Below, one piece after another: positions 1 to 64,000 of a DNA stretch of 64,000 bases. The notes under the pieces were generated by a model. That model was not told where the DNA came from, searched no databases, and saw only the letters and a list, made by a program, of their open reading frames with translations. The stretch covers positions 1 through 64,000 of the forward strand of contig JANQSF010000130.1 of NCBI GenBank assembly GCA_028284155.1, given 5' to 3'. The DNA comes from Phycisphaeraceae bacterium (lineage in GTDB: Bacteria; Planctomycetota; Phycisphaerae; Phycisphaerales; Phycisphaeraceae). How positions within the stretch are numbered: the stretch's first letter is position 1; each line of letters starts with the position of its first letter. The position numbers and the translations under genes were made by a program.

Positions 1-120
1 CTCTACTCGTCGCTCGGCGTGCCGAGCGACTTCGAAGATGCTCAGTTCCGACGGATGCTGGTCAACGCGATCTTCTGGACGACGAAGCGTGATGCCAAGG
101 ACTTCGCTCACGCCGAGTGA
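1..120 (+). CDS. C-terminal end of a ThuA-like domain protein (partial)
   Basis: The frame starting at base 1 is open and ends at a TGA at 118-120, giving 39 residues that continue from outside the window. The tail contains SLGVPSDFEDAQFRRMLVNA followed by IFWTTKR. This resembles the C-terminus of ThuA-like (trehalose-utilisation, glutamine-amidotransferase fold) proteins, where a short segment of the type DF-xx-xx-FRRLLVNA-xxWA closes the domain. Such proteins are common in planctomycetes, often exported or fused to heme-binding modules. The function of this one cannot be judged from 39 residues. It converges on nadB, which ends 15 bases further on. Confidence 0.6.
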   Translation, partial: LYSSLGVPSDFEDAQFRRMLVNAIFWTTKRDAKDFAHAE

Positions 121-135
121 TCGCCCCGCCGACTG

Positions 136-1803
136 TTACGCGGCGGCCTCCGGCGGCTGCTTGCTGACGGGTACGGTGACAGGCTCCGGCGCGCCGCGTC
201 GCCAGACTTCGTGGCAATGAAACGCGTCGCGTGGCTCGGGCTGATCCTCACGGTAGTGCGTCCCGCGACTTTCCGCCCGCCACTGTGCGGCGCGGGCGAT
301 CAGCGCGCCGACAAGCAGCATATTCTGCGCTTCCCAGCCGGCACGTTCGTCGAAGATCTTGTCCAACGTGTAGCGCGCCCAGAAGTCGATCGATTCAGAT
401 ACCTCAGCCAACCGGTTGCCGTCGCGACGGATCCCGACGTGCCGCCACATGACGCTGCGCAGGCTGGACCGCACGTCGTCCAAATCGAGTTCGAGCCGAT
501 CCGACAGCGGGATGTCGGACACGACCTTCACCGGCGCGGGCGTGCCGTCGGCAGACATTTCAGCGCACGCCTCCCCCGCCGCTCTGCCGAATACAAGGCC
601 TTCTAATAGACTGTTAGATGCAAGGCGGTTTGCGCCGTGAAGGCCCGTGCAGGTCGCCTCGCCGCAGGCGTACAGCCCCGCTACATTCGTTCGGCCGGCG
701 GAGTCCGTCCGGACGCCCCCCACCATGTAATGCGCCGACGGATGAACGGGGATCGGATCGACGCCCGGATCGATCTCGAACCCACTGAGGACCTGGGCGA
801 TGTGCGGGAACCGCTCGGCGAACCGGCCCGAACCAAGATGTCTGCAATCGAGGTAGACGTGCGTCGCGTCGCTCTTGGCCAACTGGTTCAGGATCGCCCG
901 CGAAACCACGTCGCGTGGGGCGAGCTCAGCCATCTCGTGGTATTCGGGCATGAACCGCACACCGTCGCGGTCAATCAGGTGCGCCCCCTCGCCGCGCACA
1001 GCTTCCGTGATTAGCGAGCGCGCAGCGCCGGCGACGTAGAGCGTGGTCGGGTGGAACTGCACAAATGCCATGTCGGCCAATTCCGCGCCGGCCCGGTATG
1101 CCATGGCGACGCCGTCACCGGTCGCGGACGACGGGTTCGTCGATTCGCGATAGACCTGCCCACAACCACCGGTCGCGAGAATGACCGCCCGCGCCCAGAT
1201 CACTTGAAGCCCGTACTTGGGGTGATGCGTCACCGCGCCCACGCAGCGCGGCGACGAACCGTCCACCGTGATCAGGTCGAGCACGAAGCACTGCTCGAAG
1301 ACCCGCACGCGGTCGAGGCTGCGCACGTGCGCGTCGAGCGTGCCCATGAGCGCACGCCCCGTCGCGTCGCCGTCGGCGTGCAGGATGCGCGACCGGGTGT
1401 GACCGCCCTCCCTGCCAAGCGAAAGCGCGTCGCCGTTGGTGTGATCGAACGGCATGCCCCATCCGATCAGCTCGTCGATGCAACCCGGCCCGGCTTCGAC
1501 CGTCCGCCGAACGACGTCGGGGTCGCACAGGTCGCCGCCCGCACTCAGCGTGTCCTGAATGTGGGCGTCGAACGAGTCCGCCCCGTCCACCACGGCCGCG
1601 ATACCGCCCTGGGCCCAGAAGGTGTTCGAGTGCTTGATGCCGCCCTTGAGCGCGACAATGACCTCGCTGTGCTCAGACGCCGCGATGGCGGCGCGATAAC
1701 CCGCGACCCCCCCACCGATGACGAGGACGTCTGTAAAGATCTGCGAGAGCAGCGTGGCCCGAAACGGGATCAGGTAGCGACGTTGTTCAAGAACCGGATG
1801 CAT
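136..1803 (-). CDS. nadB: L-aspartate oxidase
   Basis: L-aspartate oxidase oxidises L-aspartate to iminoaspartate with FAD, the first step of de novo NAD synthesis. The 555-residue protein has the N-terminal dinucleotide-binding motif VIGGGVAGYRAAIAA near residue 28. The family signatures REGGHTRSRILHADGDATG and QFHPTTLY follow, and near residue 360 comes HYMVGGV, then the FAD-contacting ACGEATCTGLHGANRLASNS. The C-terminal helical domain characteristic of the succinate dehydrogenase flavoprotein/NadB superfamily is present. NadB is preferred over SdhA because the protein stands alone, with no sdhB or sdhC nearby, and has NadB length. The start is an ATG at 1803; no strong ribosome site is visible. 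It lies 24 bases after a lipoprotein gene on the same strand. nadA and nadC are not in the window. Confidence 0.93.
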   Translation of the reverse strand: MHPVLEQRRYLIPFRATLLSQIFTDVLVIGGGVAGYRAAIAASEHSEVIVALKGGIKHSNTFWAQGGIAAVVDGADSFDAHIQDTLSAGGDLCDPDVVRRTVEAGPGCIDELIGWGMPFDHTNGDALSLGREGGHTRSRILHADGDATGRALMGTLDAHVRSLDRVRVFEQCFVLDLITVDGSSPRCVGAVTHHPKYGLQVIWARAVILATGGCGQVYRESTNPSSATGDGVAMAYRAGAELADMAFVQFHPTTLYVAGAARSLITEAVRGEGAHLIDRDGVRFMPEYHEMAELAPRDVVSRAILNQLAKSDATHVYLDCRHLGSGRFAERFPHIAQVLSGFEIDPGVDPIPVHPSAHYMVGGVRTDSAGRTNVAGLYACGEATCTGLHGANRLASNSLLEGLVFGRAAGEACAEMSADGTPAPVKVVSDIPLSDRLELDLDDVRSSLRSVMWRHVGIRRDGNRLAEVSESIDFWARYTLDKIFDERAGWEAQNMLLVGALIARAAQWRAESRGTHYREDQPEPRDAFHCHEVWRRGAPEPVTVPVSKQPPEAAA

Positions 1804-1827
1804 GACAAAAGGCGAAGCCCGTCGGCT

Positions 1828-2325
1828 TCACGACCCTTCCTGCCCGAGTTTGCCCGCCAGCGTGAAACCGACAGCCGGCGGCGGGATGCCGGACTCGACG
1901 GCCAGGTTCGGCAACTCGCCCGGCAGGAGATATCGCACCAGCCCGTTGACGCTGTAAGCCGCGCCGGTCAGGTCCCGCCCCCGGGTGGGCACGGCCGCGG
2001 CGACACGGATCGATTGCGTCCCCCGTGCCGGGATCGTTCGGTTGACCGTGTCGACAAACGAGAATCGGGAGCCGCCTTCAATCGATACTTCATAGTCGGT
2101 CACCAGGAGCGGCAAGGCGACTTCGTTTGGATTCGACAACTCGATCGTGAACTCGAGACGTGCGCCTTCCTCCGTCTGTTCAACGATGTCAACGGTACGG
2201 ACGCGCGCCGTGGGTTGGCTCATGCGCGTCCAGTCCATGTCGATGCTGGGCAGGCTGGAGGCGTCGCAACCCGCCAGCGCGACAAGGAGCGACAAGGTCA
2301 AAGTCTGGATGAGTGCCCGTTGCAT
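1828..2325 (-). CDS. Lipoprotein with LEA-14/WHy-like beta domain
   Basis: The protein is about 165 residues from the internal ATG at 2325. It opens with a lipoprotein signal peptide (MQRALIQTLTLSLLVALAGC), whose lipobox LAGC predicts lipidation at Cys20. The mature part has the pattern of LEA type 2 / WHy domains: EFTIELSNPNEVALPLLVTD, then IPARGTQSIRVAAAV, where NPN and the alternating hydrophobic strands are typical. Such lipoproteins are envelope proteins of unclear function. A longer frame to 2385 exists, but it would put 20 polar residues before the signal peptide, so the shorter start is preferred. It lies between cstA and nadB on the same strand. Confidence 0.75.
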   Translation of the reverse strand: MQRALIQTLTLSLLVALAGCDASSLPSIDMDWTRMSQPTARVRTVDIVEQTEEGARLEFTIELSNPNEVALPLLVTDYEVSIEGGSRFSFVDTVNRTIPARGTQSIRVAAAVPTRGRDLTGAAYSVNGLVRYLLPGELPNLAVESGIPPPAVGFTLAGKLGQEGS

Positions 2326-2400
2326 GTTGGTGGTCCCGCTTTTCTGGTGGTCGCGCAATGTGACATCATACGACGAGCGTGTCAACGCGGAGGCTGGGCG

Positions 2401-4659
2401 TCAGCAGTTCATGCCCGTTTCCGCGGCGGGCTGGGGCGCGTCGGCGCCGGGCAGTTGCGGCTCAAGCACGCCCTTGCTGCGAGGCCAAAGCGCGATCGCT
2501 TCGAGGATCATCCAGACCTCTAGTAGAAGGGTGGCGCCGGCGATGACGATGACTGCCCAATTCTTCTGATCCGCCCCAAGCCAAGCGGGATAATCTTCTG
2601 ATCCGATGAACAACTGGTACGCCATCGCCCAGCCGGGCATGACCAGCATGAACAGCACGGCCGGCACGATGAAGAAGATCGGCTTGTTGCGCCGCCAGAG
2701 GTAGAAAGTGATGACCAGGAACGACAGGCCGGCCAGGAGTTGATTTGTCGCGCCGAACAGGGGCCAGAGGATGAGCCCGCCGCCGCCGGCCGTGGTCAGG
2801 TCCCAGTCCTTGCCCGGCGCGGGGAGCGTCGCGATGGCGGCGGCGATCACGATGGCCACGATGGTCGCGACGTGCTTGTTGGTCAGCCAGGTGACGGGGT
2901 TGCCGGTCATGCGAGTCTGAGACGCGGCCGCGAGAACGAGCGGCGCATCGGTCTTGTCATTGGGACCACCCGAAAGGCCCTGCGAAACGGTCGCCGCCAA
3001 TTCCTGAATGACGTACCGCTGCAGTCGGCAGGCCGTGTCGAGCGTCGTCCCAGCAAATGAAGCGACCAGCACGCCCATCAACGCCAGAGCGACGCCGAGC
3101 GGGATGCCCAACGAGCGCAGGAAGTTGGCAGAGCCATCCACGAACGCGGCGACTTTCGGGCCGAGTCCTTTGGCGCTCTTCCAAGACTGATACCGCGTGG
3201 CCCACGCGCCCTTGGCCACAACCAGCGCGCCGAACTTGTCGTCGAGCTTTGATGCCTCGCTGTTGTACTGAATGACCAACGCGTTGGAGTCGTCGGTGAT
3301 GGTCCCCTGTCCCTCAGTCGCCCAAGGGGTCAGCCCAGCGGTGAGGTCATCTTTGTTCAAGACAACGGCCTTGCCTTCGATCGGCGCACCGTGTTCGAGC
3401 AGGCGATAGCCGGCTTCGGTCGCAACGAGGGTGCGCGGCTGACTCTGCGCGTTGTGAAACACGACGGCGCGATACCCATCGAGTTTCCCACCCGCTTCCG
3501 TCACGACCTGCGCGGCCTGGTCGTCAGCCGCCGAGACGGACCCGAGTTTCAACGGAGCGCCCATGCCCAACCCCGCGACGCACGCGCAGATGACCAGCGT
3601 CGCCAGGAAACCCTCGGTCAGCATGCTGCCGTAGCCGACGAAGCGTGCGTCCGTCTCCTTCTCGATCTGTTTGCTGCTCGTCCCGCTGGAGACCAGGCAG
3701 TGGAATCCGCTGATCGCGCCGCACGCGATCGTGATGAATAGGAACGGGAAGATCAAGGGCGCATCAGCCGGGCTGAAGTCAAACGTCGGCGCGACGATGC
3801 TCAACTGGGTCTTTTCTCCCCCCGCCGCGTTGGGCGCGCCGCCCATCGTGCCGGCTACGGCCAATCCGATGACGATCAACGCCAACGCCGAAATGAGTTG
3901 CAACGAGTTGATGTAGTCGCGCGGTTGCAGCAATGACCAAACCGGCAGGACCGACGCGAAGTAAGAATAGAGCAAGAGGATGCCGACCCAGACAATGATC
4001 GGCCAACTCGCCATCTCGGCGTTGATCGTGCCGAGGATCCCGACATCGCCCCAGATGACGGTCGCGTACATGATCGCCAGGGCGATGATCGATGGCACAA
4101 GAATGTTCACACCCTTGCGGTGCAGCATCAGGCCGATCGCCAGCGCGATTGGGATCTGCACGACGCACGGGAAGATCGCGGCCGGGTACTGCTTGAACAC
4201 GACAGCAATGACGAGCCCAAAGATCGCCAGAACGATCGTTAAAGCCATAACGAGGACGACCAGGAACAGCAGGCGAACACGCTTGTTCAACACGCGGCCG
4301 GCGATGTCGCCAACACTCTGCCCGTTGTTGCGGATGCTCACCACCAGCGCGCCGAAGTCATGCACGGCGCCAATGAAGATTGATCCGAAAACGACCCATA
4401 GCAGGGCCGGCACCCAGCCCCACATGACCGCAATCGCCGGGCCGACAATCGGCCCTGTCCCGGCGATCGACGTGAAGTGGTGGCCGAAGACGATCGGCTT
4501 CTTCGTCGGGCAGTAGTCCACATCGTCACGTAGGCGATGCGACGGGCAGACAAAGTCGGCCGCGAGATTGAAGACCTTGCGTCCCAGCCATTTGCCGTAG
4601 GTGTGATAGGCGATCAGAAAAGCGACGCCGGCACCAAGTGCGATCAGAAGAGTCTGCAT
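2401..4659 (-). CDS. cstA: CstA-family carbon starvation / peptide-pyruvate transporter
   Basis: This is an inner-membrane protein of the CstA family, which takes up peptides or pyruvate when carbon is scarce. From the ATG at 4659 it is about 752 residues with many hydrophobic segments. It carries the family signatures PIVFGHHFTSIAGTGPIVGP near residue 55, then GAVHDFGALVVSIR, and later ISGFHCLVSSGTSSKQIE. The frame extends to a GTG at 4689, but CstA proteins start close to the first membrane helix, which favours the ATG (MQTLLIALGAG). Between the segments ending GLGMGAPLKLG and SLGIPLGVALALMG lies a soluble stretch of about 130 residues that is longer than I expect from the Escherichia coli protein. 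It is probably a periplasmic or cytoplasmic loop. The gene may be transcribed together with the lipoprotein and nadB downstream. Confidence 0.9.
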   Translation of the reverse strand: MQTLLIALGAGVAFLIAYHTYGKWLGRKVFNLAADFVCPSHRLRDDVDYCPTKKPIVFGHHFTSIAGTGPIVGPAIAVMWGWVPALLWVVFGSIFIGAVHDFGALVVSIRNNGQSVGDIAGRVLNKRVRLLFLVVLVMALTIVLAIFGLVIAVVFKQYPAAIFPCVVQIPIALAIGLMLHRKGVNILVPSIIALAIMYATVIWGDVGILGTINAEMASWPIIVWVGILLLYSYFASVLPVWSLLQPRDYINSLQLISALALIVIGLAVAGTMGGAPNAAGGEKTQLSIVAPTFDFSPADAPLIFPFLFITIACGAISGFHCLVSSGTSSKQIEKETDARFVGYGSMLTEGFLATLVICACVAGLGMGAPLKLGSVSAADDQAAQVVTEAGGKLDGYRAVVFHNAQSQPRTLVATEAGYRLLEHGAPIEGKAVVLNKDDLTAGLTPWATEGQGTITDDSNALVIQYNSEASKLDDKFGALVVAKGAWATRYQSWKSAKGLGPKVAAFVDGSANFLRSLGIPLGVALALMGVLVASFAGTTLDTACRLQRYVIQELAATVSQGLSGGPNDKTDAPLVLAAASQTRMTGNPVTWLTNKHVATIVAIVIAAAIATLPAPGKDWDLTTAGGGGLILWPLFGATNQLLAGLSFLVITFYLWRRNKPIFFIVPAVLFMLVMPGWAMAYQLFIGSEDYPAWLGADQKNWAVIVIAGATLLLEVWMILEAIALWPRSKGVLEPQLPGADAPQPAAETGMNC

Positions 4660-4755
4660 GCGAGTCGTTTCCGTGTGGGATGCCGGCACAGCCGGCCCAT
4701 TCAGAAGCCAAGTATACCGTCAGCCGGCCCTTGCAATCAGTGCCAGAAAGCTCGT

Positions 4756-5475
4756 TCACCGCCGTGCCAGTAGACCCGATGAGCTGTTGCCATTCGATGC
4801 GGGTAGGCGACCCAACCGTCGCCCCACTTCTTGCCGCATCCGATCGATCGTCTCACGCAGGCTCGAAAGCGCATCCGCGGTCGGCAACGCCAGCAACGAC
4901 TCCGCAGAGATCGGTCGGCCGTACATAATGCCGATCCGTCCTGTCGGTTTCGGCTTCTTCGCATGGATCGGCCACGCGTCGTACGCGCCCTCGATAGCAA
5001 CGGGCACGATGACGGGACGGGCGCGCTTGATCAGCAGCATCGTGCCGGGCTTGAACTCATCGATCTCACCATCCGGCGTGCGCGAGCCTTCCGGGAAGAT
5101 CATCAGTCGTCGGCCGCGCTTCAAGGCGTCGATCGACTTGCGCATGGCTGACATGTCGCTCTCACCCTGGCGAACAGGGATCGCATTGAGTGAGTTGATC
5201 ATCCACGCGAAGAATGCGTTGTTGAACAACGTCGATCGCGCGATCGCATGAAACGGATGCGGCGCGAGCCCCGCACCGACGAGCATCGGGTCGAAGTACG
5301 ACTGGTGGTTTGACGCGAGTAAGACCGGGCCGGAACGCGGCACACGGTGTCTGCCCCATGACCGAAACCCGTAGCAGGTCGTCAGCCAAAGCCACGTCGG
5401 CGTGTAAAGCGTCAGGAACCACGCCCGTCGCGCCAATGAAAACGGTGTTTCTGTAACAGCTTCCGGCTGACTCAC
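4756..5475 (-). CDS. plsC: 1-acyl-sn-glycerol-3-phosphate acyltransferase (PlsC family)
   Basis: The protein acylates lysophosphatidic acid to phosphatidic acid at the inner membrane. The catalytic motif NHQSYFDP (NHxxxxD) and the substrate-binding motif FPEGSRTPDGE are both present, and an N-terminal hydrophobic helix contains LTLYTPTWLWLTTCYG. I place the start at the GTG at 5475, not the TTG at 5514. The GTG shares the sequence GTGA with the TGA stop of cmk, a classic four-base overlap, and is preceded by a run of seven G residues on the coding strand that can serve as ribosome site. This gives 239 residues, the usual PlsC length. A cmk-plsC order is common in bacteria, which supports translational coupling. 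Confidence 0.88.
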   Translation of the reverse strand: MSQPEAVTETPFSLARRAWFLTLYTPTWLWLTTCYGFRSWGRHRVPRSGPVLLASNHQSYFDPMLVGAGLAPHPFHAIARSTLFNNAFFAWMINSLNAIPVRQGESDMSAMRKSIDALKRGRRLMIFPEGSRTPDGEIDEFKPGTMLLIKRARPVIVPVAIEGAYDAWPIHAKKPKPTGRIGIMYGRPISAESLLALPTADALSSLRETIDRMRQEVGRRLGRLPASNGNSSSGLLARR

Positions 5476-6200
5476 GTCGCCCCCCCACTCGCGCCGCCCG
5501 CCGACCGGACACAACCTACCTCCGGGTCGACTTGTTGCCGGACATACTGTTCGCAGTAGTCCACAACCGCGTCGAGGGTCATGTTCGTCGTGTCGAGCTT
5601 GTGCGCGTCTTCCGGGCAGGTCAGCGGGCCGGTCTTGCGCGCCGCGTCGCGCTCGTCGCGCTGGACGAGCTGGTCGAGGATGTCGGCTTCATTCGCCTCT
5701 CGGCCCAGCGCCCGGAGTTGGTCAGCCCGCCGCCGGGCGCGGACGGGCGGCTCGGCGTCGAGGTAGAATTTGACGCAGGCGTTTGGGAACACAACCGAAC
5801 CCTGGTCACGCCCCTCCGTGACGAGCCGGGGGTGTGCCTCGCCGATGCGTTGCTGCGCGGCGACGAGCACCTTGCGGACCTCACCGATCGAGGCCAACGC
5901 ACTCACACGGCTAGTCACGTCCGTGTCGCGAAGCCGGTGATTGACATCACGGTCGTTGACATACAGCCGAGGCGGGTCCTGCGACCAGTCAAAGTGCAGG
6001 TGTGCATCCGCCGCCAGCGCCGCCGCCTGCGACGGCTCCGCTTCAGGGTCGACGCCCTGATCCACACACAACGCCGTCAACCCACGGTACATCGCCCCCG
6101 TATCGAGAAACTCAACGCCCAGCCGGGCCGCCAACTGTCTGGCGACAGTGGACTTACCCGAACCGGCCGGCCCGTCCATGGTGATGATCAGCCGTTGCAT
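5472..6200 (-). CDS. cmk: Cytidylate kinase
   Basis: Cytidylate kinase phosphorylates CMP and dCMP to the diphosphates in pyrimidine nucleotide synthesis. The P-loop GPAGSGKSTVARQLA lies near residue 10, followed by the CMP-binding region FLDTGAMYRGLTALC. The central TEGRDQGSVVFP segment and the C-terminal RDERDAARKTGPL and KLDTTNMTLD segments are those of bacterial CMP kinases. The start is the ATG at 6200; the frame reaches a GTG at 6290, but the 30 extra residues are Arg-rich and precede the P-loop region unnaturally. The 242 residues match the family. The stop overlaps the plsC start. Confidence 0.94.
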   Translation of the reverse strand: MQRLIITMDGPAGSGKSTVARQLAARLGVEFLDTGAMYRGLTALCVDQGVDPEAEPSQAAALAADAHLHFDWSQDPPRLYVNDRDVNHRLRDTDVTSRVSALASIGEVRKVLVAAQQRIGEAHPRLVTEGRDQGSVVFPNACVKFYLDAEPPVRARRRADQLRALGREANEADILDQLVQRDERDAARKTGPLTCPEDAHKLDTTNMTLDAVVDYCEQYVRQQVDPEVGCVRSAGGASGGAT

Positions 6201-6234
6201 CGCCGCTGAGTATAGCGGCCGTGCCGACAGTCGT

Positions 6235-7506
6235 TTACGGCGAAGCCGTCGCCAATGCCGGGTCGAGTTCACGCAACCAGCCGACCACACGATCCGGCTT
6301 GAGAATCAGGTAGTACAACCGCCCTTCCGCGGCCTGTCGGCCGGCCTGCCAACCGGCCCGATCACCGACCCCAAGATACAAGTCCGCTCGCCCAGCCGTA
6401 CGAATCGCGCCGCCGGTGTCCTGATCGACCATCAATTGCTCGAACGACCTTGCGGCCCCGCCGTTGAAGTCCGGCAATGTCGTTGTAATCAATGTCGGAC
6501 AGCCGCGCGGAAAGATGCGCTTGTCAGTCGCGACCGACCGCATCGGCGTCAGCTTCGCACCGAGCGAGCCGGCCGGCCAATCCGCGTGTGTGAACGACTG
6601 AAAGAACACGTAGCGGTCGTTCTGCGACGTGTAGAAGTCGAGTCGATCCGGGTGCTGCTGAAAGTGCCGTTGGATCGCCGGAAGGCTGATCCGGTCGCGC
6701 GGGATCGACCCGTCGTTCACCAACAGCTTGCCGATGCTCGTGTACTCCAGGCCGTTCGTGGCCGAGTAGCCGACGTGCATCGACGAACCGTCACGCATCC
6801 GAAGCCGGGCCGAGCCGTTGACGTGGATGATGTACCGATCAAGTTTGTCGCGCAGCCAGACCAATTCCCGACCTTGCAGACCAAGACGATCCGGGTAGGC
6901 CTCGATCTGTGCGCGAGTGGGGTACGGCTGGTATTGGTCACCCACACGTCGGCCGAGCACTTGCCCGGTATTTGGGTCAGTCATGAGGTCCGGCGGCTTC
7001 TGATAGAGCGGGTAGCGGTATTCAGCCGTCGGCGTGCGCGAGGCGTCGAAGATCGGCGAGTAATAGGCGGTGAACAGGACTCCGCCGTTACCGTCCCAGC
7101 CCACGCTCGTGTACATGTCGAAGTCACGCTCAATCGCGGCGGCGATCGAAACCGGCGCCCCACCCTTCGCGACGATCTGACGCAGCGCAAACACGCTGGC
7201 CCGGCCTTGCTCATGCGTGACATTCTCGACCGGGAAATGCTGCGTCGTCGATGGTTTGGCGAACCACGCGACACTGCGGTCCAACGCCTCGATGAGCGAG
7301 CCGTCCGCAGCCGAGAGCGCCCGCGTCAGGTCCGGCCATTCGCTGCGATCCAGCAGTCGCAACGCCGCCGAGCCCGGCGGCAAGGGGCGTGTGTAGTCGG
7401 GCTGAACCTGGGTGACCTTGGTCTGCTGCTGGCAGCCTGTCATCGCCGCCAAACCAAGTCCGGCCATCAGGATCGAGAGAAACGATACGGCAGCCTTGCA
7501 ATTCAT
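6235..7506 (-). CDS. mltA: Membrane-bound lytic murein transglycosylase A
   Basis: MltA cleaves peptidoglycan glycan strands and leaves 1,6-anhydromuramic ends. The 423-residue protein starts at the ATG at 7506, which has the ribosome site GGAAGGA eight bases upstream. A lipoprotein signal ends at MTGC, predicting lipidation near Cys24. The MltA domain spans the middle, with the segment LFTAYYSPIFDASRT and the core GSARLRMRDGSSMHVGYSA. The C-terminal 3D domain shows the acidic catalytic region VDQDTGGAIRTAGRADLYLG. It is divergent from the M50 protease gene, with about 60 bases for both promoters. Its presence argues for a peptidoglycan wall in this organism. Confidence 0.93.
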   Translation of the reverse strand: MNCKAAVSFLSILMAGLGLAAMTGCQQQTKVTQVQPDYTRPLPPGSAALRLLDRSEWPDLTRALSAADGSLIEALDRSVAWFAKPSTTQHFPVENVTHEQGRASVFALRQIVAKGGAPVSIAAAIERDFDMYTSVGWDGNGGVLFTAYYSPIFDASRTPTAEYRYPLYQKPPDLMTDPNTGQVLGRRVGDQYQPYPTRAQIEAYPDRLGLQGRELVWLRDKLDRYIIHVNGSARLRMRDGSSMHVGYSATNGLEYTSIGKLLVNDGSIPRDRISLPAIQRHFQQHPDRLDFYTSQNDRYVFFQSFTHADWPAGSLGAKLTPMRSVATDKRIFPRGCPTLITTTLPDFNGGAARSFEQLMVDQDTGGAIRTAGRADLYLGVGDRAGWQAGRQAAEGRLYYLILKPDRVVGWLRELDPALATASP

Positions 7507-7567
7507 TGGGAGTCCTTCCTGAGCGGAATGTAGCCTCAGTCTGAATCGGCCACGTTCAGTTGATAAC

Positions 7568-8263
7568 ATGAAAGCCATGAGCTGGTTCTTTCAGGATGCT
7601 TTCGACCCGGACAAGCAGTTCTTCTACGGGGCGTGGGTGCTGACGGTGATCATCAGCATTGTGCTGCACGAGTTGGCCCACGGCTGGGCGGCGATCCGAG
7701 TCGGCGACGACACACCGATCCGCATGAACCGGATTACCGGCAACCCGCTGGTTCACATGGGCCCGGTGTCGCTTGCGTTGGTCTTTCTGATGGGATTGGG
7801 CTGGGGTGCCATGCCGGTCGACCCGACGCGCTTCCGCGGCAAGTATGCCGAGGCATTCGTCGCGTTTGCCGGGCCGGCCATGAACCTCTGCCTGGCAATC
7901 CTGGCTTTGACCGCGCTGGGGCTGTGGCAGCGATTCGAGGTGGCCGAAGCTGTGACGACTGCCGCCGCATTCGACCAATCTGACATGGTGCAGAAAGGCA
8001 AGACATTCCTTTGGGTGTTCGGTTTGGTCAATATCCTCCTGGCGATGTTTAACCTCGCACCCGTCCCGCCGCTGGACGGTTCCACGATCCTGGCCAATTT
8101 CAACAGGGGCTATCGAGACTGGATCACGTCAAACGCTCATCTCGCCCCCGTCCTGTTCATGGGGTACTTCATCTTCATTGGCGCCCTCAACCAGTTCGAG
8201 CACAACCTGTGGTCGGTCTCTGCCCGGGCAGCGCAGGCATGGATTGAACTGTTTTGGACCTGA
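7568..8263 (+). CDS. Site-2 protease-like membrane metalloprotease, peptidase family M50
   Basis: This is a membrane zinc protease of the S2P/SpoIVFB-like M50 group. It shows the zinc motif HELAH in the first helix (residues about 34-38) and the second metal-ligand motif NLAPVPPLDG near residue 162, both embedded in hydrophobic segments. The segment FAGPAMNLCLAILAL lies between them, as in the family. With 231 residues it is a minimal member without PDZ or CBS domains. Its substrate is unknown; relatives cut membrane-bound anti-sigma or signalling proteins. Two ATG codons, at 7568 and 7577, are both possible. It is divergent from mltA and convergent with the TetR gene. Confidence 0.9.
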   Translation: MKAMSWFFQDAFDPDKQFFYGAWVLTVIISIVLHELAHGWAAIRVGDDTPIRMNRITGNPLVHMGPVSLALVFLMGLGWGAMPVDPTRFRGKYAEAFVAFAGPAMNLCLAILALTALGLWQRFEVAEAVTTAAAFDQSDMVQKGKTFLWVFGLVNILLAMFNLAPVPPLDGSTILANFNRGYRDWITSNAHLAPVLFMGYFIFIGALNQFEHNLWSVSARAAQAWIELFWT

Positions 8264-8288
8264 TGACAACGATCGCGTGCCAAGTCGG

Positions 8289-8924
8289 TCACGACGCGCG
8301 AGCCAGAAACTGCTCGACCAATCGCTCGACCTGAGGCCGGGCCAGCGCGGCCGCGTCGTTGCGGTCGTGCACGTGTCGCAGAATCAGCGCACCTTCGAAG
8401 AGCATCGTGAAAAGGTCGGCGAATGTCTCCGCGTCGGCTTCGGCCATCCCCGCGCCGACCGCCATGTCTCGAAACAGGTCGCGGTTGGCCTGCTTGTGGG
8501 ACGCGGCGGCCTGGTGGATCGGGTCAGCAGGGTTGGGGAATTCCGCGGCCGTGTTGATGAACATGCAACCCTTGTAGTCCGGAGCGTTGAACCAGATGTC
8601 CAGCACGTCGAACAGACCGACAAGTTGATCACGCGGATCGTCGCCGGCAATGTTGGCCACCGCACGTTTCCAGGCAGCCAACTCCCATGCGTCGCGCTTC
8701 TTGACCGCCGCGAGAATCAGGTCGTCTTTGCTCTCGAAGTGCTTGTAGAACGTCGTTTTCGTGACACCCACTTCAGCCAGCACCTGGTCGAGGCCAACGG
8801 CGTTGAATCCGTGCGTGTAGAACAACTCGATCGCCATATCGACGATGCGCTCCCGACCTTTCGCCGCCATCGGACACTCGCCGAGTAGTTCCGCGGCAGT
8901 TCTTGGGCGATTGGTTAACGGCAT
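8289..8924 (-). CDS. TetR/AcrR-family transcriptional regulator
   Basis: The 211-residue protein has a TetR-type helix-turn-helix near residues 20-65. It shows RERIVDMAIELFYTHGFNAV, then the recognition helix region VTKTTFYKHFESKDDLILAA, which fits the family very well. The C-terminal ligand domain resembles TetR_C proteins, with RDAWELAAWKRAV and NPADPIHQAA. The ligand and targets are unknown. Neither the ATG at 8924 nor the internal ATG at 8870 has a clear ribosome site; I keep the longer one. It is convergent with the M50 gene, and the next gene upstream on the same strand is ppdK, separated by a terminator. Confidence 0.88.
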   Translation of the reverse strand: MPLTNRPRTAAELLGECPMAAKGRERIVDMAIELFYTHGFNAVGLDQVLAEVGVTKTTFYKHFESKDDLILAAVKKRDAWELAAWKRAVANIAGDDPRDQLVGLFDVLDIWFNAPDYKGCMFINTAAEFPNPADPIHQAAASHKQANRDLFRDMAVGAGMAEADAETFADLFTMLFEGALILRHVHDRNDAAALARPQVERLVEQFLARAS

Positions 8925-9009
8925 GGTGGCATGATGATACAGCTAAAGGCCTACTACAGGTCAAACCTCGGAACGACGCCTTTTGCCAAGTAAGTGGTAC
9001 TGAGAAAGA

Positions 9010-9037
9010 AAGCCCGCGGACACCTGTCCGCGGGCTT
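9010..9037 (-). terminator. Rho-independent terminator downstream of ppdK
   Basis: Perfect 12-bp stem (9010-9021 with 9026-9037) and a four-base ACCT loop. On the minus strand the stem ends in GCGGGCTT and continues TCTTTCTCA, a T-rich tail. It lies 35-62 bases after the ppdK stop and before the TetR gene. Confidence 0.85.
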
Positions 9038-9071
9038 GTGCTTGGGTACTCAACTCACGCTGGGAAACTGT

Positions 9072-11765
<2,694 letters not shown>

Positions 11766-12165
11766 GACGATGGGTCCTTCCTTTGATAATCGTGATTGAA
11801 GGTTGTGCGGTCGCTTAGGACCGGTTGCGTGAGGACGATTCCGCACGCTGGGGGCTGCTAATCAGGTCGATGGGTGCTCGGCTTTCGCCATGCCCCCTCT
11901 GACCGTCCGATTGTGTCACTCCAGGCCGCCCCGCCGAGCGGCGCCGTACACCCGCGACGTGCGGAAAGCCGCCGATTGTAGGGGTTTGTGGCGTTTCGTC
12001 AAAGGGCATTAAGATCGGCCAACTTACTCAACGGGTGACCGCGATCGGCCTCATCGGGGGCCGGCGGGCCCGTCTCTCGTCATCTCGATCCGGTGAGGTC
12101 TCGAATGCTTGACACCTTGCGTCACCGACGACGCCTCGACCGGCCCGTTGCTATGTTTACGCCTG
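11766..12165. other. Intergenic region between divergent ppdK and M20 peptidase genes
   Basis: About 400 bases without a credible gene. It must contain the promoter of ppdK on the minus strand and probably that of the peptidase on the plus strand. A TTGACA at 12109-12114 could be a -35 box, but no good -10 element stands at 16-18 bases from it. I see no palindromic operator or riboswitch core. Confidence 0.5.
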
Positions 12166-13410
12166 ATGAAAAAGACCACTCGTCAAACATCTCCGGCGAT
12201 CGACGCCGACCGAGCGACACGATTGGTCACCAAACTCATGGGGATCCCCGGCTCCTCCGGCCACGAAGCGTTAGTCGCGTCCGCGATTCTGGACGATCTC
12301 AAACGGGCCGGCGTCCGGCCTTCGCAGGTTAAGCATGACACAGCGCAGCGACGCGGGCCACACGGCGGCGAGCGCGGCAATTTAGCTGTGCACCTGCCCG
12401 GCACCGCTGGGCGAACGCGCGAGGCGCGCCGCCTGCTCATGGCTCATATGGACACGGTGCCGATCTGCGTCGGGTCGAAGCCCATCCGTCGCGGCGGCCG
12501 GATCGTTTCAGCCGACAAGGCCACCGGGCTTGGCGCCGACAATCGCGCCGGCTGCGCCGCCGTCCTGGTCGCCGCATTGGAACTGCTCGAAAACGACCTG
12601 CCCCATCCGCCATTGACACTGCTGTTCACTGTCCAGGAGGAGGTCGGCCTGGTCGGCGCACGTCACCTGTCGCGTTCGTTGCTCGGCCGACCCCTGCCCT
12701 CGATGGGCTTCAACTTCGACGGCGGCGACCCCGCACAAGTGACCGTCGCGGCGGTCGGCGCAGACCGTATGAGTATCGAGGTTGAAGGCATTGCCTCCCA
12801 CGCGGGCAACCACCCCGAACGCGGCGTCAGCGCGATCACGATCGCCGGTCGCGCCATCGCCGCACTGGACCGCGCCGGTTGGCTCGGCCTGGTCCGTAAA
12901 CGGGCCGGGCGGGGCACGAGCAACGTCGGTGTGATTGAAGGAGGCCAGGCGACCAACGTCGTCACGCCGCACGCCACGCTCCGGGCCGAGGCACGGTCAC
13001 ACGATGCGGCCTTCTGTCAACAGATCGTCGAAGCCTACCGCGAAGCATTCTTCAAGGCTGCCGAGGGCGTTCACAATGAGGCGGGCCAAGCGGGCCGAAT
13101 CAGGTTTGACGTCCGCCACGACTATGACGCATTCCATCTGCCTGGCGACGAGCCGACCGTGCTGGAAGCGTGCGACGCCGTCAACGCCGCCGGGTACGAC
13201 CCGATCCATAAGGTCTGCAACGGCGGACTCGACGCGAACTGGCTCAACGCCCACGGCGTCCCGACCGTCACCCTCGGCGTCGGCCAACAGGACATTCACA
13301 CCGTCAATGAGTCGCTGAACGTGAAGTGGTTTCTGGATGGGTGTCGCGTGGCCCTGCGCCTGGCGGCGGGCGAGAACAAGAGAGCAGAAAATCAGGAAAA
13401 CACGAAATGA
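12166..13410 (+). CDS. M20-family metallopeptidase, PepT-like
   Basis: This is a two-zinc aminopeptidase/deacylase of clan MH. Metal-ligand motifs are visible in order: MAHMDTVP (His and Asp), LGADNRAGCAAVL (bridging Asp), TVQEEVGLVGA (catalytic Glu pair), NFDGGD (Asp), and DIHTVNE (final His) near the C-terminus. The dimerisation lid lies between, with GIASHAGNHPERGVSAI. The arrangement resembles tripeptidase T and related M20 enzymes, so it is probably a cytoplasmic di- or tripeptidase. From the ATG at 12166 it has 414 residues; an upstream TTG at 12109 would add 19 residues with no support. The C-terminal tail is Glu/Lys/Asn-rich. Confidence 0.88.
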   Translation: MKKTTRQTSPAIDADRATRLVTKLMGIPGSSGHEALVASAILDDLKRAGVRPSQVKHDTAQRRGPHGGERGNLAVHLPGTAGRTREARRLLMAHMDTVPICVGSKPIRRGGRIVSADKATGLGADNRAGCAAVLVAALELLENDLPHPPLTLLFTVQEEVGLVGARHLSRSLLGRPLPSMGFNFDGGDPAQVTVAAVGADRMSIEVEGIASHAGNHPERGVSAITIAGRAIAALDRAGWLGLVRKRAGRGTSNVGVIEGGQATNVVTPHATLRAEARSHDAAFCQQIVEAYREAFFKAAEGVHNEAGQAGRIRFDVRHDYDAFHLPGDEPTVLEACDAVNAAGYDPIHKVCNGGLDANWLNAHGVPTVTLGVGQQDIHTVNESLNVKWFLDGCRVALRLAAGENKRAENQENTK

Positions 13411-13530
13411 ACAACGGTCGGACGCACAACATGATCTGGAACGAAACGGACAACCCGTCGCCCGCTCAGCCCGTTCGTCCACGATGACCCACCACCGTTC
13501 AGCCTCAAGCGACCACCCAAACGCCTTCAT

Positions 13531-13558
13531 TCCCTGCTTTTCTGCTTTCCTGCTTTCC
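13531..13558 (+). repeat. Short pyrimidine-rich direct repeats upstream of the DUF3467 gene
   Basis: Three near-copies of TGCTTTYC in 28 bases, ending 25 bases before the start codon. The 12-mer TTCCTGCTTTCC at 13547-13558 recurs at 16234-16245 in another gene-free stretch. The function is unknown. Confidence 0.45.
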
Positions 13559-13582
13559 AGTGATCCGCTATCCTTGCGGACT

Positions 13583-14323
13583 ATGAGCGACACCATCGGA
13601 CCGTTCGACAGCTTCCAAGGCAGCGACCCAAACGAGGAGGGTGCCCAGGACCCGGGCACGACCTCCGAACAGGTCAAACTGCGAAATGTCGGCGCCCGAG
13701 TCCCCCAGGACGTCGGCAAGGGCGTGTTCGCCACCGGCGCGATCGTGATGACCGGCCAGACCGAGTTTGTCATCGATTTCGTCCAGCGGATGCAGCGCCC
13801 GCACCACATCATCGCCCGGGTCGTCGTGCCGCACGCCGTCATGGGCCGAACGATCCAGGCGCTCGAACAGAACATCGACAAATACAAGGGCAATTTCGGC
13901 GAGCCGAAAGAACTGCCCAAGCCGCCGAAGGACGCACCTCGGCAGTCGATCAAAGATGTCTACGACGACATGAAGCTGCCGGATGAGATGCTCAGCGGCA
14001 CGTACGCCAACGGCGTGCTGATCGGCCACTCCGCGGCCGAGTTCAGCTTCGACTTCATCACCAACTTCTTCCCGCACTCGGCCGTGAGTTGTCGGGTGTA
14101 CATGTCGGCCTCACACGTGCCGCAGATGCTCGACTCGCTCAAGAATAGCTTCGGCCAACTCCAACAGCGCGTCGCGCAGGCCCAAGCTCAAGCCCAGGCG
14201 CAGGCCAACGCCCTCAATCAGCAACGGCAGCAACTCGAAGGCGACGCAGGCAACGACTCCACGCCACCCGCCGACGACCCGCACCAGCCCGACGAAAGCG
14301 ACCCCGACGCCCAATCCAACTAG
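13583..14323 (+). CDS. Protein with two tandem DUF3467 domains
   Basis: The 246-residue soluble protein starts at the ATG at 13583, with GCGGA just upstream; longer frames add nonsense-like residues. Two segments read alike. The first has GVFATGAIVMTGQTEFVIDF and later VVVPHAVMGRTIQALEQNI (about residues 43-97). The second has GTYANGVLIGHSAAEFSFDF and later VYMSASHVPQMLDSLKNSF (about residues 133-190). Each matches the DUF3467 pattern of a Y/F-A-N/T-G opening, a x-EF-x-x-DF core, and a closing helix. DUF3467 proteins usually carry one such unit. A Gln/Ala-rich helix (QAQAQAQAQA, about 195-215) and an acidic Pro/Asp tail follow. The function is unknown. It lies 97 bases before a HEPN-like gene on the same strand. 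Confidence 0.82.
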   Translation: MSDTIGPFDSFQGSDPNEEGAQDPGTTSEQVKLRNVGARVPQDVGKGVFATGAIVMTGQTEFVIDFVQRMQRPHHIIARVVVPHAVMGRTIQALEQNIDKYKGNFGEPKELPKPPKDAPRQSIKDVYDDMKLPDEMLSGTYANGVLIGHSAAEFSFDFITNFFPHSAVSCRVYMSASHVPQMLDSLKNSFGQLQQRVAQAQAQAQAQANALNQQRQQLEGDAGNDSTPPADDPHQPDESDPDAQSN

Positions 14324-14420
14324 CGGCGCATTGCTGCACCGACTCGACACGATCGCCCGATAAACACCGGTGGCCGAACGCTCGGCCGAACCGGTTTGTA
14401 CCCCCACCGGCGCGATCCCC

Positions 14421-14957
14421 ATGCAACCCGTCATTACCGTCAAGCAAGCCGCCTCACCGCAGGCCGCCTCGCCAACCGGGGCGACCCCCGACCGTGACGA
14501 CCTGCTGCACGTGGTCAATCAGGACGACCCGCTTCAGGTCATCATCCGCGGCCACCTCAAGGTCGAGTCGGAGCTGATCACACTGATCGAAGCCGACCTC
14601 CAGCGCCCCGAGGCACTCGACCTGAACGATTTGAACTTCCCTGTGAAGGTCGACTTGGCCATCGCGATGAATCTGATCCCCAAACACTACCGGCCGATCA
14701 TGCGCCGCCTGAACCTGCTGCGCAACCGATTCGCACACAACCTGGACAGCGAGGTCACGCAGCAGGACATCGACGTGATGTGGGGCCACCTGGACGAGCA
14801 CAGTCGCGAGGTCTTACGCGAGGTGGATATCAAGCAGAAAGCGACCGTTGGCCAACTGGGCGGAATCCTGCTGGTCATCTATTTCGGCATGCAGCGGTTT
14901 GCACAGTTCCATGCCGACCGGCGTGCCGGCCGACTGCTCGTCGAAGACTCGGCCTGA
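14421..14957 (+). CDS. HEPN/MtlR-like helical protein
   Basis: The all-helical protein is 178 residues from the ATG at 14421; a GTG at 14370 would add 17 residues. The middle reads FPVKVDLAIAMNLIPKHY and then LLRNRFAHNLDSEVT. R-NRFA-H fits the HEPN Rx4-6H motif, and the order of a Phe-x-x-Lys helix, a short Leu-Ile segment and RN-x-FAH is like MtlR and related HEPN proteins. HEPN folds serve as RNases in toxin and defence systems but also as inactive scaffolds. No antitoxin such as a MNT nucleotidyltransferase is adjacent. The C-terminus has a short hydrophobic stretch (GGILLVIYFGM) that could be a buried helix. The assignment rests on motif pattern only. Confidence 0.6.
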   Translation: MQPVITVKQAASPQAASPTGATPDRDDLLHVVNQDDPLQVIIRGHLKVESELITLIEADLQRPEALDLNDLNFPVKVDLAIAMNLIPKHYRPIMRRLNLLRNRFAHNLDSEVTQQDIDVMWGHLDEHSREVLREVDIKQKATVGQLGGILLVIYFGMQRFAQFHADRRAGRLLVEDSA

Positions 14958-14970
14958 GGGTATTCAGTGG

Positions 14971-15048
14971 GGCAGACTTTCCTGTCTGCCAAGCCGCTTG
15001 CGGCTTAGCGCGAATCACCCCACCACAACGCGCGTCGCAAGCGACGCG
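14971..15048. repeat. Cluster of three perfect hairpins between convergent genes
   Basis: Three inverted repeats in 78 bases: 14971-14977 with 14984-14990 (GGCAGAC, 7 bp), 14991-14997 with 15000-15006 (AAGCCGC, 7 bp, loop of two), and 15031-15038 with 15041-15048 (CGCGTCGC, 8 bp, loop AA). They lie between the ends of the HEPN-like gene and the prepilin-like gene. No U-tract follows, so they are poor intrinsic terminators. They look like a composite intergenic repeat or an mRNA-stabilising structure. Confidence 0.7.
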
Positions 15049-15125
15049 GCTAAATGCCAAGACAAAAGGGTGGCGGCGCCAGCGCCGAACAGGCCGCCGG
15101 CGCCCCCGGAACGGTAGAAGCTTGT

Positions 15126-15911
15126 TCAGGGCGCGTATTCCGCAACGTCATCCGTCGCGTAGACCATCGCCGCGTCCGCGTCGCCTTCAGCGATGAACAG
15201 GTGATCCTTCTCGTTCAGTGATTGTTGCGAGTAACGCGTGTTTGTCGCAACGGGTGGCATGTTGCCAGTGTCATCGACTTCGCTGATGAAGTTGGTCGAG
15301 CCATCGTTAGAGACAACGGTCCCTTCCCACTGGCCGCTTCCCGGTTCTGTCCAGATGCTTTCCGGTCGAGTGACCGATCCAAGCAGTCGGTCACCGGCGA
15401 CGATCGCTTGGCTGTTGATCGTCTCAGCCCACTCACCACGACGTTCGTCCGTGTCGAGTTGGAGGAAGGCGTAGGAGTAGTTGGCCGACGTGACGTCTTG
15501 TCCTGGCACAACCAACGACTTAGTCCCACGATCCTTCGGCGTGACCATGTACTCGGGCGTGAAGTACGCCTTGTTCAGCATGAGGGCGTACCGATACTGT
15601 GGGAAGCCGCCGTGCGTGCCCCCTGAGCCGAATGTCGTTTCCCCGGGTTCAATCGGATCGGTATGCAATTGGCCCGACGCGTCAAGTCCGGGAAAGAAGC
15701 CGTCAGTCGTCGAAACCTTGTTGTCCTGCGAGTAGGTCACCATGCCTTGGTGGATACCTCGCAATTGCGTACTGTTGGTCATTCTCGGGTGGCCTCGCGT
15801 CCTCACAGGTTGCAGCCAAAACCACAAGCCGAGTCCAAGCAAGACCACTGCGAGAGCGCCTGCAATCACCTCGAGCAACGTCAGGCCGTGACTCCGAGTC
15901 TGTCTCCACAT
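15126..15911 (-). CDS. Prepilin-like protein with type IV pilin N-terminus
   Basis: The N-terminus reads RSHGLTLLEVIAGALAVVLL. This is a type IV prepilin motif (Gly before the cleavage site, Leu-Thr-Leu-Leu-Glu) followed by the hydrophobic stalk helix. A prepilin peptidase should cut after the Gly near residue 9. The rest, about 240 residues, is a globular domain rich in Asp, Thr and Gly. It resembles the many pseudopilin-like DUF1559-type proteins of planctomycetes, but I do not recognise a specific family. The start is the ATG at 15911 with GAGAGG upstream; the frame could begin at 15974, but the prepilin motif would then lie too deep. No pilus assembly gene is nearby, so it is an orphan. 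Confidence 0.75.
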   Translation of the reverse strand: MWRQTRSHGLTLLEVIAGALAVVLLGLGLWFWLQPVRTRGHPRMTNSTQLRGIHQGMVTYSQDNKVSTTDGFFPGLDASGQLHTDPIEPGETTFGSGGTHGGFPQYRYALMLNKAYFTPEYMVTPKDRGTKSLVVPGQDVTSANYSYAFLQLDTDERRGEWAETINSQAIVAGDRLLGSVTRPESIWTEPGSGQWEGTVVSNDGSTNFISEVDDTGNMPPVATNTRYSQQSLNEKDHLFIAEGDADAAMVYATDDVAEYAP

Positions 15912-16336
15912 CAGACACCTCTCTTTCCATTGCCACGCGACACCGCACGCCCGGGCACGTGCCGGGCATGTCAAAGCCGTTGAGGCGTTTCGTCACCGCG
16001 CACCGATCGCGGCAGGTCGTTACTTGCGATGAACGACATGCGCACAGTGAACAGCCCGTGTTTCACGCAGCGCCGAAATCCGCGCACGACACAACGGACA
16101 GCACGTCACGCCAGCGCGGCGAAAGTGAAGAGATGGGAGCGTCCCCGTGAAGCCGGGGCAGGAACGTAGAAAAATAGCGACTGGTATACACGCCCCATCC
16201 GCGTCGTCATTCGCCGCGGGGTCGGATTGTCGCTTCCTGCTTTCCCTGTCCTATCCAGTGTTACACCCGGCAGTCCAAGCCGGTTCACGAGATTCATGGA
16301 TTTGTTCGATTAAATCGCGTCACTTCATAGAGCGGT
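15912..16336. other. Gene-free stretch between the prepilin-like gene and recG
   Basis: About 425 bases with no supported gene. It should hold the promoter of the prepilin-like gene on the minus strand and the end of the recG transcript. It contains one copy of the TTCCTGCTTTCC element (16234-16245). I see no terminator hairpin with a T-tract. Confidence 0.4.
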
Positions 16337-18547
16337 TTATCCCACATCGATCAGTGTCAGTGTCTCGCCGTAGTGCTGCATCAGCACGGTCTTGAGCAGC
16401 GTGTGCGATTCGTTCGTCAGTGTCGGATCGGCGTGGGCAAGTTGGTCAGCGTCGCGGCGGGCCTGCTGGAGCAATTCCATGTCGTCTGGGATCCGCGCGA
16501 CGCGCAGCGGCGGCAGGCCGTGCTGGCGGGTGCCGAAGAAATCGCCCATCCCGCGGATTTGCAGGTCGTGTTCGGCGATCTTGAAGCCGTCAGTGGTCGA
16601 GCCGATCGCCGCCATGCGTTGCGTGGCATCCTCGGTGTTCGGCTCGGCGATGAAGACACACAACGGCTTACTCGCGTGTGTGCCCCGCCCGATTCGGCCG
16701 CGCAACTGGTGCAGCGACGCGAGGCCGAACCGTTCAGCGTGTTCGACGACCATCACCGTGGCGTTCGGCACGTCGACGCCGACCTCGATCACCGTCGTCG
16801 CGACGAGCACGTCCACCCGCCCTTCCCGGAAGTTGTACATGATCCGTTCACGCGTCGGCCGCTTCAGTCGGCCGTGGATCGCGCTGACCTTGCGTTCGGG
16901 CAGGTAGTTCTCTTCGAGCATCTTGGCGTGTTCGCGCACGCTCTTGAGCGTCCTGGCCGACGTCGAATCGTCCGCGTCGATGATCGGCACGACGACATAC
17001 GCCTGCTCGCCCAGTTCGACGCGCTTGGCCAAGTACTTGTAAACTTCGTCGGATTTGTCCTGGCCGACCACGCGTGTCGTGATCGGCGTTCGACCGGGTG
17101 GCAGCCTGTCGATCGTCGAGACGTCGAGATCGCCGAAGATCGTCAGACTCAGCGTGCGCGGGATCGGCGTGGCCGTCATAACAAGATAATGTGGGCTGAG
17201 CTGTTTGCCGCCTCTCTCAGCCTTGGGAGTGTCGCCGGCCGAGTCGTCAACGTTGCCGGCATTCTCCGGCTCAGTCTCCTTCGACCCGCGTTGCCGAAAC
17301 GCGGCGCGTTGCATGACGCCGAACCGGTGCTGCTCATCGACAACGACGACGGCCAGTTCGTTGAACTGAACGGTCTCGGTCAACAACGCCTGCGTGCCGA
17401 CGACAATGTCTACCTCCCCCACTTCGACTCGACTAAGCAACGACTCACGCGCGGCGCCAGTCAATGCGCCGGTCAGCAGCTCGATCCGAACGTTCGAGCC
17501 CTCGAGCATGCTGGTGATCGACGTGAAGTGCTGCTCTGCCAACAGTTCGGTCGGGGCCATCAGCGCACCCTGTTTTCGATTTGAGACGGCCATGAGCAGT
17601 GCGTATAGCGCAACCACGGTCTTGCCTGAGCCGACATCGCCCTGCACCAGACGGTTCATCGGCTGCGTCCGTTGCAGGTCGCTTGCGATCTCGTTGACGA
17701 CCCGCCGCTGCGCGTCGGTCAGATCGAATGGGAATCGGGCGCAGATGTGTTCGTCGATCGCTTCGGAGTGTCGCAGTGCCGGAGCTTTGAGGTGTCGTTC
17801 GTTGTAGAGCCGTTTGAGAGCGATGCCGAGTTGGAGCAGGAACAATTCGTTGTATGAGAGCCGACGCCGCGCGGCCGCGGCCTGCTCCTCATGTTCCGGT
17901 TGATGCACCCAACGGAACGCGTCGCACAGCGTCGGCATGTTGAGTCGGCTTACAAGGTCATCCGGCAGCGGGTCCCGGATCAACGGCAGGATGGTCGGCA
18001 GCGCGTCGGCGATCACGCGTTCGATCACGCCGCTGGGCAGGTCTTCGGTGGCCGGGTAGACAGGACGGAAACGCTCTTCCTTCGCCTCGGTTTCAGCCGA
18101 GTCGGTCAAGACCTCGAACGTCGGATTGACCATCTGCGGGTAGCCCTGATAAGCCGTTGTCTTGCCTTGCAACCGGACGGTCATGCCGGGGTGGAGTTTG
18201 TCGCGCAAGTAGCGTGCGTTAAACCAGGTGACACTAAGTGTGTCGCTGTGGTCCTGCACGGTTGCCTGGAAGCGCGGCCGACGGCCTTGAGCGACCCAGC
18301 GCGTGCGGACGACCGTGCCGCGGGCGGAGCCGACGGCGTTCATCGGCAGGTCACCGATCGCCCCCTCGGAGTGCTCGAACGTGTAGCGCAGCGGCAGATG
18401 GCGGATCAGGTCGCCGAGCGTGTGCACGCCCAGGCGGGCGAAGAGTTTGGCGCGTTTAGTGCTGACACCGTGCAGTTCGATGACCTTGCTGCGCAACGTC
18501 GCGGGCGGGTTGTTCTTAGACGTGCTGTCCGGGGTAGCGCCGGGCAT
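16337..18547 (-). CDS. recG: ATP-dependent DNA helicase RecG
   Basis: RecG remodels stalled replication forks and Holliday junctions. The 736-residue protein has the N-terminal wedge/OB domain (about residues 60-160, with VRLQGKTTAYQGYPQMVNPT). Helicase motifs follow: Walker A GDVGSGKTVVAL, DEQH box VVVDEQHRFGVMQR, motif III MTATPIPRTL, and C-terminal VATTVIEVGVDVPNATVMVV and QLRGRIGRGTH. The TRG-like end GDFFGTRQHGLP is present. Between the DEQH box and motif III lies an acidic insertion (about residues 418-450, GSKETEPENAGNVDDSAGD), about 30 residues longer than in E. coli RecG. The start is the ATG at 18547, 68 bases after the esterase gene on the same strand, so co-transcription is possible. 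Confidence 0.96.
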   Translation of the reverse strand: MPGATPDSTSKNNPPATLRSKVIELHGVSTKRAKLFARLGVHTLGDLIRHLPLRYTFEHSEGAIGDLPMNAVGSARGTVVRTRWVAQGRRPRFQATVQDHSDTLSVTWFNARYLRDKLHPGMTVRLQGKTTAYQGYPQMVNPTFEVLTDSAETEAKEERFRPVYPATEDLPSGVIERVIADALPTILPLIRDPLPDDLVSRLNMPTLCDAFRWVHQPEHEEQAAAARRRLSYNELFLLQLGIALKRLYNERHLKAPALRHSEAIDEHICARFPFDLTDAQRRVVNEIASDLQRTQPMNRLVQGDVGSGKTVVALYALLMAVSNRKQGALMAPTELLAEQHFTSITSMLEGSNVRIELLTGALTGAARESLLSRVEVGEVDIVVGTQALLTETVQFNELAVVVVDEQHRFGVMQRAAFRQRGSKETEPENAGNVDDSAGDTPKAERGGKQLSPHYLVMTATPIPRTLSLTIFGDLDVSTIDRLPPGRTPITTRVVGQDKSDEVYKYLAKRVELGEQAYVVVPIIDADDSTSARTLKSVREHAKMLEENYLPERKVSAIHGRLKRPTRERIMYNFREGRVDVLVATTVIEVGVDVPNATVMVVEHAERFGLASLHQLRGRIGRGTHASKPLCVFIAEPNTEDATQRMAAIGSTTDGFKIAEHDLQIRGMGDFFGTRQHGLPPLRVARIPDDMELLQQARRDADQLAHADPTLTNESHTLLKTVLMQHYGETLTLIDVG

Positions 18548-18615
18548 GTCGGCATGATACGGGCGGAAACCAGCAGCAGGGTCGTGGCACTTGCCAGGTC
18601 AATGTGAATCGCGTT

Positions 18616-20190
18616 CTACGGCTTCGCCGCTGTAGCACTGGCGCGAAACGGCGCGGCCGGCAGCCCTTCACTGTTTTCCAGATTCGGTTCGGCCTGCTGG
18701 CCCCATGCGAAACGCACGTGTACCGGCTCGTCCACCATCGTGCTCGACACGATCACCGATTGCCCAAGTTGATCCAACTCGGCCTTGGCGTGTACGAACT
18801 TCCCGTCCTTGCCCGCTACCTCGAACCAGGTCAGTGGCTTACCGTCGCGCGCGTGCAGGCCGTTAGCGCTGTGGTTGAAGGTGACGTGTACCTTGTTGCC
18901 GTCGACCTTCATCGCATTGAAGATCGGGCCACTGCAAACCAACATGTCACGCCCATACGTCTTGGCTAACGCCCAAAGCGCCAGTCGTTTGCCGACGTCC
19001 TGCTTGTTCTTCGGGTGGATGTCATTGACGTTTCCAATGTCGAGCGTGAACGCCATGCCGGTGTTCGGCTCCTTCAACGTGGCAAGTTGCGCTTCCCACA
19101 TCTCAGCCAGAAGGTGCGGCGGTCGGCCCCGATAGTTGAACGGCGCTAGCTGCACGTAAAGAAATGGAAAGTCGCGATTAGACTTCTGGTTCCAGACAGA
19201 CCGCCAACCACGAATCAGCGCTTTCATGTGCTCGTTGTAGCGCATGCCCTGGCCGAGGTTCGACTCACCCTGGTACCAGATCGCGCCGCGGATCGAAAGC
19301 GGCACCAGCGGTGCGACCATGCCGTTGTAGAGGTGCGAAACGTTGCCCGCACTTGCGCCGGGCGTGACGTTGTTCGGCAACGGCGTGATCGCCCGCCCCG
19401 CCGCTGCCGCCGCCTTCGCCTCCTTGACCCAAGCCTCGACACGTGCCACGCTGGTGATCGCCGCCTTCCGCCAATTGGCCTCGTACTCGACCTGTTTAGT
19501 ACCAATCTCATTTAATTCCTTGTGCTCAACCAGCTTGAAGCCCTCCTTTGGCGTCCAGGGCTCGATGCGCGTCCCGCCCCACGCCGTTTTGACAAGGCCG
19601 ACCGGGACCTTCAATTCCTGATGCAGGTAACGACCAAAAAAGAATCCGACGGCTGAAAACGGCGGAACGGTCTGCGGCGTGCAGACCTGCCACTGGCCTT
19701 GCACGTCCTCCTGCGGCTCGCCAGCCGGTCGTCGGGGAACGATGAACAAACGAATCTGTGGAAAATTAGCGGACTCGATCTCCTTCTTCGGGTCGGCCGA
19801 CTGCGGCAACGTCCAATCCATGTTTGATTGGCCGGAACACACCCAGACTTCGCCGACCAGCAGATTGGTCAACGTGAGCGTTTGCCCCTCACCTTTGACT
19901 GTCAGCGTCAACGGCTTCTGGTCGGCCGTCGCTTTGCGCGCGGGCAGGTCAACACGCCAACGTCCTCTCTCGTCAGCTTTGGTCGTTAGCGAGTCGTCGG
20001 CAAATGTGACGGACACCGACTCGCCGGGCGTTGCCCAGCCCCAGACGGGCATCGGCTGGCCTTGCTGGATCACCATGTTTGACCCGAGCACGGCCGGCAA
20101 CTTGAGCGCCGCATGGGTCGTACTGCAGACAGTAAAGAAAACGAACGCCAGCAAACAGCGCATGAGCCAGTGCCTTGTGTGCTTGGACAT
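18616..20190 (-). CDS. Exported sialate O-acetylesterase-like (SASA) protein
   Basis: This is an SGNH-type carbohydrate esterase that removes O-acetyl groups from sialic acid or other sugars. From the ATG at 20190 (GGAGGC upstream) there is a signal peptide, MRCLLAFVFFTVCSTTHA, probably cut after THA. An Ig-like N-terminal domain follows (VLGSNMVIQQGQPMPVWGWA). The catalytic SASA domain has the nucleophile block VCSGQSNMDW, the GESN-type block WYQGESNLGQG, and the catalytic Asp-His pair in VNDIHPKNK. A C-terminal beta-sandwich closes the protein. The 524-residue length is usual for planctomycete members, which act on polysaccharides in the periplasm or outside the cell. Confidence 0.92.
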   Translation of the reverse strand: MSKHTRHWLMRCLLAFVFFTVCSTTHAALKLPAVLGSNMVIQQGQPMPVWGWATPGESVSVTFADDSLTTKADERGRWRVDLPARKATADQKPLTLTVKGEGQTLTLTNLLVGEVWVCSGQSNMDWTLPQSADPKKEIESANFPQIRLFIVPRRPAGEPQEDVQGQWQVCTPQTVPPFSAVGFFFGRYLHQELKVPVGLVKTAWGGTRIEPWTPKEGFKLVEHKELNEIGTKQVEYEANWRKAAITSVARVEAWVKEAKAAAAAGRAITPLPNNVTPGASAGNVSHLYNGMVAPLVPLSIRGAIWYQGESNLGQGMRYNEHMKALIRGWRSVWNQKSNRDFPFLYVQLAPFNYRGRPPHLLAEMWEAQLATLKEPNTGMAFTLDIGNVNDIHPKNKQDVGKRLALWALAKTYGRDMLVCSGPIFNAMKVDGNKVHVTFNHSANGLHARDGKPLTWFEVAGKDGKFVHAKAELDQLGQSVIVSSTMVDEPVHVRFAWGQQAEPNLENSEGLPAAPFRASATAAKP

Positions 20191-20330
20191 ACGAGCAGCC
20201 TCCGCGAAGTAGCCAAAGGGAAACATGAGCCCAACAGCATAGCAGAGCCGCTGTGGGCATCGCGCTCATCAGGGAACAATGGCCCCGTCGCCGCTCGCTA
20301 TTGTCGCGGCGTGACCAGATCGGCTGATTG

Positions 20331-20882
20331 TCACGGCGCAGATTGCGGACTGGAAAGCTTGGCAGAGTTTTGCGTTAGCGGCGGCTCGTTAGCAACGTCT
20401 TTTGACGCAGACCCTTCCGCCACGAAGGCCATCCAATAAAACACCCATCCGGTGACTGCAGTAAAGAGCATGCCCATCGCCGCGGCCTTTGCGACACGTC
20501 GATGCGTTGGGCTGTACTCGTTCGGCTGAACCGGTTTCACGAAACGACGGACTGCCGCGATGATGGTGTATATCCACAGGATGGTCGTCGAAACGGCAAC
20601 GACCAGGTGGATCCATAGCACAGGTGTTAACCAATTGCCGTAGTAAGGTGATGGTTCGGCATACTGACGCCACCCGTTGAGACGCATATCGACTTCAAAC
20701 AACAGCACGGCGATCAACAATCCGATGCCAAGCCCCAACTGTATCTTTTTGTGCAGCGCGTACTTTTGCTTGTACTTGACCAGGTAGATGCTCCATGCCA
20801 TGGTCGGAATGACAACAATCATGGCTACCGCCACGACGTCCAGCATGAGTGAAGCGCGGCTGAACGGGATGAAACCCGGCAT
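20331..20882 (-). CDS. DUF420-family membrane protein
   Basis: The 183-residue protein has four or five hydrophobic helices. Histidines are placed as in DUF420 (YozB/CtaM) proteins: KYALHKKIQLGLGIGLL, TPVLWIHLVVAVSTTILW and THRRVAKAAAMGMLFTAVTG, the last followed by VFYWMAF. Relatives take part in heme-copper oxidase maturation in Gram-positives; whether that holds here is open. The tail after the last helix is Ser/Pro-rich and polar. The start is the ATG at 20882 with GGAG upstream. It follows the ABC1 kinase by 32 bases on the same strand and may close the chemotaxis transcript or belong with the kinase in a respiratory or quinone context. Confidence 0.75.
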   Translation of the reverse strand: MPGFIPFSRASLMLDVVAVAMIVVIPTMAWSIYLVKYKQKYALHKKIQLGLGIGLLIAVLLFEVDMRLNGWRQYAEPSPYYGNWLTPVLWIHLVVAVSTTILWIYTIIAAVRRFVKPVQPNEYSPTHRRVAKAAAMGMLFTAVTGWVFYWMAFVAEGSASKDVANEPPLTQNSAKLSSPQSAP

Positions 20883-20914
20883 CGATTTGGCTCCATGGGT
20901 TCGTCAGGTCGGCA

Positions 20915-23607
<2,693 letters not shown>

Positions 23608-24078
23608 TTAAGCGGCTGCGTTGGTCGTAAACTTCAGTAAGACCGGCGCGTCATCGACCAGAACGCCCCGCGTCTCCGCGTCTTGAATCATTTGCGCCCA
23701 TTCCGCCGGGTCGATCTGGCGGTCGACACTCGGTGGGGAAAGGTCGAAGACCGGTTCTTCGCCGGCAACCGTGGTCAATAACTGTCCGAGCGTGACATTC
23801 ATCAACTCGCCGATGGCGTCCGCCGCGGCCTGTTCGGCCTCCTCGTCATCAGGGTCCAAACCAAGAACGTTTTCGATGAGTTCGTCTGCGATCGCGCGAG
23901 CCGCCAGCAGCGTCAGGGTGCCTGACATCGGACCTCGATAGCTGATGATCGCTCTCATGCAGTTGGCCTGTTCGGCCGGCAGATCACTCTTTTCAACGGG
24001 GTCACCGAACATGAAGCCCACGTTTTCGAGTACGTCGCAGAACACTTGACTCAACGGTGGTGTGTTTAGATCAGGCAT
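23608..24078 (-). CDS. cheX: CheX-like chemotaxis phosphatase
   Basis: The 156-residue protein has the CheC/CheX/FliY fold pattern. It shows the hydrophobic run GTLTLLAARAIADELIENVL, an acidic loop DPDDEEAEQAA, then AIGELMNVTLGQLLTTVAG with the phosphatase motif E-x-x-N. CheX dephosphorylates CheY-P. A single E-x-x-N motif favours CheX over CheC, which has two. The ATG at 24078 lies eight bases inside cheY, with GGGGACC upstream, so translation is probably coupled to that of cheY. The C-terminus (VLVDDAPVLLKFTTNA) has no known role. Confidence 0.8.
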   Translation of the reverse strand: MPDLNTPPLSQVFCDVLENVGFMFGDPVEKSDLPAEQANCMRAIISYRGPMSGTLTLLAARAIADELIENVLGLDPDDEEAEQAAADAIGELMNVTLGQLLTTVAGEEPVFDLSPPSVDRQIDPAEWAQMIQDAETRGVLVDDAPVLLKFTTNAAA

Positions 24079-24457
24079 GAGTGGTCCCCAGGATTTCGTG
24101 GACAACCGTGCTGAACTGTTCAGCCTTGAATGGTTTTCGGATGTACGCAGCGACTCCATGGTCTTTTAACTCTTCGATGCGTGTTGCGCTGCCCTCTGTA
24201 GAGACGACGACGACGGGGATCGACTTGGTCACGCCGTCCTCCGCCATCTTCTGGATCATTTCAACCCCAGTCATCACGGGCATGTTGATGTCCGCGAACA
24301 CCAGGTCGATCCAGTTCGACGCGAGCGCGTCGAGCCCTTGTTGACCGTTGGAGGCGTGAAACACATCACCCAGTGGAATGTCAGCCATGCGTAAGGTCTT
24401 TTCGATGACCTTGCGCACCGTCATGGAGTCGTCGACAATGAGGATGTTGAAAGCCAT
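24071..24457 (-). CDS. cheY: Chemotaxis response regulator CheY
   Basis: This single-domain receiver of 128 residues carries the phosphoryl signal from CheA to the motor. It shows ILIVDDSMTVRKVIEKTL (acidic pocket), LVFADINMPVMTGVEM (phosphoacceptor Asp), PVVVVSTEG (Ser/Thr switch) and AYIRKPFKAEQF (conserved Lys). The start is the ATG at 24457, preceded by the strong site GGAGGTG. It starts four bases after the HDOD gene and overlaps cheX, so it sits in the middle of a tightly packed transcript. Confidence 0.94.
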   Translation of the reverse strand: MAFNILIVDDSMTVRKVIEKTLRMADIPLGDVFHASNGQQGLDALASNWIDLVFADINMPVMTGVEMIQKMAEDGVTKSIPVVVVSTEGSATRIEELKDHGVAAYIRKPFKAEQFSTVVHEILGTTHA

Positions 24458-24461
24458 GGTT

Positions 24462-25325
24462 TCACACCTCCGCGGTGGGTTGTTCGAACACGTCGTCAGC
24501 ATCCTTGAGCCGTTCGACGATCGAGCAGAGCGCCAGTTCGTTGCGAGTTTCGGTTAGATCCAAGCGTTGCAAGGCGGCTTCGCAAGGCAGGTAGTTGCAT
24601 CCATCCCAGCCCACGCCGAGTCCGCTGAGCGTGCAAAGCTGGTCCGCGGCGTGGACGAGGTCGGTCGTGAGCCTGACCTCTTCCCGGGCCTGGTTGGGCC
24701 GGTGGTGCCAGCGAACGACTTCCACCAACTCGTCCGGCAACCCCCAGTGTTGGAGCAATGCCGCGCCGACTTCCGCGTGGTCGATGCCGAGGACGGACTG
24801 TTCAGCCAATTCGAAAGGCATGTTCTCGTTGAATGCCTTGTTTCGAATGGCTGTGCCGTCTACCTCGAGGAAATGACCCAGCACGTACTTGCCGATGTCC
24901 ACGAGGAGGCCTGCCGTGAACGAATGTTCAGGGGCATGAAGTTCCAGCATCTCATCGAGCACCTGCGTGCCAATCGCCACGGCGACACCATGCCGCCACA
25001 ACGCGCCGGCCGGCAGGTCGTAGCCGCGGACGGGCTTCTGCTCGAAGGGCGCGACAGCGGAGCCGATGACCAGTCCCATGGTCCGCCGCATGCCGAGTCG
25101 CACGAGCGCGGCATCAATGGTCGTCACCTTGGATCGCGCAGCGTAGCCGGCAGAGTTGGCGAGTTTCAATACATTGGCCGCGAGCCCCGGATCATGGTTG
25201 ATCAGTCTTGCCACTTCGCAGATGTCGGCTGACGGGTCGCGCAACATCGGGATGACCTTCATCGCTGCGACCGGCAACGAAGCGACCTGCGTGACAGCCG
25301 AGAGTATCTCGTTTCGTCTGGTCAT
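24462..25325 (-). CDS. HDOD-domain signalling protein
   Basis: The 287-residue protein is largely an HDOD domain, a relative of HD phosphohydrolases that usually lacks the full metal site. Features are LPVAAMKVIPMLRDPSADIC, then LINHDPGLAANVLKLANSAG near residue 40, VRLGMRRTMGLVIGSAV, and later HSFTAGLLVDIGKYVLG and VVRWHHRPNQ. These are the canonical HDOD blocks. Such proteins often occur in chemotaxis and c-di-GMP loci as scaffolds or regulators. The ATG at 25325 overlaps the cheD stop by four bases (ATGA) and has GGAGG upstream. The location between cheD and cheY suggests a role in the pathway. Confidence 0.88.
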   Translation of the reverse strand: MTRRNEILSAVTQVASLPVAAMKVIPMLRDPSADICEVARLINHDPGLAANVLKLANSAGYAARSKVTTIDAALVRLGMRRTMGLVIGSAVAPFEQKPVRGYDLPAGALWRHGVAVAIGTQVLDEMLELHAPEHSFTAGLLVDIGKYVLGHFLEVDGTAIRNKAFNENMPFELAEQSVLGIDHAEVGAALLQHWGLPDELVEVVRWHHRPNQAREEVRLTTDLVHAADQLCTLSGLGVGWDGCNYLPCEAALQRLDLTETRNELALCSIVERLKDADDVFEQPTAEV

Positions 25326-25828
25326 AGGTCGGCCTCCTCCCGCCCCGTACGGATCGTGGTTCGGCCGTCCGCGAGATACAGGGTCATCGTGCGCGGTTGC
25401 GTGCCACCGATGTCTTCGCGCTTGATCAGCAGATCGTTTTTCCAAAGGATCTTGCGCAGTGTCGTGTGATTGCGGTCACCGATCTTGAATCGTCCACAGT
25501 TGTCCATTGGACTGGCAGCGCCCGCCGCCTTGATGATGAGACGCGATTTTTCGGCACCGGCATCGAGAACGCCTTGCAGCATCGCAAGTACACCGGTGTC
25601 CACAAACATGTAAGGCCGCGCTTTGGCCTTCTCCGGGTCCAACTTTGAAACTGGCAGCATGCAGTGGATCAACGCCCCAACCTTCACCGCGGGGTCATAC
25701 ACCGTGACGCCGATACACGAACCCAATGAATAGGTCACCAGCATGTCGTCGGGGCTGGTCGAAACGTGCATCTCCGCGATGCCGACGGTTTGCGTCGTTC
25801 CGCGTAGAGATGTGGTGGCAACGGACAT
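25322..25828 (-). CDS. cheD: Chemoreceptor glutamine deamidase CheD
   Basis: CheD deamidates glutamines of chemoreceptors and in some bacteria interacts with CheC. The catalytic Cys lies in YSLGSCIGVTVYD and the His in GALIHCMLP, in the right order. The block AAGAASPMDNCGRFKIGDRN and the following LRKILWKNDLLI are family-typical. The 168 residues match the usual length. The start is the ATG at 25828 with AGGAG upstream. Its presence with CheX, but without CheC here, resembles the Thermotoga/Bacillus style of adaptation. Confidence 0.94.
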   Translation of the reverse strand: MSVATTSLRGTTQTVGIAEMHVSTSPDDMLVTYSLGSCIGVTVYDPAVKVGALIHCMLPVSKLDPEKAKARPYMFVDTGVLAMLQGVLDAGAEKSRLIIKAAGAASPMDNCGRFKIGDRNHTTLRKILWKNDLLIKREDIGGTQPRTMTLYLADGRTTIRTGREEADL

Positions 25829-25858
25829 CAAGTCACTCCTCGCCCGGATTGGGAGGCC

Positions 25859-26677
25859 TCAGCCTCCTGCTTGCAGCGGGCGATAAACCGAGTTGCCCCC
25901 TCGGTCAAACATCTGTGTCGCACGCGTAAGGCTCTCAGCGTGTCCCACCATGAGGTAGCCGTCGCTGCGCAATAGACGGTGGAACTCGGCGATGAGCCGA
26001 TCGCGTACCGGTTGGTCAAAGTAGATCATCACGTTCCTGCATAGAATCACGTCCAACGGCCCTTTCATAGGAAAGGGTGGCTGCGACAGATTCATTCGCT
26101 TGAACAGGATCATGCTTTGAAGTTTGGGGTTCATGCGATAACGGGTGACGCCCGCGTCGCTCTCCTTACGCAGGTAGCGTTTACGCATTGAACCGGGGAT
26201 ACCCGCAATGCGTGCTTCGTCATACAGGCCCGCCTTGGCCTCCTGAAGGACGCGAGTGGAGATGTCGGTCGCCAGGATCTTGACGTCCGGTTGACGTGAC
26301 ATGCGTGTGGCCACATCGTCGAGTGTCATCGCCAGTGAATAGGGCTCTTCGCCCGTCGATGACGCGGCCGACCAGAATCGGAAACGGGTCTGTCCGGCTT
26401 CCAACCACCCCTTGAAGGCATCTCGGATCATGTCGAAGTGATGTGACTCACGAAAGAATGACGTGACATTGGTGGAAATTGCGTCAAGCAGGTGAACGAC
26501 TTCCGTGTCCATAGCCTTTTCGAGGTGCTTGATGTATTCGAGTTCACTCTCCAGGCTCAGGTCCCGCAAACGGCGGCCAATCCGAGACGCTACAAGCGAC
26601 ATCTTGCCGTCTTGCAAGCGGATGCCGCTCTGGTCGTAGATGATTCGGCGCAGTTTGTCGAAGACTCTGGGATTCAT
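25859..26677 (-). CDS. cheR: Chemotaxis protein methyltransferase CheR
   Basis: CheR methylates receptor glutamates with S-adenosylmethionine. The N-terminal helical domain (DKLRRIIYDQSGIRLQDGKM) precedes the methyltransferase fold. The SAM site is FRFWSAASSTGEEPYSLAMT, followed by ILATDISTRVLQEAKAGLY and DVILCRNVMIYFD. The 272-residue length is standard. I prefer the ATG at 26677. The frame runs up to an ATG at 26770, but the extra 31 residues are encoded across a strong hairpin (26709-26738) and are not conserved-looking. No clear ribosome site is seen at either start. Confidence 0.94.
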   Translation of the reverse strand: MNPRVFDKLRRIIYDQSGIRLQDGKMSLVASRIGRRLRDLSLESELEYIKHLEKAMDTEVVHLLDAISTNVTSFFRESHHFDMIRDAFKGWLEAGQTRFRFWSAASSTGEEPYSLAMTLDDVATRMSRQPDVKILATDISTRVLQEAKAGLYDEARIAGIPGSMRKRYLRKESDAGVTRYRMNPKLQSMILFKRMNLSQPPFPMKGPLDVILCRNVMIYFDQPVRDRLIAEFHRLLRSDGYLMVGHAESLTRATQMFDRGGNSVYRPLQAGG

Positions 26678-26708
26678 GGGTGTCACGTCGCGTGCATTAC
26701 GTCGAAAC

Positions 26709-26738
26709 GTGGCGGGAGCGCTGTCGCGCTCCCGCCAC
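26709..26738 (-). other. Strong hairpin between mcp and cheR
   Basis: Perfect 12-bp stem (26709-26720 with 26727-26738, GTGGCGGGAGCG) and a six-base loop, 41 bases after the mcp stop and 31 bases before the likely cheR start. No T-tract follows on the minus strand, so it is more likely an mRNA-stability or processing element, or a partial attenuator, than a full terminator. Confidence 0.65.
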
Positions 26739-26778
26739 GAAGGTGTGTCAGAGGATTCCACCCCTTGCATCAGTCAGT

Positions 26779-29529
26779 TCAGAAGTCGCCCAACTCGTCG
26801 TCGTCAAGCGGGATGATCTGCTGTGGCGTCTTGTTTGATGACGCACCAGCCGACGCCATCGCCGGCTCAGGCGAAGATGCCTTGGGCTGCGCAGCGGGCG
26901 CGGCAGCCGGTGTGGGCGCGACCCTCGTACTGGACGATTGACCAAGCTCGAATCGCGACAGCAGTTCGGTCAGTTGTTGCACCTGCTGATTCAGTTGGCC
27001 TGAAGCGGCGGCCGACTCTTCACTGTTGGCCGCGTTCTCCTGGGTCACCTTGTTCATCTGCTCGACGGCGTCGTTGACCTGGCTGATCCCGTCAGCCTGC
27101 TCCTTGCTCGCCGCGGCGATCTCGCTGATCAGGTCGTTGACCTTGGTCGACCCCTCAAAGATCTCGCTCAGGATCGTGCGAACCTCGTCGGTGATCGACA
27201 CGCCGTTGTTGGCGTTGTTGACGGCCTGCTCGATCAGCGCAGCCGTGTTCTTCGCGGCCTCGGCACTGCGCTGGGCCAGCGACCGGACTTCTTCCGCCAC
27301 GACGGCGAATCCCTTGCCTGCGTCACCGGCGCGGGCCGCTTCCACGGCTGCGTTCAGCGCGAGCAGGTTGGTCTGAAAGGCGATCTCGTCGATCGTCTTG
27401 ACAATCTTGGCCGTCTCGTCGCTGGAGTCCTTGATGGCGTCGATCGCCGTCTTCATGTTCTCCATCGTGGCCGTACCACTCTGCGCGGAGGACTGCGCGC
27501 TGTTGGCCAAGTTCTTGGCCTGGTTGGCGTTGTCCGCGTTCTGCGCTGTCATTGAAGACATCTCTTCGAGGGATGCGGAGATCTCCTCGATCGAGCTGGC
27601 CTGCGTGTTGGCGCCTTCGGCTAGTTTCTGAGCGCCTTCGCTGATCTGCGAACTCGCGGACGTGACCTGGCATGCCGAGTCGTCCACCTGCTGCAAGGCG
27701 TCCTGAAGGATGTCGGCGGCGCGGTTGAGGTTGTTCTTGATCTTGGCGTGATCGCCCTTGTAGTCGCCGGTCACCCGTGCGGTCATGTCCTGCTGCGCCA
27801 ACTTTTCGAGCACACCGCTAGCCTCGTTCACAGGCCGCACGATGGCGTCCACGATCTCGTTGATACCGGCCATCATCGGTCGGTACACGTCATCCAGCAC
27901 ATCCAGGTCGCCGCGGACCGTCAGGTCACCCTCTTCAGATGCGGTGATCACCTTCTGAACCTGGCCTCGGTAATCCGCGCGGGCGTTATAGTCGGACCAT
28001 TCAACGCCGTTGCCCATGTACTCACCGTTCTCGTCGGTCAGGGCTGTGGCGGTGACGCCAAAGGTGAGCGGCCCCAGCTTCAATTCGCTGGTCACCGGCA
28101 GTTTGTGAACGTCGCGCAGAAGACGCCGCTGGTGGTCGGGGTTGGCGTGGAATTCATCGATCTTTGTACCAATCAATGTATCTGGGTTGAAGTTGGGAAG
28201 CAGTTTACGGATCTCATGCTGGTAACTGCGCAACATGTCCATCACGGCCGGGTTGCAATATGTGATCCGCAACTCCTTGTCGCAGGTCATAAACATCGCG
28301 CCCGCGCCTTCAAGCATCGACGCCAAGGAGCGTGCTTTCACGGACGCGAGCTTCTGCTCGGTGATGTCGGTGGCGTACTTGACGACCTTGATGGGCTTCC
28401 CGTTCCCATCGAGAATGGGGTTATACGACGCCTGAATCCAGATGACCTTGTCACCCTTGCCGACGTGCTTGAACTCACCGGCGATGGTCTCGCCTCGATT
28501 GAGTTGTTCCCAGAACGCACGGTATTCGGGGCTCTCACCATATGTGGCCTCGACGAACATTCGGTGGTGTTGGCCTTCGATCTCGTCAAGGGAGTAACCC
28601 ACAACGCCGAGGAAATTGCTGTTGGCAGCGCGGATCGTGCCGTCCATGTTGAACTCGATGACGCCCTGAGCCCGGTCGATTGCCGCAATCGCGCCCGCAT
28701 CGTCGGTCGCCTTCACTGCCGATTCCTTTAACGCTTCGATGGTGGCATTCAGGGCCGTGCCCATACGACCCAACTCGTCCTTCGTACTGACTTCGACATG
28801 TCGACTCAGATCGCCATGCGCGACGGCCTCAAGCACGTCAACCGTTGCGCCAAGCGGTTTGGCAATGAGTCGGCTGAAGAACCAGGCTACGACAAGACCG
28901 ACGGCGATCAGCACGCCCACCAACACGGCCAGCAGCGTCGTCATGCTCTGTGCGTATTCAGTGGCTTCCGACTCGTAGTGGCTGGCCGACTCTGAAACGA
29001 GATCAACCGTCTCGTCGATAGACGCGCGGTGAGCTGTGTAAGCGGGTACGAGAGTGTCGTCAAACACCTGACGTGCGCCGGCCTCGTCGCCCGAGAGCGC
29101 TTTCGGAATGAACTCCTGTTCGACGGCATGAAAGAAGGTCTTGGCCGGTTCGTATGACCTTGTCACAAACTCTGTTTTGACTGGGCCCTCAGGCAACTCT
29201 GCAAGCCAATGGTCATGCCGCTCTTCGTAGCCTCCCGGTCCGTCTTTCAACTCACGGATGCGTTCAGCGAGCCGCTTCAACTCGGCAGGGTCCTTTTCGA
29301 TGAGCATCTGATGCGTCACCAAATAGGGCTCGATCATGTAAGCCGGCGGGGGCAGGATGTCGGCGAGCAGGTCCTTATCCTGAACAATCTTGGTGTAGCG
29401 CGGACCGCTCACCTCGACCTCGCGCAGCGTCGAGTTCGACATCCAGCCGTAACCGGCGATGCCAACAATGAAAACACCGGCGAGCAGGAATAGCTTTGAG
29501 CGGACGCTTAGATTCTTGATGAATCCCAT
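26779..29529 (-). CDS. Membrane methyl-accepting chemotaxis protein with two PAS domains
   Basis: The 916-residue chemoreceptor starts at the ATG at 29529 with GGAGAC upstream. Order: transmembrane helix (about 13-30, [18 protein letters not shown]), helical periplasmic domain of about 160 residues, second helix ([20 protein letters not shown]), and HAMP. Then come PAS 1 (about 290-395, with [16 protein letters not shown]) and PAS 2 (about 400-520, with [20 protein letters not shown]). Two HAMP-like segments ([20 protein letters not shown]) lead to the signalling coiled coil with the hairpin tip [20 protein letters not shown]. An Ala/Pro/Ser linker leads to the acidic end [10 protein letters not shown], which is not an NWETF-type pentapeptide. 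The ligand is unknown. This is the only receptor in the locus. Confidence 0.93.
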
Positions 29530-29627
29530 TGGAGTGTCTCCAGAGCTTGTGTCAGTATGGTTCAAGGGAAGATGGACGAGTTGCCGGCTGAATCACCTCG
29601 GAACCGGCGGGGACAGTTCATTGGTGG

Positions 29628-30158
29628 TCAGGCTTCGACGGGCTCGTCCGTCAGGGTCGCCGAGGCGACGCTGTTCAGATCCGCACACGTCACGATCGCA
29701 TCGACATTCAGCAGGATGGTGACCTGACTGCCGCACTTGGCCATGGCGCGGATGAACCCGGCGTCAAGGCCGGTATCAAACGACGGCGCCGGTTCGAGTT
29801 GCTCGGCCTCTATACTCAGTACTTCTGAAACCGAATCGACTAGGACGCCCATCTGGCTGGCGCCGTCTTCGGTTTCCACGTCCACGACGATGATGCATGT
29901 CTGGTCGGTGTCTTCCGTCCGGTCCATCGCAAACCGCACGCGCAGGTCGAGCACGGGGATGATCTTGCCTCGCAGGTTGATCACGCCGCGGATGTGCTCG
30001 GGCGTGCGTGGAACCGAAGTGATGTCCATCAGGCCAATGATTTCTCGGACCGTCAGGATCGCCACGCCGTAGACCTCGTTGGCCATCTGGAACGTGAGAT
30101 ACTTGCCGGCCAACGAGTCGGCTTCGGAAACCGTGGCGGTTTGCGCTTCTGTTTGCAT
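29628..30158 (-). CDS. cheW: Chemotaxis coupling protein CheW
   Basis: CheW links receptors to CheA. The 176-residue protein has a short polar N-terminus and then the SH3-like core: YLTFQMANEVYGVAILTVRE, PRTPEHIRGVINLRGKIIPV and MGVLVDSVSEVLSI. GVINLRGKIIPVLDL is the diagnostic receptor-binding block. The start is the ATG at 30158 with GGAGCC upstream. It is the first minus-strand gene after the intergenic region shared with cheA. Confidence 0.95.
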   Translation of the reverse strand: MQTEAQTATVSEADSLAGKYLTFQMANEVYGVAILTVREIIGLMDITSVPRTPEHIRGVINLRGKIIPVLDLRVRFAMDRTEDTDQTCIIVVDVETEDGASQMGVLVDSVSEVLSIEAEQLEPAPSFDTGLDAGFIRAMAKCGSQVTILLNVDAIVTCADLNSVASATLTDEPVEA

Positions 30159-30607
30159 CAGGTGGGCTCCTGCTGAGTGTTGCGATTGCCCGCCCGGTCC
30201 GAGCGTATCGAGGGCCGATGAGTCGATCGGTGTCGATCACTCACATCCGCGGGGAGTCGCAACGTTGGGACGCAGTGGGTCAAACCTTGGGGGTCGTCAT
30301 CTTGACTTGCCGTTCGGCCAGTCGGCTTGCGGTATCCGAGCGGCTTCCGTGGCGTGAGCTCTGTTGGCTTGACATGAACGGGCGGTCGCCCGGCAGGCCA
30401 ACCCCTCCATTGCCCAAGGGCCTTGGGCACCAACGAAATCAGTGTCGGCTCGTAGTCCCCCCGCCTTTAGGGGCCCATCAACACGGTCAGTGCGAGAGAT
30501 TCGGGCGCGGTTGATCGCCCCAGGTTGGCCATCAAGTGAGGTGGGAGGACGACCGATATGGCCCCAGTCGCACCTGACGATGGGGGCATAGCGAGGCGGT
30601 TTTCATT
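30159..30607. promoter_or_regulatory. Divergent regulatory region between cheW and cheA
   Basis: The 449-base gene-free stretch must contain promoters for the cheW-mcp transcript and for cheA. It is rich in short inverted repeats, for example 30411-30429, and G/C blocks, and may contain long leaders. I could not assign -35/-10 boxes with confidence. The cheA side has GAGGCGG at about 13-17 bases before the ATG, somewhat far for a ribosome site. Confidence 0.45.
30411..30429. repeat. Palindrome in the cheW-cheA intergenic region
   Basis: TGCCCAAGG-G-CCTTGGGCA is a perfect 9-bp inverted repeat around a single G. As DNA it could be an operator; as RNA a 7-bp hairpin with a five-base loop. It lies about 180 bases before the cheA start. 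Confidence 0.55.
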
Positions 30608-32821
30608 ATGGCCACCGAAGACATTCGGGAACTCATCGGCGCGTTGTCCGAAGGGATCGTCCTTGCGGACGAGAGCGAACTCGAACTCCTGGCGAGCCTG
30701 CACGACAAGTTCGGCAGAGTCGCTGCGTTGTTGGCCGACTCTTCACACGCCCCCCTCTCTCAGATGGCCGCCGAAGCGGTCATGCATCTCGAATCGGTCA
30801 TGTTGCGCGAATCGGAAGACGCGAAGAAGACGCTCGAGGTCATTACTCAAACGGTGACCAACCTTCAAGCCGTCATTGTTGACGAAAGACCTATCGAGGA
30901 GATCGAACCCTCCGGGACGCAGATTGGCCAAGCAGGCGCTGACGAGCCGGCCGAGGAGGAGCCCCAGGTTGATGTCGATGAATCCGTGTCTGACGTGAGT
31001 GCTGGATCAGAGTCGCCAGCCGATCTTCTGACCACAGACGTTGCAGACGATGCCGACCAGCCGCCGAACTCCGATCAGGCTTGCAAAGATCCTTCAAAAC
31101 AGGAGCTTGCCCCGCAACCCCTGGGCGGCGACCCAGACTTGATCATCGACTTCGTACAGGAGAGCCAGGAGCACCTCGACGCGACCGACGTCCATCTGCT
31201 CACCATCGAGAGCGACGCGACCGATCAGGAAACGTTGAACGCCGTGTTCCGCGCGTTCCACACGATCAAGGGCGTGGCAGGCTTTCTGGAACTGACACAG
31301 ATTCAGGAACTCGCACACGAGTCTGAGACACTTCTGGACAAGTGTCGCAAGCATCAACTCACATTGGCGGGTCCCGTGTTGGACGTTGTCTTCGACGCAA
31401 CCGACCTGTTGAAGAAGCTGGTGTTGGCGGTCGAGTCAGCGCTAAGTGGCGCCGGCATACTGCATCCGGTGCCCGGCTTGCCTCAGGTCATTACACGGAT
31501 TCAGGACGCGGCCGACGGCAAGACGCCTGCCCCAAAGGCGGAGGCTGCGCCTCCTGCCGTTGATCCAGACCCGTCCGTTGAATCCAAAGCGGATTCATCG
31601 AGCACGCCGCGCGCAGCCGCCGGTGGATCGAGCGTCAAGGAAACCGTTCGCGTCGATGCGGAACGATTAGACAAGTTGGTCGACACCATCGGCGAGATGG
31701 TCATCGCCGAGGCGATGGTCAGTCAGGCCGTCGAACTTGATTCCAGTGACGCCTCCGGCGTCGGACGACTTCTGAACCACCTGGACAAGATCACAAGAGA
31801 ACTTCAGGAACTGGCGATGTCGTTGCGCATGGTGCCTGTCCGCGCGACGTTCCAGCGCATGGCCCGACTCGCACGCGACGTGTCCAAAAAGCTCAGCAAG
31901 CCCATCGATTGGGTGACCAACGGTGAAGACACGGAACTGGACAAGAACGTGGTCGACGCGATCGGCGACCCGCTGGTCCACATGGTTCGCAATGCCGTGG
32001 ATCACGGCCTCGAAACGCCCGACGAACGTCGTGCGGCCGGCAAGCCCGAGGTGGGTCGGGTGGAGTTGCGCGCCTACCACCAAGGTGGCAGCATTTATAT
32101 CGAAATCGAAGACGACGGTGGCGGTTTGGACCGAGACATCATCCTCGCCAAGGCCCGTGAACGTGAAGTCGTGACCGACGGCGAGAACCTGTCCGACAGC
32201 GAGGTGTTCAGCCTCATTTTCGAACCGGGATTCTCGACGGCGAAGCAGATCACCGATGTGTCCGGCCGCGGGGTCGGACTCGACGTGGTCAAGCGGAACA
32301 TCCAGGCGTTGCGTGGCAAGGTCGATATTCAGTCAGAGAAGGGCAAGGGAACCACCTTCTCCATTCGACTCCCGCTGACCCTGGCCATTATCGAAGGCAT
32401 GATCGTTCGATTGGGCACGCAGCGGCTTGTGATTCCGACGCTGTCCATCGTGCGCATGATCCGTCCGGGCGAGCAGGACCTGTCGAGCGTGTTCGATCGT
32501 GGGGAGTTGCTCAAACTGGGTGACCAACTGCTCCCATTGTTCCGGTTGGATCGTACGTTCGAGATCGCCGGCGCCGTCCAGGACCCAACGAATGCGGCCG
32601 TGGTGGTCGTGGAGCACGAAAACCGTCAGATCGCCTTCCTGGTTGATGAACTGCTCGGCCAACAGCAGATCGTGATCAAACCACTGGGGCAGTTGCTGCA
32701 GAAGTACCCCGGTTTCTCCGGCGGAGCAATCATGCCGGACGGACGTGTCGGCCTGATTCTCGACGTCGCAAGCATCTGCGGGATGTCAGCCAACAGCCCC
32801 GAACTTCGCCGCGCGGCGTGA
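30608..32821 (+). CDS. cheA: Chemotaxis histidine kinase CheA
   Basis: CheA is the kinase that phosphorylates CheY and CheB. The 737-residue protein has an unusual N-terminal helical region (about 1-95), an acidic linker, then the P1 domain with phosphoacceptor His218 in AVFRAFHTIKGVAGFLEL. No P2 domain is evident in the Pro/Ala-rich linker (about 300-340). P3 dimerisation follows (RVDAERLDKLVDTIGEMVIA). P4 ATPase has the N box HMVRNAVDHGLETPDERR, G1 IEDDGGGLD, F box FEPGFSTA and G2 DVSGRGVGLDVV. The CheW-like P5 is at the C-terminus (about 595-725). The start is the ATG at 30608. It is divergent from the other che genes, and the esterase gene starts 101 bases downstream. Confidence 0.95.
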   Translation: MATEDIRELIGALSEGIVLADESELELLASLHDKFGRVAALLADSSHAPLSQMAAEAVMHLESVMLRESEDAKKTLEVITQTVTNLQAVIVDERPIEEIEPSGTQIGQAGADEPAEEEPQVDVDESVSDVSAGSESPADLLTTDVADDADQPPNSDQACKDPSKQELAPQPLGGDPDLIIDFVQESQEHLDATDVHLLTIESDATDQETLNAVFRAFHTIKGVAGFLELTQIQELAHESETLLDKCRKHQLTLAGPVLDVVFDATDLLKKLVLAVESALSGAGILHPVPGLPQVITRIQDAADGKTPAPKAEAAPPAVDPDPSVESKADSSSTPRAAAGGSSVKETVRVDAERLDKLVDTIGEMVIAEAMVSQAVELDSSDASGVGRLLNHLDKITRELQELAMSLRMVPVRATFQRMARLARDVSKKLSKPIDWVTNGEDTELDKNVVDAIGDPLVHMVRNAVDHGLETPDERRAAGKPEVGRVELRAYHQGGSIYIEIEDDGGGLDRDIILAKAREREVVTDGENLSDSEVFSLIFEPGFSTAKQITDVSGRGVGLDVVKRNIQALRGKVDIQSEKGKGTTFSIRLPLTLAIIEGMIVRLGTQRLVIPTLSIVRMIRPGEQDLSSVFDRGELLKLGDQLLPLFRLDRTFEIAGAVQDPTNAAVVVVEHENRQIAFLVDELLGQQQIVIKPLGQLLQKYPGFSGGAIMPDGRVGLILDVASICGMSANSPELRRAA

Positions 32822-32922
32822 CACTTCTTCGACGCAGCCGTAAGACCTCCGACGGATCGTTAGAATGTGACGATCGGCCGGCGCGATCATGCACGACGCG
32901 GGCCGAGTCAGGAGGCCCGCAC

Positions 32923-33822
32923 ATGACCGCACTCAAACAAGTCGTTCTAGTCGCCGCTTTGATCTTGACTGCGTTGCCGCAAGCCATAGCGCAAGACAAG
33001 GCAGCGGACAAGCCGCTGCAAATCGACGGCGCCCGAGCCGAGGTCTATAAGACGGTTGGCAAGGTCAAGCTGCGGCTCTACATCTTCAATCCGAGCAATC
33101 ACCAACCCGGCGAAACAAGGCCGGCCGTGGTGTTCTTTTTTGGCGGCGGATGGGTCGGCGGCACGCCAACGCAGTTCGAGCCGCACGCGCGATACCTTGC
33201 TTCGCGCGGTATGGTGGCAATGGTGGCCGACTACCGGGTCAAGAGCAGGCATGGCACGACGCCCTTCGAGTGCGTTGCTGACGGCAAATCGGCGGTGCGT
33301 TGGATCCGCACGCACGCCAAGCGATTGGGTATCGATCCCAAACGGATCGCGGCCGGCGGCGGGTCTGCGGGCGGACATGTCGCCGCCACCACCGGCATCG
33401 TGCCGGGCTTGGAAGAGAAGGACGAGGATACGTCCGTCAGCTCAATGTCAGATGCGTTGATTCTCTTCAATCCTGTCTACGACAATGGTCCAACGGGGTA
33501 CGGTCACTCGCGTGTCAAGGATCGATACAAGGAGATCTCGCCTTTGCACAACATCCGCAAGGGCGCGCCGCCGACGACGGTGTTCCTGGGGACACGGGAT
33601 AAGTTGATCCCGGTCGAGACCGCCAAGAAGTACCAGAAGACCATGCAGGACGTCAGCGCCCGGTGTGACCTGCATCTATATGAAGGGCAGCCGCACGGGT
33701 TCTTCAACAAAAAACGAAGCGCCCAGCATTACTACCTCACCGTGCTCGAGATGGACAAGTTCCTCATCTCGCTCGGCTGGCTGGAAGGCAAACCGACTGT
33801 CAAGCCACCGAAGGCCGAGTAG
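32923..33822 (+). CDS. Secreted alpha/beta-hydrolase (esterase/lipase-like)
   Basis: From the ATG at 32923, with the perfect site GGAGG six bases upstream, the protein has 299 residues and a signal peptide (LVAALILTALPQAIAQ). The hydrolase fold shows the oxyanion-hole block VVFFFGGGWVGG, the nucleophile elbow GGGSAGGH (G-x-S-x-G) near residue 150, and the catalytic Asp and His in LGTRDKLIPVETA and GQPHGFF. It resembles the planctomycete esterase/acetyl-xylan-esterase-like group next to sulfatases. The substrate is unknown. It lies downstream of cheA, but the signal peptide and family suggest an unrelated degradative role. It is convergent with the DUF1592 gene. Confidence 0.87.
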   Translation: MTALKQVVLVAALILTALPQAIAQDKAADKPLQIDGARAEVYKTVGKVKLRLYIFNPSNHQPGETRPAVVFFFGGGWVGGTPTQFEPHARYLASRGMVAMVADYRVKSRHGTTPFECVADGKSAVRWIRTHAKRLGIDPKRIAAGGGSAGGHVAATTGIVPGLEEKDEDTSVSSMSDALILFNPVYDNGPTGYGHSRVKDRYKEISPLHNIRKGAPPTTVFLGTRDKLIPVETAKKYQKTMQDVSARCDLHLYEGQPHGFFNKKRSAQHYYLTVLEMDKFLISLGWLEGKPTVKPPKAE

Positions 33823-33860
33823 CTTTAACAAAACACGCCGGAATCAAGGCATGACTCACT

Positions 33861-36353
33861 TCAACGCCTGATAAAGCTGCCAGATGTGACAAGGTCGAGG
33901 ACCATGTCCTTCAACTGATACTCATTCTGTTTCGCGGACCTCAACATCAACGAGATAGCCGCGCGGTCCTTGTAGAGCACTTCACGCCCCAGCGCGTATG
34001 CGAATAGGCGCTTGATCAGGTTCTCCATGACCACGTCTTGGTTTGCCTTCAGGTACGCCTTGACACCGGCGACTCCCGGCAACGGCTTGCCGTCGGGTGT
34101 TTGCGCTTGCGCGTCGATCGGGTCCTTGGTGACCAGTTCAAACCGTCCTTTCTCGTTCTGAACCGGGTGGACATATCTTGTCTTCCACCTCCCGATCACG
34201 TCGTAGTGCTCCATAGCCAGGCCGAAGTGGTCAAACTTGACGTGGCAGACATAGCAACCCGGATCGGTCTTGTGCTTGGCGAGAATCTCGCGGGGTTTTG
34301 AGACGTTCTCCAGGTTGACTTCGATGGCGGGTACGGACGAAGGCGGCTCGATCTCCATACCGAGCATTCGCCTTGCGATCCACACGCCACGGAGGATGGG
34401 TTGCGTGTTCTCGCCATCGGTCGTCAGGCTGAGGATCGACGCCATGGTCACCAGCCCGCCCCGCCGCTGCCCCGGATTCTCCTGGAGGTCGATGCGGCGG
34501 AACGCCGCGCGGTCGGCGTCCCGTGGCCAACGATACTTCAGATCGGGTGTGCCCCTTGAGTAGTGATCCGCTAGCACCTTATTCCAAACGACGAACTCCG
34601 AATGAATCAGGTTTAACGCGCTGAGATTGTGCTCAAGCAGCTCGCCAAAGAACCGGGCAGGTTCTTCCTCCATCGCGGGCTTTAACGGCCTGTAACGACG
34701 GTCGTCGATAAAGGCTGTATTGGGCATGTAAGCACCGAACTTGTCCAGCCCAAGCCACTGTCGCGTGAAATTGTTGATGAACCGCCGCGCCCGGCGGTGA
34801 TCGCCCATCATCCGCAGCGCCTGTCGGCGACGGACAGCCGGGTCGCGTAGCTTGCCCTGAGCGGCGAGTTGCATGAGTTCCTCATCTGGCGGGCCGTTCC
34901 AGAGAAAGAAGGACAATCGAGACGCGATCATGTGATCATCCAGATCGTTCTGGCTGCCTTCGTGCTTAAAGATGAACAACGGCGAGCAGAGCATCGCATT
35001 AAGTGCGGCCTTGACCGCCTGATACGTGTTGCCGCTGCCGGCGTGCTCTCGTCGTGCGATCTTGTAGTAGTCTTCGAGCACGGCGTCGCCGACCGGTCGA
35101 CGGAACAGCTTTGTCGCAACGTCCTTCAGGAGCGGGAGGCATCGCTCAATCGGATCGGTTCGCTTCATGTCGCCGAACAAGCGCTTGTTGAACTCAGTCT
35201 CGGGTCTATTCAGGGGGCCATGAAATGTTGCGCCGCGGATCAGCAGGAACATCTGTTTACCGCCGTGCAACTCGTCCATCAGCCTCTTCCCCACCGCCTT
35301 GAGGGCGGCACGTCGTTTATCCTTGGGCAGGTCAGAATTCAACACCGCCAGGTACCGGGGATCCTCGCGGTCAAACATCTTGAATTCATTGCCCGGACCT
35401 CGGAACGACAGAAACCGCGTTGCGGCGTTGAGCCGGATGCGGATCGGTTTGTCCATGGCGCATTGAGCGATCCCCCCCTCCTTGCCGACGCTGATGGGAT
35501 TGAGGACGAGGTTGCCCGTCCGGCCGGGATGGAAACTGATCGACGGCGGCCGAACCGGTTTGGTCCGTTCAGCCGATTCGAGATCAGTACGGCTGCCATA
35601 GAAGCAATACCAATCAAATGCCAACTCATACTCACCTTCGAGCGCGATCCGGGAAACCGGGCTTCGGAGGATGAATATGGGCGGGTTGCCGCCGCCGGCA
35701 ATCGCGCCTTGCTTGCTGGTGTATTGTCGCCCGACCAGGTCTTTCCCGTTCGCAGCGGTGAATGTCACCTTGCGCGGCTTTACGTCTTCGTGGATCAAGT
35801 GCCGGTCGAGATACGCGTTCGCGACCTGGTAGTATTTCTTGGCTGCGTAGCTTGTAACGACCTGGTGCTCGCCGATCTTCTTGATGTCGTGTTCGGAGTC
35901 GAACGGCAAGTCGGACAGCTTCGTGACGCCAACGCCAAACACGTCGATGAGCGTGTTGTTGTATTCCTGCGCGGTCAGCTTCCGATACATCCCCGGAAGC
36001 CGGGCAGATTCGAGGCTCACGAGTCGTTTCTTCAAGATAGTCAGCAGCCGATCGCGATCGCCTTTCGCCAAGGGCTGCTTGGCGGTCTTGGGCGGCATGT
36101 CGCCTGCTACGACGCGGGAAACCAACTCGTCGAGCAGGTGATAGTCATCCTGCCGAGACTTGCTCAACATATCCAGTCGTAGATCGGCCTTTGGAGACTG
36201 CTGGCCGTGACAGGAGACGCAGTGCTTGCTGAGCAGGCTCTGGACTTCGCTCATCTCTTGATCGGTCGCGCCCGCCAATGGCGTCACCCATGCAGCCAAA
36301 GACGTCAACACTACCGGAACAATCGACCAGTTGAAGGGTTCCCGATTCATCAT
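33861..36353 (-). CDS. DUF1587/1592/1588/1585 cytochrome-like exported protein
   Basis: This large planctomycete-type exported protein has 830 residues. After a signal peptide (VVLTSLAAWVTPLAGA) comes a heme-binding-type motif CVSCHG near residue 46, then MPPK. The DUF1587 block YRKLTAQEYNNTLIDVFGV follows. The DUF1592 region (about 500-600) has NFTRQWLGLDKFG, the DUF1588 region GLVTMASILSLTTDGENTQP, and the DUF1585 region near the C-terminus contains a second CxxCH-like motif YVCHVKFDHFGLAMEHYD. These domains usually occur together. Their function is unproven, with roles in exported polymer degradation or electron transfer proposed. The stop lies 38 bases from the convergent esterase. The DUF1552 gene is immediately upstream on the same strand. 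Confidence 0.93.
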   Translation of the reverse strand: MMNREPFNWSIVPVVLTSLAAWVTPLAGATDQEMSEVQSLLSKHCVSCHGQQSPKADLRLDMLSKSRQDDYHLLDELVSRVVAGDMPPKTAKQPLAKGDRDRLLTILKKRLVSLESARLPGMYRKLTAQEYNNTLIDVFGVGVTKLSDLPFDSEHDIKKIGEHQVVTSYAAKKYYQVANAYLDRHLIHEDVKPRKVTFTAANGKDLVGRQYTSKQGAIAGGGNPPIFILRSPVSRIALEGEYELAFDWYCFYGSRTDLESAERTKPVRPPSISFHPGRTGNLVLNPISVGKEGGIAQCAMDKPIRIRLNAATRFLSFRGPGNEFKMFDREDPRYLAVLNSDLPKDKRRAALKAVGKRLMDELHGGKQMFLLIRGATFHGPLNRPETEFNKRLFGDMKRTDPIERCLPLLKDVATKLFRRPVGDAVLEDYYKIARREHAGSGNTYQAVKAALNAMLCSPLFIFKHEGSQNDLDDHMIASRLSFFLWNGPPDEELMQLAAQGKLRDPAVRRRQALRMMGDHRRARRFINNFTRQWLGLDKFGAYMPNTAFIDDRRYRPLKPAMEEEPARFFGELLEHNLSALNLIHSEFVVWNKVLADHYSRGTPDLKYRWPRDADRAAFRRIDLQENPGQRRGGLVTMASILSLTTDGENTQPILRGVWIARRMLGMEIEPPSSVPAIEVNLENVSKPREILAKHKTDPGCYVCHVKFDHFGLAMEHYDVIGRWKTRYVHPVQNEKGRFELVTKDPIDAQAQTPDGKPLPGVAGVKAYLKANQDVVMENLIKRLFAYALGREVLYKDRAAISLMLRSAKQNEYQLKDMVLDLVTSGSFIRR

Positions 36354-36434
36354 GGTGTCATCGCGTTGGTCGATGCGTGAATTCGTTCGACCAGTTCAGT
36401 GCATGCGTCAATTCAACGCTGCAGTTTTGAAAAC

Positions 36435-37634
36435 CTAGATCGACAGCGGCTTGGAGCTGTTGTTGAAGTTCTCAGCCGGAATGCCCATCTTTTGAATGAT
36501 CGCCAGGTACAACCGGGTGTTCTTCTGGAGCGTGTCGAAGTGGGTGTATCGGCCGTGGTGCTTCAGCCCACCGCCGGCCAGGATCGCGGGCGCGTTGTTC
36601 CCGGTGTGGCCGGCCGCGTTCCCCAGCGCGGCAGTCCAGACGAACAGCGTCTCGTCCAACAGCGTGCCACCGCCGGCCATCTTTGTGTTCCTGAACTGAG
36701 TTAGCGTTCTGGCGATCGCCTCGACCGTGCCCTTGGCGTGTTTCCACAGCGTCCCACCGGGCTTCGCCCGCCCGCCATGGTGTGTCGCGCCGTGGTTCTG
36801 CCCGTGCTCCCACAGGTAGGCCACACGCGTCAGGTCGAACTTGAACGCCAGTTCGACGAAGCGCATCTGCGTCCGCAGGTAGGCGAAGTAGGAATCACCC
36901 GCCCCGCCCTCGTGGAAGCCGGCCAGTTCCTCCTTGCTGATGCCGGGGTCGATGTCGGGTTGCCGAAGGAAGGCCATGCCCTTCTTGACAATCATCTCGG
37001 TTTCACGGATCGAGTTGAAGTACTCGTCAAGCCGACGCTTGTCGGATGCAGAGACGTTTCGTGACAGGTCCTTGGCCTGCTCAAGGCTCAGGTCGAGTAC
37101 GCTTTGTTCCCGCTGTAGATTGGCTTGACGCGTCTTGACGTCACCCTTCACAAACAGAAAGTTGAAGACGTCTTCCGGGTCGCTGATCATCGCGACGGGT
37201 ACCTTCGACCGGTACGCCCCGCCCGCGGCTGTCTTTCGCATCGAAAGCAGCAACGAGTTGATTGGAACACGACTGGACACATGACGTGCCACGTACTGAT
37301 CAACCGAGTCGCCAAAGTGCGGCGAAGATGCGGGGCCGGTAGCTACAAACTTCTGCGTGCTGTGCCCATTCATGTGCTGCAGGCCGCCGAGAATCGAGAC
37401 GTGCTTGCGCAACGGCTCGAGCGGCTTCAACACCTCGTTGCTGGGGTAGTCCAGGCCTGCCCTTTCCGGGTAGAAGAACGGCGTGTGGAAGCCATAGCCG
37501 TCCGTCATGAGGAACAGTCGTTTGACGTTCGGCGCGTCTTCCAGATCGACCGCGCCCCCTAGACTTTCCAACGCCGGCAAGGTCAGGCTCAGGCCGGCCG
37601 CCCGCAAGAAGTGACGTCGTCGCATGCTGGTCAT
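36435..37634 (-). CDS. Tat-exported DUF1552 protein
   Basis: The 399-residue protein begins with a twin-arginine signal (RRRHFLRAAGLSLTLPALES). The rest matches DUF1552 proteins, which pair with DUF1592 proteins in planctomycetes. Recognisable blocks are RLFLMTDGYGFHTPFFYPE, LGGLQHMNGHSTQ, RVAYLWEHGQNHG and THFDTLQKNTRLYLAI. The metal-ligand-like His and Asp residues recall the alkaline-phosphatase-like fold of the related DUF1501 family. Enzymatic function has not been established. The ATG at 37634 is preceded by GAGG; the ATG at 37625 is an alternative. An 81-base gap separates it from the DUF1592 gene downstream, so they are probably one transcript. It is divergent from the sulfatase. Confidence 0.92.
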   Translation of the reverse strand: MTSMRRRHFLRAAGLSLTLPALESLGGAVDLEDAPNVKRLFLMTDGYGFHTPFFYPERAGLDYPSNEVLKPLEPLRKHVSILGGLQHMNGHSTQKFVATGPASSPHFGDSVDQYVARHVSSRVPINSLLLSMRKTAAGGAYRSKVPVAMISDPEDVFNFLFVKGDVKTRQANLQREQSVLDLSLEQAKDLSRNVSASDKRRLDEYFNSIRETEMIVKKGMAFLRQPDIDPGISKEELAGFHEGGAGDSYFAYLRTQMRFVELAFKFDLTRVAYLWEHGQNHGATHHGGRAKPGGTLWKHAKGTVEAIARTLTQFRNTKMAGGGTLLDETLFVWTAALGNAAGHTGNNAPAILAGGGLKHHGRYTHFDTLQKNTRLYLAIIQKMGIPAENFNNSSKPLSI

Positions 37635-37848
37635 CTGTAGATCCTCAACGCGTATCCGCGCAGTCGCGGTGGTGACAACATATGTTCAACCGCCCATTGC
37701 AGAATCCTACTCCTCGGCAACTCCGGAATCGCGCCAACTTGTTACGATGTTCGCCACGGATCGCCGTGGTCGTCGCGAGTACTCACAATGTCGTGACGGG
37801 TCACGACCGGCAAGTGAAACCGACTATCCTCATGCATTGGAGTCGCAA

Positions 37849-39315
37849 ATGCAACGTTTGATTAGATGTATTGGCACGGCCGCCCTGGTGCTGATGGTTA
37901 TGGCGGCGTTGGACTCGATGACGCAGGCCGCCGAGCCAGCATTCGGTAAACGCCCCAACATCATCCTGATCATCACCGACGACCAGGGCTACTACGACTT
38001 GTCGTGTCATGGCCATCCGTTCCTGCGGACGCCGAACCTAGACAAACTGCAGAGTCGTAGTGTGCGATTTACGCGCTTTCAGGTCAGTCCGACCTGCGCG
38101 CCGACGCGTTCGGCCATCATGTCGGGACGCGCGCCATTTTATGTGGGTGTGACACACACCATTCTTGAGCGCGAGCGCATGAAGCTTGGAGTCCCGACGT
38201 TGCCCGAGATGCTGCGAGACGCCGGCTATACGACCGGCATATTCGGCAAGTGGCATCTTGGCGATCAAGCCGCCTATCGGCCTGACAAACGCGGATTCGA
38301 CGAGGTCTTCATCCATGGCGCCGGCGGCATTGGCCAATCCTACGCAGGTTCTTGCGGTGACGCACCGGGAAACAAGTACTTCGATCCCGCCATTCTTCAC
38401 AACAACACGTTTGTCAAGACCAAGGGATTCTGCACGGACATCTTCTTCGACCAGGCGATCAAGTGGATGGACACCCAACGTGGCAAGAAGCCGTTCTTCG
38501 CGTATATCACAACCAATGCGCCGCACGGCCCATTCATCGCGCCGGAGTCATACAAGAAACGTTTCGAGGCTATGAAACTGCGGTCGAGTTCCGTTGGTTT
38601 CTACGGCATGATCGAGAACATCGACGACAACGTCGGCAAGCTTGCCAAGCAGTTGAAGGCTTGGGACATTGAGCGCGACACCCTCGTGATCTTCATGACG
38701 GATAACGGTCCTGCCGCTTCGACCTATAACGGCGATCACAAGGGCAAGAAAGGAAGCGTCGATGAAGGCGGCACGCGCGTGCCGAGCTTCTGGAGTTGGC
38801 CTGGCGTCTTGCAAGCCGGTACGGACATCGACCGCCTGGCCAATCACTACGACATGCTCCCGACCATCGCTCAGATCGTTGCCGGCACACCGAAGGAGGC
38901 AGACCAACTGCATGGACGGAGCCTTGTCCCGTTGCTCAAGGACCCCAAGGTCAAATGGGAAGACCGTTTTCGATTCTTCCACAAGGGCCGATGGCAGCGC
39001 GGCCAGGCCAAGCAGGCCAAGTGGTCGAACTTTGCCGTCCGCTCACAGCGCTTTCGGCTAGTGAGCCGAAACGCGCTGTACGACATCGAAGCCGACCCTT
39101 CTCAACAAACCAACGTCATCGACCAGCACCCCAAGGTCGCCAAGGACATGCTCGCCGCCTATGAGAAGTGGTTTGCCGGCGCACTGCCCAACATGGTCAA
39201 CGAAGACGCCCCGTTGACCGGCCACAACACCTTCAAGCTGATGTACTGGAAGCAGTACAACCTGCCAATCCCCCCGGTTCGCGAGCCAAGGCCCCGGCGA
39301 AACCGAAATCGCTGA
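37849..39315 (+). CDS. Secreted sulfatase (type I)
   Basis: This is an arylsulfatase-family enzyme of 488 residues. It has a signal peptide (MQRLIRCIGTAALVLMVMAA, cut after TQAA) and the N-terminal metal-binding block IILIITDDQGYYDLSCHGHP. The modification motif is CAPTRSAIMSGR, where Cys of C-x-P-x-R is converted to formylglycine by a maturation enzyme not present here. Further signatures are GKWHLGDQ and MTDNGPAAS. The ATG at 37849 has GGAG upstream; a longer frame from 37624 adds 75 non-conserved residues. Planctomycetes carry many such enzymes for marine sulfated polysaccharides; the substrate of this one is unknown. Confidence 0.94.
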   Translation: MQRLIRCIGTAALVLMVMAALDSMTQAAEPAFGKRPNIILIITDDQGYYDLSCHGHPFLRTPNLDKLQSRSVRFTRFQVSPTCAPTRSAIMSGRAPFYVGVTHTILERERMKLGVPTLPEMLRDAGYTTGIFGKWHLGDQAAYRPDKRGFDEVFIHGAGGIGQSYAGSCGDAPGNKYFDPAILHNNTFVKTKGFCTDIFFDQAIKWMDTQRGKKPFFAYITTNAPHGPFIAPESYKKRFEAMKLRSSSVGFYGMIENIDDNVGKLAKQLKAWDIERDTLVIFMTDNGPAASTYNGDHKGKKGSVDEGGTRVPSFWSWPGVLQAGTDIDRLANHYDMLPTIAQIVAGTPKEADQLHGRSLVPLLKDPKVKWEDRFRFFHKGRWQRGQAKQAKWSNFAVRSQRFRLVSRNALYDIEADPSQQTNVIDQHPKVAKDMLAAYEKWFAGALPNMVNEDAPLTGHNTFKLMYWKQYNLPIPPVREPRPRRNRNR

Positions 39316-39491
39316 GAGAGCCTTTGACCCAATCGGGGAGAGAAGCGAGGAGACGTTGGCATGTGACTGCGCCAGGAAGCCTGTTGCTCTTGACATGCCC
39401 GGCGGTGTACCCAACCGCAAGACCGATGCAGCGATTGCGTGTTAGCCCCGTCCAATGCCGCGTAAGTTGGCAATTCTGCAACCCTTGACTC

Positions 39492-39501
39492 AACAATTGT
39501 T
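39492..39501. promoter_or_regulatory. Perfect 10-bp palindrome upstream of the PEP-CTERM gene
   Basis: AACAATTGTT, flanked by an AT-rich stretch unusual for this GC-rich window. It could be an operator for the PEP-CTERM gene, whose start is about 107 bases further on. The palindrome is too short to exclude chance. Confidence 0.3.
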
Positions 39502-39567
39502 AAGATAGGCAAGACTGCCGCTTTGCAAAGTGTCGCAGTTCGGCTTTCTTCGCGGCCAGTCATAGGT

Positions 39568-39573
39568 TATACT
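39568..39573 (+). promoter_or_regulatory. Candidate -10 element upstream of the PEP-CTERM gene
   Basis: TATACT 35 bases before the ATG is a good sigma-70-like -10 element. The hexamer at the expected -35 distance (TTTCTT, 39545-39550) is weak. Confidence 0.3.
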
Positions 39574-39607
39574 GATCCAGCGTTCATCACCGAGGAAGAT
39601 AAGAAGG

Positions 39608-40186
39608 ATGATCGATATGAATGGTGTTCAGCAGAGAGTTGCGCTTGCCGTCGTTGCGCTTGCGCTGTTTGCCGGCGGGGCGAACGCTGTACCGGTCACG
39701 GTGGATTTCAGTGGCGAGATTACCGATGGCGAGCTGACGGGTGACACGTTCGACGGATTCGTCACCTACGAGGACACATTGGTAACGGGCGATCCATTTG
39801 GTGAGATCATCGAGCTGATCGATTTCGAGATCGTGTTTAACGGCCCGATGTTTGTCGACACGTTCACGGAACTCGACGCGTTCGGCACGAACGGTATCGA
39901 TTACGGCGTGGAATTCCTTGACGGTGATTTCCTCGGTGTCGGTCTTGTTTCTGATGGAACGGACCCCATCTTCGAGCTCCTACCCGGATTCTTCGATGTG
40001 AGCGAAGCGGCCTTATTCTATGACCCACCCAGCGGCGGACAGTTGGGCGGCACGGGTGACATCACGTATCAGTTGGGCGGCGGCGGTGACGGGGCCATTC
40101 CCGAGCCGGCGTCCGCGGCGATGTTAACGATCGCAGTGCTTTGCCTGGCGCATCGCCGGCGTGAGTCGATGCGATTGACTGACTGA
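39608..40186 (+). CDS. Short PEP-CTERM sorting-signal protein
   Basis: The 192-residue acidic exported protein has a signal peptide (RVALAVVALALFAGGANA) and a C-terminal PEP-CTERM motif. The latter reads AIPEPASAAMLTIAVLCLAH followed by RRRE, that is PEP, a hydrophobic helix and a basic tail. Such proteins are anchored or cleaved by exosortase/archaeosortase-type enzymes. The body is rich in Asp, Glu, Thr, Gly and Phe (VTVDFSGEITDGELTGD) and looks like a small beta domain. No exosortase gene is in the window. ATG codons at 39608 and 39617 are both possible; GAGGAAG supports the first and AAGGA the second. Confidence 0.85.
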   Translation: MIDMNGVQQRVALAVVALALFAGGANAVPVTVDFSGEITDGELTGDTFDGFVTYEDTLVTGDPFGEIIELIDFEIVFNGPMFVDTFTELDAFGTNGIDYGVEFLDGDFLGVGLVSDGTDPIFELLPGFFDVSEAALFYDPPSGGQLGGTGDITYQLGGGGDGAIPEPASAAMLTIAVLCLAHRRRESMRLTD

Positions 40187-40651
40187 GCCGACAATGATTG
40201 GATTCGATGGCTCCCATCGCCTCAAGGCGACTTGATTAGGCGCATGGCTTCGTCTGCGCGCATACCGGGCCGCGCGGACAAGTCATTCGTCTGCCAGATC
40301 AGGTCCCTTCTCACCGGGCCAGACTCCTGCGCAATTCTAATCGTACGCACCGCGTGTGCCTCATCATGCTTTGACAAACGTCCGGTAATTTGATACACCG
40401 ACCCTTGGGTGGAATCAGTCCACCACCGTGGGTGACGTCTGTCGTGGCATTGACGGTTTGTGCCGTTGCATGTTGGAAGTTGTCACGCGTTACTCACTCA
40501 ATTGGAATCATTCTGACTGGCAATCGGCTCGGTCATCTTGTCGCAGTTCCGCTGGTCCTTTGGAGTGGGGCATGTCTGCAGAATCCAGCAACATCCAACT
40601 TCAATGCGCCTAGAACCGGCGGATCTGCCCGACGCTTTTGTTAGGTAGATC
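40187..40651. other. Gene-free stretch before the giant gene
   Basis: The 465-base region likely holds the terminator of the PEP-CTERM gene and the promoter of the giant gene. Small hairpins lie at 40205-40219 (CGATGG/CCATCG) and 40217-40230 (TCGCC/GGCGA). They overlap each other and lack a T-tract. An open frame at 40390-40644 (84 codons) has no recognisable domain and I do not call it. The giant gene has AGG about six bases before its ATG. Confidence 0.45.
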
Positions 40652-43600
40652 ATGAATATCAAGAGTGCGCGTCCCTGGCTGTGTGATGTTCTGCCGACGC
40701 TTCCGACGCGGATGCCCCCACCGCCCCCACTGGCGTGTCGTGGTGGCGGCGATGCCCGTGCGCGGCGGCACACCTTTGCGGCGGTGGAAGCGTTGGAACA
40801 GCGCGTCCTACTTTCGTCGTTCGTGCTGCTGAACCCGACGGCAACATCCGACGTTGCAATGGGGCCTGCGCCCGCATGGTTCACTGTTCCCGATGCGTCG
40901 CCCGTCGAGCTGTCGGCGTGCGGCGTTCGGCCGGCCAGCGCCCCGCTTCAGGCGCAAGGCTCGGGCCAATTGCCCATTGCGTTTGGCCAAACGGCAGTCG
41001 GGGAAATCAGCGACCCCGTTGCGGACGAGTGGTTGTTCGATTTGACGATTTCAGCGGCCGACTTCGATCGACCGTTCTCCATTGTGGTTGACGGCGACGG
41101 TGTGCTCCGACCCATGCTCGAACTGCTGGACACCGGCGGGACGGTGATGGCAACCGGGGCGGCTGGAACTAACACGTTCGACACGCGGATTGATGAGGTA
41201 GTGATCGATGCGGCCGACGGCGCGGGTACATACCAGGTCCGCGTGACGGCGTTCACAACAGAGATGGGCGCTTTCGAGGTTGGCGTTTCCGACGGCCCTA
41301 TTGACACCGTCACACCGATCCCGTTCTCGACCTTCATACCGGGATTCATTGACCGTACCGGCGACGAGGACTTCTACTCATTCGACGCGCAGGCGGGCGA
41401 TGTCGTCACCATCGACGCGGAGGGGACGGGTTTTTCTGCCGACGCGGAGTTGACCGGCCCCAATGGATTCGTCGCGTTAACCGGCGACAGCAATGCCCGT
41501 TCAACCGTGACGCTGACGGAGACCGGGACTTACAACGTGCGCGTGCGCGGCGGCGGCGCGGCATCGGTCGGTCACGGGCCGTTTCTGCTGAGCGTGAGCG
41601 ACCCGCAACCGATGCCGACGGCGATGTCATTCGGCGAACGTGCGCGCGTGGCTATCGGCGTCGAAGGCGACGTGGCGTTGTTCACCTTCCACGCCGACGC
41701 GGCGCACGTGGGCAAGCCGGTGTCGATCGCCGTGTCGTCAGAGTTGGCCGGCCAGTCGTTCCAAGGCCGACTTCAGTTGATCGGTCCGGACGGGATAACC
41801 GTGTTGGCCTCGACATCGGACAACAACACACATGTCTTCGCGCTGGAGATCGACGACTTCGTCCTGCCGGCTGAGGGTGACTACTCGGTCCGGTTCTTCG
41901 ACAGTGGCAACGACCATGTCGGCAATTTCCTGATCGGCATCAGCGATCAGCCGACCCAGTCGGCGACGCCCCTGCCCGCGTTCAACACGACCGTCTCCGG
42001 CTCGATCAACCTGCTGGGCGACGTGGACGAGTACACGTTCACGGGCGCGGTCGGCCAGGTCGTCACCGTCGAGCGCACATCGGGAGGCTCGACGGACATC
42101 ACGCTGATCGCGCCGGACGGGACGGTAGTCGGCGGCGGCGGCGTAAACGACTCACTGATTAACCTGGTCACGTTACCGCAGGCCGGTACGTACACCATTC
42201 GCGTCGAGCCGCGCAACGGCACGGTCGGCACTGAATTGGATAACACGGGCGGGTATAGCTTCGTCGTCTGGACGCCGACGCGCGACCCCATACCGACACC
42301 GATCGCGTTCGGGCAGTCGCTGCCCGCATTGGTCGGCATCCGCGGGGATATCGTCGAGTTCTCGCTCGACGTACAGCCGGAGCATGTTGGGAAGCAAGTC
42401 TCGATCGTCGCTTCAGCCGAATCGAGTGGTCGCGGGTTCAACGGCCGACTGCAACTGATCGGGCCGGACGGTTCGACCATCGTCGCCAGTGTGGCGGACA
42501 ACAACACGCACGTCTTTGCGCAGGAGATCGACGACTTCGTCCCGACCGAGGCTGGGCTTTACACGATCCGCTACTTTGACAGCGGTCACGACCAAACGGG
42601 CGGCTTCACAATTGGCGTCAACACGCAGCCGCTTGAGACACCCCTGCCGTTGCCGGCATTCAATACGACGATCACCGGCGCGATCAACGAATTAGGGGAC
42701 GTTGACGACTACACGTTCGACGCGACCGCCGGTCAGGTCGTGACGATTCAACGTCTGACCAACGGTTCGATCGATATGACACTGTTCGGTCCGGGAGGGT
42801 CGGTCGTCGCGGGCGGCGGCGTCAACGACAACACGCTGCTGAACCTGGTGACACTTCCAGACGACGGGGAATACACGCTACGGATCGAGCCGAGTAACGG
42901 TTCCGTTGGCACTGAACTGGACAACACCGGCGCGTACAGCTTTGTGGTCTGGACGCCGGAACGTTCGCCGACGCCGATCCCGATCACGTTCGGTCAATCC
43001 CTGCCGGGTGAGGTTGCCGTCCGCGGTGACCGCGTGCTCTACAGCCTCGAAGTTCTGCCGGAGCACGTCGGACGTCCGGTGTCGATCATGATGACCCGCG
43101 AGGCGACTGGTCGCGGTTTCAACAATCGGCTTCAGTTGCTGCGTCCGGACGGGTCCGTGTTGGCCAGCGGGGCGGACAACAACAGCCATGTTTTCAGCTT
43201 GGAGATCGACGACGTCACTCTGCCCGAAGCGGGCACGTACACCATCCTCGCGTTCGACAGCGGCAACGACCAACTGAGTCGGTTCAGCGTGGCCGTCAGC
43301 GATCAGCCGACCGAGACTCCGACGGCTGTGCCGATCGGCAGCAAGACGGCCGGCGTGCTAGAGCCGTTCGCCGACGTCGATGAATACACCGTCACGTCGA
43401 CGAGCGGTCAGGCGATCACGCTGTACGTGTCGTCGGCGTCCAGCCAGGACACCGACCTGACCGTTTTACGGCCGGACGGCACGGTCGCGGCTAGCGCCAC
43501 CGGCGGCACCGATTCGACGTTGAGCTTCACGCCCGATGTCGGCGTTACTTACACCGTGCGGATCGAGCCGGGCGGCGGCACGATCAATACCACGCTTACC

Positions 43601-46600
43601 GAAATCGGTGTTTACTTACTCGAAGTCAGCGACGCGTCGAACCCGGCGCAGTACATTCTCGACGCCGGCGGCGACGTTCCGATCGCGTTTGGCCAAACGA
43701 TCGCCGCGACCATCGACAACGCGGCCGACCTGGACAACTACGTTTTTGACGGCCAGCGCAATCAGGTCGTGCGGATCAGCGTCGCGTCGGGGCGTGACCG
43801 CGGCGCGCAGTTGCGTGCCGACGTGCGTTTGTTCGGACCGGGCGGCGTGCAGATCGGCTCCAGCACGAGCGGCAACCACGCCGATTTCAAAGATTTCACC
43901 CTGCCTTCTAACGGGCAGTACCGCATTGAAGTTTCCGGTCGCGGCAGCGATGTCGGGCCGTACGTCGTCGGGCTGAGCGATCGGCCGGTCGAGCAAAACA
44001 CCGCCCCCACGTCGACCCTCTTCAATATCGCGACCGATCCCGCAGACGGCTACATCGGGGATGGACCCGGTGGGCCTTTCAGTAGCGATACGTTATCGAG
44101 CATCCGCGTCGGCAACGGCGGCAGCACGCCAAACCGAGTGTTCCTCAATGCGCTCTACTTCTTCGAGTTGCCGTCATTGACACCCGGCACGATCGACCAG
44201 GCGAGTTTCTCGTTCCCGTACGTCGATGACAATTCCGGTGTACAGATGAACGTGTGGGGGCTTGGTTACGTCTCGACGCCGACGCTTGACACCGACTTGA
44301 CACTCAATGGCAGCAACGACGCCGACGCCGGTCTGGGGGTCGCGTCGCGCACGTTGATCCAGGCAGATGTCGTCAACGGCATCCCCGACCCGAACAACAC
44401 GGCCGTGGAGGTGTCAACAGACGCCACAGGCGGCGCGAACCTCACAGCGTTTATCAAGAGTCTTTACGCCGCCGGCGCGCAGCCGGGCGACTTTGCCGTA
44501 ATCCGGCTCAGCCCGCAGCAGGGCAGCGATCCCAACGCCGGTGGCACAACCGGGCACGTCGTCGGCTTCAGCGAACTGGATGGTGGCGCGATCCAGCCGA
44601 CGCTCACGTTCACCGCCGACGCCGTACCCGTCCTGACGCCCGGTGAACAGGTCGGCGGTTCGATCGAACGATTGGCCGACGAGGACATCTACCGCTTCGA
44701 TTACAACAACCAGACCGATCTGATCCTTCGTGCCCGAAGCACGGACAACACGCGCGCGTTGGACATGCAGATCATCTCGCCGGCCGGCACGGTCGTGCGC
44801 AGCTTCAGCGGCACGACCGTCGGCGGCAACATCGTGTTGCCCGTGCCCGGTCAATACTCCGTGCTCCTGCGCGCCAGTGCCACGTCGAACAACGACGGCA
44901 CGCGGACGACCGATTACCTGTTGGACTACGACTACTCTGCGGCAACCCCGTCGACCTTACCGGGCGAGCCGAGCGGTCCGATCGCGAGTCTGTTCAGCGT
45001 CGCCGTCCCGGGCACACCGACCGGCGCGGGCGAGCCGCCTGTGGCCGTGCCGCCGCTGCCGACCGTCGTGCAGGGCTTCGACGATCTGGGCCCGACGAAT
45101 CTGCCATTCGAGTCGCCCTTCATCGGGCAGTTTCCAAGCGGCAGCGGACGACACGTTTTCACCTTTGATGCCACAGCCGGTGACACGGTGTTGATCGATG
45201 TCGAAGCGACGTCGCGGACGAGTGTCAGCGCGGTGCTGCGCGACCCGAACGGCGTGCCCATCAGCACCGACACCAACGGCGGCAGCGCATCGGTCGGCGG
45301 CACGATCTTCGCGACCGGCACGTACGAGTTGGAAGTGACCGGCAGCGGCGGTGGCGGGTTCGTCGTGACGTCGTCCAGTCGCAATGCGCAGGTTTCGACT
45401 CAGATCGTGCTCAACGATCCGGGCCTGGTTACCACGTTAGACACACCAGCCGGCCAACAGATCTACACCTTCGATCTGGCCACACCGACCACCGTCGACC
45501 TGCGTGTCGATCCGATCAACGGCAGCCTGTTCGATAGCCTTCTGATCCTCGAAGGGCCTGACGGCCAACAAGTTGCCGCGACCAACAGCGGCACGTCGTC
45601 CGTGCTCAACGACCTGCACCTTTCGGCGACGGGCACGTACACCGTTGTCGTTCGGCCGTCACTGCCCTCGGGCGGGCACGGCGCATATGTGATCAGCCTG
45701 AACACCGGGACGACCACCACAATCACGCCCGATGTCGATGGCACGATCGGGTTCGGTGAAAACGCCTCGACCACCATCGACGGCGCGAACCCCGAGACGC
45801 AACTCACATTCGATGTGCTGCCCGATCAAGTCGGCAAACCCGTTTCGGTCGTTGTATCAAGAAACCTGACGGGCGCGGGATTCCAAAGCCGGCTGCGTGT
45901 CTTTGGGCCCGACAATGCCTTGCTGGCCAGTGTGTCGGACAATAACAGCCACGTCTTCGCCCTGGAGATCGACGACCTGATCCTGCCGGTCGCGGGCACT
46001 TACACAATTCAACACTTCGATAGTGGCAACAACAACTCCGGCAACTTTACGATCGCACTGAGCGACCAGCCGATCGAGACGCCGTCGCAACTTGGCGGGT
46101 CGCTGCTGCGCTTCACGTTCGACGACCAAACCGACCCGACCGCTAATTTGGGCACGCTGGGCTCGAACCATGATGGCGACCTGCGCGGCAACGCTACGTT
46201 TGTTCCCTTCGCCGGCGGCCACGCGGTGTCGCTGGATGGCAACAACAGCGTCGTCTCAGTGGGTGGGAGCGGGTCGTTGCTCAATGTCGGCGACGCCGAC
46301 TTCTCCATTTTCGCCCGCGTGCAGACATCGAGCGCCGAGCCGGGTCAAACGGACCATCGATTCATCGTCGGGCGTGACAACACGGGATTCGACCCCACGC
46401 ACGCCGTCCTGATCCAGCGCGACACCGGCATCCCCAAATTCAGCTTGGTCGATGGCGTCGATTTCGTCGTTGTGGCCGGTACGACCCCGATCAATGATGG
46501 AGTCCCACACGAACTGCTCGCCGTGCGCGAAGGCGATGAGATGAAGCTGTTTGTCGATGGGGTGCTCGAAGGGTCCGCCGTCCTCCCCGGGGGATTCGGC

Positions 46601-49600
46601 ACGGCCGACACGAATGCCCCGCTGATGATCGGCGGCCGGCTTGCCGCAGGTCTCACCACCGACGACTTCATCGGCGTGATCGACGAGGTCGCTTTCAGCA
46701 CTTCCGGATTCGCCCAGCAGGTCGCCGGCGAGATCAACCCCATCGGCGATGTGGACGAGCACACCTTCGCCGGCACGGCGGGCACGGTCATCACAGTCGA
46801 GCGGACCAGCGGCAGCCACGTCGATCTGACGCTCCTGCGCCCGGACGGCAGTGTCCTGGCGGGCGGTGGCGTCAATGATTCGTTAATCAACCTGGTGACG
46901 CTCCCGACGGACGGCGTCTATACCGTCCGTGTCGAGCCGCGCAACGGCACGGTCGGCAGCGAGTTGGACGACACCGGCAGTTATGGCTTCGCCGTCTGGA
47001 CGCCGACGCGCAACCCCGCGCCAATCTCGCTTGACTTCGGCCAGTCCGTTCCCGTGTCGATCCCAATCCGTGGCGACCGGGCTTTTCTTGAATTCGAGGC
47101 GTTGCCCGAGCACGTCGGCAAGCAGGCGTCGCTAGTCGTCTCCAGCAACTTAACGGGTGCCGGCTTCAACAGCCGACTCCAACTCCGCGATCCCGACGGC
47201 GTGCTGATCGCCAGCGCAGCGGACAACAACAGCCACGTCTTCGCGCTCGAGATCGATGACTTCACGATCGAGAAGGTTGGTACATACGAGATTCTCTTCT
47301 TCGACTCGGGGAACGACCAAACCGGTAACTTCAACATCGGGTTAAGCGATCAGCCGATCGAGTCGGCGTTCCCGCTGGGATCGCCCGAGCCCGCCCCGGA
47401 GTCGGACCTCCAGATCGTTGAGCCCGGTTGGGCCCTGACGCGCACACTGACCCTCGAGCAGGCCGTCGCGGCGCACTTCAACCCGGCGGACGGCTTGCTC
47501 TATGTCAGCCAGCGGTTGTCGTCGGGCGGGCTCTACCGCTTTGAAAACGACGGAACCGCAACGCTGCTGGACGGCTTCAGTAACCCCGGCGTGATCGGCA
47601 TCGACCCGAATGACGGGGATGTTTTCGTTGCCGAGGACTTCGGGGGCAACATCTACCGCTTGGGGTTCGGAGAGACGTCCCGATCGACGTGGGTCAGCGG
47701 GTTCCGCAGCGGCGATGACGATCCGGCTGGCATCGCCTTCGTACCCAGCGACTACACAGGAACGGTAGTCAATCCGGGCGACGCGCTGTCGGTCGATCGC
47801 GGTTCCGGGGGTTCCGACGACATCTGGCTGTGGTCCCCTGACACTGCCCAAGGTGAATCGTTGCTGCATGACGATGACGGCACGATGACGGACCCCGTTG
47901 ACATCACCGTCTCGAGCGACACGATCTACGTGGTCGATGCCAATGGTGGCGACAGCCGCATCTACATGGTCGGCGCTGGCGGCGCCCTGACACAACTGGT
48001 CACATCCGAGCCATTGGTCAACGCCAATGCCATCGACTTCGATCCGACCAGCGGCATGCTGTATGTCGGCGAACGTGCCAACCGCGTGCTCCGCGTCAAT
48101 CCGGCCACGGGCGATGTATCGGTTATGTTCTCGGGGTTTGAAAACGTTTGGTGGGGCGGGCTGGATGTGTCAGCCGACGGCACGCAGATTGCCATTTCGG
48201 AACGCACTAGTGGACAAGTGCACGTCTTCACAAATGTGGCCGCCAGCTTCAACGAGGTTGTGTCTGGGACGATCAACCCGCTCGGCGACGTTGACGAACA
48301 CACGTTCTTCGCCCTGGCCGGGACGGTCGTCACCATCGAGCGCACAAGCGGCAACTTCATCGACCTGACACTGTTTGGACCGGACGGCTCGGTCGTGGCC
48401 GGCGGAGGTGTCAATGACACCCTGCTGAACCTCGTCACGCTACCTGCTGACGGCGTCTACACCGTGCACGTGGAGCCGGCCAACGGCACGGTCGGTACCG
48501 AGTTGGACAACACGGGCAATTACAGCTTTGTCGTGTGGACACCAACGCGCGACCCCGTGCCCATCCCGATCACGTACGGCCAAGAGGTCCAGATCGACCT
48601 GCCGATCCGCGGCGACATCGCCGAATTGACCTTCGACGTGCAGGCACAGGACATCGGTAAGCAGGTTTCGATCCTCGTATCGTCAGAGTTGTCCGGGCGG
48701 GGCTACAACGGCCGACTCCAGGTACGCGATCCCAACGGAGTCCTTATCGGGAGCGTTGCGGACAACAATACTCACGTCTTCGCGCAGGAAGTCGATGACT
48801 ATGTGCTGACCGAAGTGGGCACGCACACGATCCGATTCTTCGACTCCAACCACGACCAGACGGGCAGTTTCCGCGTCGCGCTCAGCGACCAGCCGATTGA
48901 CACGACGACGGCCATCCCAGGATTCAACAGCACGGTCAATGGAAGCATCACGCCTCGTGGCGATGTGGATGAATTTACGTTCACCATGCCCCTGCCCGGG
49001 GACAACTCCGTGCTATTCAATGGTGGCGCGGAGTCAGGCGATCTGTCGGGCTGGGCTGCTGATGTCAGTGGAACCAGTTCAGGTAACGGCGACATCATTG
49101 CGTCCGTTACGTCACAACCACAAACAGGGCCGACCGTACTGCCGTTTGCTGGCTCCCGGTTCTTTACGTTTGGCAATGAAGCGGCGGGTTCTGTCGGCAG
49201 TGGAGCAGTTCTTTCTCAATCGGGAACTGCGGGACTGAATACCTCCACTCTAACGTTAAGAGGAAGAGTCCAGACGGAGACCGGCGACACTGGAGAGGCT
49301 GTCCTCACCTTCCTAGACAGTTCCGGTGGAGTGCTCGACTCACAGTCAACGGGTGTTTTAACATCCGACTTTGCGTGGACGGAGTTTCAATTCAGTGCGC
49401 CAGTCCCCGCGGCGGCGGCGGAGTGGCGGGTCGACCTGATCGGCGATTTGGGGAACGGCACTTTTATCAACGCGTTCTTCGATTCCATCGAATTGCTCAC
49501 GCCCAGTCCGTCGCGTGTCGTCACCATCGAGCGCACGAGCGGTAACCACGTCGACCTGACTCTGTTCGGCCCGGACGGCTCGGTCGTCGCCGGCGGCGGC

Positions 49601-52600
49601 GTCAATGACATTCTGCTGAATCTGGTCACGTTGCCCGACGACGGTACATACACGGTGCGCGTCGAGCCGAGCAATGGCTCGGTAGGCACAGAGTTGGACA
49701 GTACAGGCGACTACAGCTTCATTGTCCGAACACCGAGCGCCAACCCCGTTCCGACACCGATCGCGTTCGGCGAGTCCGTGCGGGTGGACCTGCCGATTCG
49801 GGGCGATGTGGCATTGCTGAGCTTCGAAGCATTGCCGGAGCACGTTGGCCAGCCGATCTCGATCGTCGCGTCGTCGAACCTGACCAGTGCCGGCTATAAC
49901 GGACGGCTGCAACTGTTTGGACCGAACAACGCATTCCTGGCAGGCGTGTCGGATAACAACACGCACGTGTTCGCACAAGAGATCGACGACTATCTATTGC
50001 CGACGGCCGGCACGTACACCATCAAGTTTTTCGACTCAGGCAATGACCAGACGGGGAGTTTCAATATCGGGCTGAGTGACCAGCCGATCCCTGCCGGAAC
50101 TGAGCCAATCGTCGCCGACGACCCTGCCCTGGCGCGTCAGATCAGCCCGGTTGGCGATGTCGATCAGTTCACCTTTGACGCGCTTCGCGGCCAGGCGTTC
50201 AATGTCTTTGTCGACGCGCTGCCGGCCAGCCTGTTCCTTGACGCAACGATCCTCGATTCCACAGGCGAGGTGCGCGCGTCGTTCACTGGTAGTAACGACG
50301 CGAACATTTCTGAGTTCGTCGCACCGGAAGACGACACGTACACGATCCGCGTCGAACCGGGCGGCGGGTCCGTTTCCGATCGGCTGGACAACACCGGCGA
50401 TTACACGATCGGGCTGGAACAGATCGTCACGACGCCCAATCTCGTCGTCACGGCCGTCAACCCACCGACTGAACCGGACATTGTCAGCGGCGACACGGTT
50501 TCGTTCAGTTTCACAGTCGAGAACATCGGCAACGCCGCGACACCCGTCAGCGACTGGTCCGACCGGGCCGTGCTGAGCACGAATGCGACCTACGGCGACG
50601 CCGACGACATCGAACTGTCCGTCGACGCGCACTCGGGTGCGCTGACGCCCGGCCAGACCTACACCGTCAACGCTACGGGCGACATCCCCGAGGGTGTGTC
50701 CGGTGACTTCTTCGTGATCGTTGAGACCGACACGAACAACCAGGTGCTCGAATTGTTCGCCGAAGACGACAACGTCACGTCGAGCGCGGCGACGTTCCAT
50801 GTCGACCCCGCGCCATACCCGGACCTCGTCATCGAAGATCTGATGGTAGAGGTCGGCGTCGTTGGTGAACCATCCACGACCGTCGCCTACTGGCAATTCG
50901 ACGACGCGACACCGGGCGATGGGCTCAACAGCGGCGATACTGTCACACTGACCGACTCGGTGGGTGGGCATGACCTGACGGCCGCGGGCTCTGGCGGCTT
51001 CACGGCCGACAGCGACCAGCCGGTCGTGAACATCCCCAACCCCGACGGGTCGGCCGGCTTCAACGGCGACCCCGTCGCGAACTTCGGTTCGCTGAACTCG
51101 CCCGGAGCGGCTACCGGCGGTGCCCGTTTGGCGACTAGCACGACCGATGCTTTCGACCTGTCCGGCCGGTCATGGACACTCGAGGGTTGGTTCAATCACA
51201 ACGGCAGCACACCGGCGGGATTCGGCGACATCATCGCCGGCACGCGCGACACGCCCGACTTCGGCGGTTTTACGCTCCGGGTGACAGCGGCGCACTTCCT
51301 GACGGCAACGTTCTTAGAATCGGGAGGCGCGGCCGACTCCTTGACCGTGCAGACATCAACTCCGATCACCAGCAACGAGTGGCACCACTTCGCGCTAATC
51401 TGGCAGGACGGCGCAGGCGCCAACGGTTCGGGCCTGGCGGAGCTGTATCTCGACGGTGCGATGGTCGGCCAGACGGACGCCCCGGCCGCGTTCGATGCGG
51501 CGGTTGCCGACAGCAACGACGAAGACGCCCTCATCATCGCCGGTCGCGAAGCCGTCGGCGAGAACAACTTCGACGGCCTGCTCGACGAGATGCGGTTCAG
51601 CGCCGTAGCTTTGTCTCCGAGTGAATTCCTCAATGCGGCTAGTGCGGCCGGCAATGCCCTTTCATTCGACGGTGTCGATGACCTGGTTCAAGTCGGCAAT
51701 CTCGGCGCTCGTCCGACCACCGGAACGATCTCGTTCTGGATGCGCGCCGATGTGGTTGAGAACTTCCGCAACCCGTTCACCACCGGCCCGATTACGGCCG
51801 ACGGGTCGATGGGCAATCAGGCGATCCGATTTGAAGAAAGCTCGAATGGCGGGTTCGTTACAATTATCGGCGCGGACAACGCGGACTTTTCCACAGGTTG
51901 GACGGCGCACAACTTCACCGGTTCTTTGGTTCAGGATCGCTGGTACCACGTCGCGCTGGCGTGGGACTCGGACAACGACCGTGTGGTCGGCTTCCTGGAT
52001 GGCCAAGAGGTGTTCGACGCGACGAACTCGACCTGGCCGTCCAACTTCAACAACGTGACGGTCGGCGCCGGCTGGTCGACTGGCAGACATTGGCAGGGGC
52101 AGATCGATGAGGTGCGCATATGGGATGTGATGCGCAACGAGAATCAGATTCACGGTGACATGAATCGGAGCCTGGCCGGCGATGAGCCCGGCCTGGTGGC
52201 GTACTACCGATTTGACGAGGCCGGCGGTACGACCGCGGTCGATAGTTCGTCGAGCGGTAATGACGGCACGCTAGGCGGCGGCAACGCTGCGGCGGAGCCG
52301 GTACGCGTCGCATCTACCGCTCCGATCACGTCGAGCACTTTGTCATTCACCGACGGCGACTTCGCCGGCTGGACGAGCGAGCCGATCAACAGCGCCGCTG
52401 GCGGGCAGACTACACAGCGCGTTTCCACCGGGGGCAACCCCGACGCGTTCTGGGAAGTGACCACTGCCACGAACGATGCGACATTCACCTTTCACTCGCA
52501 TCCATCGTTCGTCTACGACCCCGCCGACGGCCCGATCGAGTCGATCACGTTCGAACTGGAGTACATGAACATTGCGTTCTTTGGGCAGGGGCAGGTTGTC

Positions 52601-55600
52601 GGGTTCGCGCTGAAACACGGTGACTCCTACTTCGGCATTGCCGGTGATGTCACTGGCCCAGCAGGTCTTGGGACATGGAACGCGCTGTCCACTGCGGGCA
52701 CGGCTTTCGTCGAAGGCGATTTCGTTCCCCTCAACGGATCGACAGGCACGCTCGACTTCGACGGCGAACCGATCACCCTCGGCTTCCGCACGTCGAACAG
52801 CGGCGGCAATACGATCCAGGTCGGGTATGACAACTTCCACGCGACCGTCGTGACGACATCCAACGACTCGGGCGACAACAGCGGCCCTGCGCTGCCTGTG
52901 ACGACGGGATTGCTTGCTCACTTCCGCGCCGATGAAGGCGTCAGTGAGACGGGCGGACTGGTTGACCAATGGGACGACCTCTCGGGTGGCGATCACGATG
53001 TCGGCAATACCGGCGACGATCGACCGACGCTCGTCCCGGACGTCGTCAACGGACTGCCGGCACTGCGTTTCGACGGCAACGACCGCCTGCTCGGCTCGCT
53101 CGGTGAAACGCTGAGCGGTGCCTCCATCTTCGCGCTGTTCCAATACACCGTGGCCTCGTCGGACAACGACTACCTTTACACGATCGGTGACAATGGGATC
53201 AGCGGCAGTCAGATGCCTCTGTCACGTCGATCAGGTGAACGCGCTTACCACTTCGACGGCGCGGTCGCGAACTTCCCGCCGGGCACGCAGATCACCGCCA
53301 ACGAGTTCCACATCAGTGCGCAGGTGTTTGGGGAACGAGGCGCCGACTCCCATGATCTGTACTTGGATGGTAACGATACGCCGCTTTTGTCGACGAACGC
53401 GAACAATGATTACAACGTCAATGGCAACACGTTCATCGTCGGCGATTGGAATGCGGATGCGAACCATTTCGTTGGGGACTTGGTCGAGTTGATCGTCTTT
53501 GACCGCACGCTTTCCAAGAACGAGCGTGACGCGGTGGAGGATTATCTCCAGGAGCGATTAAACGTGCCCCCGACTGCCGGGGGCATCGCGGCGGAGTTCA
53601 ATGGCCTGCGACCGTCTTCGGAGTCCAATCCCTGGGTTTACTTGGGCGATCTGGATGAAGCAACCCATGTCACGGACAACGGCGATGGCACGTTTAACAT
53701 CAACGACGACGTCGGCAGTTTCCCTCCCGATAACCGTGCGCGATACCGCAAGGATGTGTCGTGGGAGTCGGGGCAGCGCGTCGTAGAGTGGCGATCGCGG
53801 ACGAATAGCGCCTCGCCCGGCACGAGCAACTACACGGTGGCTCTCAACCTGGCTACCGGCAGCAGGCTCGTCGCCGTTCATCTCGCACCGAACAGTGTGA
53901 ACTTCTTTCAGAACAGTGGCGGCCAAACCATCGGCAATTCGCAATCGATCTCGGCTGGCTACCACAGCTACCGGCTGGAAGTCGACGAGAGCGAAGCAGG
54001 GCAGGCTCGGCTGTTCGTCGACAACGTCCTGACGCTCGAAGAGCCGCTGTCGTCGTTTTCCACGACAACTGTGGAGCATATCGAGTTTGGGGCACGATCT
54101 GAGAGCGGAACATCCAGTTCAGACTGGGACTACGTCCGCATACCACAATCCCTGCCTCTCACCACCGGCCACGCCGTCACCTGGAACACAGCCAACCGTG
54201 GCGACGGCGACGCCGACGGCGGCTTCACCGAGCGCGTCACGGTCCGCAATGTCACCACCGACACCGAACTGGTCAACACCACGCTCGGCGTCGCCGACGA
54301 CCTGCCCGCCGGCGCAACGCTGCCGGGGACGTTCAACTTCAACGCGACGACCCCCGGCCGTTACCAGGTGCAGGTCACGACCGACGTGGCCGACGACTTC
54401 TTCGAGTTCAACGCCAACGGCCACGACGACGCGGAGACGAACAACACGTCGACCGTCGAGTTCGTCATTGACGGATCGGACCTGGTCGTGACCGATCTCA
54501 GCGCACCGACCGACTTGATCATCGGCGACCCGGCGGATGTGCCGATCTCCTGGACGGTCGAAAACCAGGGGCCGGCCGACACGTTCCGATCCAACTGGGT
54601 GGACCGCGTCTACTTGTCGACCGACAACGTCATCGGCAACGGCGACGACGTGCAGATCGACGAGTTCACGCGCTTCGGTGCACTCGGGTCGGGTTTGGAC
54701 TACACCCAGAATCAGACGGTCACGCTGCCCGGCGGGCTGAGGGGGCAGTTCTTCCTGTACGTGACGACCGACGCGAACAACGTCGAACCTGAGCCGGACG
54801 GTGAAGGCAATAACGACTCGGCGCTGGCGACCATTGACGTGGTCGAGCCGTACGCCGATCTGGTCGTCGAAGTTGTTACCGGGACGCCGAACAACGCGCT
54901 GAGCGGTCGGCCGATCGATATCGACTGGCGGGTGCGCAACAACGGCACGGGCACGACGAACGTCTCGTCGTGGGTCGACCGCGTTGTCCTGTCCGACGAC
55001 GACGTGCTCGACGCCGGCGACACCGAGTTGGCCCGCGTGACCCGCAACGGCACGCTGTCGGTCAACGCCAACTACACGGCGCAGACCACGGTCAACCTGC
55101 CACAGGGGATCGAAGGCAACTTCCACATTTTCGTCGTGACCGACGTCGAAGGTCAGGTCTTCGAGTTCAACTTTGAAGGCAACAACACCGGCCGAACAAT
55201 CGATCCGATCAACATTGCGCGTCTGCCCGAGCCGGACTTGGTCGTCTCAGACGCGACCAACCCGACCGAGGGGCAACCGGGGCAGATGATCTCGGTTTCT
55301 TTCGCCGTCGACAATGTCGGTGAGGGCGACGCCGAGGCGTCTTGGGTCGACCGCGTCTATCTGTCGACCGACGGCACGCTCAACGGCGCGTCGCTGTTGG
55401 CCACCGTATCGCGTGACGCCGATGTCTCCGGTCACGGCGGCGCGGGCGGTACAGGCGGGACGTACGACGTGACGACCGATGTCACCGTTCCCTCGGTCGC
55501 CGACGGCGAATACCGGATCGTCGTCGTCACCGACGACGCTGACGACGTGTTCGAGGGCCTGCCCGGCAGCGCGGGTGAGACGAACAACCTGCTTGTCAGT

Positions 55601-58600
55601 GACGATATCCTGACGGTCACGCACCCGAACCTGGTCCCGTCGATCACCAACGCGCCGGCCAACGTCACGAGCGGCGACACGTTCGCTGTGTCATTCAATG
55701 TGACCAACGCCGGCTCGGGTGACGTCGACGTGAATTGGGTTGACCGGGTCTACCTGTCGTTGGACACGACATTCGACGCCAACGACCTGTTACTGAACGA
55801 GGTCGGCCGATCCGCCCCACTGCCCTCCGGTGACACGGTCGGGGCGACCGTCGATGTGTCAACGCCCGTCAGCGTGTCGGGCACACGGTTCATCCTTGTG
55901 GTGACCGACGCGGTCAATGACGTGAACGAGGTCGGCGACGAGGGCGACAACGTCGTCTCCAGCGTCGTGCAAATCGAGTTGGCGCCGTATGCGGACCTCG
56001 AGGTATCAAACGTCGTGGTCAGCGGGTTCGACGTGACCTCGCCGAGTGACGTTTTCGTCGACGACCCGGCGACGATCACCGTCGACTGGACGGTGACCAA
56101 CAACGGCACGGGCGCGGGGCAGACTGGTTCATGGGTCGACCGCGTCTACGCCAGCACGGACGACACCTTCGGCGACGCCGACGACATCCTGTTGGCCGAG
56201 TTCCCGCACAACGGCGCACTGGCTGTCGGTGACGACTACACCGAGTCGCAGTCGTTCTTGCTGCCGCCCGCATTTCAAGGTCGTTTCCGTGTATTCGTCC
56301 ACACCGACGCGGCCGATGTGGTTTTCGAGAACAACCTGGAGGTCAATAACCGCGCCGCGTACGGTGAGTTCGTTGACGTGACGAGGGTTCCATATGCCGA
56401 CCTGATCGTCACCGACTTCAACGCCGACAACACGGGCGAGAGCGGCAACCCGATTCAGATCTCGTGGACGGTCCAGAACAACCCCGCCAACGCGATCGGC
56501 CTGACGACGGTGACGGCCTGGAACGACACCGTCGACCTGGTCACCAACGCCGACGGTACGGGCTTCATCACGCGCCTCGGCACATTCCAGCACACCGGCC
56601 ACCTGGCCGTGGGCGATTCCTACCAGCGCGTCGTCAACGCCGTGTTGCCCAACGGGATCAGCGGCGACTTCTTCCTGAAGGTCACGGCCGGGCCCGGGCC
56701 GTTTGAATTCATCTACACGGACAACAACACGGCCGTCACCGGCCCGATCACCGTCGAACTGGGCGACCCACCCGACCTGGAAGTCACGGACCTTACTGCG
56801 CCGACCACGGCGCTGAGCGGCTCGACCGTCGACCTGACGTGGATCGTGCGCAACGACGGGTTGGCCGACGCGGTGGGCACGTGGTCGGACACGGTCCGCC
56901 TACGCGACGTTTCCGACTCGACACGGGTGTTCACCCTCGGTTCGCGCACGTACACCGCGGGGCTCGACGCCGGGCTGTCGTACATGCGGCAGGAGCAGTT
57001 CAATCTGCCCGTCAATGTCGACGGCGTGTTCCGAGTCGAGGTGCAGACGAATTCAAATAACGCGCTGTTCGAGCCCAACAAAGACAACAACACGCTGCAG
57101 GACGACCAGACGATCGTCGTGTCGCTGGTCCCGCGCGCCGACCTGCAGGTTCTCTCGATCGACGCGCCGCCGACAGCCAGCGCGGGCGGAACGGCACAAC
57201 TGTCGTTTGTTGTGGTCAACCAGGGCACGGTCGCAACGAACACGCCCAACTGGACCGACCGCGTCTACCTGTCGTTGGATAACACGATCAGCAGCGACGA
57301 CGTGCTGGTCGCGTCGATTCCGAATCAGTCGGCCCTGGACCCGGGGCAGCAGTACCAGTCGTTCTCCCCCAGTTTTGTGATCCCCAAACGATTCCGGGGC
57401 GAGGTGTTCCTGATCGTCCAAGCCGATGGCTCGAACCAGCAAAACGAGTTCCCCAACGAGAACAACAACACGCAGGCCGTCGCCATCGACATCGACCCGA
57501 TCCCCCCCAGCGACCTGGTCACCAGCGACGTGATCGCGCCGGCGCAGGGCTTCGACGGCACACAGATTTCGGTGACGTACACGGTAACCAATCGCGGCGC
57601 TGGTCCGACGAACGTCGACAACTGGACGGACCAGATATGGCTGGTGAGCGATCCGGGCCGACCCGATGCGCGCAACGACGAGACCGACTTCCTGATCCGC
57701 ACGGTGGGGCGCTCAGGCGGTCTCGAAGTCAACGAGAGCGCGACGTATACGACGACGGTCACACTGCCCAAGGGCGTCACGGGCCAGTATTTCATCCTGC
57801 CGTTCAGCGACGCGTACGACGTGGTGCTGGAAGACACGAACGCCGATTTTATCAACCCGGACGACCCGAACGAACTGGACAACAACAACTACAAGGGTCG
57901 GCCGATCACGATCCTGACGACACCGCCCAGCGACCTGGCGGTGATCGATGTCGACCCGCAACCCGTGGGTCTCGGCGGCGAGCCGTTCCACGTCGAGTGG
58001 ACGGTCAGAAATATCGGCGGCAACCCGGCCGAGACCGACGCCTGGTTCGACGATGTGTACCTCAGCAGCGATCCAAACCGCAACGCGCCAGGCGCGGTGA
58101 CGTGGTTACTGGGCAGGGTGTTGCACGAAGGCGGGCTGGGTGTTGACGAGACCTACACAGGCGTGCTGGATGAGGTCCTGACTCCGGCCGCCGCGGGCAT
58201 GTATGTCATCGTCGAGTCGAATACCTTCGGCGGGCCGAACGAGCCGAACCGCAGCAACAACACCGGCTCCGCGCCGACGGTGGTTACGAACAACCCGGCC
58301 GACCTGATCGTGACCGATGTCAGCGCGTCGCAAATGAACTTCTCCGGTGAGTTGGCGACGATCAGTTGGACGGTCGAAAACGTGGGCGCGCCGGTGTGGG
58401 AAGGCACACAATACTGGACTGACCAAGTCTGGTTGTCACCCGACCCGGTGTTTATTCAGGACAGGGCCACCGCGTTGGGGCTTGTTTTCCATACACCCGA
58501 TGGCGTGCTTGGCACGAACGAAAGCTACACACAAACCGAAGAGTTCAGTCTACCCCCAGGCATTGACGGCGACTTTTACATCTACATCAGAACGAATGCC

Positions 58601-61600
58601 GGCGGCACTTTGAGTCCGTTTGGGGGCAACAACAAATCTAACCGAGGTATCTATCAAAACCGAGTCTTCGAGGACCCGTCGAACAACCTCGGCAGCACGC
58701 CGATCCCCGTCGTTTATCGCGAGCCGGATCTCTTCGTTTCCGACCTGATCGTACCGTCGTCACCTCCCCAGGCCGGCGACACGATCCCGATTACGTTTAC
58801 GGTGACGAACCTGGGCGGGCGCGACACGCGCCGCGGCAACTGGATCGACCGAATCTACCTGTCGACCGACCCTTCGCTAGACACATCCGACCAACTGCTG
58901 GGCTCCGCGGCGCGCGGCGGGCAGATTCTGCCCTCGGGTGATGACTACACGGTCACTAGGAATGTCCGCCTCCCCGATGGGATCGAGGGCGACTTCCACA
59001 TCCTCGTCTTCACCGATTCCAACTTGGAAGGCCCGTTGCCGCCTGCTGTTCCGGGGATCAATTTCGAATTCCGAATCAACCGCGTACTGGCACGCGAAGG
59101 GGAGTACCGCGACGAGGGCAACAACGTGACCGCCGCGGCGTTGCCGATCAACGCCGCGCCGTCTCCCGACCTGCGTGTCTCGCAAGTCAACGCGCCGACG
59201 AATGTCACCGTCGGCCAGGACTTCACGGTCAACTGGACGGTCACGAACTTCGGCTCAGTTCCCACGTCGGACCTCACGCCGAGTTGGGATGACTTGGTCT
59301 ATCTTTCGCGCGACGAGTTCCTCGACCTCAATGCCGACCTGTATCTGGGCAGCGTGGGTCACTTCAACGGGCTTGATGCGCTGAGCAGCTACACCGAGTC
59401 GCTCACGGTCAAAGCACCGACATCGATCGAAGGGCCTTATTACGTCTTCGTCGTAACGGACCCGGTACGGAACAGTGCGCCGCGCGGCAAAGTGTTCGAA
59501 GGCGGCGCCGAGTTGAACAATGCGACGCCGACGGCAATACCCACGATCTTCGAGTTGCCCCCGCCGGCCGATCTTCTCGCCGAAGACATCGTCGTACCTG
59601 GCGCAACACGCTCCGGCGACGACGTTGACATCTTTTTCACGGTCACCAACCTCGGCCCCAACGTGGCCAAAGGCTCGTGGTCGGACGCCGTCTACCTCTC
59701 GGTCGATGGCGTGTGGGACATCAACGACCCGTTCCTCGGCCGAGTGTCGTTCTCCGGTCAGGTCGCCGCGGGTGATTCGTACACGCAACTGCTTCAGACC
59801 AAGATCCCGCCGGTCAAACCGGGGTCGTACCGGCTGATCGTTCGGCCGGACATTCTCAATCAAGTCTTCGAAGAGGCGGGCGAGGGGAACAACTTCACCC
59901 CGTCTGCCGACACGCTCACCCTCACCGTCGACACGCTGCAATTGGGCGTGCCGTTCGACTTCACGCTCGACCCGAAACAGGAGCGGCTGTTCCAGGTCGA
60001 CGTCGGCCTTGGCCAAACGTTGCAGACCGATTTGTTCGGCACGATGGGCGCGGCGAACGAGTTGTTCATCCGCTACAACGACGTGCCGACCGGTGTCGTG
60101 TTCGACGCGGCGTATGACGGCGTTCTCATGGCCGACCAACGCGCGATCGTGCCCTCGACCGAACCGGGCACGTACTTCATCCTCGTGCGCGGGCACAGCG
60201 AACCGCGCAACGACGCGCCGGCAACCCTGCTGGCCGACACGCTGCCGTTCATGATCACCGATGTGTTCACCGACCGCGGCGGCGACAGCCGCTATGTCAC
60301 CACACGCATCACCGGCGCGCAGTTCCACGAGGACGCGATCGTCAAGCTCGTGCGCCCCGGCATCGCCGAGTACGAGCCAGTGCGCTACGAGGTGCTCGAC
60401 TCGACTCGCATCCAGGCGATCTTTGATCTGACCGACGCCCCGCACGGCCTATACGACGTCAAGGTGATCAATCCCAGCGGTGACGAGGCGGTGGTGCCCT
60501 ACCGCTACTTGGTTGAGCAGACGCTGCCGCAGGACGTGACGGTCGGCTTGGGCGGTCCGCGCGTGCTCGCCCCGGGCGCGACGGGGACCTACGGGTTCTC
60601 GGCGCTCAGCCGGACGAACATCGACACGCCATACGTTTACTTCGAGTTCGGCATCCCTGAATTGGGTTTGAACGACAAGCTGTTCAATCTGCCATTTGTC
60701 ACGTTCACGTCGAATCTTCGCGGCGCACCGGACGACGACCGGCTCGACGCGCTGGGCCTGACGGACGTGCCCTATGCGAGTTTGATCAGCGACATCAACG
60801 CCGAGCCGCACCCGGGTCAGATCCTTGCGCCGGGGTACGTGATCGACCTGGACACACGCGGCTTCGTTGGCGCGACGTTCAACGTCGAGGTCTACAAAGG
60901 GCTGGCCGAAATCCTGGAAGCGAATCCCGACGCGTTGGAGGACATCGAAGACGACGATATCGCGTTCATATTCAGCATCCTCGCCGCCGGCACGCCGATG
61001 ACGCGGGACGAGTTTATCGAACGACAAACAGCGGACGCGCTGCGCATGCGCGAAGCAATCCTGGCCGACCCCGATCCGTCGGCAGACACGTTGCAGTTCA
61101 TCGCCGCCAACGCCAACGAGTGGGTCGCGTTCCACCTAGCCGCGTTGGAGGAGGCAGGTCTGCTGCGCCCCGAGGACGAAGCCCCACCGATCCGCGAGAG
61201 TGCGCTGGTCAACAGCCTTCTCTCGACACTCGCCACAGGACTGATTGTCGGGCCGGGCGGCGAGTCGATCTTGGACGACGCAAACGAAGCCGGCGGGAAC
61301 CTCATCGACTTTTTCGAAGACGTGCGTCGGTGGTACGGACACGACCCGGATCAGGAAGGCGAACGACTCCCACCGGCCGACGAGTTTGACCAGGGGTTGA
61401 CACAGCCGACCGACTTCGAGGCGTTCAACATCTTTGTGCCATACGGCGAGGTGATGCTGGATATCCCGCCAGCCGCTGTGCCGCAGCCGCCGGATTTTGG
61501 CCGATTCCTCGAACTGCCCGGCCAGACCGCCGACCTGGCGACGCTGACCGGGCCGGTCGGCTTTGGCAGCGAGAACTTCATCCCCGCGGCGCTTGGGCCC

Positions 61601-64000
61601 AAGGGTGTCCCGTTGCCTTACCAAGTGCAGTTCGAAAACTCGTCTGATTCGGTGCGCACCGCCAGCGAAGCGCGCGTCGTGATCGACTTGGACCCAAATC
61701 TTGATCCGTTGACCTTCCAACTGGGCGACCTGCGCATCGGCGACATTCAGGTAAGCCTGCCGCCGGGGCGTGGTTTCTTCCAGGGCGAGTTCGACTTCAC
61801 CGAATCCAAGGGGTTCATTCTGCGCGTCAACGCCGGACTCGAGCCGGTCGACAACATCGCGCAGTGGTTGATCCAGGCGATCGACCCGCGCACGGGCGAA
61901 CTGCTGGACGACCCCGACTTCGGCCTACTGCCGCCAAACGACGCAGACGGCGCGGGCACGGGGCTCGTCTCTTATACCATCCGACCGAAGGCGGGCCTGA
62001 CGACCGGGACGGAGATCAACACGCAGGCACGTGTGCTGCTCAACACCGCCGCGCCGGTTGACACCACGGTGTCGACGGTCACCGCCGACGCCGTTGCGCC
62101 CACAACTGAACTGACCAGGTCAAGCCTGCCCGGCAACGACGTGCTGCTCGAGTGGACGGCCGACGACGACGTGATGGGCAGCAGCGTGGCGGGTGTGAGC
62201 CTGTTCGTCGCGCGCAACGGCGGCAACTACGAACTGGTCACGGCGTTGTCGACCGACGATTCGTTCGTCTTCGACGGTGTGGCGGGCGAGACGTACGAGT
62301 TCCTCGCGTTGGCCGTCGACAACGCGGGCAACCGCGAAACGCCGCCGTTGGGCGTCACCTCGCCTGACGACGGATCGAGCGTCAACCTCGGCGCGCTGCC
62401 ATCCTTTGACCGCACCACCGCGCCGAATCTGGGCGAACCGGCGGCGCAAAGCCCCAACCCGTCGACCAACCCGCTATTCGTTGAGGCCGAACTGGGTGTG
62501 CCCGCGACGCCCGTAACCATCGGCGCAAGCGAGTACGGGACAGTCCTGCAACCGTTCGAGGGCAGGCAGTTCGCCACGGGCATCGGCCCGAGTCACGCGA
62601 ACATCGGCCCGATGGCAATCACCACCACGCCCGACGGTTCCGTGCTGGCCAGCGGAGGCCTGAACCGCGGTGGCCTGTACCTCTTCCCGTTCGAGGGCGG
62701 CGACGCCTCCGACCCGGACGTGCCGGGCGAGCTGCTGACCATCCTGCCCCACCCCGTATTCGACCTGGCGTTCGACGCCAACGGCGGCCTGTGGGCCGCG
62801 ACCGGCGGCGGACCGCTCCTGCAACTCGACCCGACCACCGGCGGCATCGTCGGTGAGTTCGGCGACAGCCTCACGCAGACGCTCGCCGTCGACCCACAAA
62901 CCGGCGAGGTCTACATCTCGTCCGGCGACGGCATCGAGATCTTCGACCCTGTTGCGCAAACGTTCCGCCACTTCAGCGACCTGCGCGTGGGCAACATGCG
63001 CTTCGCGCCAGACGGCTCGCTCTGGGCCGCGGTCTGGCCGGACCGCGGCGAGGTCGTCCGGTTCCAGCGGTCCACCAACCCGCTGGACCGTGGCGGGCTG
63101 GTTGACGACCCGCAACTCATGCTGCGCTATCAGGAACAGATCGACTCGATCACGTTCGGTGTACCGGGTTCAGATCTTCAGGACTTGTTGTTCATCACGA
63201 CCAACGGGGACCGGTTCGGCCGATCGGGCGGGGCGCTGATCATGGTCGACCTGGCGACGTTGCAGAGCGTGACCATCGCCGAGATGGGCACGCGCGGCGA
63301 CGTCCTGCGCGCGACGCCTGACGGCCGCGTGCTGGTCAGTCAATCGAACCAGATCGACGTCATCAGCCCGATCGTCGCGCCGCAGGTTGCGTTCGTCAGC
63401 CCGCCGGACGATTCGCTGGTGGCGCTGCCGTTCGGCATGATCGTCGTCGCGTTCGACCAGGACATGTTCCAGGGCCAGGGCGACGAGGCAGGGTCTGTGC
63501 TCAACGCGGACAACTACGCGCTGAGCAACGACCGAGGCGACGTGTTCACGCCAGTGTCCGTGCAGTACGACACCGACACGCGAAGCATACTGCTCATTTT
63601 CGACGCCCTGGAACCGGGCATTTTTGACTTCACCATCGAAGGGCGGGTCGAAAGTGCCAAGGGCCTGGCGATGGGCGATGACTTTACGTCGAGTTTCACG
63701 GCCGTGTCTGACTTCACGGCGTTGGTTGACATTCAGTTCACCAATCCGCGTTCGGATCGCGCGACGGCAACCGTTTCTTACGACGTGGTCATCACAAACA
63801 CAGCGACACACGACCTGCTGCTGCCACTGTTGCTCGTGCTCGATCCGCTGGACGGCTTCCGCGGCGTGCCGCAGGGCAACGCGGGCGTCAACCAGGACGG
63901 GGCGTTCCTGATCGACCTGACCGACGTGCTGCCGCCTGACGGCAGACTTCAACCAGGTGAATCGACGACGGGTCGCACGCTGGTGATCGACAACATGGTC
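40652..64000 (+). CDS. Giant multi-domain LEPR-XLL surface/secreted protein (3' end outside the window)
   Basis: The frame runs 7,783 codons to the window edge without a stop, roughly 0.8 MDa and unfinished. The start is fixed: an in-frame TAG lies at 40646-40648, two codons before the ATG. The N-terminus carries LEQRVLLS (residues 48-55), a variant of the planctomycete LEPR-XLL motif that marks very large exported proteins; no ordinary signal peptide is seen. Order by residue: PPC/beta-sandwich repeats (about 60-3150) with inserted DNRLRE-like, LamG-like, propeller and carbohydrate-binding-like modules; CARDB (3260-3387); a multi-LamG cassette (3410-4502); CARDB array (4503-6417); IPT-like (about 6540-6620); FN3-like (7167-7233); beta-propeller (7303-7567); Big_5-like (7577-7677). 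It is probably an adhesin or matrix protein. No catalytic domain was recognised. Confidence 0.9.
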   Translation, partial: MNIKSARPWLCDVLPTLPTRMPPPPPLACRGGGDARARRHTFAAVEALEQRVLLSSFVLLNPTATSDVAMGPAPAWFTVPDASPVELSACGVRPASAPLQAQGSGQLPIAFGQTAVGEISDPVADEWLFDLTISAADFDRPFSIVVDGDGVLRPMLELLDTGGTVMATGAAGTNTFDTRIDEVVIDAADGAGTYQVRVTAFTTEMGAFEVGVSDGPIDTVTPIPFSTFIPGFIDRTGDEDFYSFDAQAGDVVTIDAEGTGFSADAELTGPNGFVALTGDSNARSTVTLTETGTYNVRVRGGGAASVGHGPFLLSVSDPQPMPTAMSFGERARVAIGVEGDVALFTFHADAAHVGKPVSIAVSSELAGQSFQGRLQLIGPDGITVLASTSDNNTHVFALEIDDFVLPAEGDYSVRFFDSGNDHVGNFLIGISDQPTQSATPLPAFNTTVSGSINLLGDVDEYTFTGAVGQVVTVERTSGGSTDITLIAPDGTVVGGGGVNDSLINLVTLPQAGTYTIRVEPRNGTVGTELDNTGGYSFVVWTPTRDPIPTPIAFGQSLPALVGIRGDIVEFSLDVQPEHVGKQVSIVASAESSGRGFNGRLQLIGPDGSTIVASVADNNTHVFAQEIDDFVPTEAGLYTIRYFDSGHDQTGGFTIGVNTQPLETPLPLPAFNTTITGAINELGDVDDYTFDATAGQVVTIQRLTNGSIDMTLFGPGGSVVAGGGVNDNTLLNLVTLPDDGEYTLRIEPSNGSVGTELDNTGAYSFVVWTPERSPTPIPITFGQSLPGEVAVRGDRVLYSLEVLPEHVGRPVSIMMTREATGRGFNNRLQLLRPDGSVLASGADNNSHVFSLEIDDVTLPEAGTYTILAFDSGNDQLSRFSVAVSDQPTETPTAVPIGSKTAGVLEPFADVDEYTVTSTSGQAITLYVSSASSQDTDLTVLRPDGTVAASATGGTDSTLSFTPDVGVTYTVRIEPGGGTINTTLTEIGVYLLEVSDASNPAQYILDAGGDVPIAFGQTIAATIDNAADLDNYVFDGQRNQVVRISVASGRDRGAQLRADVRLFGPGGVQIGSSTSGNHADFKDFTLPSNGQYRIEVSGRGSDVGPYVVGLSDRPVEQNTAPTSTLFNIATDPADGYIGDGPGGPFSSDTLSSIRVGNGGSTPNRVFLNALYFFELPSLTPGTIDQASFSFPYVDDNSGVQMNVWGLGYVSTPTLDTDLTLNGSNDADAGLGVASRTLIQADVVNGIPDPNNTAVEVSTDATGGANLTAFIKSLYAAGAQPGDFAVIRLSPQQGSDPNAGGTTGHVVGFSELDGGAIQPTLTFTADAVPVLTPGEQVGGSIERLADEDIYRFDYNNQTDLILRARSTDNTRALDMQIISPAGTVVRSFSGTTVGGNIVLPVPGQYSVLLRASATSNNDGTRTTDYLLDYDYSAATPSTLPGEPSGPIASLFSVAVPGTPTGAGEPPVAVPPLPTVVQGFDDLGPTNLPFESPFIGQFPSGSGRHVFTFDATAGDTVLIDVEATSRTSVSAVLRDPNGVPISTDTNGGSASVGGTIFATGTYELEVTGSGGGGFVVTSSSRNAQVSTQIVLNDPGLVTTLDTPAGQQIYTFDLATPTTVDLRVDPINGSLFDSLLILEGPDGQQVAATNSGTSSVLNDLHLSATGTYTVVVRPSLPSGGHGAYVISLNTGTTTTITPDVDGTIGFGENASTTIDGANPETQLTFDVLPDQVGKPVSVVVSRNLTGAGFQSRLRVFGPDNALLASVSDNNSHVFALEIDDLILPVAGTYTIQHFDSGNNNSGNFTIALSDQPIETPSQLGGSLLRFTFDDQTDPTANLGTLGSNHDGDLRGNATFVPFAGGHAVSLDGNNSVVSVGGSGSLLNVGDADFSIFARVQTSSAEPGQTDHRFIVGRDNTGFDPTHAVLIQRDTGIPKFSLVDGVDFVVVAGTTPINDGVPHELLAVREGDEMKLFVDGVLEGSAVLPGGFGTADTNAPLMIGGRLAAGLTTDDFIGVIDEVAFSTSGFAQQVAGEINPIGDVDEHTFAGTAGTVITVERTSGSHVDLTLLRPDGSVLAGGGVNDSLINLVTLPTDGVYTVRVEPRNGTVGSELDDTGSYGFAVWTPTRNPAPISLDFGQSVPVSIPIRGDRAFLEFEALPEHVGKQASLVVSSNLTGAGFNSRLQLRDPDGVLIASAADNNSHVFALEIDDFTIEKVGTYEILFFDSGNDQTGNFNIGLSDQPIESAFPLGSPEPAPESDLQIVEPGWALTRTLTLEQAVAAHFNPADGLLYVSQRLSSGGLYRFENDGTATLLDGFSNPGVIGIDPNDGDVFVAEDFGGNIYRLGFGETSRSTWVSGFRSGDDDPAGIAFVPSDYTGTVVNPGDALSVDRGSGGSDDIWLWSPDTAQGESLLHDDDGTMTDPVDITVSSDTIYVVDANGGDSRIYMVGAGGALTQLVTSEPLVNANAIDFDPTSGMLYVGERANRVLRVNPATGDVSVMFSGFENVWWGGLDVSADGTQIAISERTSGQVHVFTNVAASFNEVVSGTINPLGDVDEHTFFALAGTVVTIERTSGNFIDLTLFGPDGSVVAGGGVNDTLLNLVTLPADGVYTVHVEPANGTVGTELDNTGNYSFVVWTPTRDPVPIPITYGQEVQIDLPIRGDIAELTFDVQAQDIGKQVSILVSSELSGRGYNGRLQVRDPNGVLIGSVADNNTHVFAQEVDDYVLTEVGTHTIRFFDSNHDQTGSFRVALSDQPIDTTTAIPGFNSTVNGSITPRGDVDEFTFTMPLPGDNSVLFNGGAESGDLSGWAADVSGTSSGNGDIIASVTSQPQTGPTVLPFAGSRFFTFGNEAAGSVGSGAVLSQSGTAGLNTSTLTLRGRVQTETGDTGEAVLTFLDSSGGVLDSQSTGVLTSDFAWTEFQFSAPVPAAAAEWRVDLIGDLGNGTFINAFFDSIELLTPSPSRVVTIERTSGNHVDLTLFGPDGSVVAGGGVNDILLNLVTLPDDGTYTVRVEPSNGSVGTELDSTGDYSFIVRTPSANPVPTPIAFGESVRVDLPIRGDVALLSFEALPEHVGQPISIVASSNLTSAGYNGRLQLFGPNNAFLAGVSDNNTHVFAQEIDDYLLPTAGTYTIKFFDSGNDQTGSFNIGLSDQPIPAGTEPIVADDPALARQISPVGDVDQFTFDALRGQAFNVFVDALPASLFLDATILDSTGEVRASFTGSNDANISEFVAPEDDTYTIRVEPGGGSVSDRLDNTGDYTIGLEQIVTTPNLVVTAVNPPTEPDIVSGDTVSFSFTVENIGNAATPVSDWSDRAVLSTNATYGDADDIELSVDAHSGALTPGQTYTVNATGDIPEGVSGDFFVIVETDTNNQVLELFAEDDNVTSSAATFHVDPAPYPDLVIEDLMVEVGVVGEPSTTVAYWQFDDATPGDGLNSGDTVTLTDSVGGHDLTAAGSGGFTADSDQPVVNIPNPDGSAGFNGDPVANFGSLNSPGAATGGARLATSTTDAFDLSGRSWTLEGWFNHNGSTPAGFGDIIAGTRDTPDFGGFTLRVTAAHFLTATFLESGGAADSLTVQTSTPITSNEWHHFALIWQDGAGANGSGLAELYLDGAMVGQTDAPAAFDAAVADSNDEDALIIAGREAVGENNFDGLLDEMRFSAVALSPSEFLNAASAAGNALSFDGVDDLVQVGNLGARPTTGTISFWMRADVVENFRNPFTTGPITADGSMGNQAIRFEESSNGGFVTIIGADNADFSTGWTAHNFTGSLVQDRWYHVALAWDSDNDRVVGFLDGQEVFDATNSTWPSNFNNVTVGAGWSTGRHWQGQIDEVRIWDVMRNENQIHGDMNRSLAGDEPGLVAYYRFDEAGGTTAVDSSSSGNDGTLGGGNAAAEPVRVASTAPITSSTLSFTDGDFAGWTSEPINSAAGGQTTQRVSTGGNPDAFWEVTTATNDATFTFHSHPSFVYDPADGPIESITFELEYMNIAFFGQGQVVGFALKHGDSYFGIAGDVTGPAGLGTWNALSTAGTAFVEGDFVPLNGSTGTLDFDGEPITLGFRTSNSGGNTIQVGYDNFHATVVTTSNDSGDNSGPALPVTTGLLAHFRADEGVSETGGLVDQWDDLSGGDHDVGNTGDDRPTLVPDVVNGLPALRFDGNDRLLGSLGETLSGASIFALFQYTVASSDNDYLYTIGDNGISGSQMPLSRRSGERAYHFDGAVANFPPGTQITANEFHISAQVFGERGADSHDLYLDGNDTPLLSTNANNDYNVNGNTFIVGDWNADANHFVGDLVELIVFDRTLSKNERDAVEDYLQERLNVPPTAGGIAAEFNGLRPSSESNPWVYLGDLDEATHVTDNGDGTFNINDDVGSFPPDNRARYRKDVSWESGQRVVEWRSRTNSASPGTSNYTVALNLATGSRLVAVHLAPNSVNFFQNSGGQTIGNSQSISAGYHSYRLEVDESEAGQARLFVDNVLTLEEPLSSFSTTTVEHIEFGARSESGTSSSDWDYVRIPQSLPLTTGHAVTWNTANRGDGDADGGFTERVTVRNVTTDTELVNTTLGVADDLPAGATLPGTFNFNATTPGRYQVQVTTDVADDFFEFNANGHDDAETNNTSTVEFVIDGSDLVVTDLSAPTDLIIGDPADVPISWTVENQGPADTFRSNWVDRVYLSTDNVIGNGDDVQIDEFTRFGALGSGLDYTQNQTVTLPGGLRGQFFLYVTTDANNVEPEPDGEGNNDSALATIDVVEPYADLVVEVVTGTPNNALSGRPIDIDWRVRNNGTGTTNVSSWVDRVVLSDDDVLDAGDTELARVTRNGTLSVNANYTAQTTVNLPQGIEGNFHIFVVTDVEGQVFEFNFEGNNTGRTIDPINIARLPEPDLVVSDATNPTEGQPGQMISVSFAVDNVGEGDAEASWVDRVYLSTDGTLNGASLLATVSRDADVSGHGGAGGTGGTYDVTTDVTVPSVADGEYRIVVVTDDADDVFEGLPGSAGETNNLLVSDDILTVTHPNLVPSITNAPANVTSGDTFAVSFNVTNAGSGDVDVNWVDRVYLSLDTTFDANDLLLNEVGRSAPLPSGDTVGATVDVSTPVSVSGTRFILVVTDAVNDVNEVGDEGDNVVSSVVQIELAPYADLEVSNVVVSGFDVTSPSDVFVDDPATITVDWTVTNNGTGAGQTGSWVDRVYASTDDTFGDADDILLAEFPHNGALAVGDDYTESQSFLLPPAFQGRFRVFVHTDAADVVFENNLEVNNRAAYGEFVDVTRVPYADLIVTDFNADNTGESGNPIQISWTVQNNPANAIGLTTVTAWNDTVDLVTNADGTGFITRLGTFQHTGHLAVGDSYQRVVNAVLPNGISGDFFLKVTAGPGPFEFIYTDNNTAVTGPITVELGDPPDLEVTDLTAPTTALSGSTVDLTWIVRNDGLADAVGTWSDTVRLRDVSDSTRVFTLGSRTYTAGLDAGLSYMRQEQFNLPVNVDGVFRVEVQTNSNNALFEPNKDNNTLQDDQTIVVSLVPRADLQVLSIDAPPTASAGGTAQLSFVVVNQGTVATNTPNWTDRVYLSLDNTISSDDVLVASIPNQSALDPGQQYQSFSPSFVIPKRFRGEVFLIVQADGSNQQNEFPNENNNTQAVAIDIDPIPPSDLVTSDVIAPAQGFDGTQISVTYTVTNRGAGPTNVDNWTDQIWLVSDPGRPDARNDETDFLIRTVGRSGGLEVNESATYTTTVTLPKGVTGQYFILPFSDAYDVVLEDTNADFINPDDPNELDNNNYKGRPITILTTPPSDLAVIDVDPQPVGLGGEPFHVEWTVRNIGGNPAETDAWFDDVYLSSDPNRNAPGAVTWLLGRVLHEGGLGVDETYTGVLDEVLTPAAAGMYVIVESNTFGGPNEPNRSNNTGSAPTVVTNNPADLIVTDVSASQMNFSGELATISWTVENVGAPVWEGTQYWTDQVWLSPDPVFIQDRATALGLVFHTPDGVLGTNESYTQTEEFSLPPGIDGDFYIYIRTNAGGTLSPFGGNNKSNRGIYQNRVFEDPSNNLGSTPIPVVYREPDLFVSDLIVPSSPPQAGDTIPITFTVTNLGGRDTRRGNWIDRIYLSTDPSLDTSDQLLGSAARGGQILPSGDDYTVTRNVRLPDGIEGDFHILVFTDSNLEGPLPPAVPGINFEFRINRVLAREGEYRDEGNNVTAAALPINAAPSPDLRVSQVNAPTNVTVGQDFTVNWTVTNFGSVPTSDLTPSWDDLVYLSRDEFLDLNADLYLGSVGHFNGLDALSSYTESLTVKAPTSIEGPYYVFVVTDPVRNSAPRGKVFEGGAELNNATPTAIPTIFELPPPADLLAEDIVVPGATRSGDDVDIFFTVTNLGPNVAKGSWSDAVYLSVDGVWDINDPFLGRVSFSGQVAAGDSYTQLLQTKIPPVKPGSYRLIVRPDILNQVFEEAGEGNNFTPSADTLTLTVDTLQLGVPFDFTLDPKQERLFQVDVGLGQTLQTDLFGTMGAANELFIRYNDVPTGVVFDAAYDGVLMADQRAIVPSTEPGTYFILVRGHSEPRNDAPATLLADTLPFMITDVFTDRGGDSRYVTTRITGAQFHEDAIVKLVRPGIAEYEPVRYEVLDSTRIQAIFDLTDAPHGLYDVKVINPSGDEAVVPYRYLVEQTLPQDVTVGLGGPRVLAPGATGTYGFSALSRTNIDTPYVYFEFGIPELGLNDKLFNLPFVTFTSNLRGAPDDDRLDALGLTDVPYASLISDINAEPHPGQILAPGYVIDLDTRGFVGATFNVEVYKGLAEILEANPDALEDIEDDDIAFIFSILAAGTPMTRDEFIERQTADALRMREAILADPDPSADTLQFIAANANEWVAFHLAALEEAGLLRPEDEAPPIRESALVNSLLSTLATGLIVGPGGESILDDANEAGGNLIDFFEDVRRWYGHDPDQEGERLPPADEFDQGLTQPTDFEAFNIFVPYGEVMLDIPPAAVPQPPDFGRFLELPGQTADLATLTGPVGFGSENFIPAALGPKGVPLPYQVQFENSSDSVRTASEARVVIDLDPNLDPLTFQLGDLRIGDIQVSLPPGRGFFQGEFDFTESKGFILRVNAGLEPVDNIAQWLIQAIDPRTGELLDDPDFGLLPPNDADGAGTGLVSYTIRPKAGLTTGTEINTQARVLLNTAAPVDTTVSTVTADAVAPTTELTRSSLPGNDVLLEWTADDDVMGSSVAGVSLFVARNGGNYELVTALSTDDSFVFDGVAGETYEFLALAVDNAGNRETPPLGVTSPDDGSSVNLGALPSFDRTTAPNLGEPAAQSPNPSTNPLFVEAELGVPATPVTIGASEYGTVLQPFEGRQFATGIGPSHANIGPMAITTTPDGSVLASGGLNRGGLYLFPFEGGDASDPDVPGELLTILPHPVFDLAFDANGGLWAATGGGPLLQLDPTTGGIVGEFGDSLTQTLAVDPQTGEVYISSGDGIEIFDPVAQTFRHFSDLRVGNMRFAPDGSLWAAVWPDRGEVVRFQRSTNPLDRGGLVDDPQLMLRYQEQIDSITFGVPGSDLQDLLFITTNGDRFGRSGGALIMVDLATLQSVTIAEMGTRGDVLRATPDGRVLVSQSNQIDVISPIVAPQVAFVSPPDDSLVALPFGMIVVAFDQDMFQGQGDEAGSVLNADNYALSNDRGDVFTPVSVQYDTDTRSILLIFDALEPGIFDFTIEGRVESAKGLAMGDDFTSSFTAVSDFTALVDIQFTNPRSDRATATVSYDVVITNTATHDLLLPLLLVLDPLDGFRGVPQGNAGVNQDGAFLIDLTDVLPPDGRLQPGESTTGRTLVIDNMV
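44010..44620 (+). other. DNRLRE-like module within the giant gene
   Basis: After the repeat linker SDRPVEQN the protein has a non-PPC segment of about 200 residues. It contains IRVGNGGSTPNRVFLNALYF and VFLNALYFFELPS, a pattern like DNRLRE / carbohydrate-binding proteins that report broken-chain loops. The following PPC-like sequence resumes at VGGSIERLADEDIYRFDYN. The family assignment is tentative. Confidence 0.5.
46090..46730 (+). other. LamG-like module inserted at a repeat linker
   Basis: After SDQPIETP comes a concanavalin-like domain. It has LLRFTFDDQTDPTANLGTLG, the block HAVSLDGNNSVVSVGGSG, FIGVIDEVAFSTSG at the end, and DEMKLFVDGVL in between, all LamG features. The repeat then resumes at AGEINPIGDVDEHTF. 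Landmark spacing shows about 609 extra nt (203 codons). Confidence 0.75.
47390..48255 (+). other. Beta-propeller-like (NHL/SMP-30) module inserted at a repeat linker
   Basis: The segment repeats NHL-style blades: FNPADGLLYVSQRLSSGGLY, IGIDPNDGDVFVAEDFGGN, IDFDPTSGMLYVGERANRVL and GLDVSADGTQIAISERTS. It begins after SDQPIESAFPLG and ends before VVSGTINPLGDVDEHTF, the same linker as the LamG insertion upstream. Spacing shows about 864 extra nt (288 codons). Confidence 0.75.
48990..49508 (+). other. Carbohydrate-binding-like module inserted inside a PPC repeat
   Basis: The strand DVDEFTFT at 48962 is normally followed 48 nt later by the conserved IERTSG segment; here the distance is 564 nt, so about 516 nt (172 codons) are extra. 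The inserted protein has GGAESGDLSGWAADVSG at its start and NAFFDSIELL at its end, a jelly-roll pattern typical of carbohydrate-binding-like domains. The DNA looks poorer in G+C than its flanks. Confidence 0.7.
50430..50815 (+). repeat. Isolated CARDB-like domain before the cassette
   Basis: The segment NLVVTAVNPPTEPDIVSGDT, the block SWTDR-equivalent DWSDRAVLSTN (Trp at 50555) and the closing LELFAEDDN fit CARDB (cell-adhesion-related bacterial domain). Confidence 0.7.
50878..54160 (+). other. Multi-LamG cassette splitting a CARDB-like domain
   Basis: A CARDB-like domain opens at 50822 (DLVIEDLMVEVGVVGEPS). About 3,284 nt later the matching second half appears (VTWNTANRG at about 54178, then FTERVTVRN at 54223). 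Between them lie LamG-like modules (VAYWQFDD, WTLEGWFNHNG; then LSFDGVDDLVQVGN; then LLAHFRADEGVSE) and a carbohydrate-binding-like stretch (DGDFAGWTSEPINSA). A further sandwich domain (GIAAEFNGLRPSSESNPW) ends in WDYVRIP. Boundaries are estimated to about 15 nt. Confidence 0.75.
54160..59900 (+). repeat. Tandem CARDB-like array
   Basis: The core W-x-D-x-(V/I)-x-L recurs with its Trp at 54596, 54971, 55343, 55736, 56132, 56519, 56882, 57251, 57623, 58043, 58415, 58841, 59285 and 59678. Spacings are 363-444 nt (121-148 residues). Typical text is SWVDRVYLSTD; each unit opens with DLVV-x-D and ends with an acidic E-x-NN motif. CARDB domains form seven-stranded sandwiches and extend surface proteins. 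Copies are diverged, unlike the more similar upstream PPC repeats. Confidence 0.9.

What the first reader, a model, noticed from the sequence alone, without database searches (positions are those of the whole stretch)
40652..64000. Giant LEPR-XLL protein of more than 7,783 residues that leaves the window
A single frame stays open for 23.3 kb and is still open at the last base. The start is bounded by an in-frame TAG two codons upstream. The N-terminal LEQRVLLS matches a planctomycete motif for very large exported proteins, and the domain chain is adhesin-like. How such a protein is exported and anchored is unknown: there is no classical signal peptide, and the neighbouring PEP-CTERM gene hints at a sortase-like route that is not visible here.
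Basis: partly seen in the sequence, partly recalled or inferred. Interest (0 to 1): 0.65.

Follow-up and report, generated by a model that had tools for sequence, protein, structure and literature searches.

The report
Giant planctomycete LEPR-XLL surface protein pair
A planctomycete bacterium carries a 13,138-residue gene for a probable cell-surface fibre, facing a similar giant gene; the far end, outside the window, looks like a secretion tail, but the matching secretion machine was not found in the genome.

Summary
The frame at 40652 is open to the window's end. On the same contig it runs on to a TAA at 80066-80068, giving 13,138 aa. It is a real coding sequence: codon-position GC is steady throughout, and a ~5,900-aa core is collinear at 38-45% identity with proteins of other planctomycetes. 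A second giant lies tail to tail, 346 bp away. Its N-terminal half appears to lie on contig C35.

The C-terminus, outside the window, carries RTX repeats and a type I secretion target domain over the curated cut-off in both giants. Neither giant ends in a PEP-CTERM signal. However, no type I exporter reached a curated cut-off in this genome. Only the two giants have this tail in own, relative and phylum searches. An orthologue in G063 keeps the LEPR-XLL leader and core but ends in an unnamed tail shared with other LEPR-XLL proteins.

I read it as a new member of the known LEPR-XLL/RTX giant surface proteins, with the export route unsolved.

The parts
40652..64000 (+). In-window part of the giant ORF (aa 1-7783 of 13,138; continues on the same contig to TAA at contig position 80066-80068)
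40781..40816 (+). LEPR-XLL motif (EALEQRVLLS; aa 44-55) after an Arg-rich leader without a hydrophobic core
   Evidence: NF012209 19.0 bits, cut-off 17; same place 19.8 bits
41363..41551 (+). PPC domain, best of 4 stretches in aa 1-1000 (238-300)
   Evidence: PF04151 139.4 bits for the piece
45149..45343 (+). PPC domain (aa 1500-1564)
   Evidence: PF04151 54.6 bits
46238..46639 (+). Laminin-G-like domain (aa 1863-1996)
   Evidence: PF13385 31.4 bits
50432..50782 (+). CARDB domain (aa 3261-3377)
   Evidence: PF07705 28.2 bits
51143..51625 (+). Laminin-G-like domain (aa 3498-3658), best of 2 in the piece
   Evidence: PF13385 122.8 bits
54176..64000 (+). In-window part of the conserved core (aa 4509-10397), starting with a CARDB array
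   Evidence: collinear with Aquisphaera insulae L106 (44.7% over 6001 columns), giant 2, G063
39608..40186 (+). Neighbouring PEP-CTERM-like protein with signal peptide; considered and not part of the giant's mechanism

Best explanation
Shown: the gene encodes one 13,138-aa polypeptide with a basic LEPR-XLL leader and no Sec signal. It continues with PPC, LamG and CARDB domains, a conserved ~5,900-aa core (CARDB array, Ig-like repeats, Rhs-like and dockerin pieces), PKD, a metzincin-like HELGHLLNFPD site, tandem cadherin-like repeats, RTX repeats and a type I secretion target domain at the extreme C-terminus. Inferred: it is a secreted cell-surface fibre of the adhesin kind. It leaves the cytoplasm unfolded in one step across both membranes. 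The LEPR-XLL leader, common to this protein, its paralogue, its orthologue and dozens of other proteins of the genome, is the address label. The C-terminal module (RTX here, an unnamed solenoid-like tail elsewhere) is an exchangeable cap that folds outside, with calcium in the RTX case, and pulls or anchors the chain. Identity as an exported giant surface protein is the firm part. The leader as the decisive export signal is the most likely but unproven step (I give it about 0.5 on its own; the type I route in the first rival about 0.3).
For: One open frame with steady coding GC pattern. Core collinear with Aquisphaera insulae, ARS65, G063 and alphaproteobacterial MAGs. Against giant 2, L106 and L105, 2nd codon positions differ less (0.34-0.36) than 3rd positions (0.49-0.53). 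The last ~600 aa of the two giants are 76% identical against 42-44% for the core, while synonymous change among identical residues is only somewhat lower (mostly 0.24-0.44 per 50-codon bin against 0.40-0.43), so the tail is under protein-level constraint. LEPR-XLL is over its cut-off in giant 1, giant 2 and the G063 orthologue, 3 of 3 with a readable N-terminus, while their tails differ. LEPR-XLL: 34 places over cut-off in this genome and 78 of 151 genomes, while a type I ABC reaches the cut-off in 0 of 151.
Against: No experiment shows export, and nothing here shows that the leader is recognised by anything. The LEPR model is only 24 positions, with E-values near 1e-3 to 1e-2 for this gene. 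At E<=10 it rang in 7 of 14 control genomes, 1 over cut-off, though in 0 of 14 at E<=0.01. The RTX/type I target domain is itself a known export signal, so the leader may be secondary. No receptor or exporter for the leader was identified.
Confidence: 0.6

Rival explanations
1. Type I secretion substrate: the C-terminal RTX/VCA0849-type domain is recognised by an ABC exporter with adaptor and TolC-like channel, and the chain leaves C-terminus first, as for LapA-type RTX adhesins. The LEPR leader plays a retention or other part.
For: TIGR03661 27.3 and 24.7 bits (cut-off 17.6) at the extreme C-termini of giants 1 and 2. Serralysin C-terminal matches in NCBIfam and PDB. Strong constraint on the tail. 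A Vibrio giant of ~8000 aa combines N-terminal LEPR-XLL with C-terminal RTX and serralysin domains (PMC10868602, one passage read).
Against: TIGR03375: 37 matches in the genome at E<=1e-20, none over cut-off. The 4 that reach into the membrane domain score best as MsbA or MsbA-related. TIGR01843: 8 matches, best 38.7 of 208.65 bits. The one TolC-like protein scanned scores 52.8 of 225.15, next to an RND-type adaptor. In 151 genomes 0 over the ABC cut-off. The orthologue in G063 lacks the tail.
Confidence: 0.3
2. Exosortase (PEP-CTERM) sorting, hinted by the neighbouring gene.
For: The neighbour 39608-40186 has a signal peptide and PEP-CTERM-like end.
Against: Neither giant ends in a PEP-CTERM segment; both end in an RTX/type I target domain. 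No signal peptide on the giant.
Confidence: 0.02
3. Artefact or decayed gene: misassembly or an untranslated relic.
For: Draft assembly in 161 contigs; the second giant is split at a contig end.
Against: Continuous frame and codon pattern; collinear homologues in independent genomes, including a named strain, A. insulae JC669; constraint.
Confidence: 0.04

Closest known systems
LEPR-XLL/RTX giant of Vibrio sp. VB16 subclade (~8000 aa; PMC10868602, one passage read)
   Same: N-terminal LEPR-XLL, C-terminal RTX and serralysin-type domains, giant size
   Different: Other phylum; body not compared here; type I secretion is usual in Vibrio (recalled), not found here
Planctomycete giant genes (Fuerstia marisgermanicae, 45 genes >5 kb, biggest 36,239 bp; PMC5177795, passages read)
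   Same: Phylum, size class, surface/adhesion-type domains
   Different: No LEPR-XLL leader or RTX tail discussed in the passages read; this gene is 39.4 kb and faces a paralogue
LapA-type RTX adhesins with type I secretion
   Same: Repeat-rich stalk, RTX block, C-terminal type I target domain
   Different: LEPR leader where LapA has a retention module (recalled; not tested here); no cognate exporter found
Homologous giants in Aquisphaera insulae JC669 (L106), Phycisphaeraceae ARS65 (L105) and G063
   Same: Collinear ~5,900-aa core (38-45% identity; shorter overlap in L105)
   Different: Other C-terminal ends; N-termini of L105 and L106 not available

Membership tests
LEPR-XLL proteins (NF012209) | N-terminal LEPR-XLL motif over the curated cut-off | tested here: met
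   19.0 bits vs 17; giant 2 20.3 bits
LEPR-XLL proteins (NF012209) | Very large protein (the model's name LEPR-8K; meaning recalled) | tested here: met
   13,138 aa; but many LEPR frames in this genome are short, down to 172 aa
RTX adhesins / type I secretion substrates | RTX nonapeptide block near the C-terminus | tested here: met
   PF00353 25.2 bits vs 23 in giant 1; giant 2 22.4, just below
RTX adhesins / type I secretion substrates | Type I C-terminal target domain | tested here: met
   TIGR03661 27.3 and 24.7 bits vs 17.6
RTX adhesins / type I secretion substrates | Cognate ABC exporter, adaptor and outer-membrane channel in the genome | tested here: inconclusive
   None over cut-off, but the assembly is 95.7% complete in 161 contigs
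RTX adhesins / type I secretion substrates | N-terminal retention module and LapG/LapD control | not tested
   no search run
PEP-CTERM / exosortase substrates | C-terminal PEP-CTERM segment | tested here: not met
   C-terminus is RTX/type I target domain
Fibrillar adhesins | Many stalk repeats | tested here: met
   CARDB, He_PIG, Big_9/Cadherin, PKD stretches
Fibrillar adhesins | Adhesive function at the surface | not testable with these tools
   needs experiment

The most novel reading that the evidence does not exclude
LEPR-XLL leaders define an export and surface-display route of planctomycetes that is not type I, II or IX secretion and not exosortase. An Arg-rich, non-hydrophobic N-terminal leader is paired with exchangeable C-terminal caps: an unnamed solenoid-like domain (alignment A3) in many cases, an RTX/type I target domain in the two giants. 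The exporter is unidentified.
Probability: 0.25. Interest if true: 0.75.

Novelty: new member of a known kind. Interest (0 to 1): 0.45.

Why it matters
Planctomycetes are among the bacterial phyla richest in giant proteins (PMC11573180, PMC5177795, passages read), and how these chains leave the cell is open. This pair makes the question testable. An orthologue shares leader and core but not the tail, and the tail scores as a type I target domain in a genome where no type I exporter was recognised. Either a new kind of exporter handles the leader, or a divergent type I machine does.

Tried and rejected
The first genome-contig scan with the tail alignment A1 found no relative (301 pattern matches, none confirmed); the patterns fell upstream of the type I domain. 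The genome search with TIGR03661 did not list the C49 tails although the direct scan puts them over cut-off. Its first look is lossy for this model, so I used A1 instead; such counts are lower bounds, and the absence results for TIGR03375 and TIGR01843 rest on the same kind of first look. In the phylum search 17 of 392 genomes matched A1 at E<=1e-7, but the 16 other than the window's own match only columns 2-101, none of them the type I end from about column 120 on. TIGR03696 was a poor first choice; it showed Rhs cores in 3 other frames.

Rejected: PEP-CTERM sorting (tail sequence); artefact (collinear homologues); 'LEPR-XLL means type I secretion' as a general rule here. One search tabulated 34 LEPR frames other than giant 1 (33 over cut-off and one below). 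I fetched the ends of 20 of the 34. The 14 left out: 8 of 608 aa or less, 3 that run off their contig (C151, C154, C105), and 3 of 778-926 aa (C100, C103:175598, C126). Of the 20, 3 ran off the contig (one of them, C35, is the presumed N-terminal half of giant 2); of the 17 with a stop none shows the giants' tail and 8 share the A3 tail.

The PDB search of aa 10451-11450 gave one weak match (E 0.013).

Full report
What is there. The window is bases 1-64000 of contig C49 (98,060 bp) in a 7.2-Mb draft genome of 161 contigs, 95.68% complete. The frame from ATG 40652 is open to 64000 and ends at TAA 80066-80068, giving 13,138 aa. An in-frame TAG at 40646-40648 bounds the start. Chance runs of this length do not occur: 20 order-1 Markov contigs of the same size reached 557 codons at most. 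The codon-position GC pattern is unbroken along the frame. No DNA tandem arrays were found in the in-window part.

Domains (aa numbering). LEPR-XLL 44-55, 19.0 bits vs cut-off 17. PPC stretches at 238-300 and elsewhere in 1-1000, 1500-1564, 2033-2095, 3169-3235 (the last 20.7 bits, below Pfam's 25.9); LamG at 1863-1996, 3498-3658 and weakly 4170-4291 (21.3 bits, below 27.6); CARDB from 3261 to about 6271. He_PIG/Ig-like repeats from the 7451-8450 piece on, dockerin about 9270-9320, Big_2 about 9555-9594, PKD about 12076-12144. A metzincin-like HELGHLLNFPD at 12283 (metzincin pattern recalled). Four Big_9/cadherin-like repeats in 12451-13138, RTX 13010-13044, type I target domain 13055-13126. 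Residues 10451-11450 had no Pfam match.

A second giant. On the minus strand, 346 bp beyond the stop, a frame runs from the contig end 98060 down to 80415 (5,881 aa). It has the same kind of tail, 76% identical over the last 598 columns. Its N-terminal half appears to be on contig C35, whose LEPR-XLL frame (18384-38276, 6,631 codons) runs off that contig. Giant 1 residues 4509-8366 align to the C35 frame up to its last residue, and residues 8366-9738 align to the C49 frame from its first residue (42-44% identity). The contig ends share 4 bases in phase. The join is an inference; it would give about 12.5 thousand residues.

Is it real and conserved? The core, aa 4509-10397, is collinear with one frame of the named strain Aquisphaera insulae JC669 (44.7% over 6001 columns). 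aa 7356-10434 match the Phycisphaeraceae MAG ARS65 (42.9%), and two alphaproteobacterial MAGs match at 35-39%. It also matches a 10,951-aa LEPR-XLL frame of G063 (37.6% over 5992 columns, plus 12231-12927). Third codon positions differ more than second positions in all four comparisons made: two parts of giant 2, L106 and L105. The giants' tails are conserved at protein level beyond what their synonymous divergence explains. Some homogenisation between the two inverted tails is not excluded, since their synonymous change is slightly lower than in the core.

How it leaves the cell. There is no Sec-type hydrophobic segment. The C-terminus is an RTX block followed by a domain over the TIGR03661 cut-off in both giants (27.3 and 24.7 vs 17.6), with serralysin-type matches in NCBIfam and the PDB. 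On that ground alone it would be filed as a type I secretion substrate. The machinery does not follow. TIGR01843 gave 8 matches, none over cut-off. TIGR03375 gave 37 at E<=1e-20, none over cut-off; 4 cover the membrane part, and all 4 score best as MsbA or MsbA-related. One TolC-like protein, beside an RND-type adaptor, scores 52.8 of 225.15. Among 151 genomes (own plus 150 relatives) 0 pass the TIGR03375 cut-off and one, G006, passes E<=1e-120. G006 has no LEPR-XLL match. Planctomycetes as a phylum do include genomes with predicted type I systems (PMC4793230, passages read), so absence here is a lineage or detection matter. The missing ~4% of the genome could hide one.

The leader and the tails. 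LEPR-XLL is at 34 places over cut-off in this genome (50 at E<=10) and in 78 of 151 genomes at E<=0.01. In the 30 places that I read, it sits 16-175 residues from the frame's beginning, usually after an Arg-rich stretch. I fetched the ends of 20 of 34 other LEPR frames; 17 hold a stop. None of the 17 has the giants' tail. Eight share a solenoid-like C-terminal domain (solenoid by eye) with no match in Pfam or NCBIfam in the 4 scanned (3 own proteins plus G063, E<=1). The G063 orthologue of the giant ends in this domain too, so leader and core stay while the tail is exchanged. A search of the genome with this domain (A3) hit 18 frames. Eight had been used to build A3. Of the other ten, one is a 113-aa contig fragment, seven have a LEPR match in the same frame (four of these below the LEPR cut-off), and two do not (C35, 1,404 aa; C53, 1,503 aa). 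In two of the seven (C87, C41) the domain is not at the C-terminus. The leader and this domain thus tend to go together.

Taxonomic reach of the giants' tail. The A1 search found it in 0 of 150 relatives at E<=1e-12. In the phylum, 17 of 392 genomes match at E<=1e-7, but the 16 others match only the Calx-beta-like first half (the name Calx-beta is recalled).

Reading. Identity as an exported giant surface protein of the LEPR-XLL/RTX kind is well supported. A Vibrio giant with the same two ends is in print (PMC10868602, one passage). The LEPR-XLL term occurs in only 2 papers of the searched library; the second only names a protein hit. I found no paper on LEPR-XLL export in the searches. I commit to the leader as the more likely export label because it is the constant element. 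I keep type I secretion by the tail as a strong rival.

Surroundings. The rest of the window is ordinary: a chemotaxis cluster (CheB, CheX, HDOD, CheR, MCP, CheW, CheA; 22.5-32.8 kb), planctomycete cytochrome/DUF1592 and DUF1552 genes, a sulfatase and housekeeping genes. No tRNA or Rfam family was found.

Noticed in passing
L065 9598-14136 (+) (G000:C62:17598-22136): One 1,512-aa frame joins an MsbA-like ABC exporter (aa 76-558) to a GspD-like secretin (aa 1022-1195); an internal Met with a signal-peptide-like stretch near aa 653 suggests either a true fusion or two genes without a stop between.
   Followed up: partly
alignment A3; L082, L085, L087, L090, L092, L093, L096, L098, L121: Unnamed solenoid-like C-terminal domain shared by LEPR-XLL proteins, without Pfam or NCBIfam match in the 4 scanned.
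   Followed up: partly
G039:C1:365084-405628: A 13,515-residue LEPR-XLL frame in a single-contig relative, not homologous to the core, ending in a dockerin-like region (dockerin by eye).
   Followed up: partly
L084 (G000:C87) and L094 (G000:C159): LEPR-XLL frames that end in an Rhs core (TIGR03696) and in a CFVAGTPV motif resembling pretoxin-Hint (recalled, not tested).
   Followed up: no
window aa 4501 onward (about 54150): GC at third codon positions steps up from about 0.77 to 0.87 where the conserved core begins, as if the N-terminal 4,500 aa were a later addition.
   Followed up: no
contig 72701-72730 (giant aa 10684-10693): A lipase-like stretch HFIGHGRGAV has Gly where a nucleophile Ser would stand in GxSxG (hydrolase kinship recalled, no Pfam match).
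   Followed up: no
window 22510-33822: Chemotaxis gene cluster with CheA, CheW, MCP, CheR, HDOD, CheX and CheB.
   Followed up: no

Follow-up and report, generated by a model that had tools for sequence, protein, structure and literature searches.

The window (the whole stretch of 64,000 nucleotides analysed here) carries a giant gene that opens at 40652 and runs past the window end as one open frame with no internal stop, so the reading frame is kept throughout, as the first-pass annotation had held. Its product begins with a LEPR-XLL-like N-terminus, the match to which scores slightly under the cut-off. This is followed by PPC and PPC-like repeats and by a CARDB array, and downstream of the array lie He_PIG, Big_9, cadherin-like, PKD, dockerin and CshA-type repeats. 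Nearby genes encode PSD/PSCyt-type proteins, an HXXSHH-type protein and a sulfatase; together with the N-terminus and the nearest named relatives (below), they assign the gene to Planctomycetota. Very long genes with carbohydrate-binding domains have been described in planctomycetes and other PVC bacteria (PMC12057145), and the window gene is likewise very long; LamG, CARDB and cadherin do not appear in that source, and its retrieved passages do not discuss nested modules. The coordinates of the features are collected in Table 1.

Table 1. Features of the giant gene around the interrupted CARDB unit.
Feature	Position	Strand	Remark
Giant gene	40652..64000, on to contig position ~80065	+	13,139-aa open frame
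Intact CARDB unit directly upstream of the split unit	50435..50809	+	profile 1-124, 131 bits
Strand A of the split unit, first ~16 residues, PYPDLVIEDLMVEV..	50813..50860	+	joining restores the profile; pLDDT 92 (window), 95 (orthologue)
Cassette, ~1,100 aa, in frame, A/B loop	50855..54157	+	edges uncertain by a few residues
LamG1 (Laminin_G_3)	50873..51652	+	PF13385 E 8e-19, 68.7 bits; missing from the ARS65 cassette
LamG2 (Laminin_G_3)	51653..52327	+	PF13385 E 1e-18, 68.0 bits; common to the ARS65 cassette
Module starting LSFTDGDFAGW	52328..52876	+	no Pfam, NCBIfam or PDB-sequence match
LamG3, weak Laminin_G_3	52877..53587	+	PF13385 E 1.6e-5, 25.6 bits
Module AAEFNGLRPS...SDWDYVRIPQ	53588..54148	+	no Pfam, NCBIfam or PDB-sequence match
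Remote piece of the split unit (CARDB strands B to G)	54158..54475	+	PF07705 23-100/101; 69% identical to ARS65
14 further CARDB units, contiguous, without such an insert	54476..59926	+	local CARDB profile

We derived a local CARDB profile from intact units and ran it over the array. Contiguous, near full-length units make up the array, bar one that starts only at profile position 20 (aa 4507), more than 1,100 residues beyond the end of the preceding unit at aa 3386. The strand A that this unit lacks, PYPDLVIEDLMVEV (aa 3388-3401), comes directly after that preceding unit. The same displacement had been noticed earlier from the spacing of conserved residues. In the neighbouring intact unit, the D-L-V start (54479) and the core Trp (54596) are 117 nt apart, exactly as annotated. 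The split unit has its D-L-V start at 50822, also as annotated, while the equivalent of the core Trp is Phe4525 at 54224, one base away from the position given (54223), and the excess amounts to 3,285 nt.

Joined to the 16 flank residues, the remote part scored 30.3 bits instead of 22.7 and regained profile positions 1-116, so the rejoined unit is recognised as CARDB over the whole domain. None of 4,000 random 16-mers taken from elsewhere in the protein did as well. Removing the insert thus restores one unit, and the profile alignment of the two pieces that had been proposed as a check came out in favour of the split. The cut lies in the A/B loop, after the first beta-strand, with about 16 residues before it and about 105 after it; the domain is split, though not "in half" as first described. 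MAFFT, unprompted, bridged the insert in aligning strand A of intact units. With Pfam, the remote piece alone matches PF07705 over 23-100 of 101 positions at 21.0 bits, below the cut-off of 22.7. The uninterrupted orthologous unit in a relative (MAG PL25a_bin.150, below) matches 1-98 of 101 at 21.1 bits, also slightly under the cut-off, and since even an intact orthologue falls short, we regard these units as a divergent CARDB subfamily. End-to-end annotation therefore misreads such proteins: Pfam shows a truncated CARDB whose first strand is lost.

One could suppose that nothing is nested here, the 16 residues being a stray linker and the later CARDB either lacking strand A or taking its first strand from the last inserted module. 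Strand A is indeed short, the second piece is recognisable alone (22.7 bits), and a LamG in another giant of the same genome (C35) seemed nested yet lay between two complete units. However, when 10-20 native upstream residues were added to the remote piece, the profile match still started at 20-21, in the window and in the ARS65 orthologue alike, whereas the flank restores position 1. The flank is moreover conserved across genomes whose inserts differ, and the structural models put it in the sandwich. We therefore hold the absence of nesting to be very improbable.

The site is found in three states in three relatives: empty in MAG PL25a_bin.150 (G018, loci L052/L037), filled with a LamG and an F5/8C module in MAG ARS65 (G024, loci L051/L036), and filled with five modules in the window. 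Both of these nearest named relatives are "Phycisphaeraceae bacterium" MAGs. The uninterrupted version that the first-pass annotation suggested looking for was found in PL25a_bin.150, where the orthologous unit reads DLVPLSLVIVADQSAKQLTIDWDVTNQG... without a break; this genome also differs upstream of the unit, with a Big_9-type unit in place of a CARDB. In ARS65, the unit is cut at the same place by a different cassette, in which a single LamG is joined by an F5/8 type C domain (PF00754, E 4e-13), and the strand A flank is kept between the two genomes although their inserts differ. As the junction is common to independent MAGs, an assembly artefact is excluded. The CARDB subfamily of the post-insert piece gave strong E-values in the window genome, ARS65 and PL25a_bin.150 only; neither the other genomes among the 51 of the family nor samples drawn from the class and the phylum, about 400 genomes each, gave any. 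A LamG module (~46190-46708) and a ScyD/ScyE-like beta-propeller (~47370-48247) also sit between PPC units of the window protein, and in the available parts of the ARS65 and PL25a_bin.150 orthologues neither is found in such a position.

Using AlphaFold2, we modelled the split unit of the ARS65 orthologue (514 aa). The pLDDT was 95 for strand A and about 94 for the remote part, and mostly low for the insert. This model adopts the Ig-like CARDB fold; VIA-align matches it to the solved CARDB 3idu_B with Z 13.2 and an rmsd of 2.0 A over 105 of 110 residues across the model range 1..514. As the host is modelled with confidence at residues 1-13 and 413-514, both flanks must lie within the 3idu_B match. 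The segment modelled from the window (1,200 aa, without the last CARDB strand) gave a poor model, in which strand A nevertheless has a pLDDT of 92 and single Ig-like domains match over 1..1194, with 85-96 residues and Z up to 10.5. In both cases, the models are confident for the host domain only, with the insert mostly below pLDDT 50. Strand A was already placed across the insert in the alignment that AlphaFold2 received, so the prediction lends support and is no independent proof. Within this limit, it bears out the expectation of the first-pass annotation that the flanks form one sandwich, and the supported reading is that strand A and the distant remainder are predicted to fold together across the insert. 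The host is then discontinuous in sequence and, by prediction, continuous in fold, and an uninterrupted homologue exists (L052/L037), which is the A1-B-A2 arrangement of a domain insertion. Profile, orthologues and structure prediction all support nesting.

The insert of about 3.3 kb consists of three LamG modules and two modules without a family match. LamG-like modules had been named from the letters alone, and three PF13385 matches (E 8e-19, 1e-18 and 2e-5) agree with this; LamG1 and LamG2 are above the curated cut-off of 27.6 bits and LamG3 is just below it. The LamG2 region of the window model resembles sialidase lectin-like domains (Z ~9.5, rmsd 3.7), and the last module of the cassette is possibly another ConA-like sandwich. 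By base composition, the insert cannot clearly be called foreign (GC 0.618, compared with 0.626-0.628; GC3 0.76, compared with 0.79-0.83). We searched the genome for a recent donor and found none, the best other copy being 38% identical. With a composition near that of the host gene and so distant a nearest copy, the insert is no fresh capture; after such divergence, repeats at its edges would not be expected. We also noticed that LamG2 carries a "YxRFDE..D.S..G.DG.LGG" element C-terminally, while LamG1 and LamG3 carry it N-terminally, as if the LamG2 module were in a permuted phase.

We then compared the two cassettes. LamG2 and the ARS65 LamG share the same start (AGNAL.FDG) and the same end (RVASTAPI), and in a 20-row LamG tree they are sisters with a support of 93/84, just under the strict threshold. 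Between the window and ARS65, these LamG modules are 41-45% identical and the flanking repeats 52-70%. The earlier proposal of a capture into the interior of a domain holds, but ARS65 shares only one LamG and the rest of its cassette differs, so a one-step capture of the complete cassette is improbable. With two filled sites and one empty one, stepwise accretion at both edges of the shared LamG is the most likely history. One LamG may have been captured in the loop in the common ancestor of the window genome and ARS65. The window lineage would then have gained LamG1 before the shared LamG, and the two family-less modules and LamG3 after it, while the ARS65 lineage would have gained its F5/8C module. 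In-frame recombination could account for these additions.

Two other histories, neither of which touches the nesting itself, were weighed. The window lineage and the ARS65 lineage could each have taken a LamG of the same subfamily, making the loop a repeated landing site. The LamG type is common in the class, the sister support misses the strict threshold, and the shared LamG is less conserved than the flanking CARDB units; yet a faster-evolving module would yield the same identity gap, and the sister placement comes with common start and end motifs. Such independent captures seem unlikely to us. It is less probable still, in our estimate, that this unit was filled ancestrally and that PL25a_bin.150 lost the cassette by deletion. 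It is the one empty orthologue known here, and its different upstream unit fits such a loss. But none of the other CARDB units among the 186 in 16 giants has an A/B-loop cassette, so an intact unit preceded the split at some point, and even a precise loss would leave the nested architecture standing.

Taking these observations together, we find it highly probable that the domains are nested, with a lectin-like cassette in the CARDB A/B loop and strand A packed in its host; a stepwise origin is the most likely one, and a sideways branch the expected outcome. The folded CARDB would keep the stalk continuous, and the cassette would stand out from it sideways. Lectin-like modules would thus be displayed from the side of an Ig stalk, and the likely use is to present putative ligand-binding modules without lengthening that stalk. 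This suggests that branching is possible in giant bacterial adhesin-like proteins. With a single loop of a small domain seen empty, with two modules and with five, the tolerance of an Ig-like fold for very large insertions becomes directly testable. More speculatively, and at rather long odds, the giant surface proteins of Phycisphaeraceae might use the loops of their Ig-like repeats again and again as slots for the capture and turnover of lectin-like modules, with strand A as a docked stub; surface fibres would in that case be branched and not linear.

Domain insertion itself is well known. According to a recent catalogue, it occurs in 20% of multidomain proteins, nested and multi-level A1-B-A2 cases are known, and the insert is usually smaller than the host, with medians of 115 and 199 residues, respectively (Schaeffer et al. 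2026, PMC13114784). Unlike these, the window has five modules of about 1,100 residues in a host of about 120, and it is this insert of about nine times its host, with modules apparently gained on either side of a shared LamG, that is unusual. The main text of the catalogue makes no mention of immunoglobulin, concanavalin or lectin. The rejoined unit resembles CARDB (PF07705; PF1109, PDB 3idu/2kl6) in profile, in predicted fold and in its tandem array context; CARDB runs without a break, however, in the solved structure and in almost every unit seen here, whereas the window unit is interrupted by about 1,100 residues. Laminin_G_3 (PF13385), known from bacterial extracellular proteins, is matched by LamG1 and LamG2 and weakly by LamG3. 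Modules of this kind occur in 46 of the 51 family genomes, and in most of the contexts inspected they stand end to end with other domains, while in the window they lie inside another domain.

Among the 186 CARDB units in 16 giants of the family and order, a whole-module split of the A/B loop was seen only in the orthologous pair of the window and ARS65. When He_PIG, cadherin-like, PKD, Big_5 and SibA repeats were scanned automatically, no further splits passed the thresholds, although the interruption of a Big_5-like unit in G007 (below) is visible by eye. The C35 LamG, which had looked nested in an Ig-like repeat, was dropped as a candidate when a wider profile found the following unit complete; only two units went into this profile, and the C35 unit was one of the two. 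A LamG pair in G012 is ambiguous, as the Big_9 unit behind it may have a first strand of its own. In G015, joining the parts of a Big_5-like unit around a LamG raised the score only from 14.0 to 17.1 bits, which is no more than suggestive.

Nesting in these giants recurs but is rare. A second split domain in the window protein is a PPC unit (48923-49729), in which profile positions 2-25 are followed by a 172-aa insert without a family and then by positions 26-98. In the giant protein L038 (G007:C8), a Big_5-like unit (aa 2287-2531) is interrupted by about 130 aa without a Pfam match. Finally, CARDB units of L042, L040, L043, L012 and others carry extensions of about 30-80 aa near their C-terminal end, and these fall at corresponding units in different genera.
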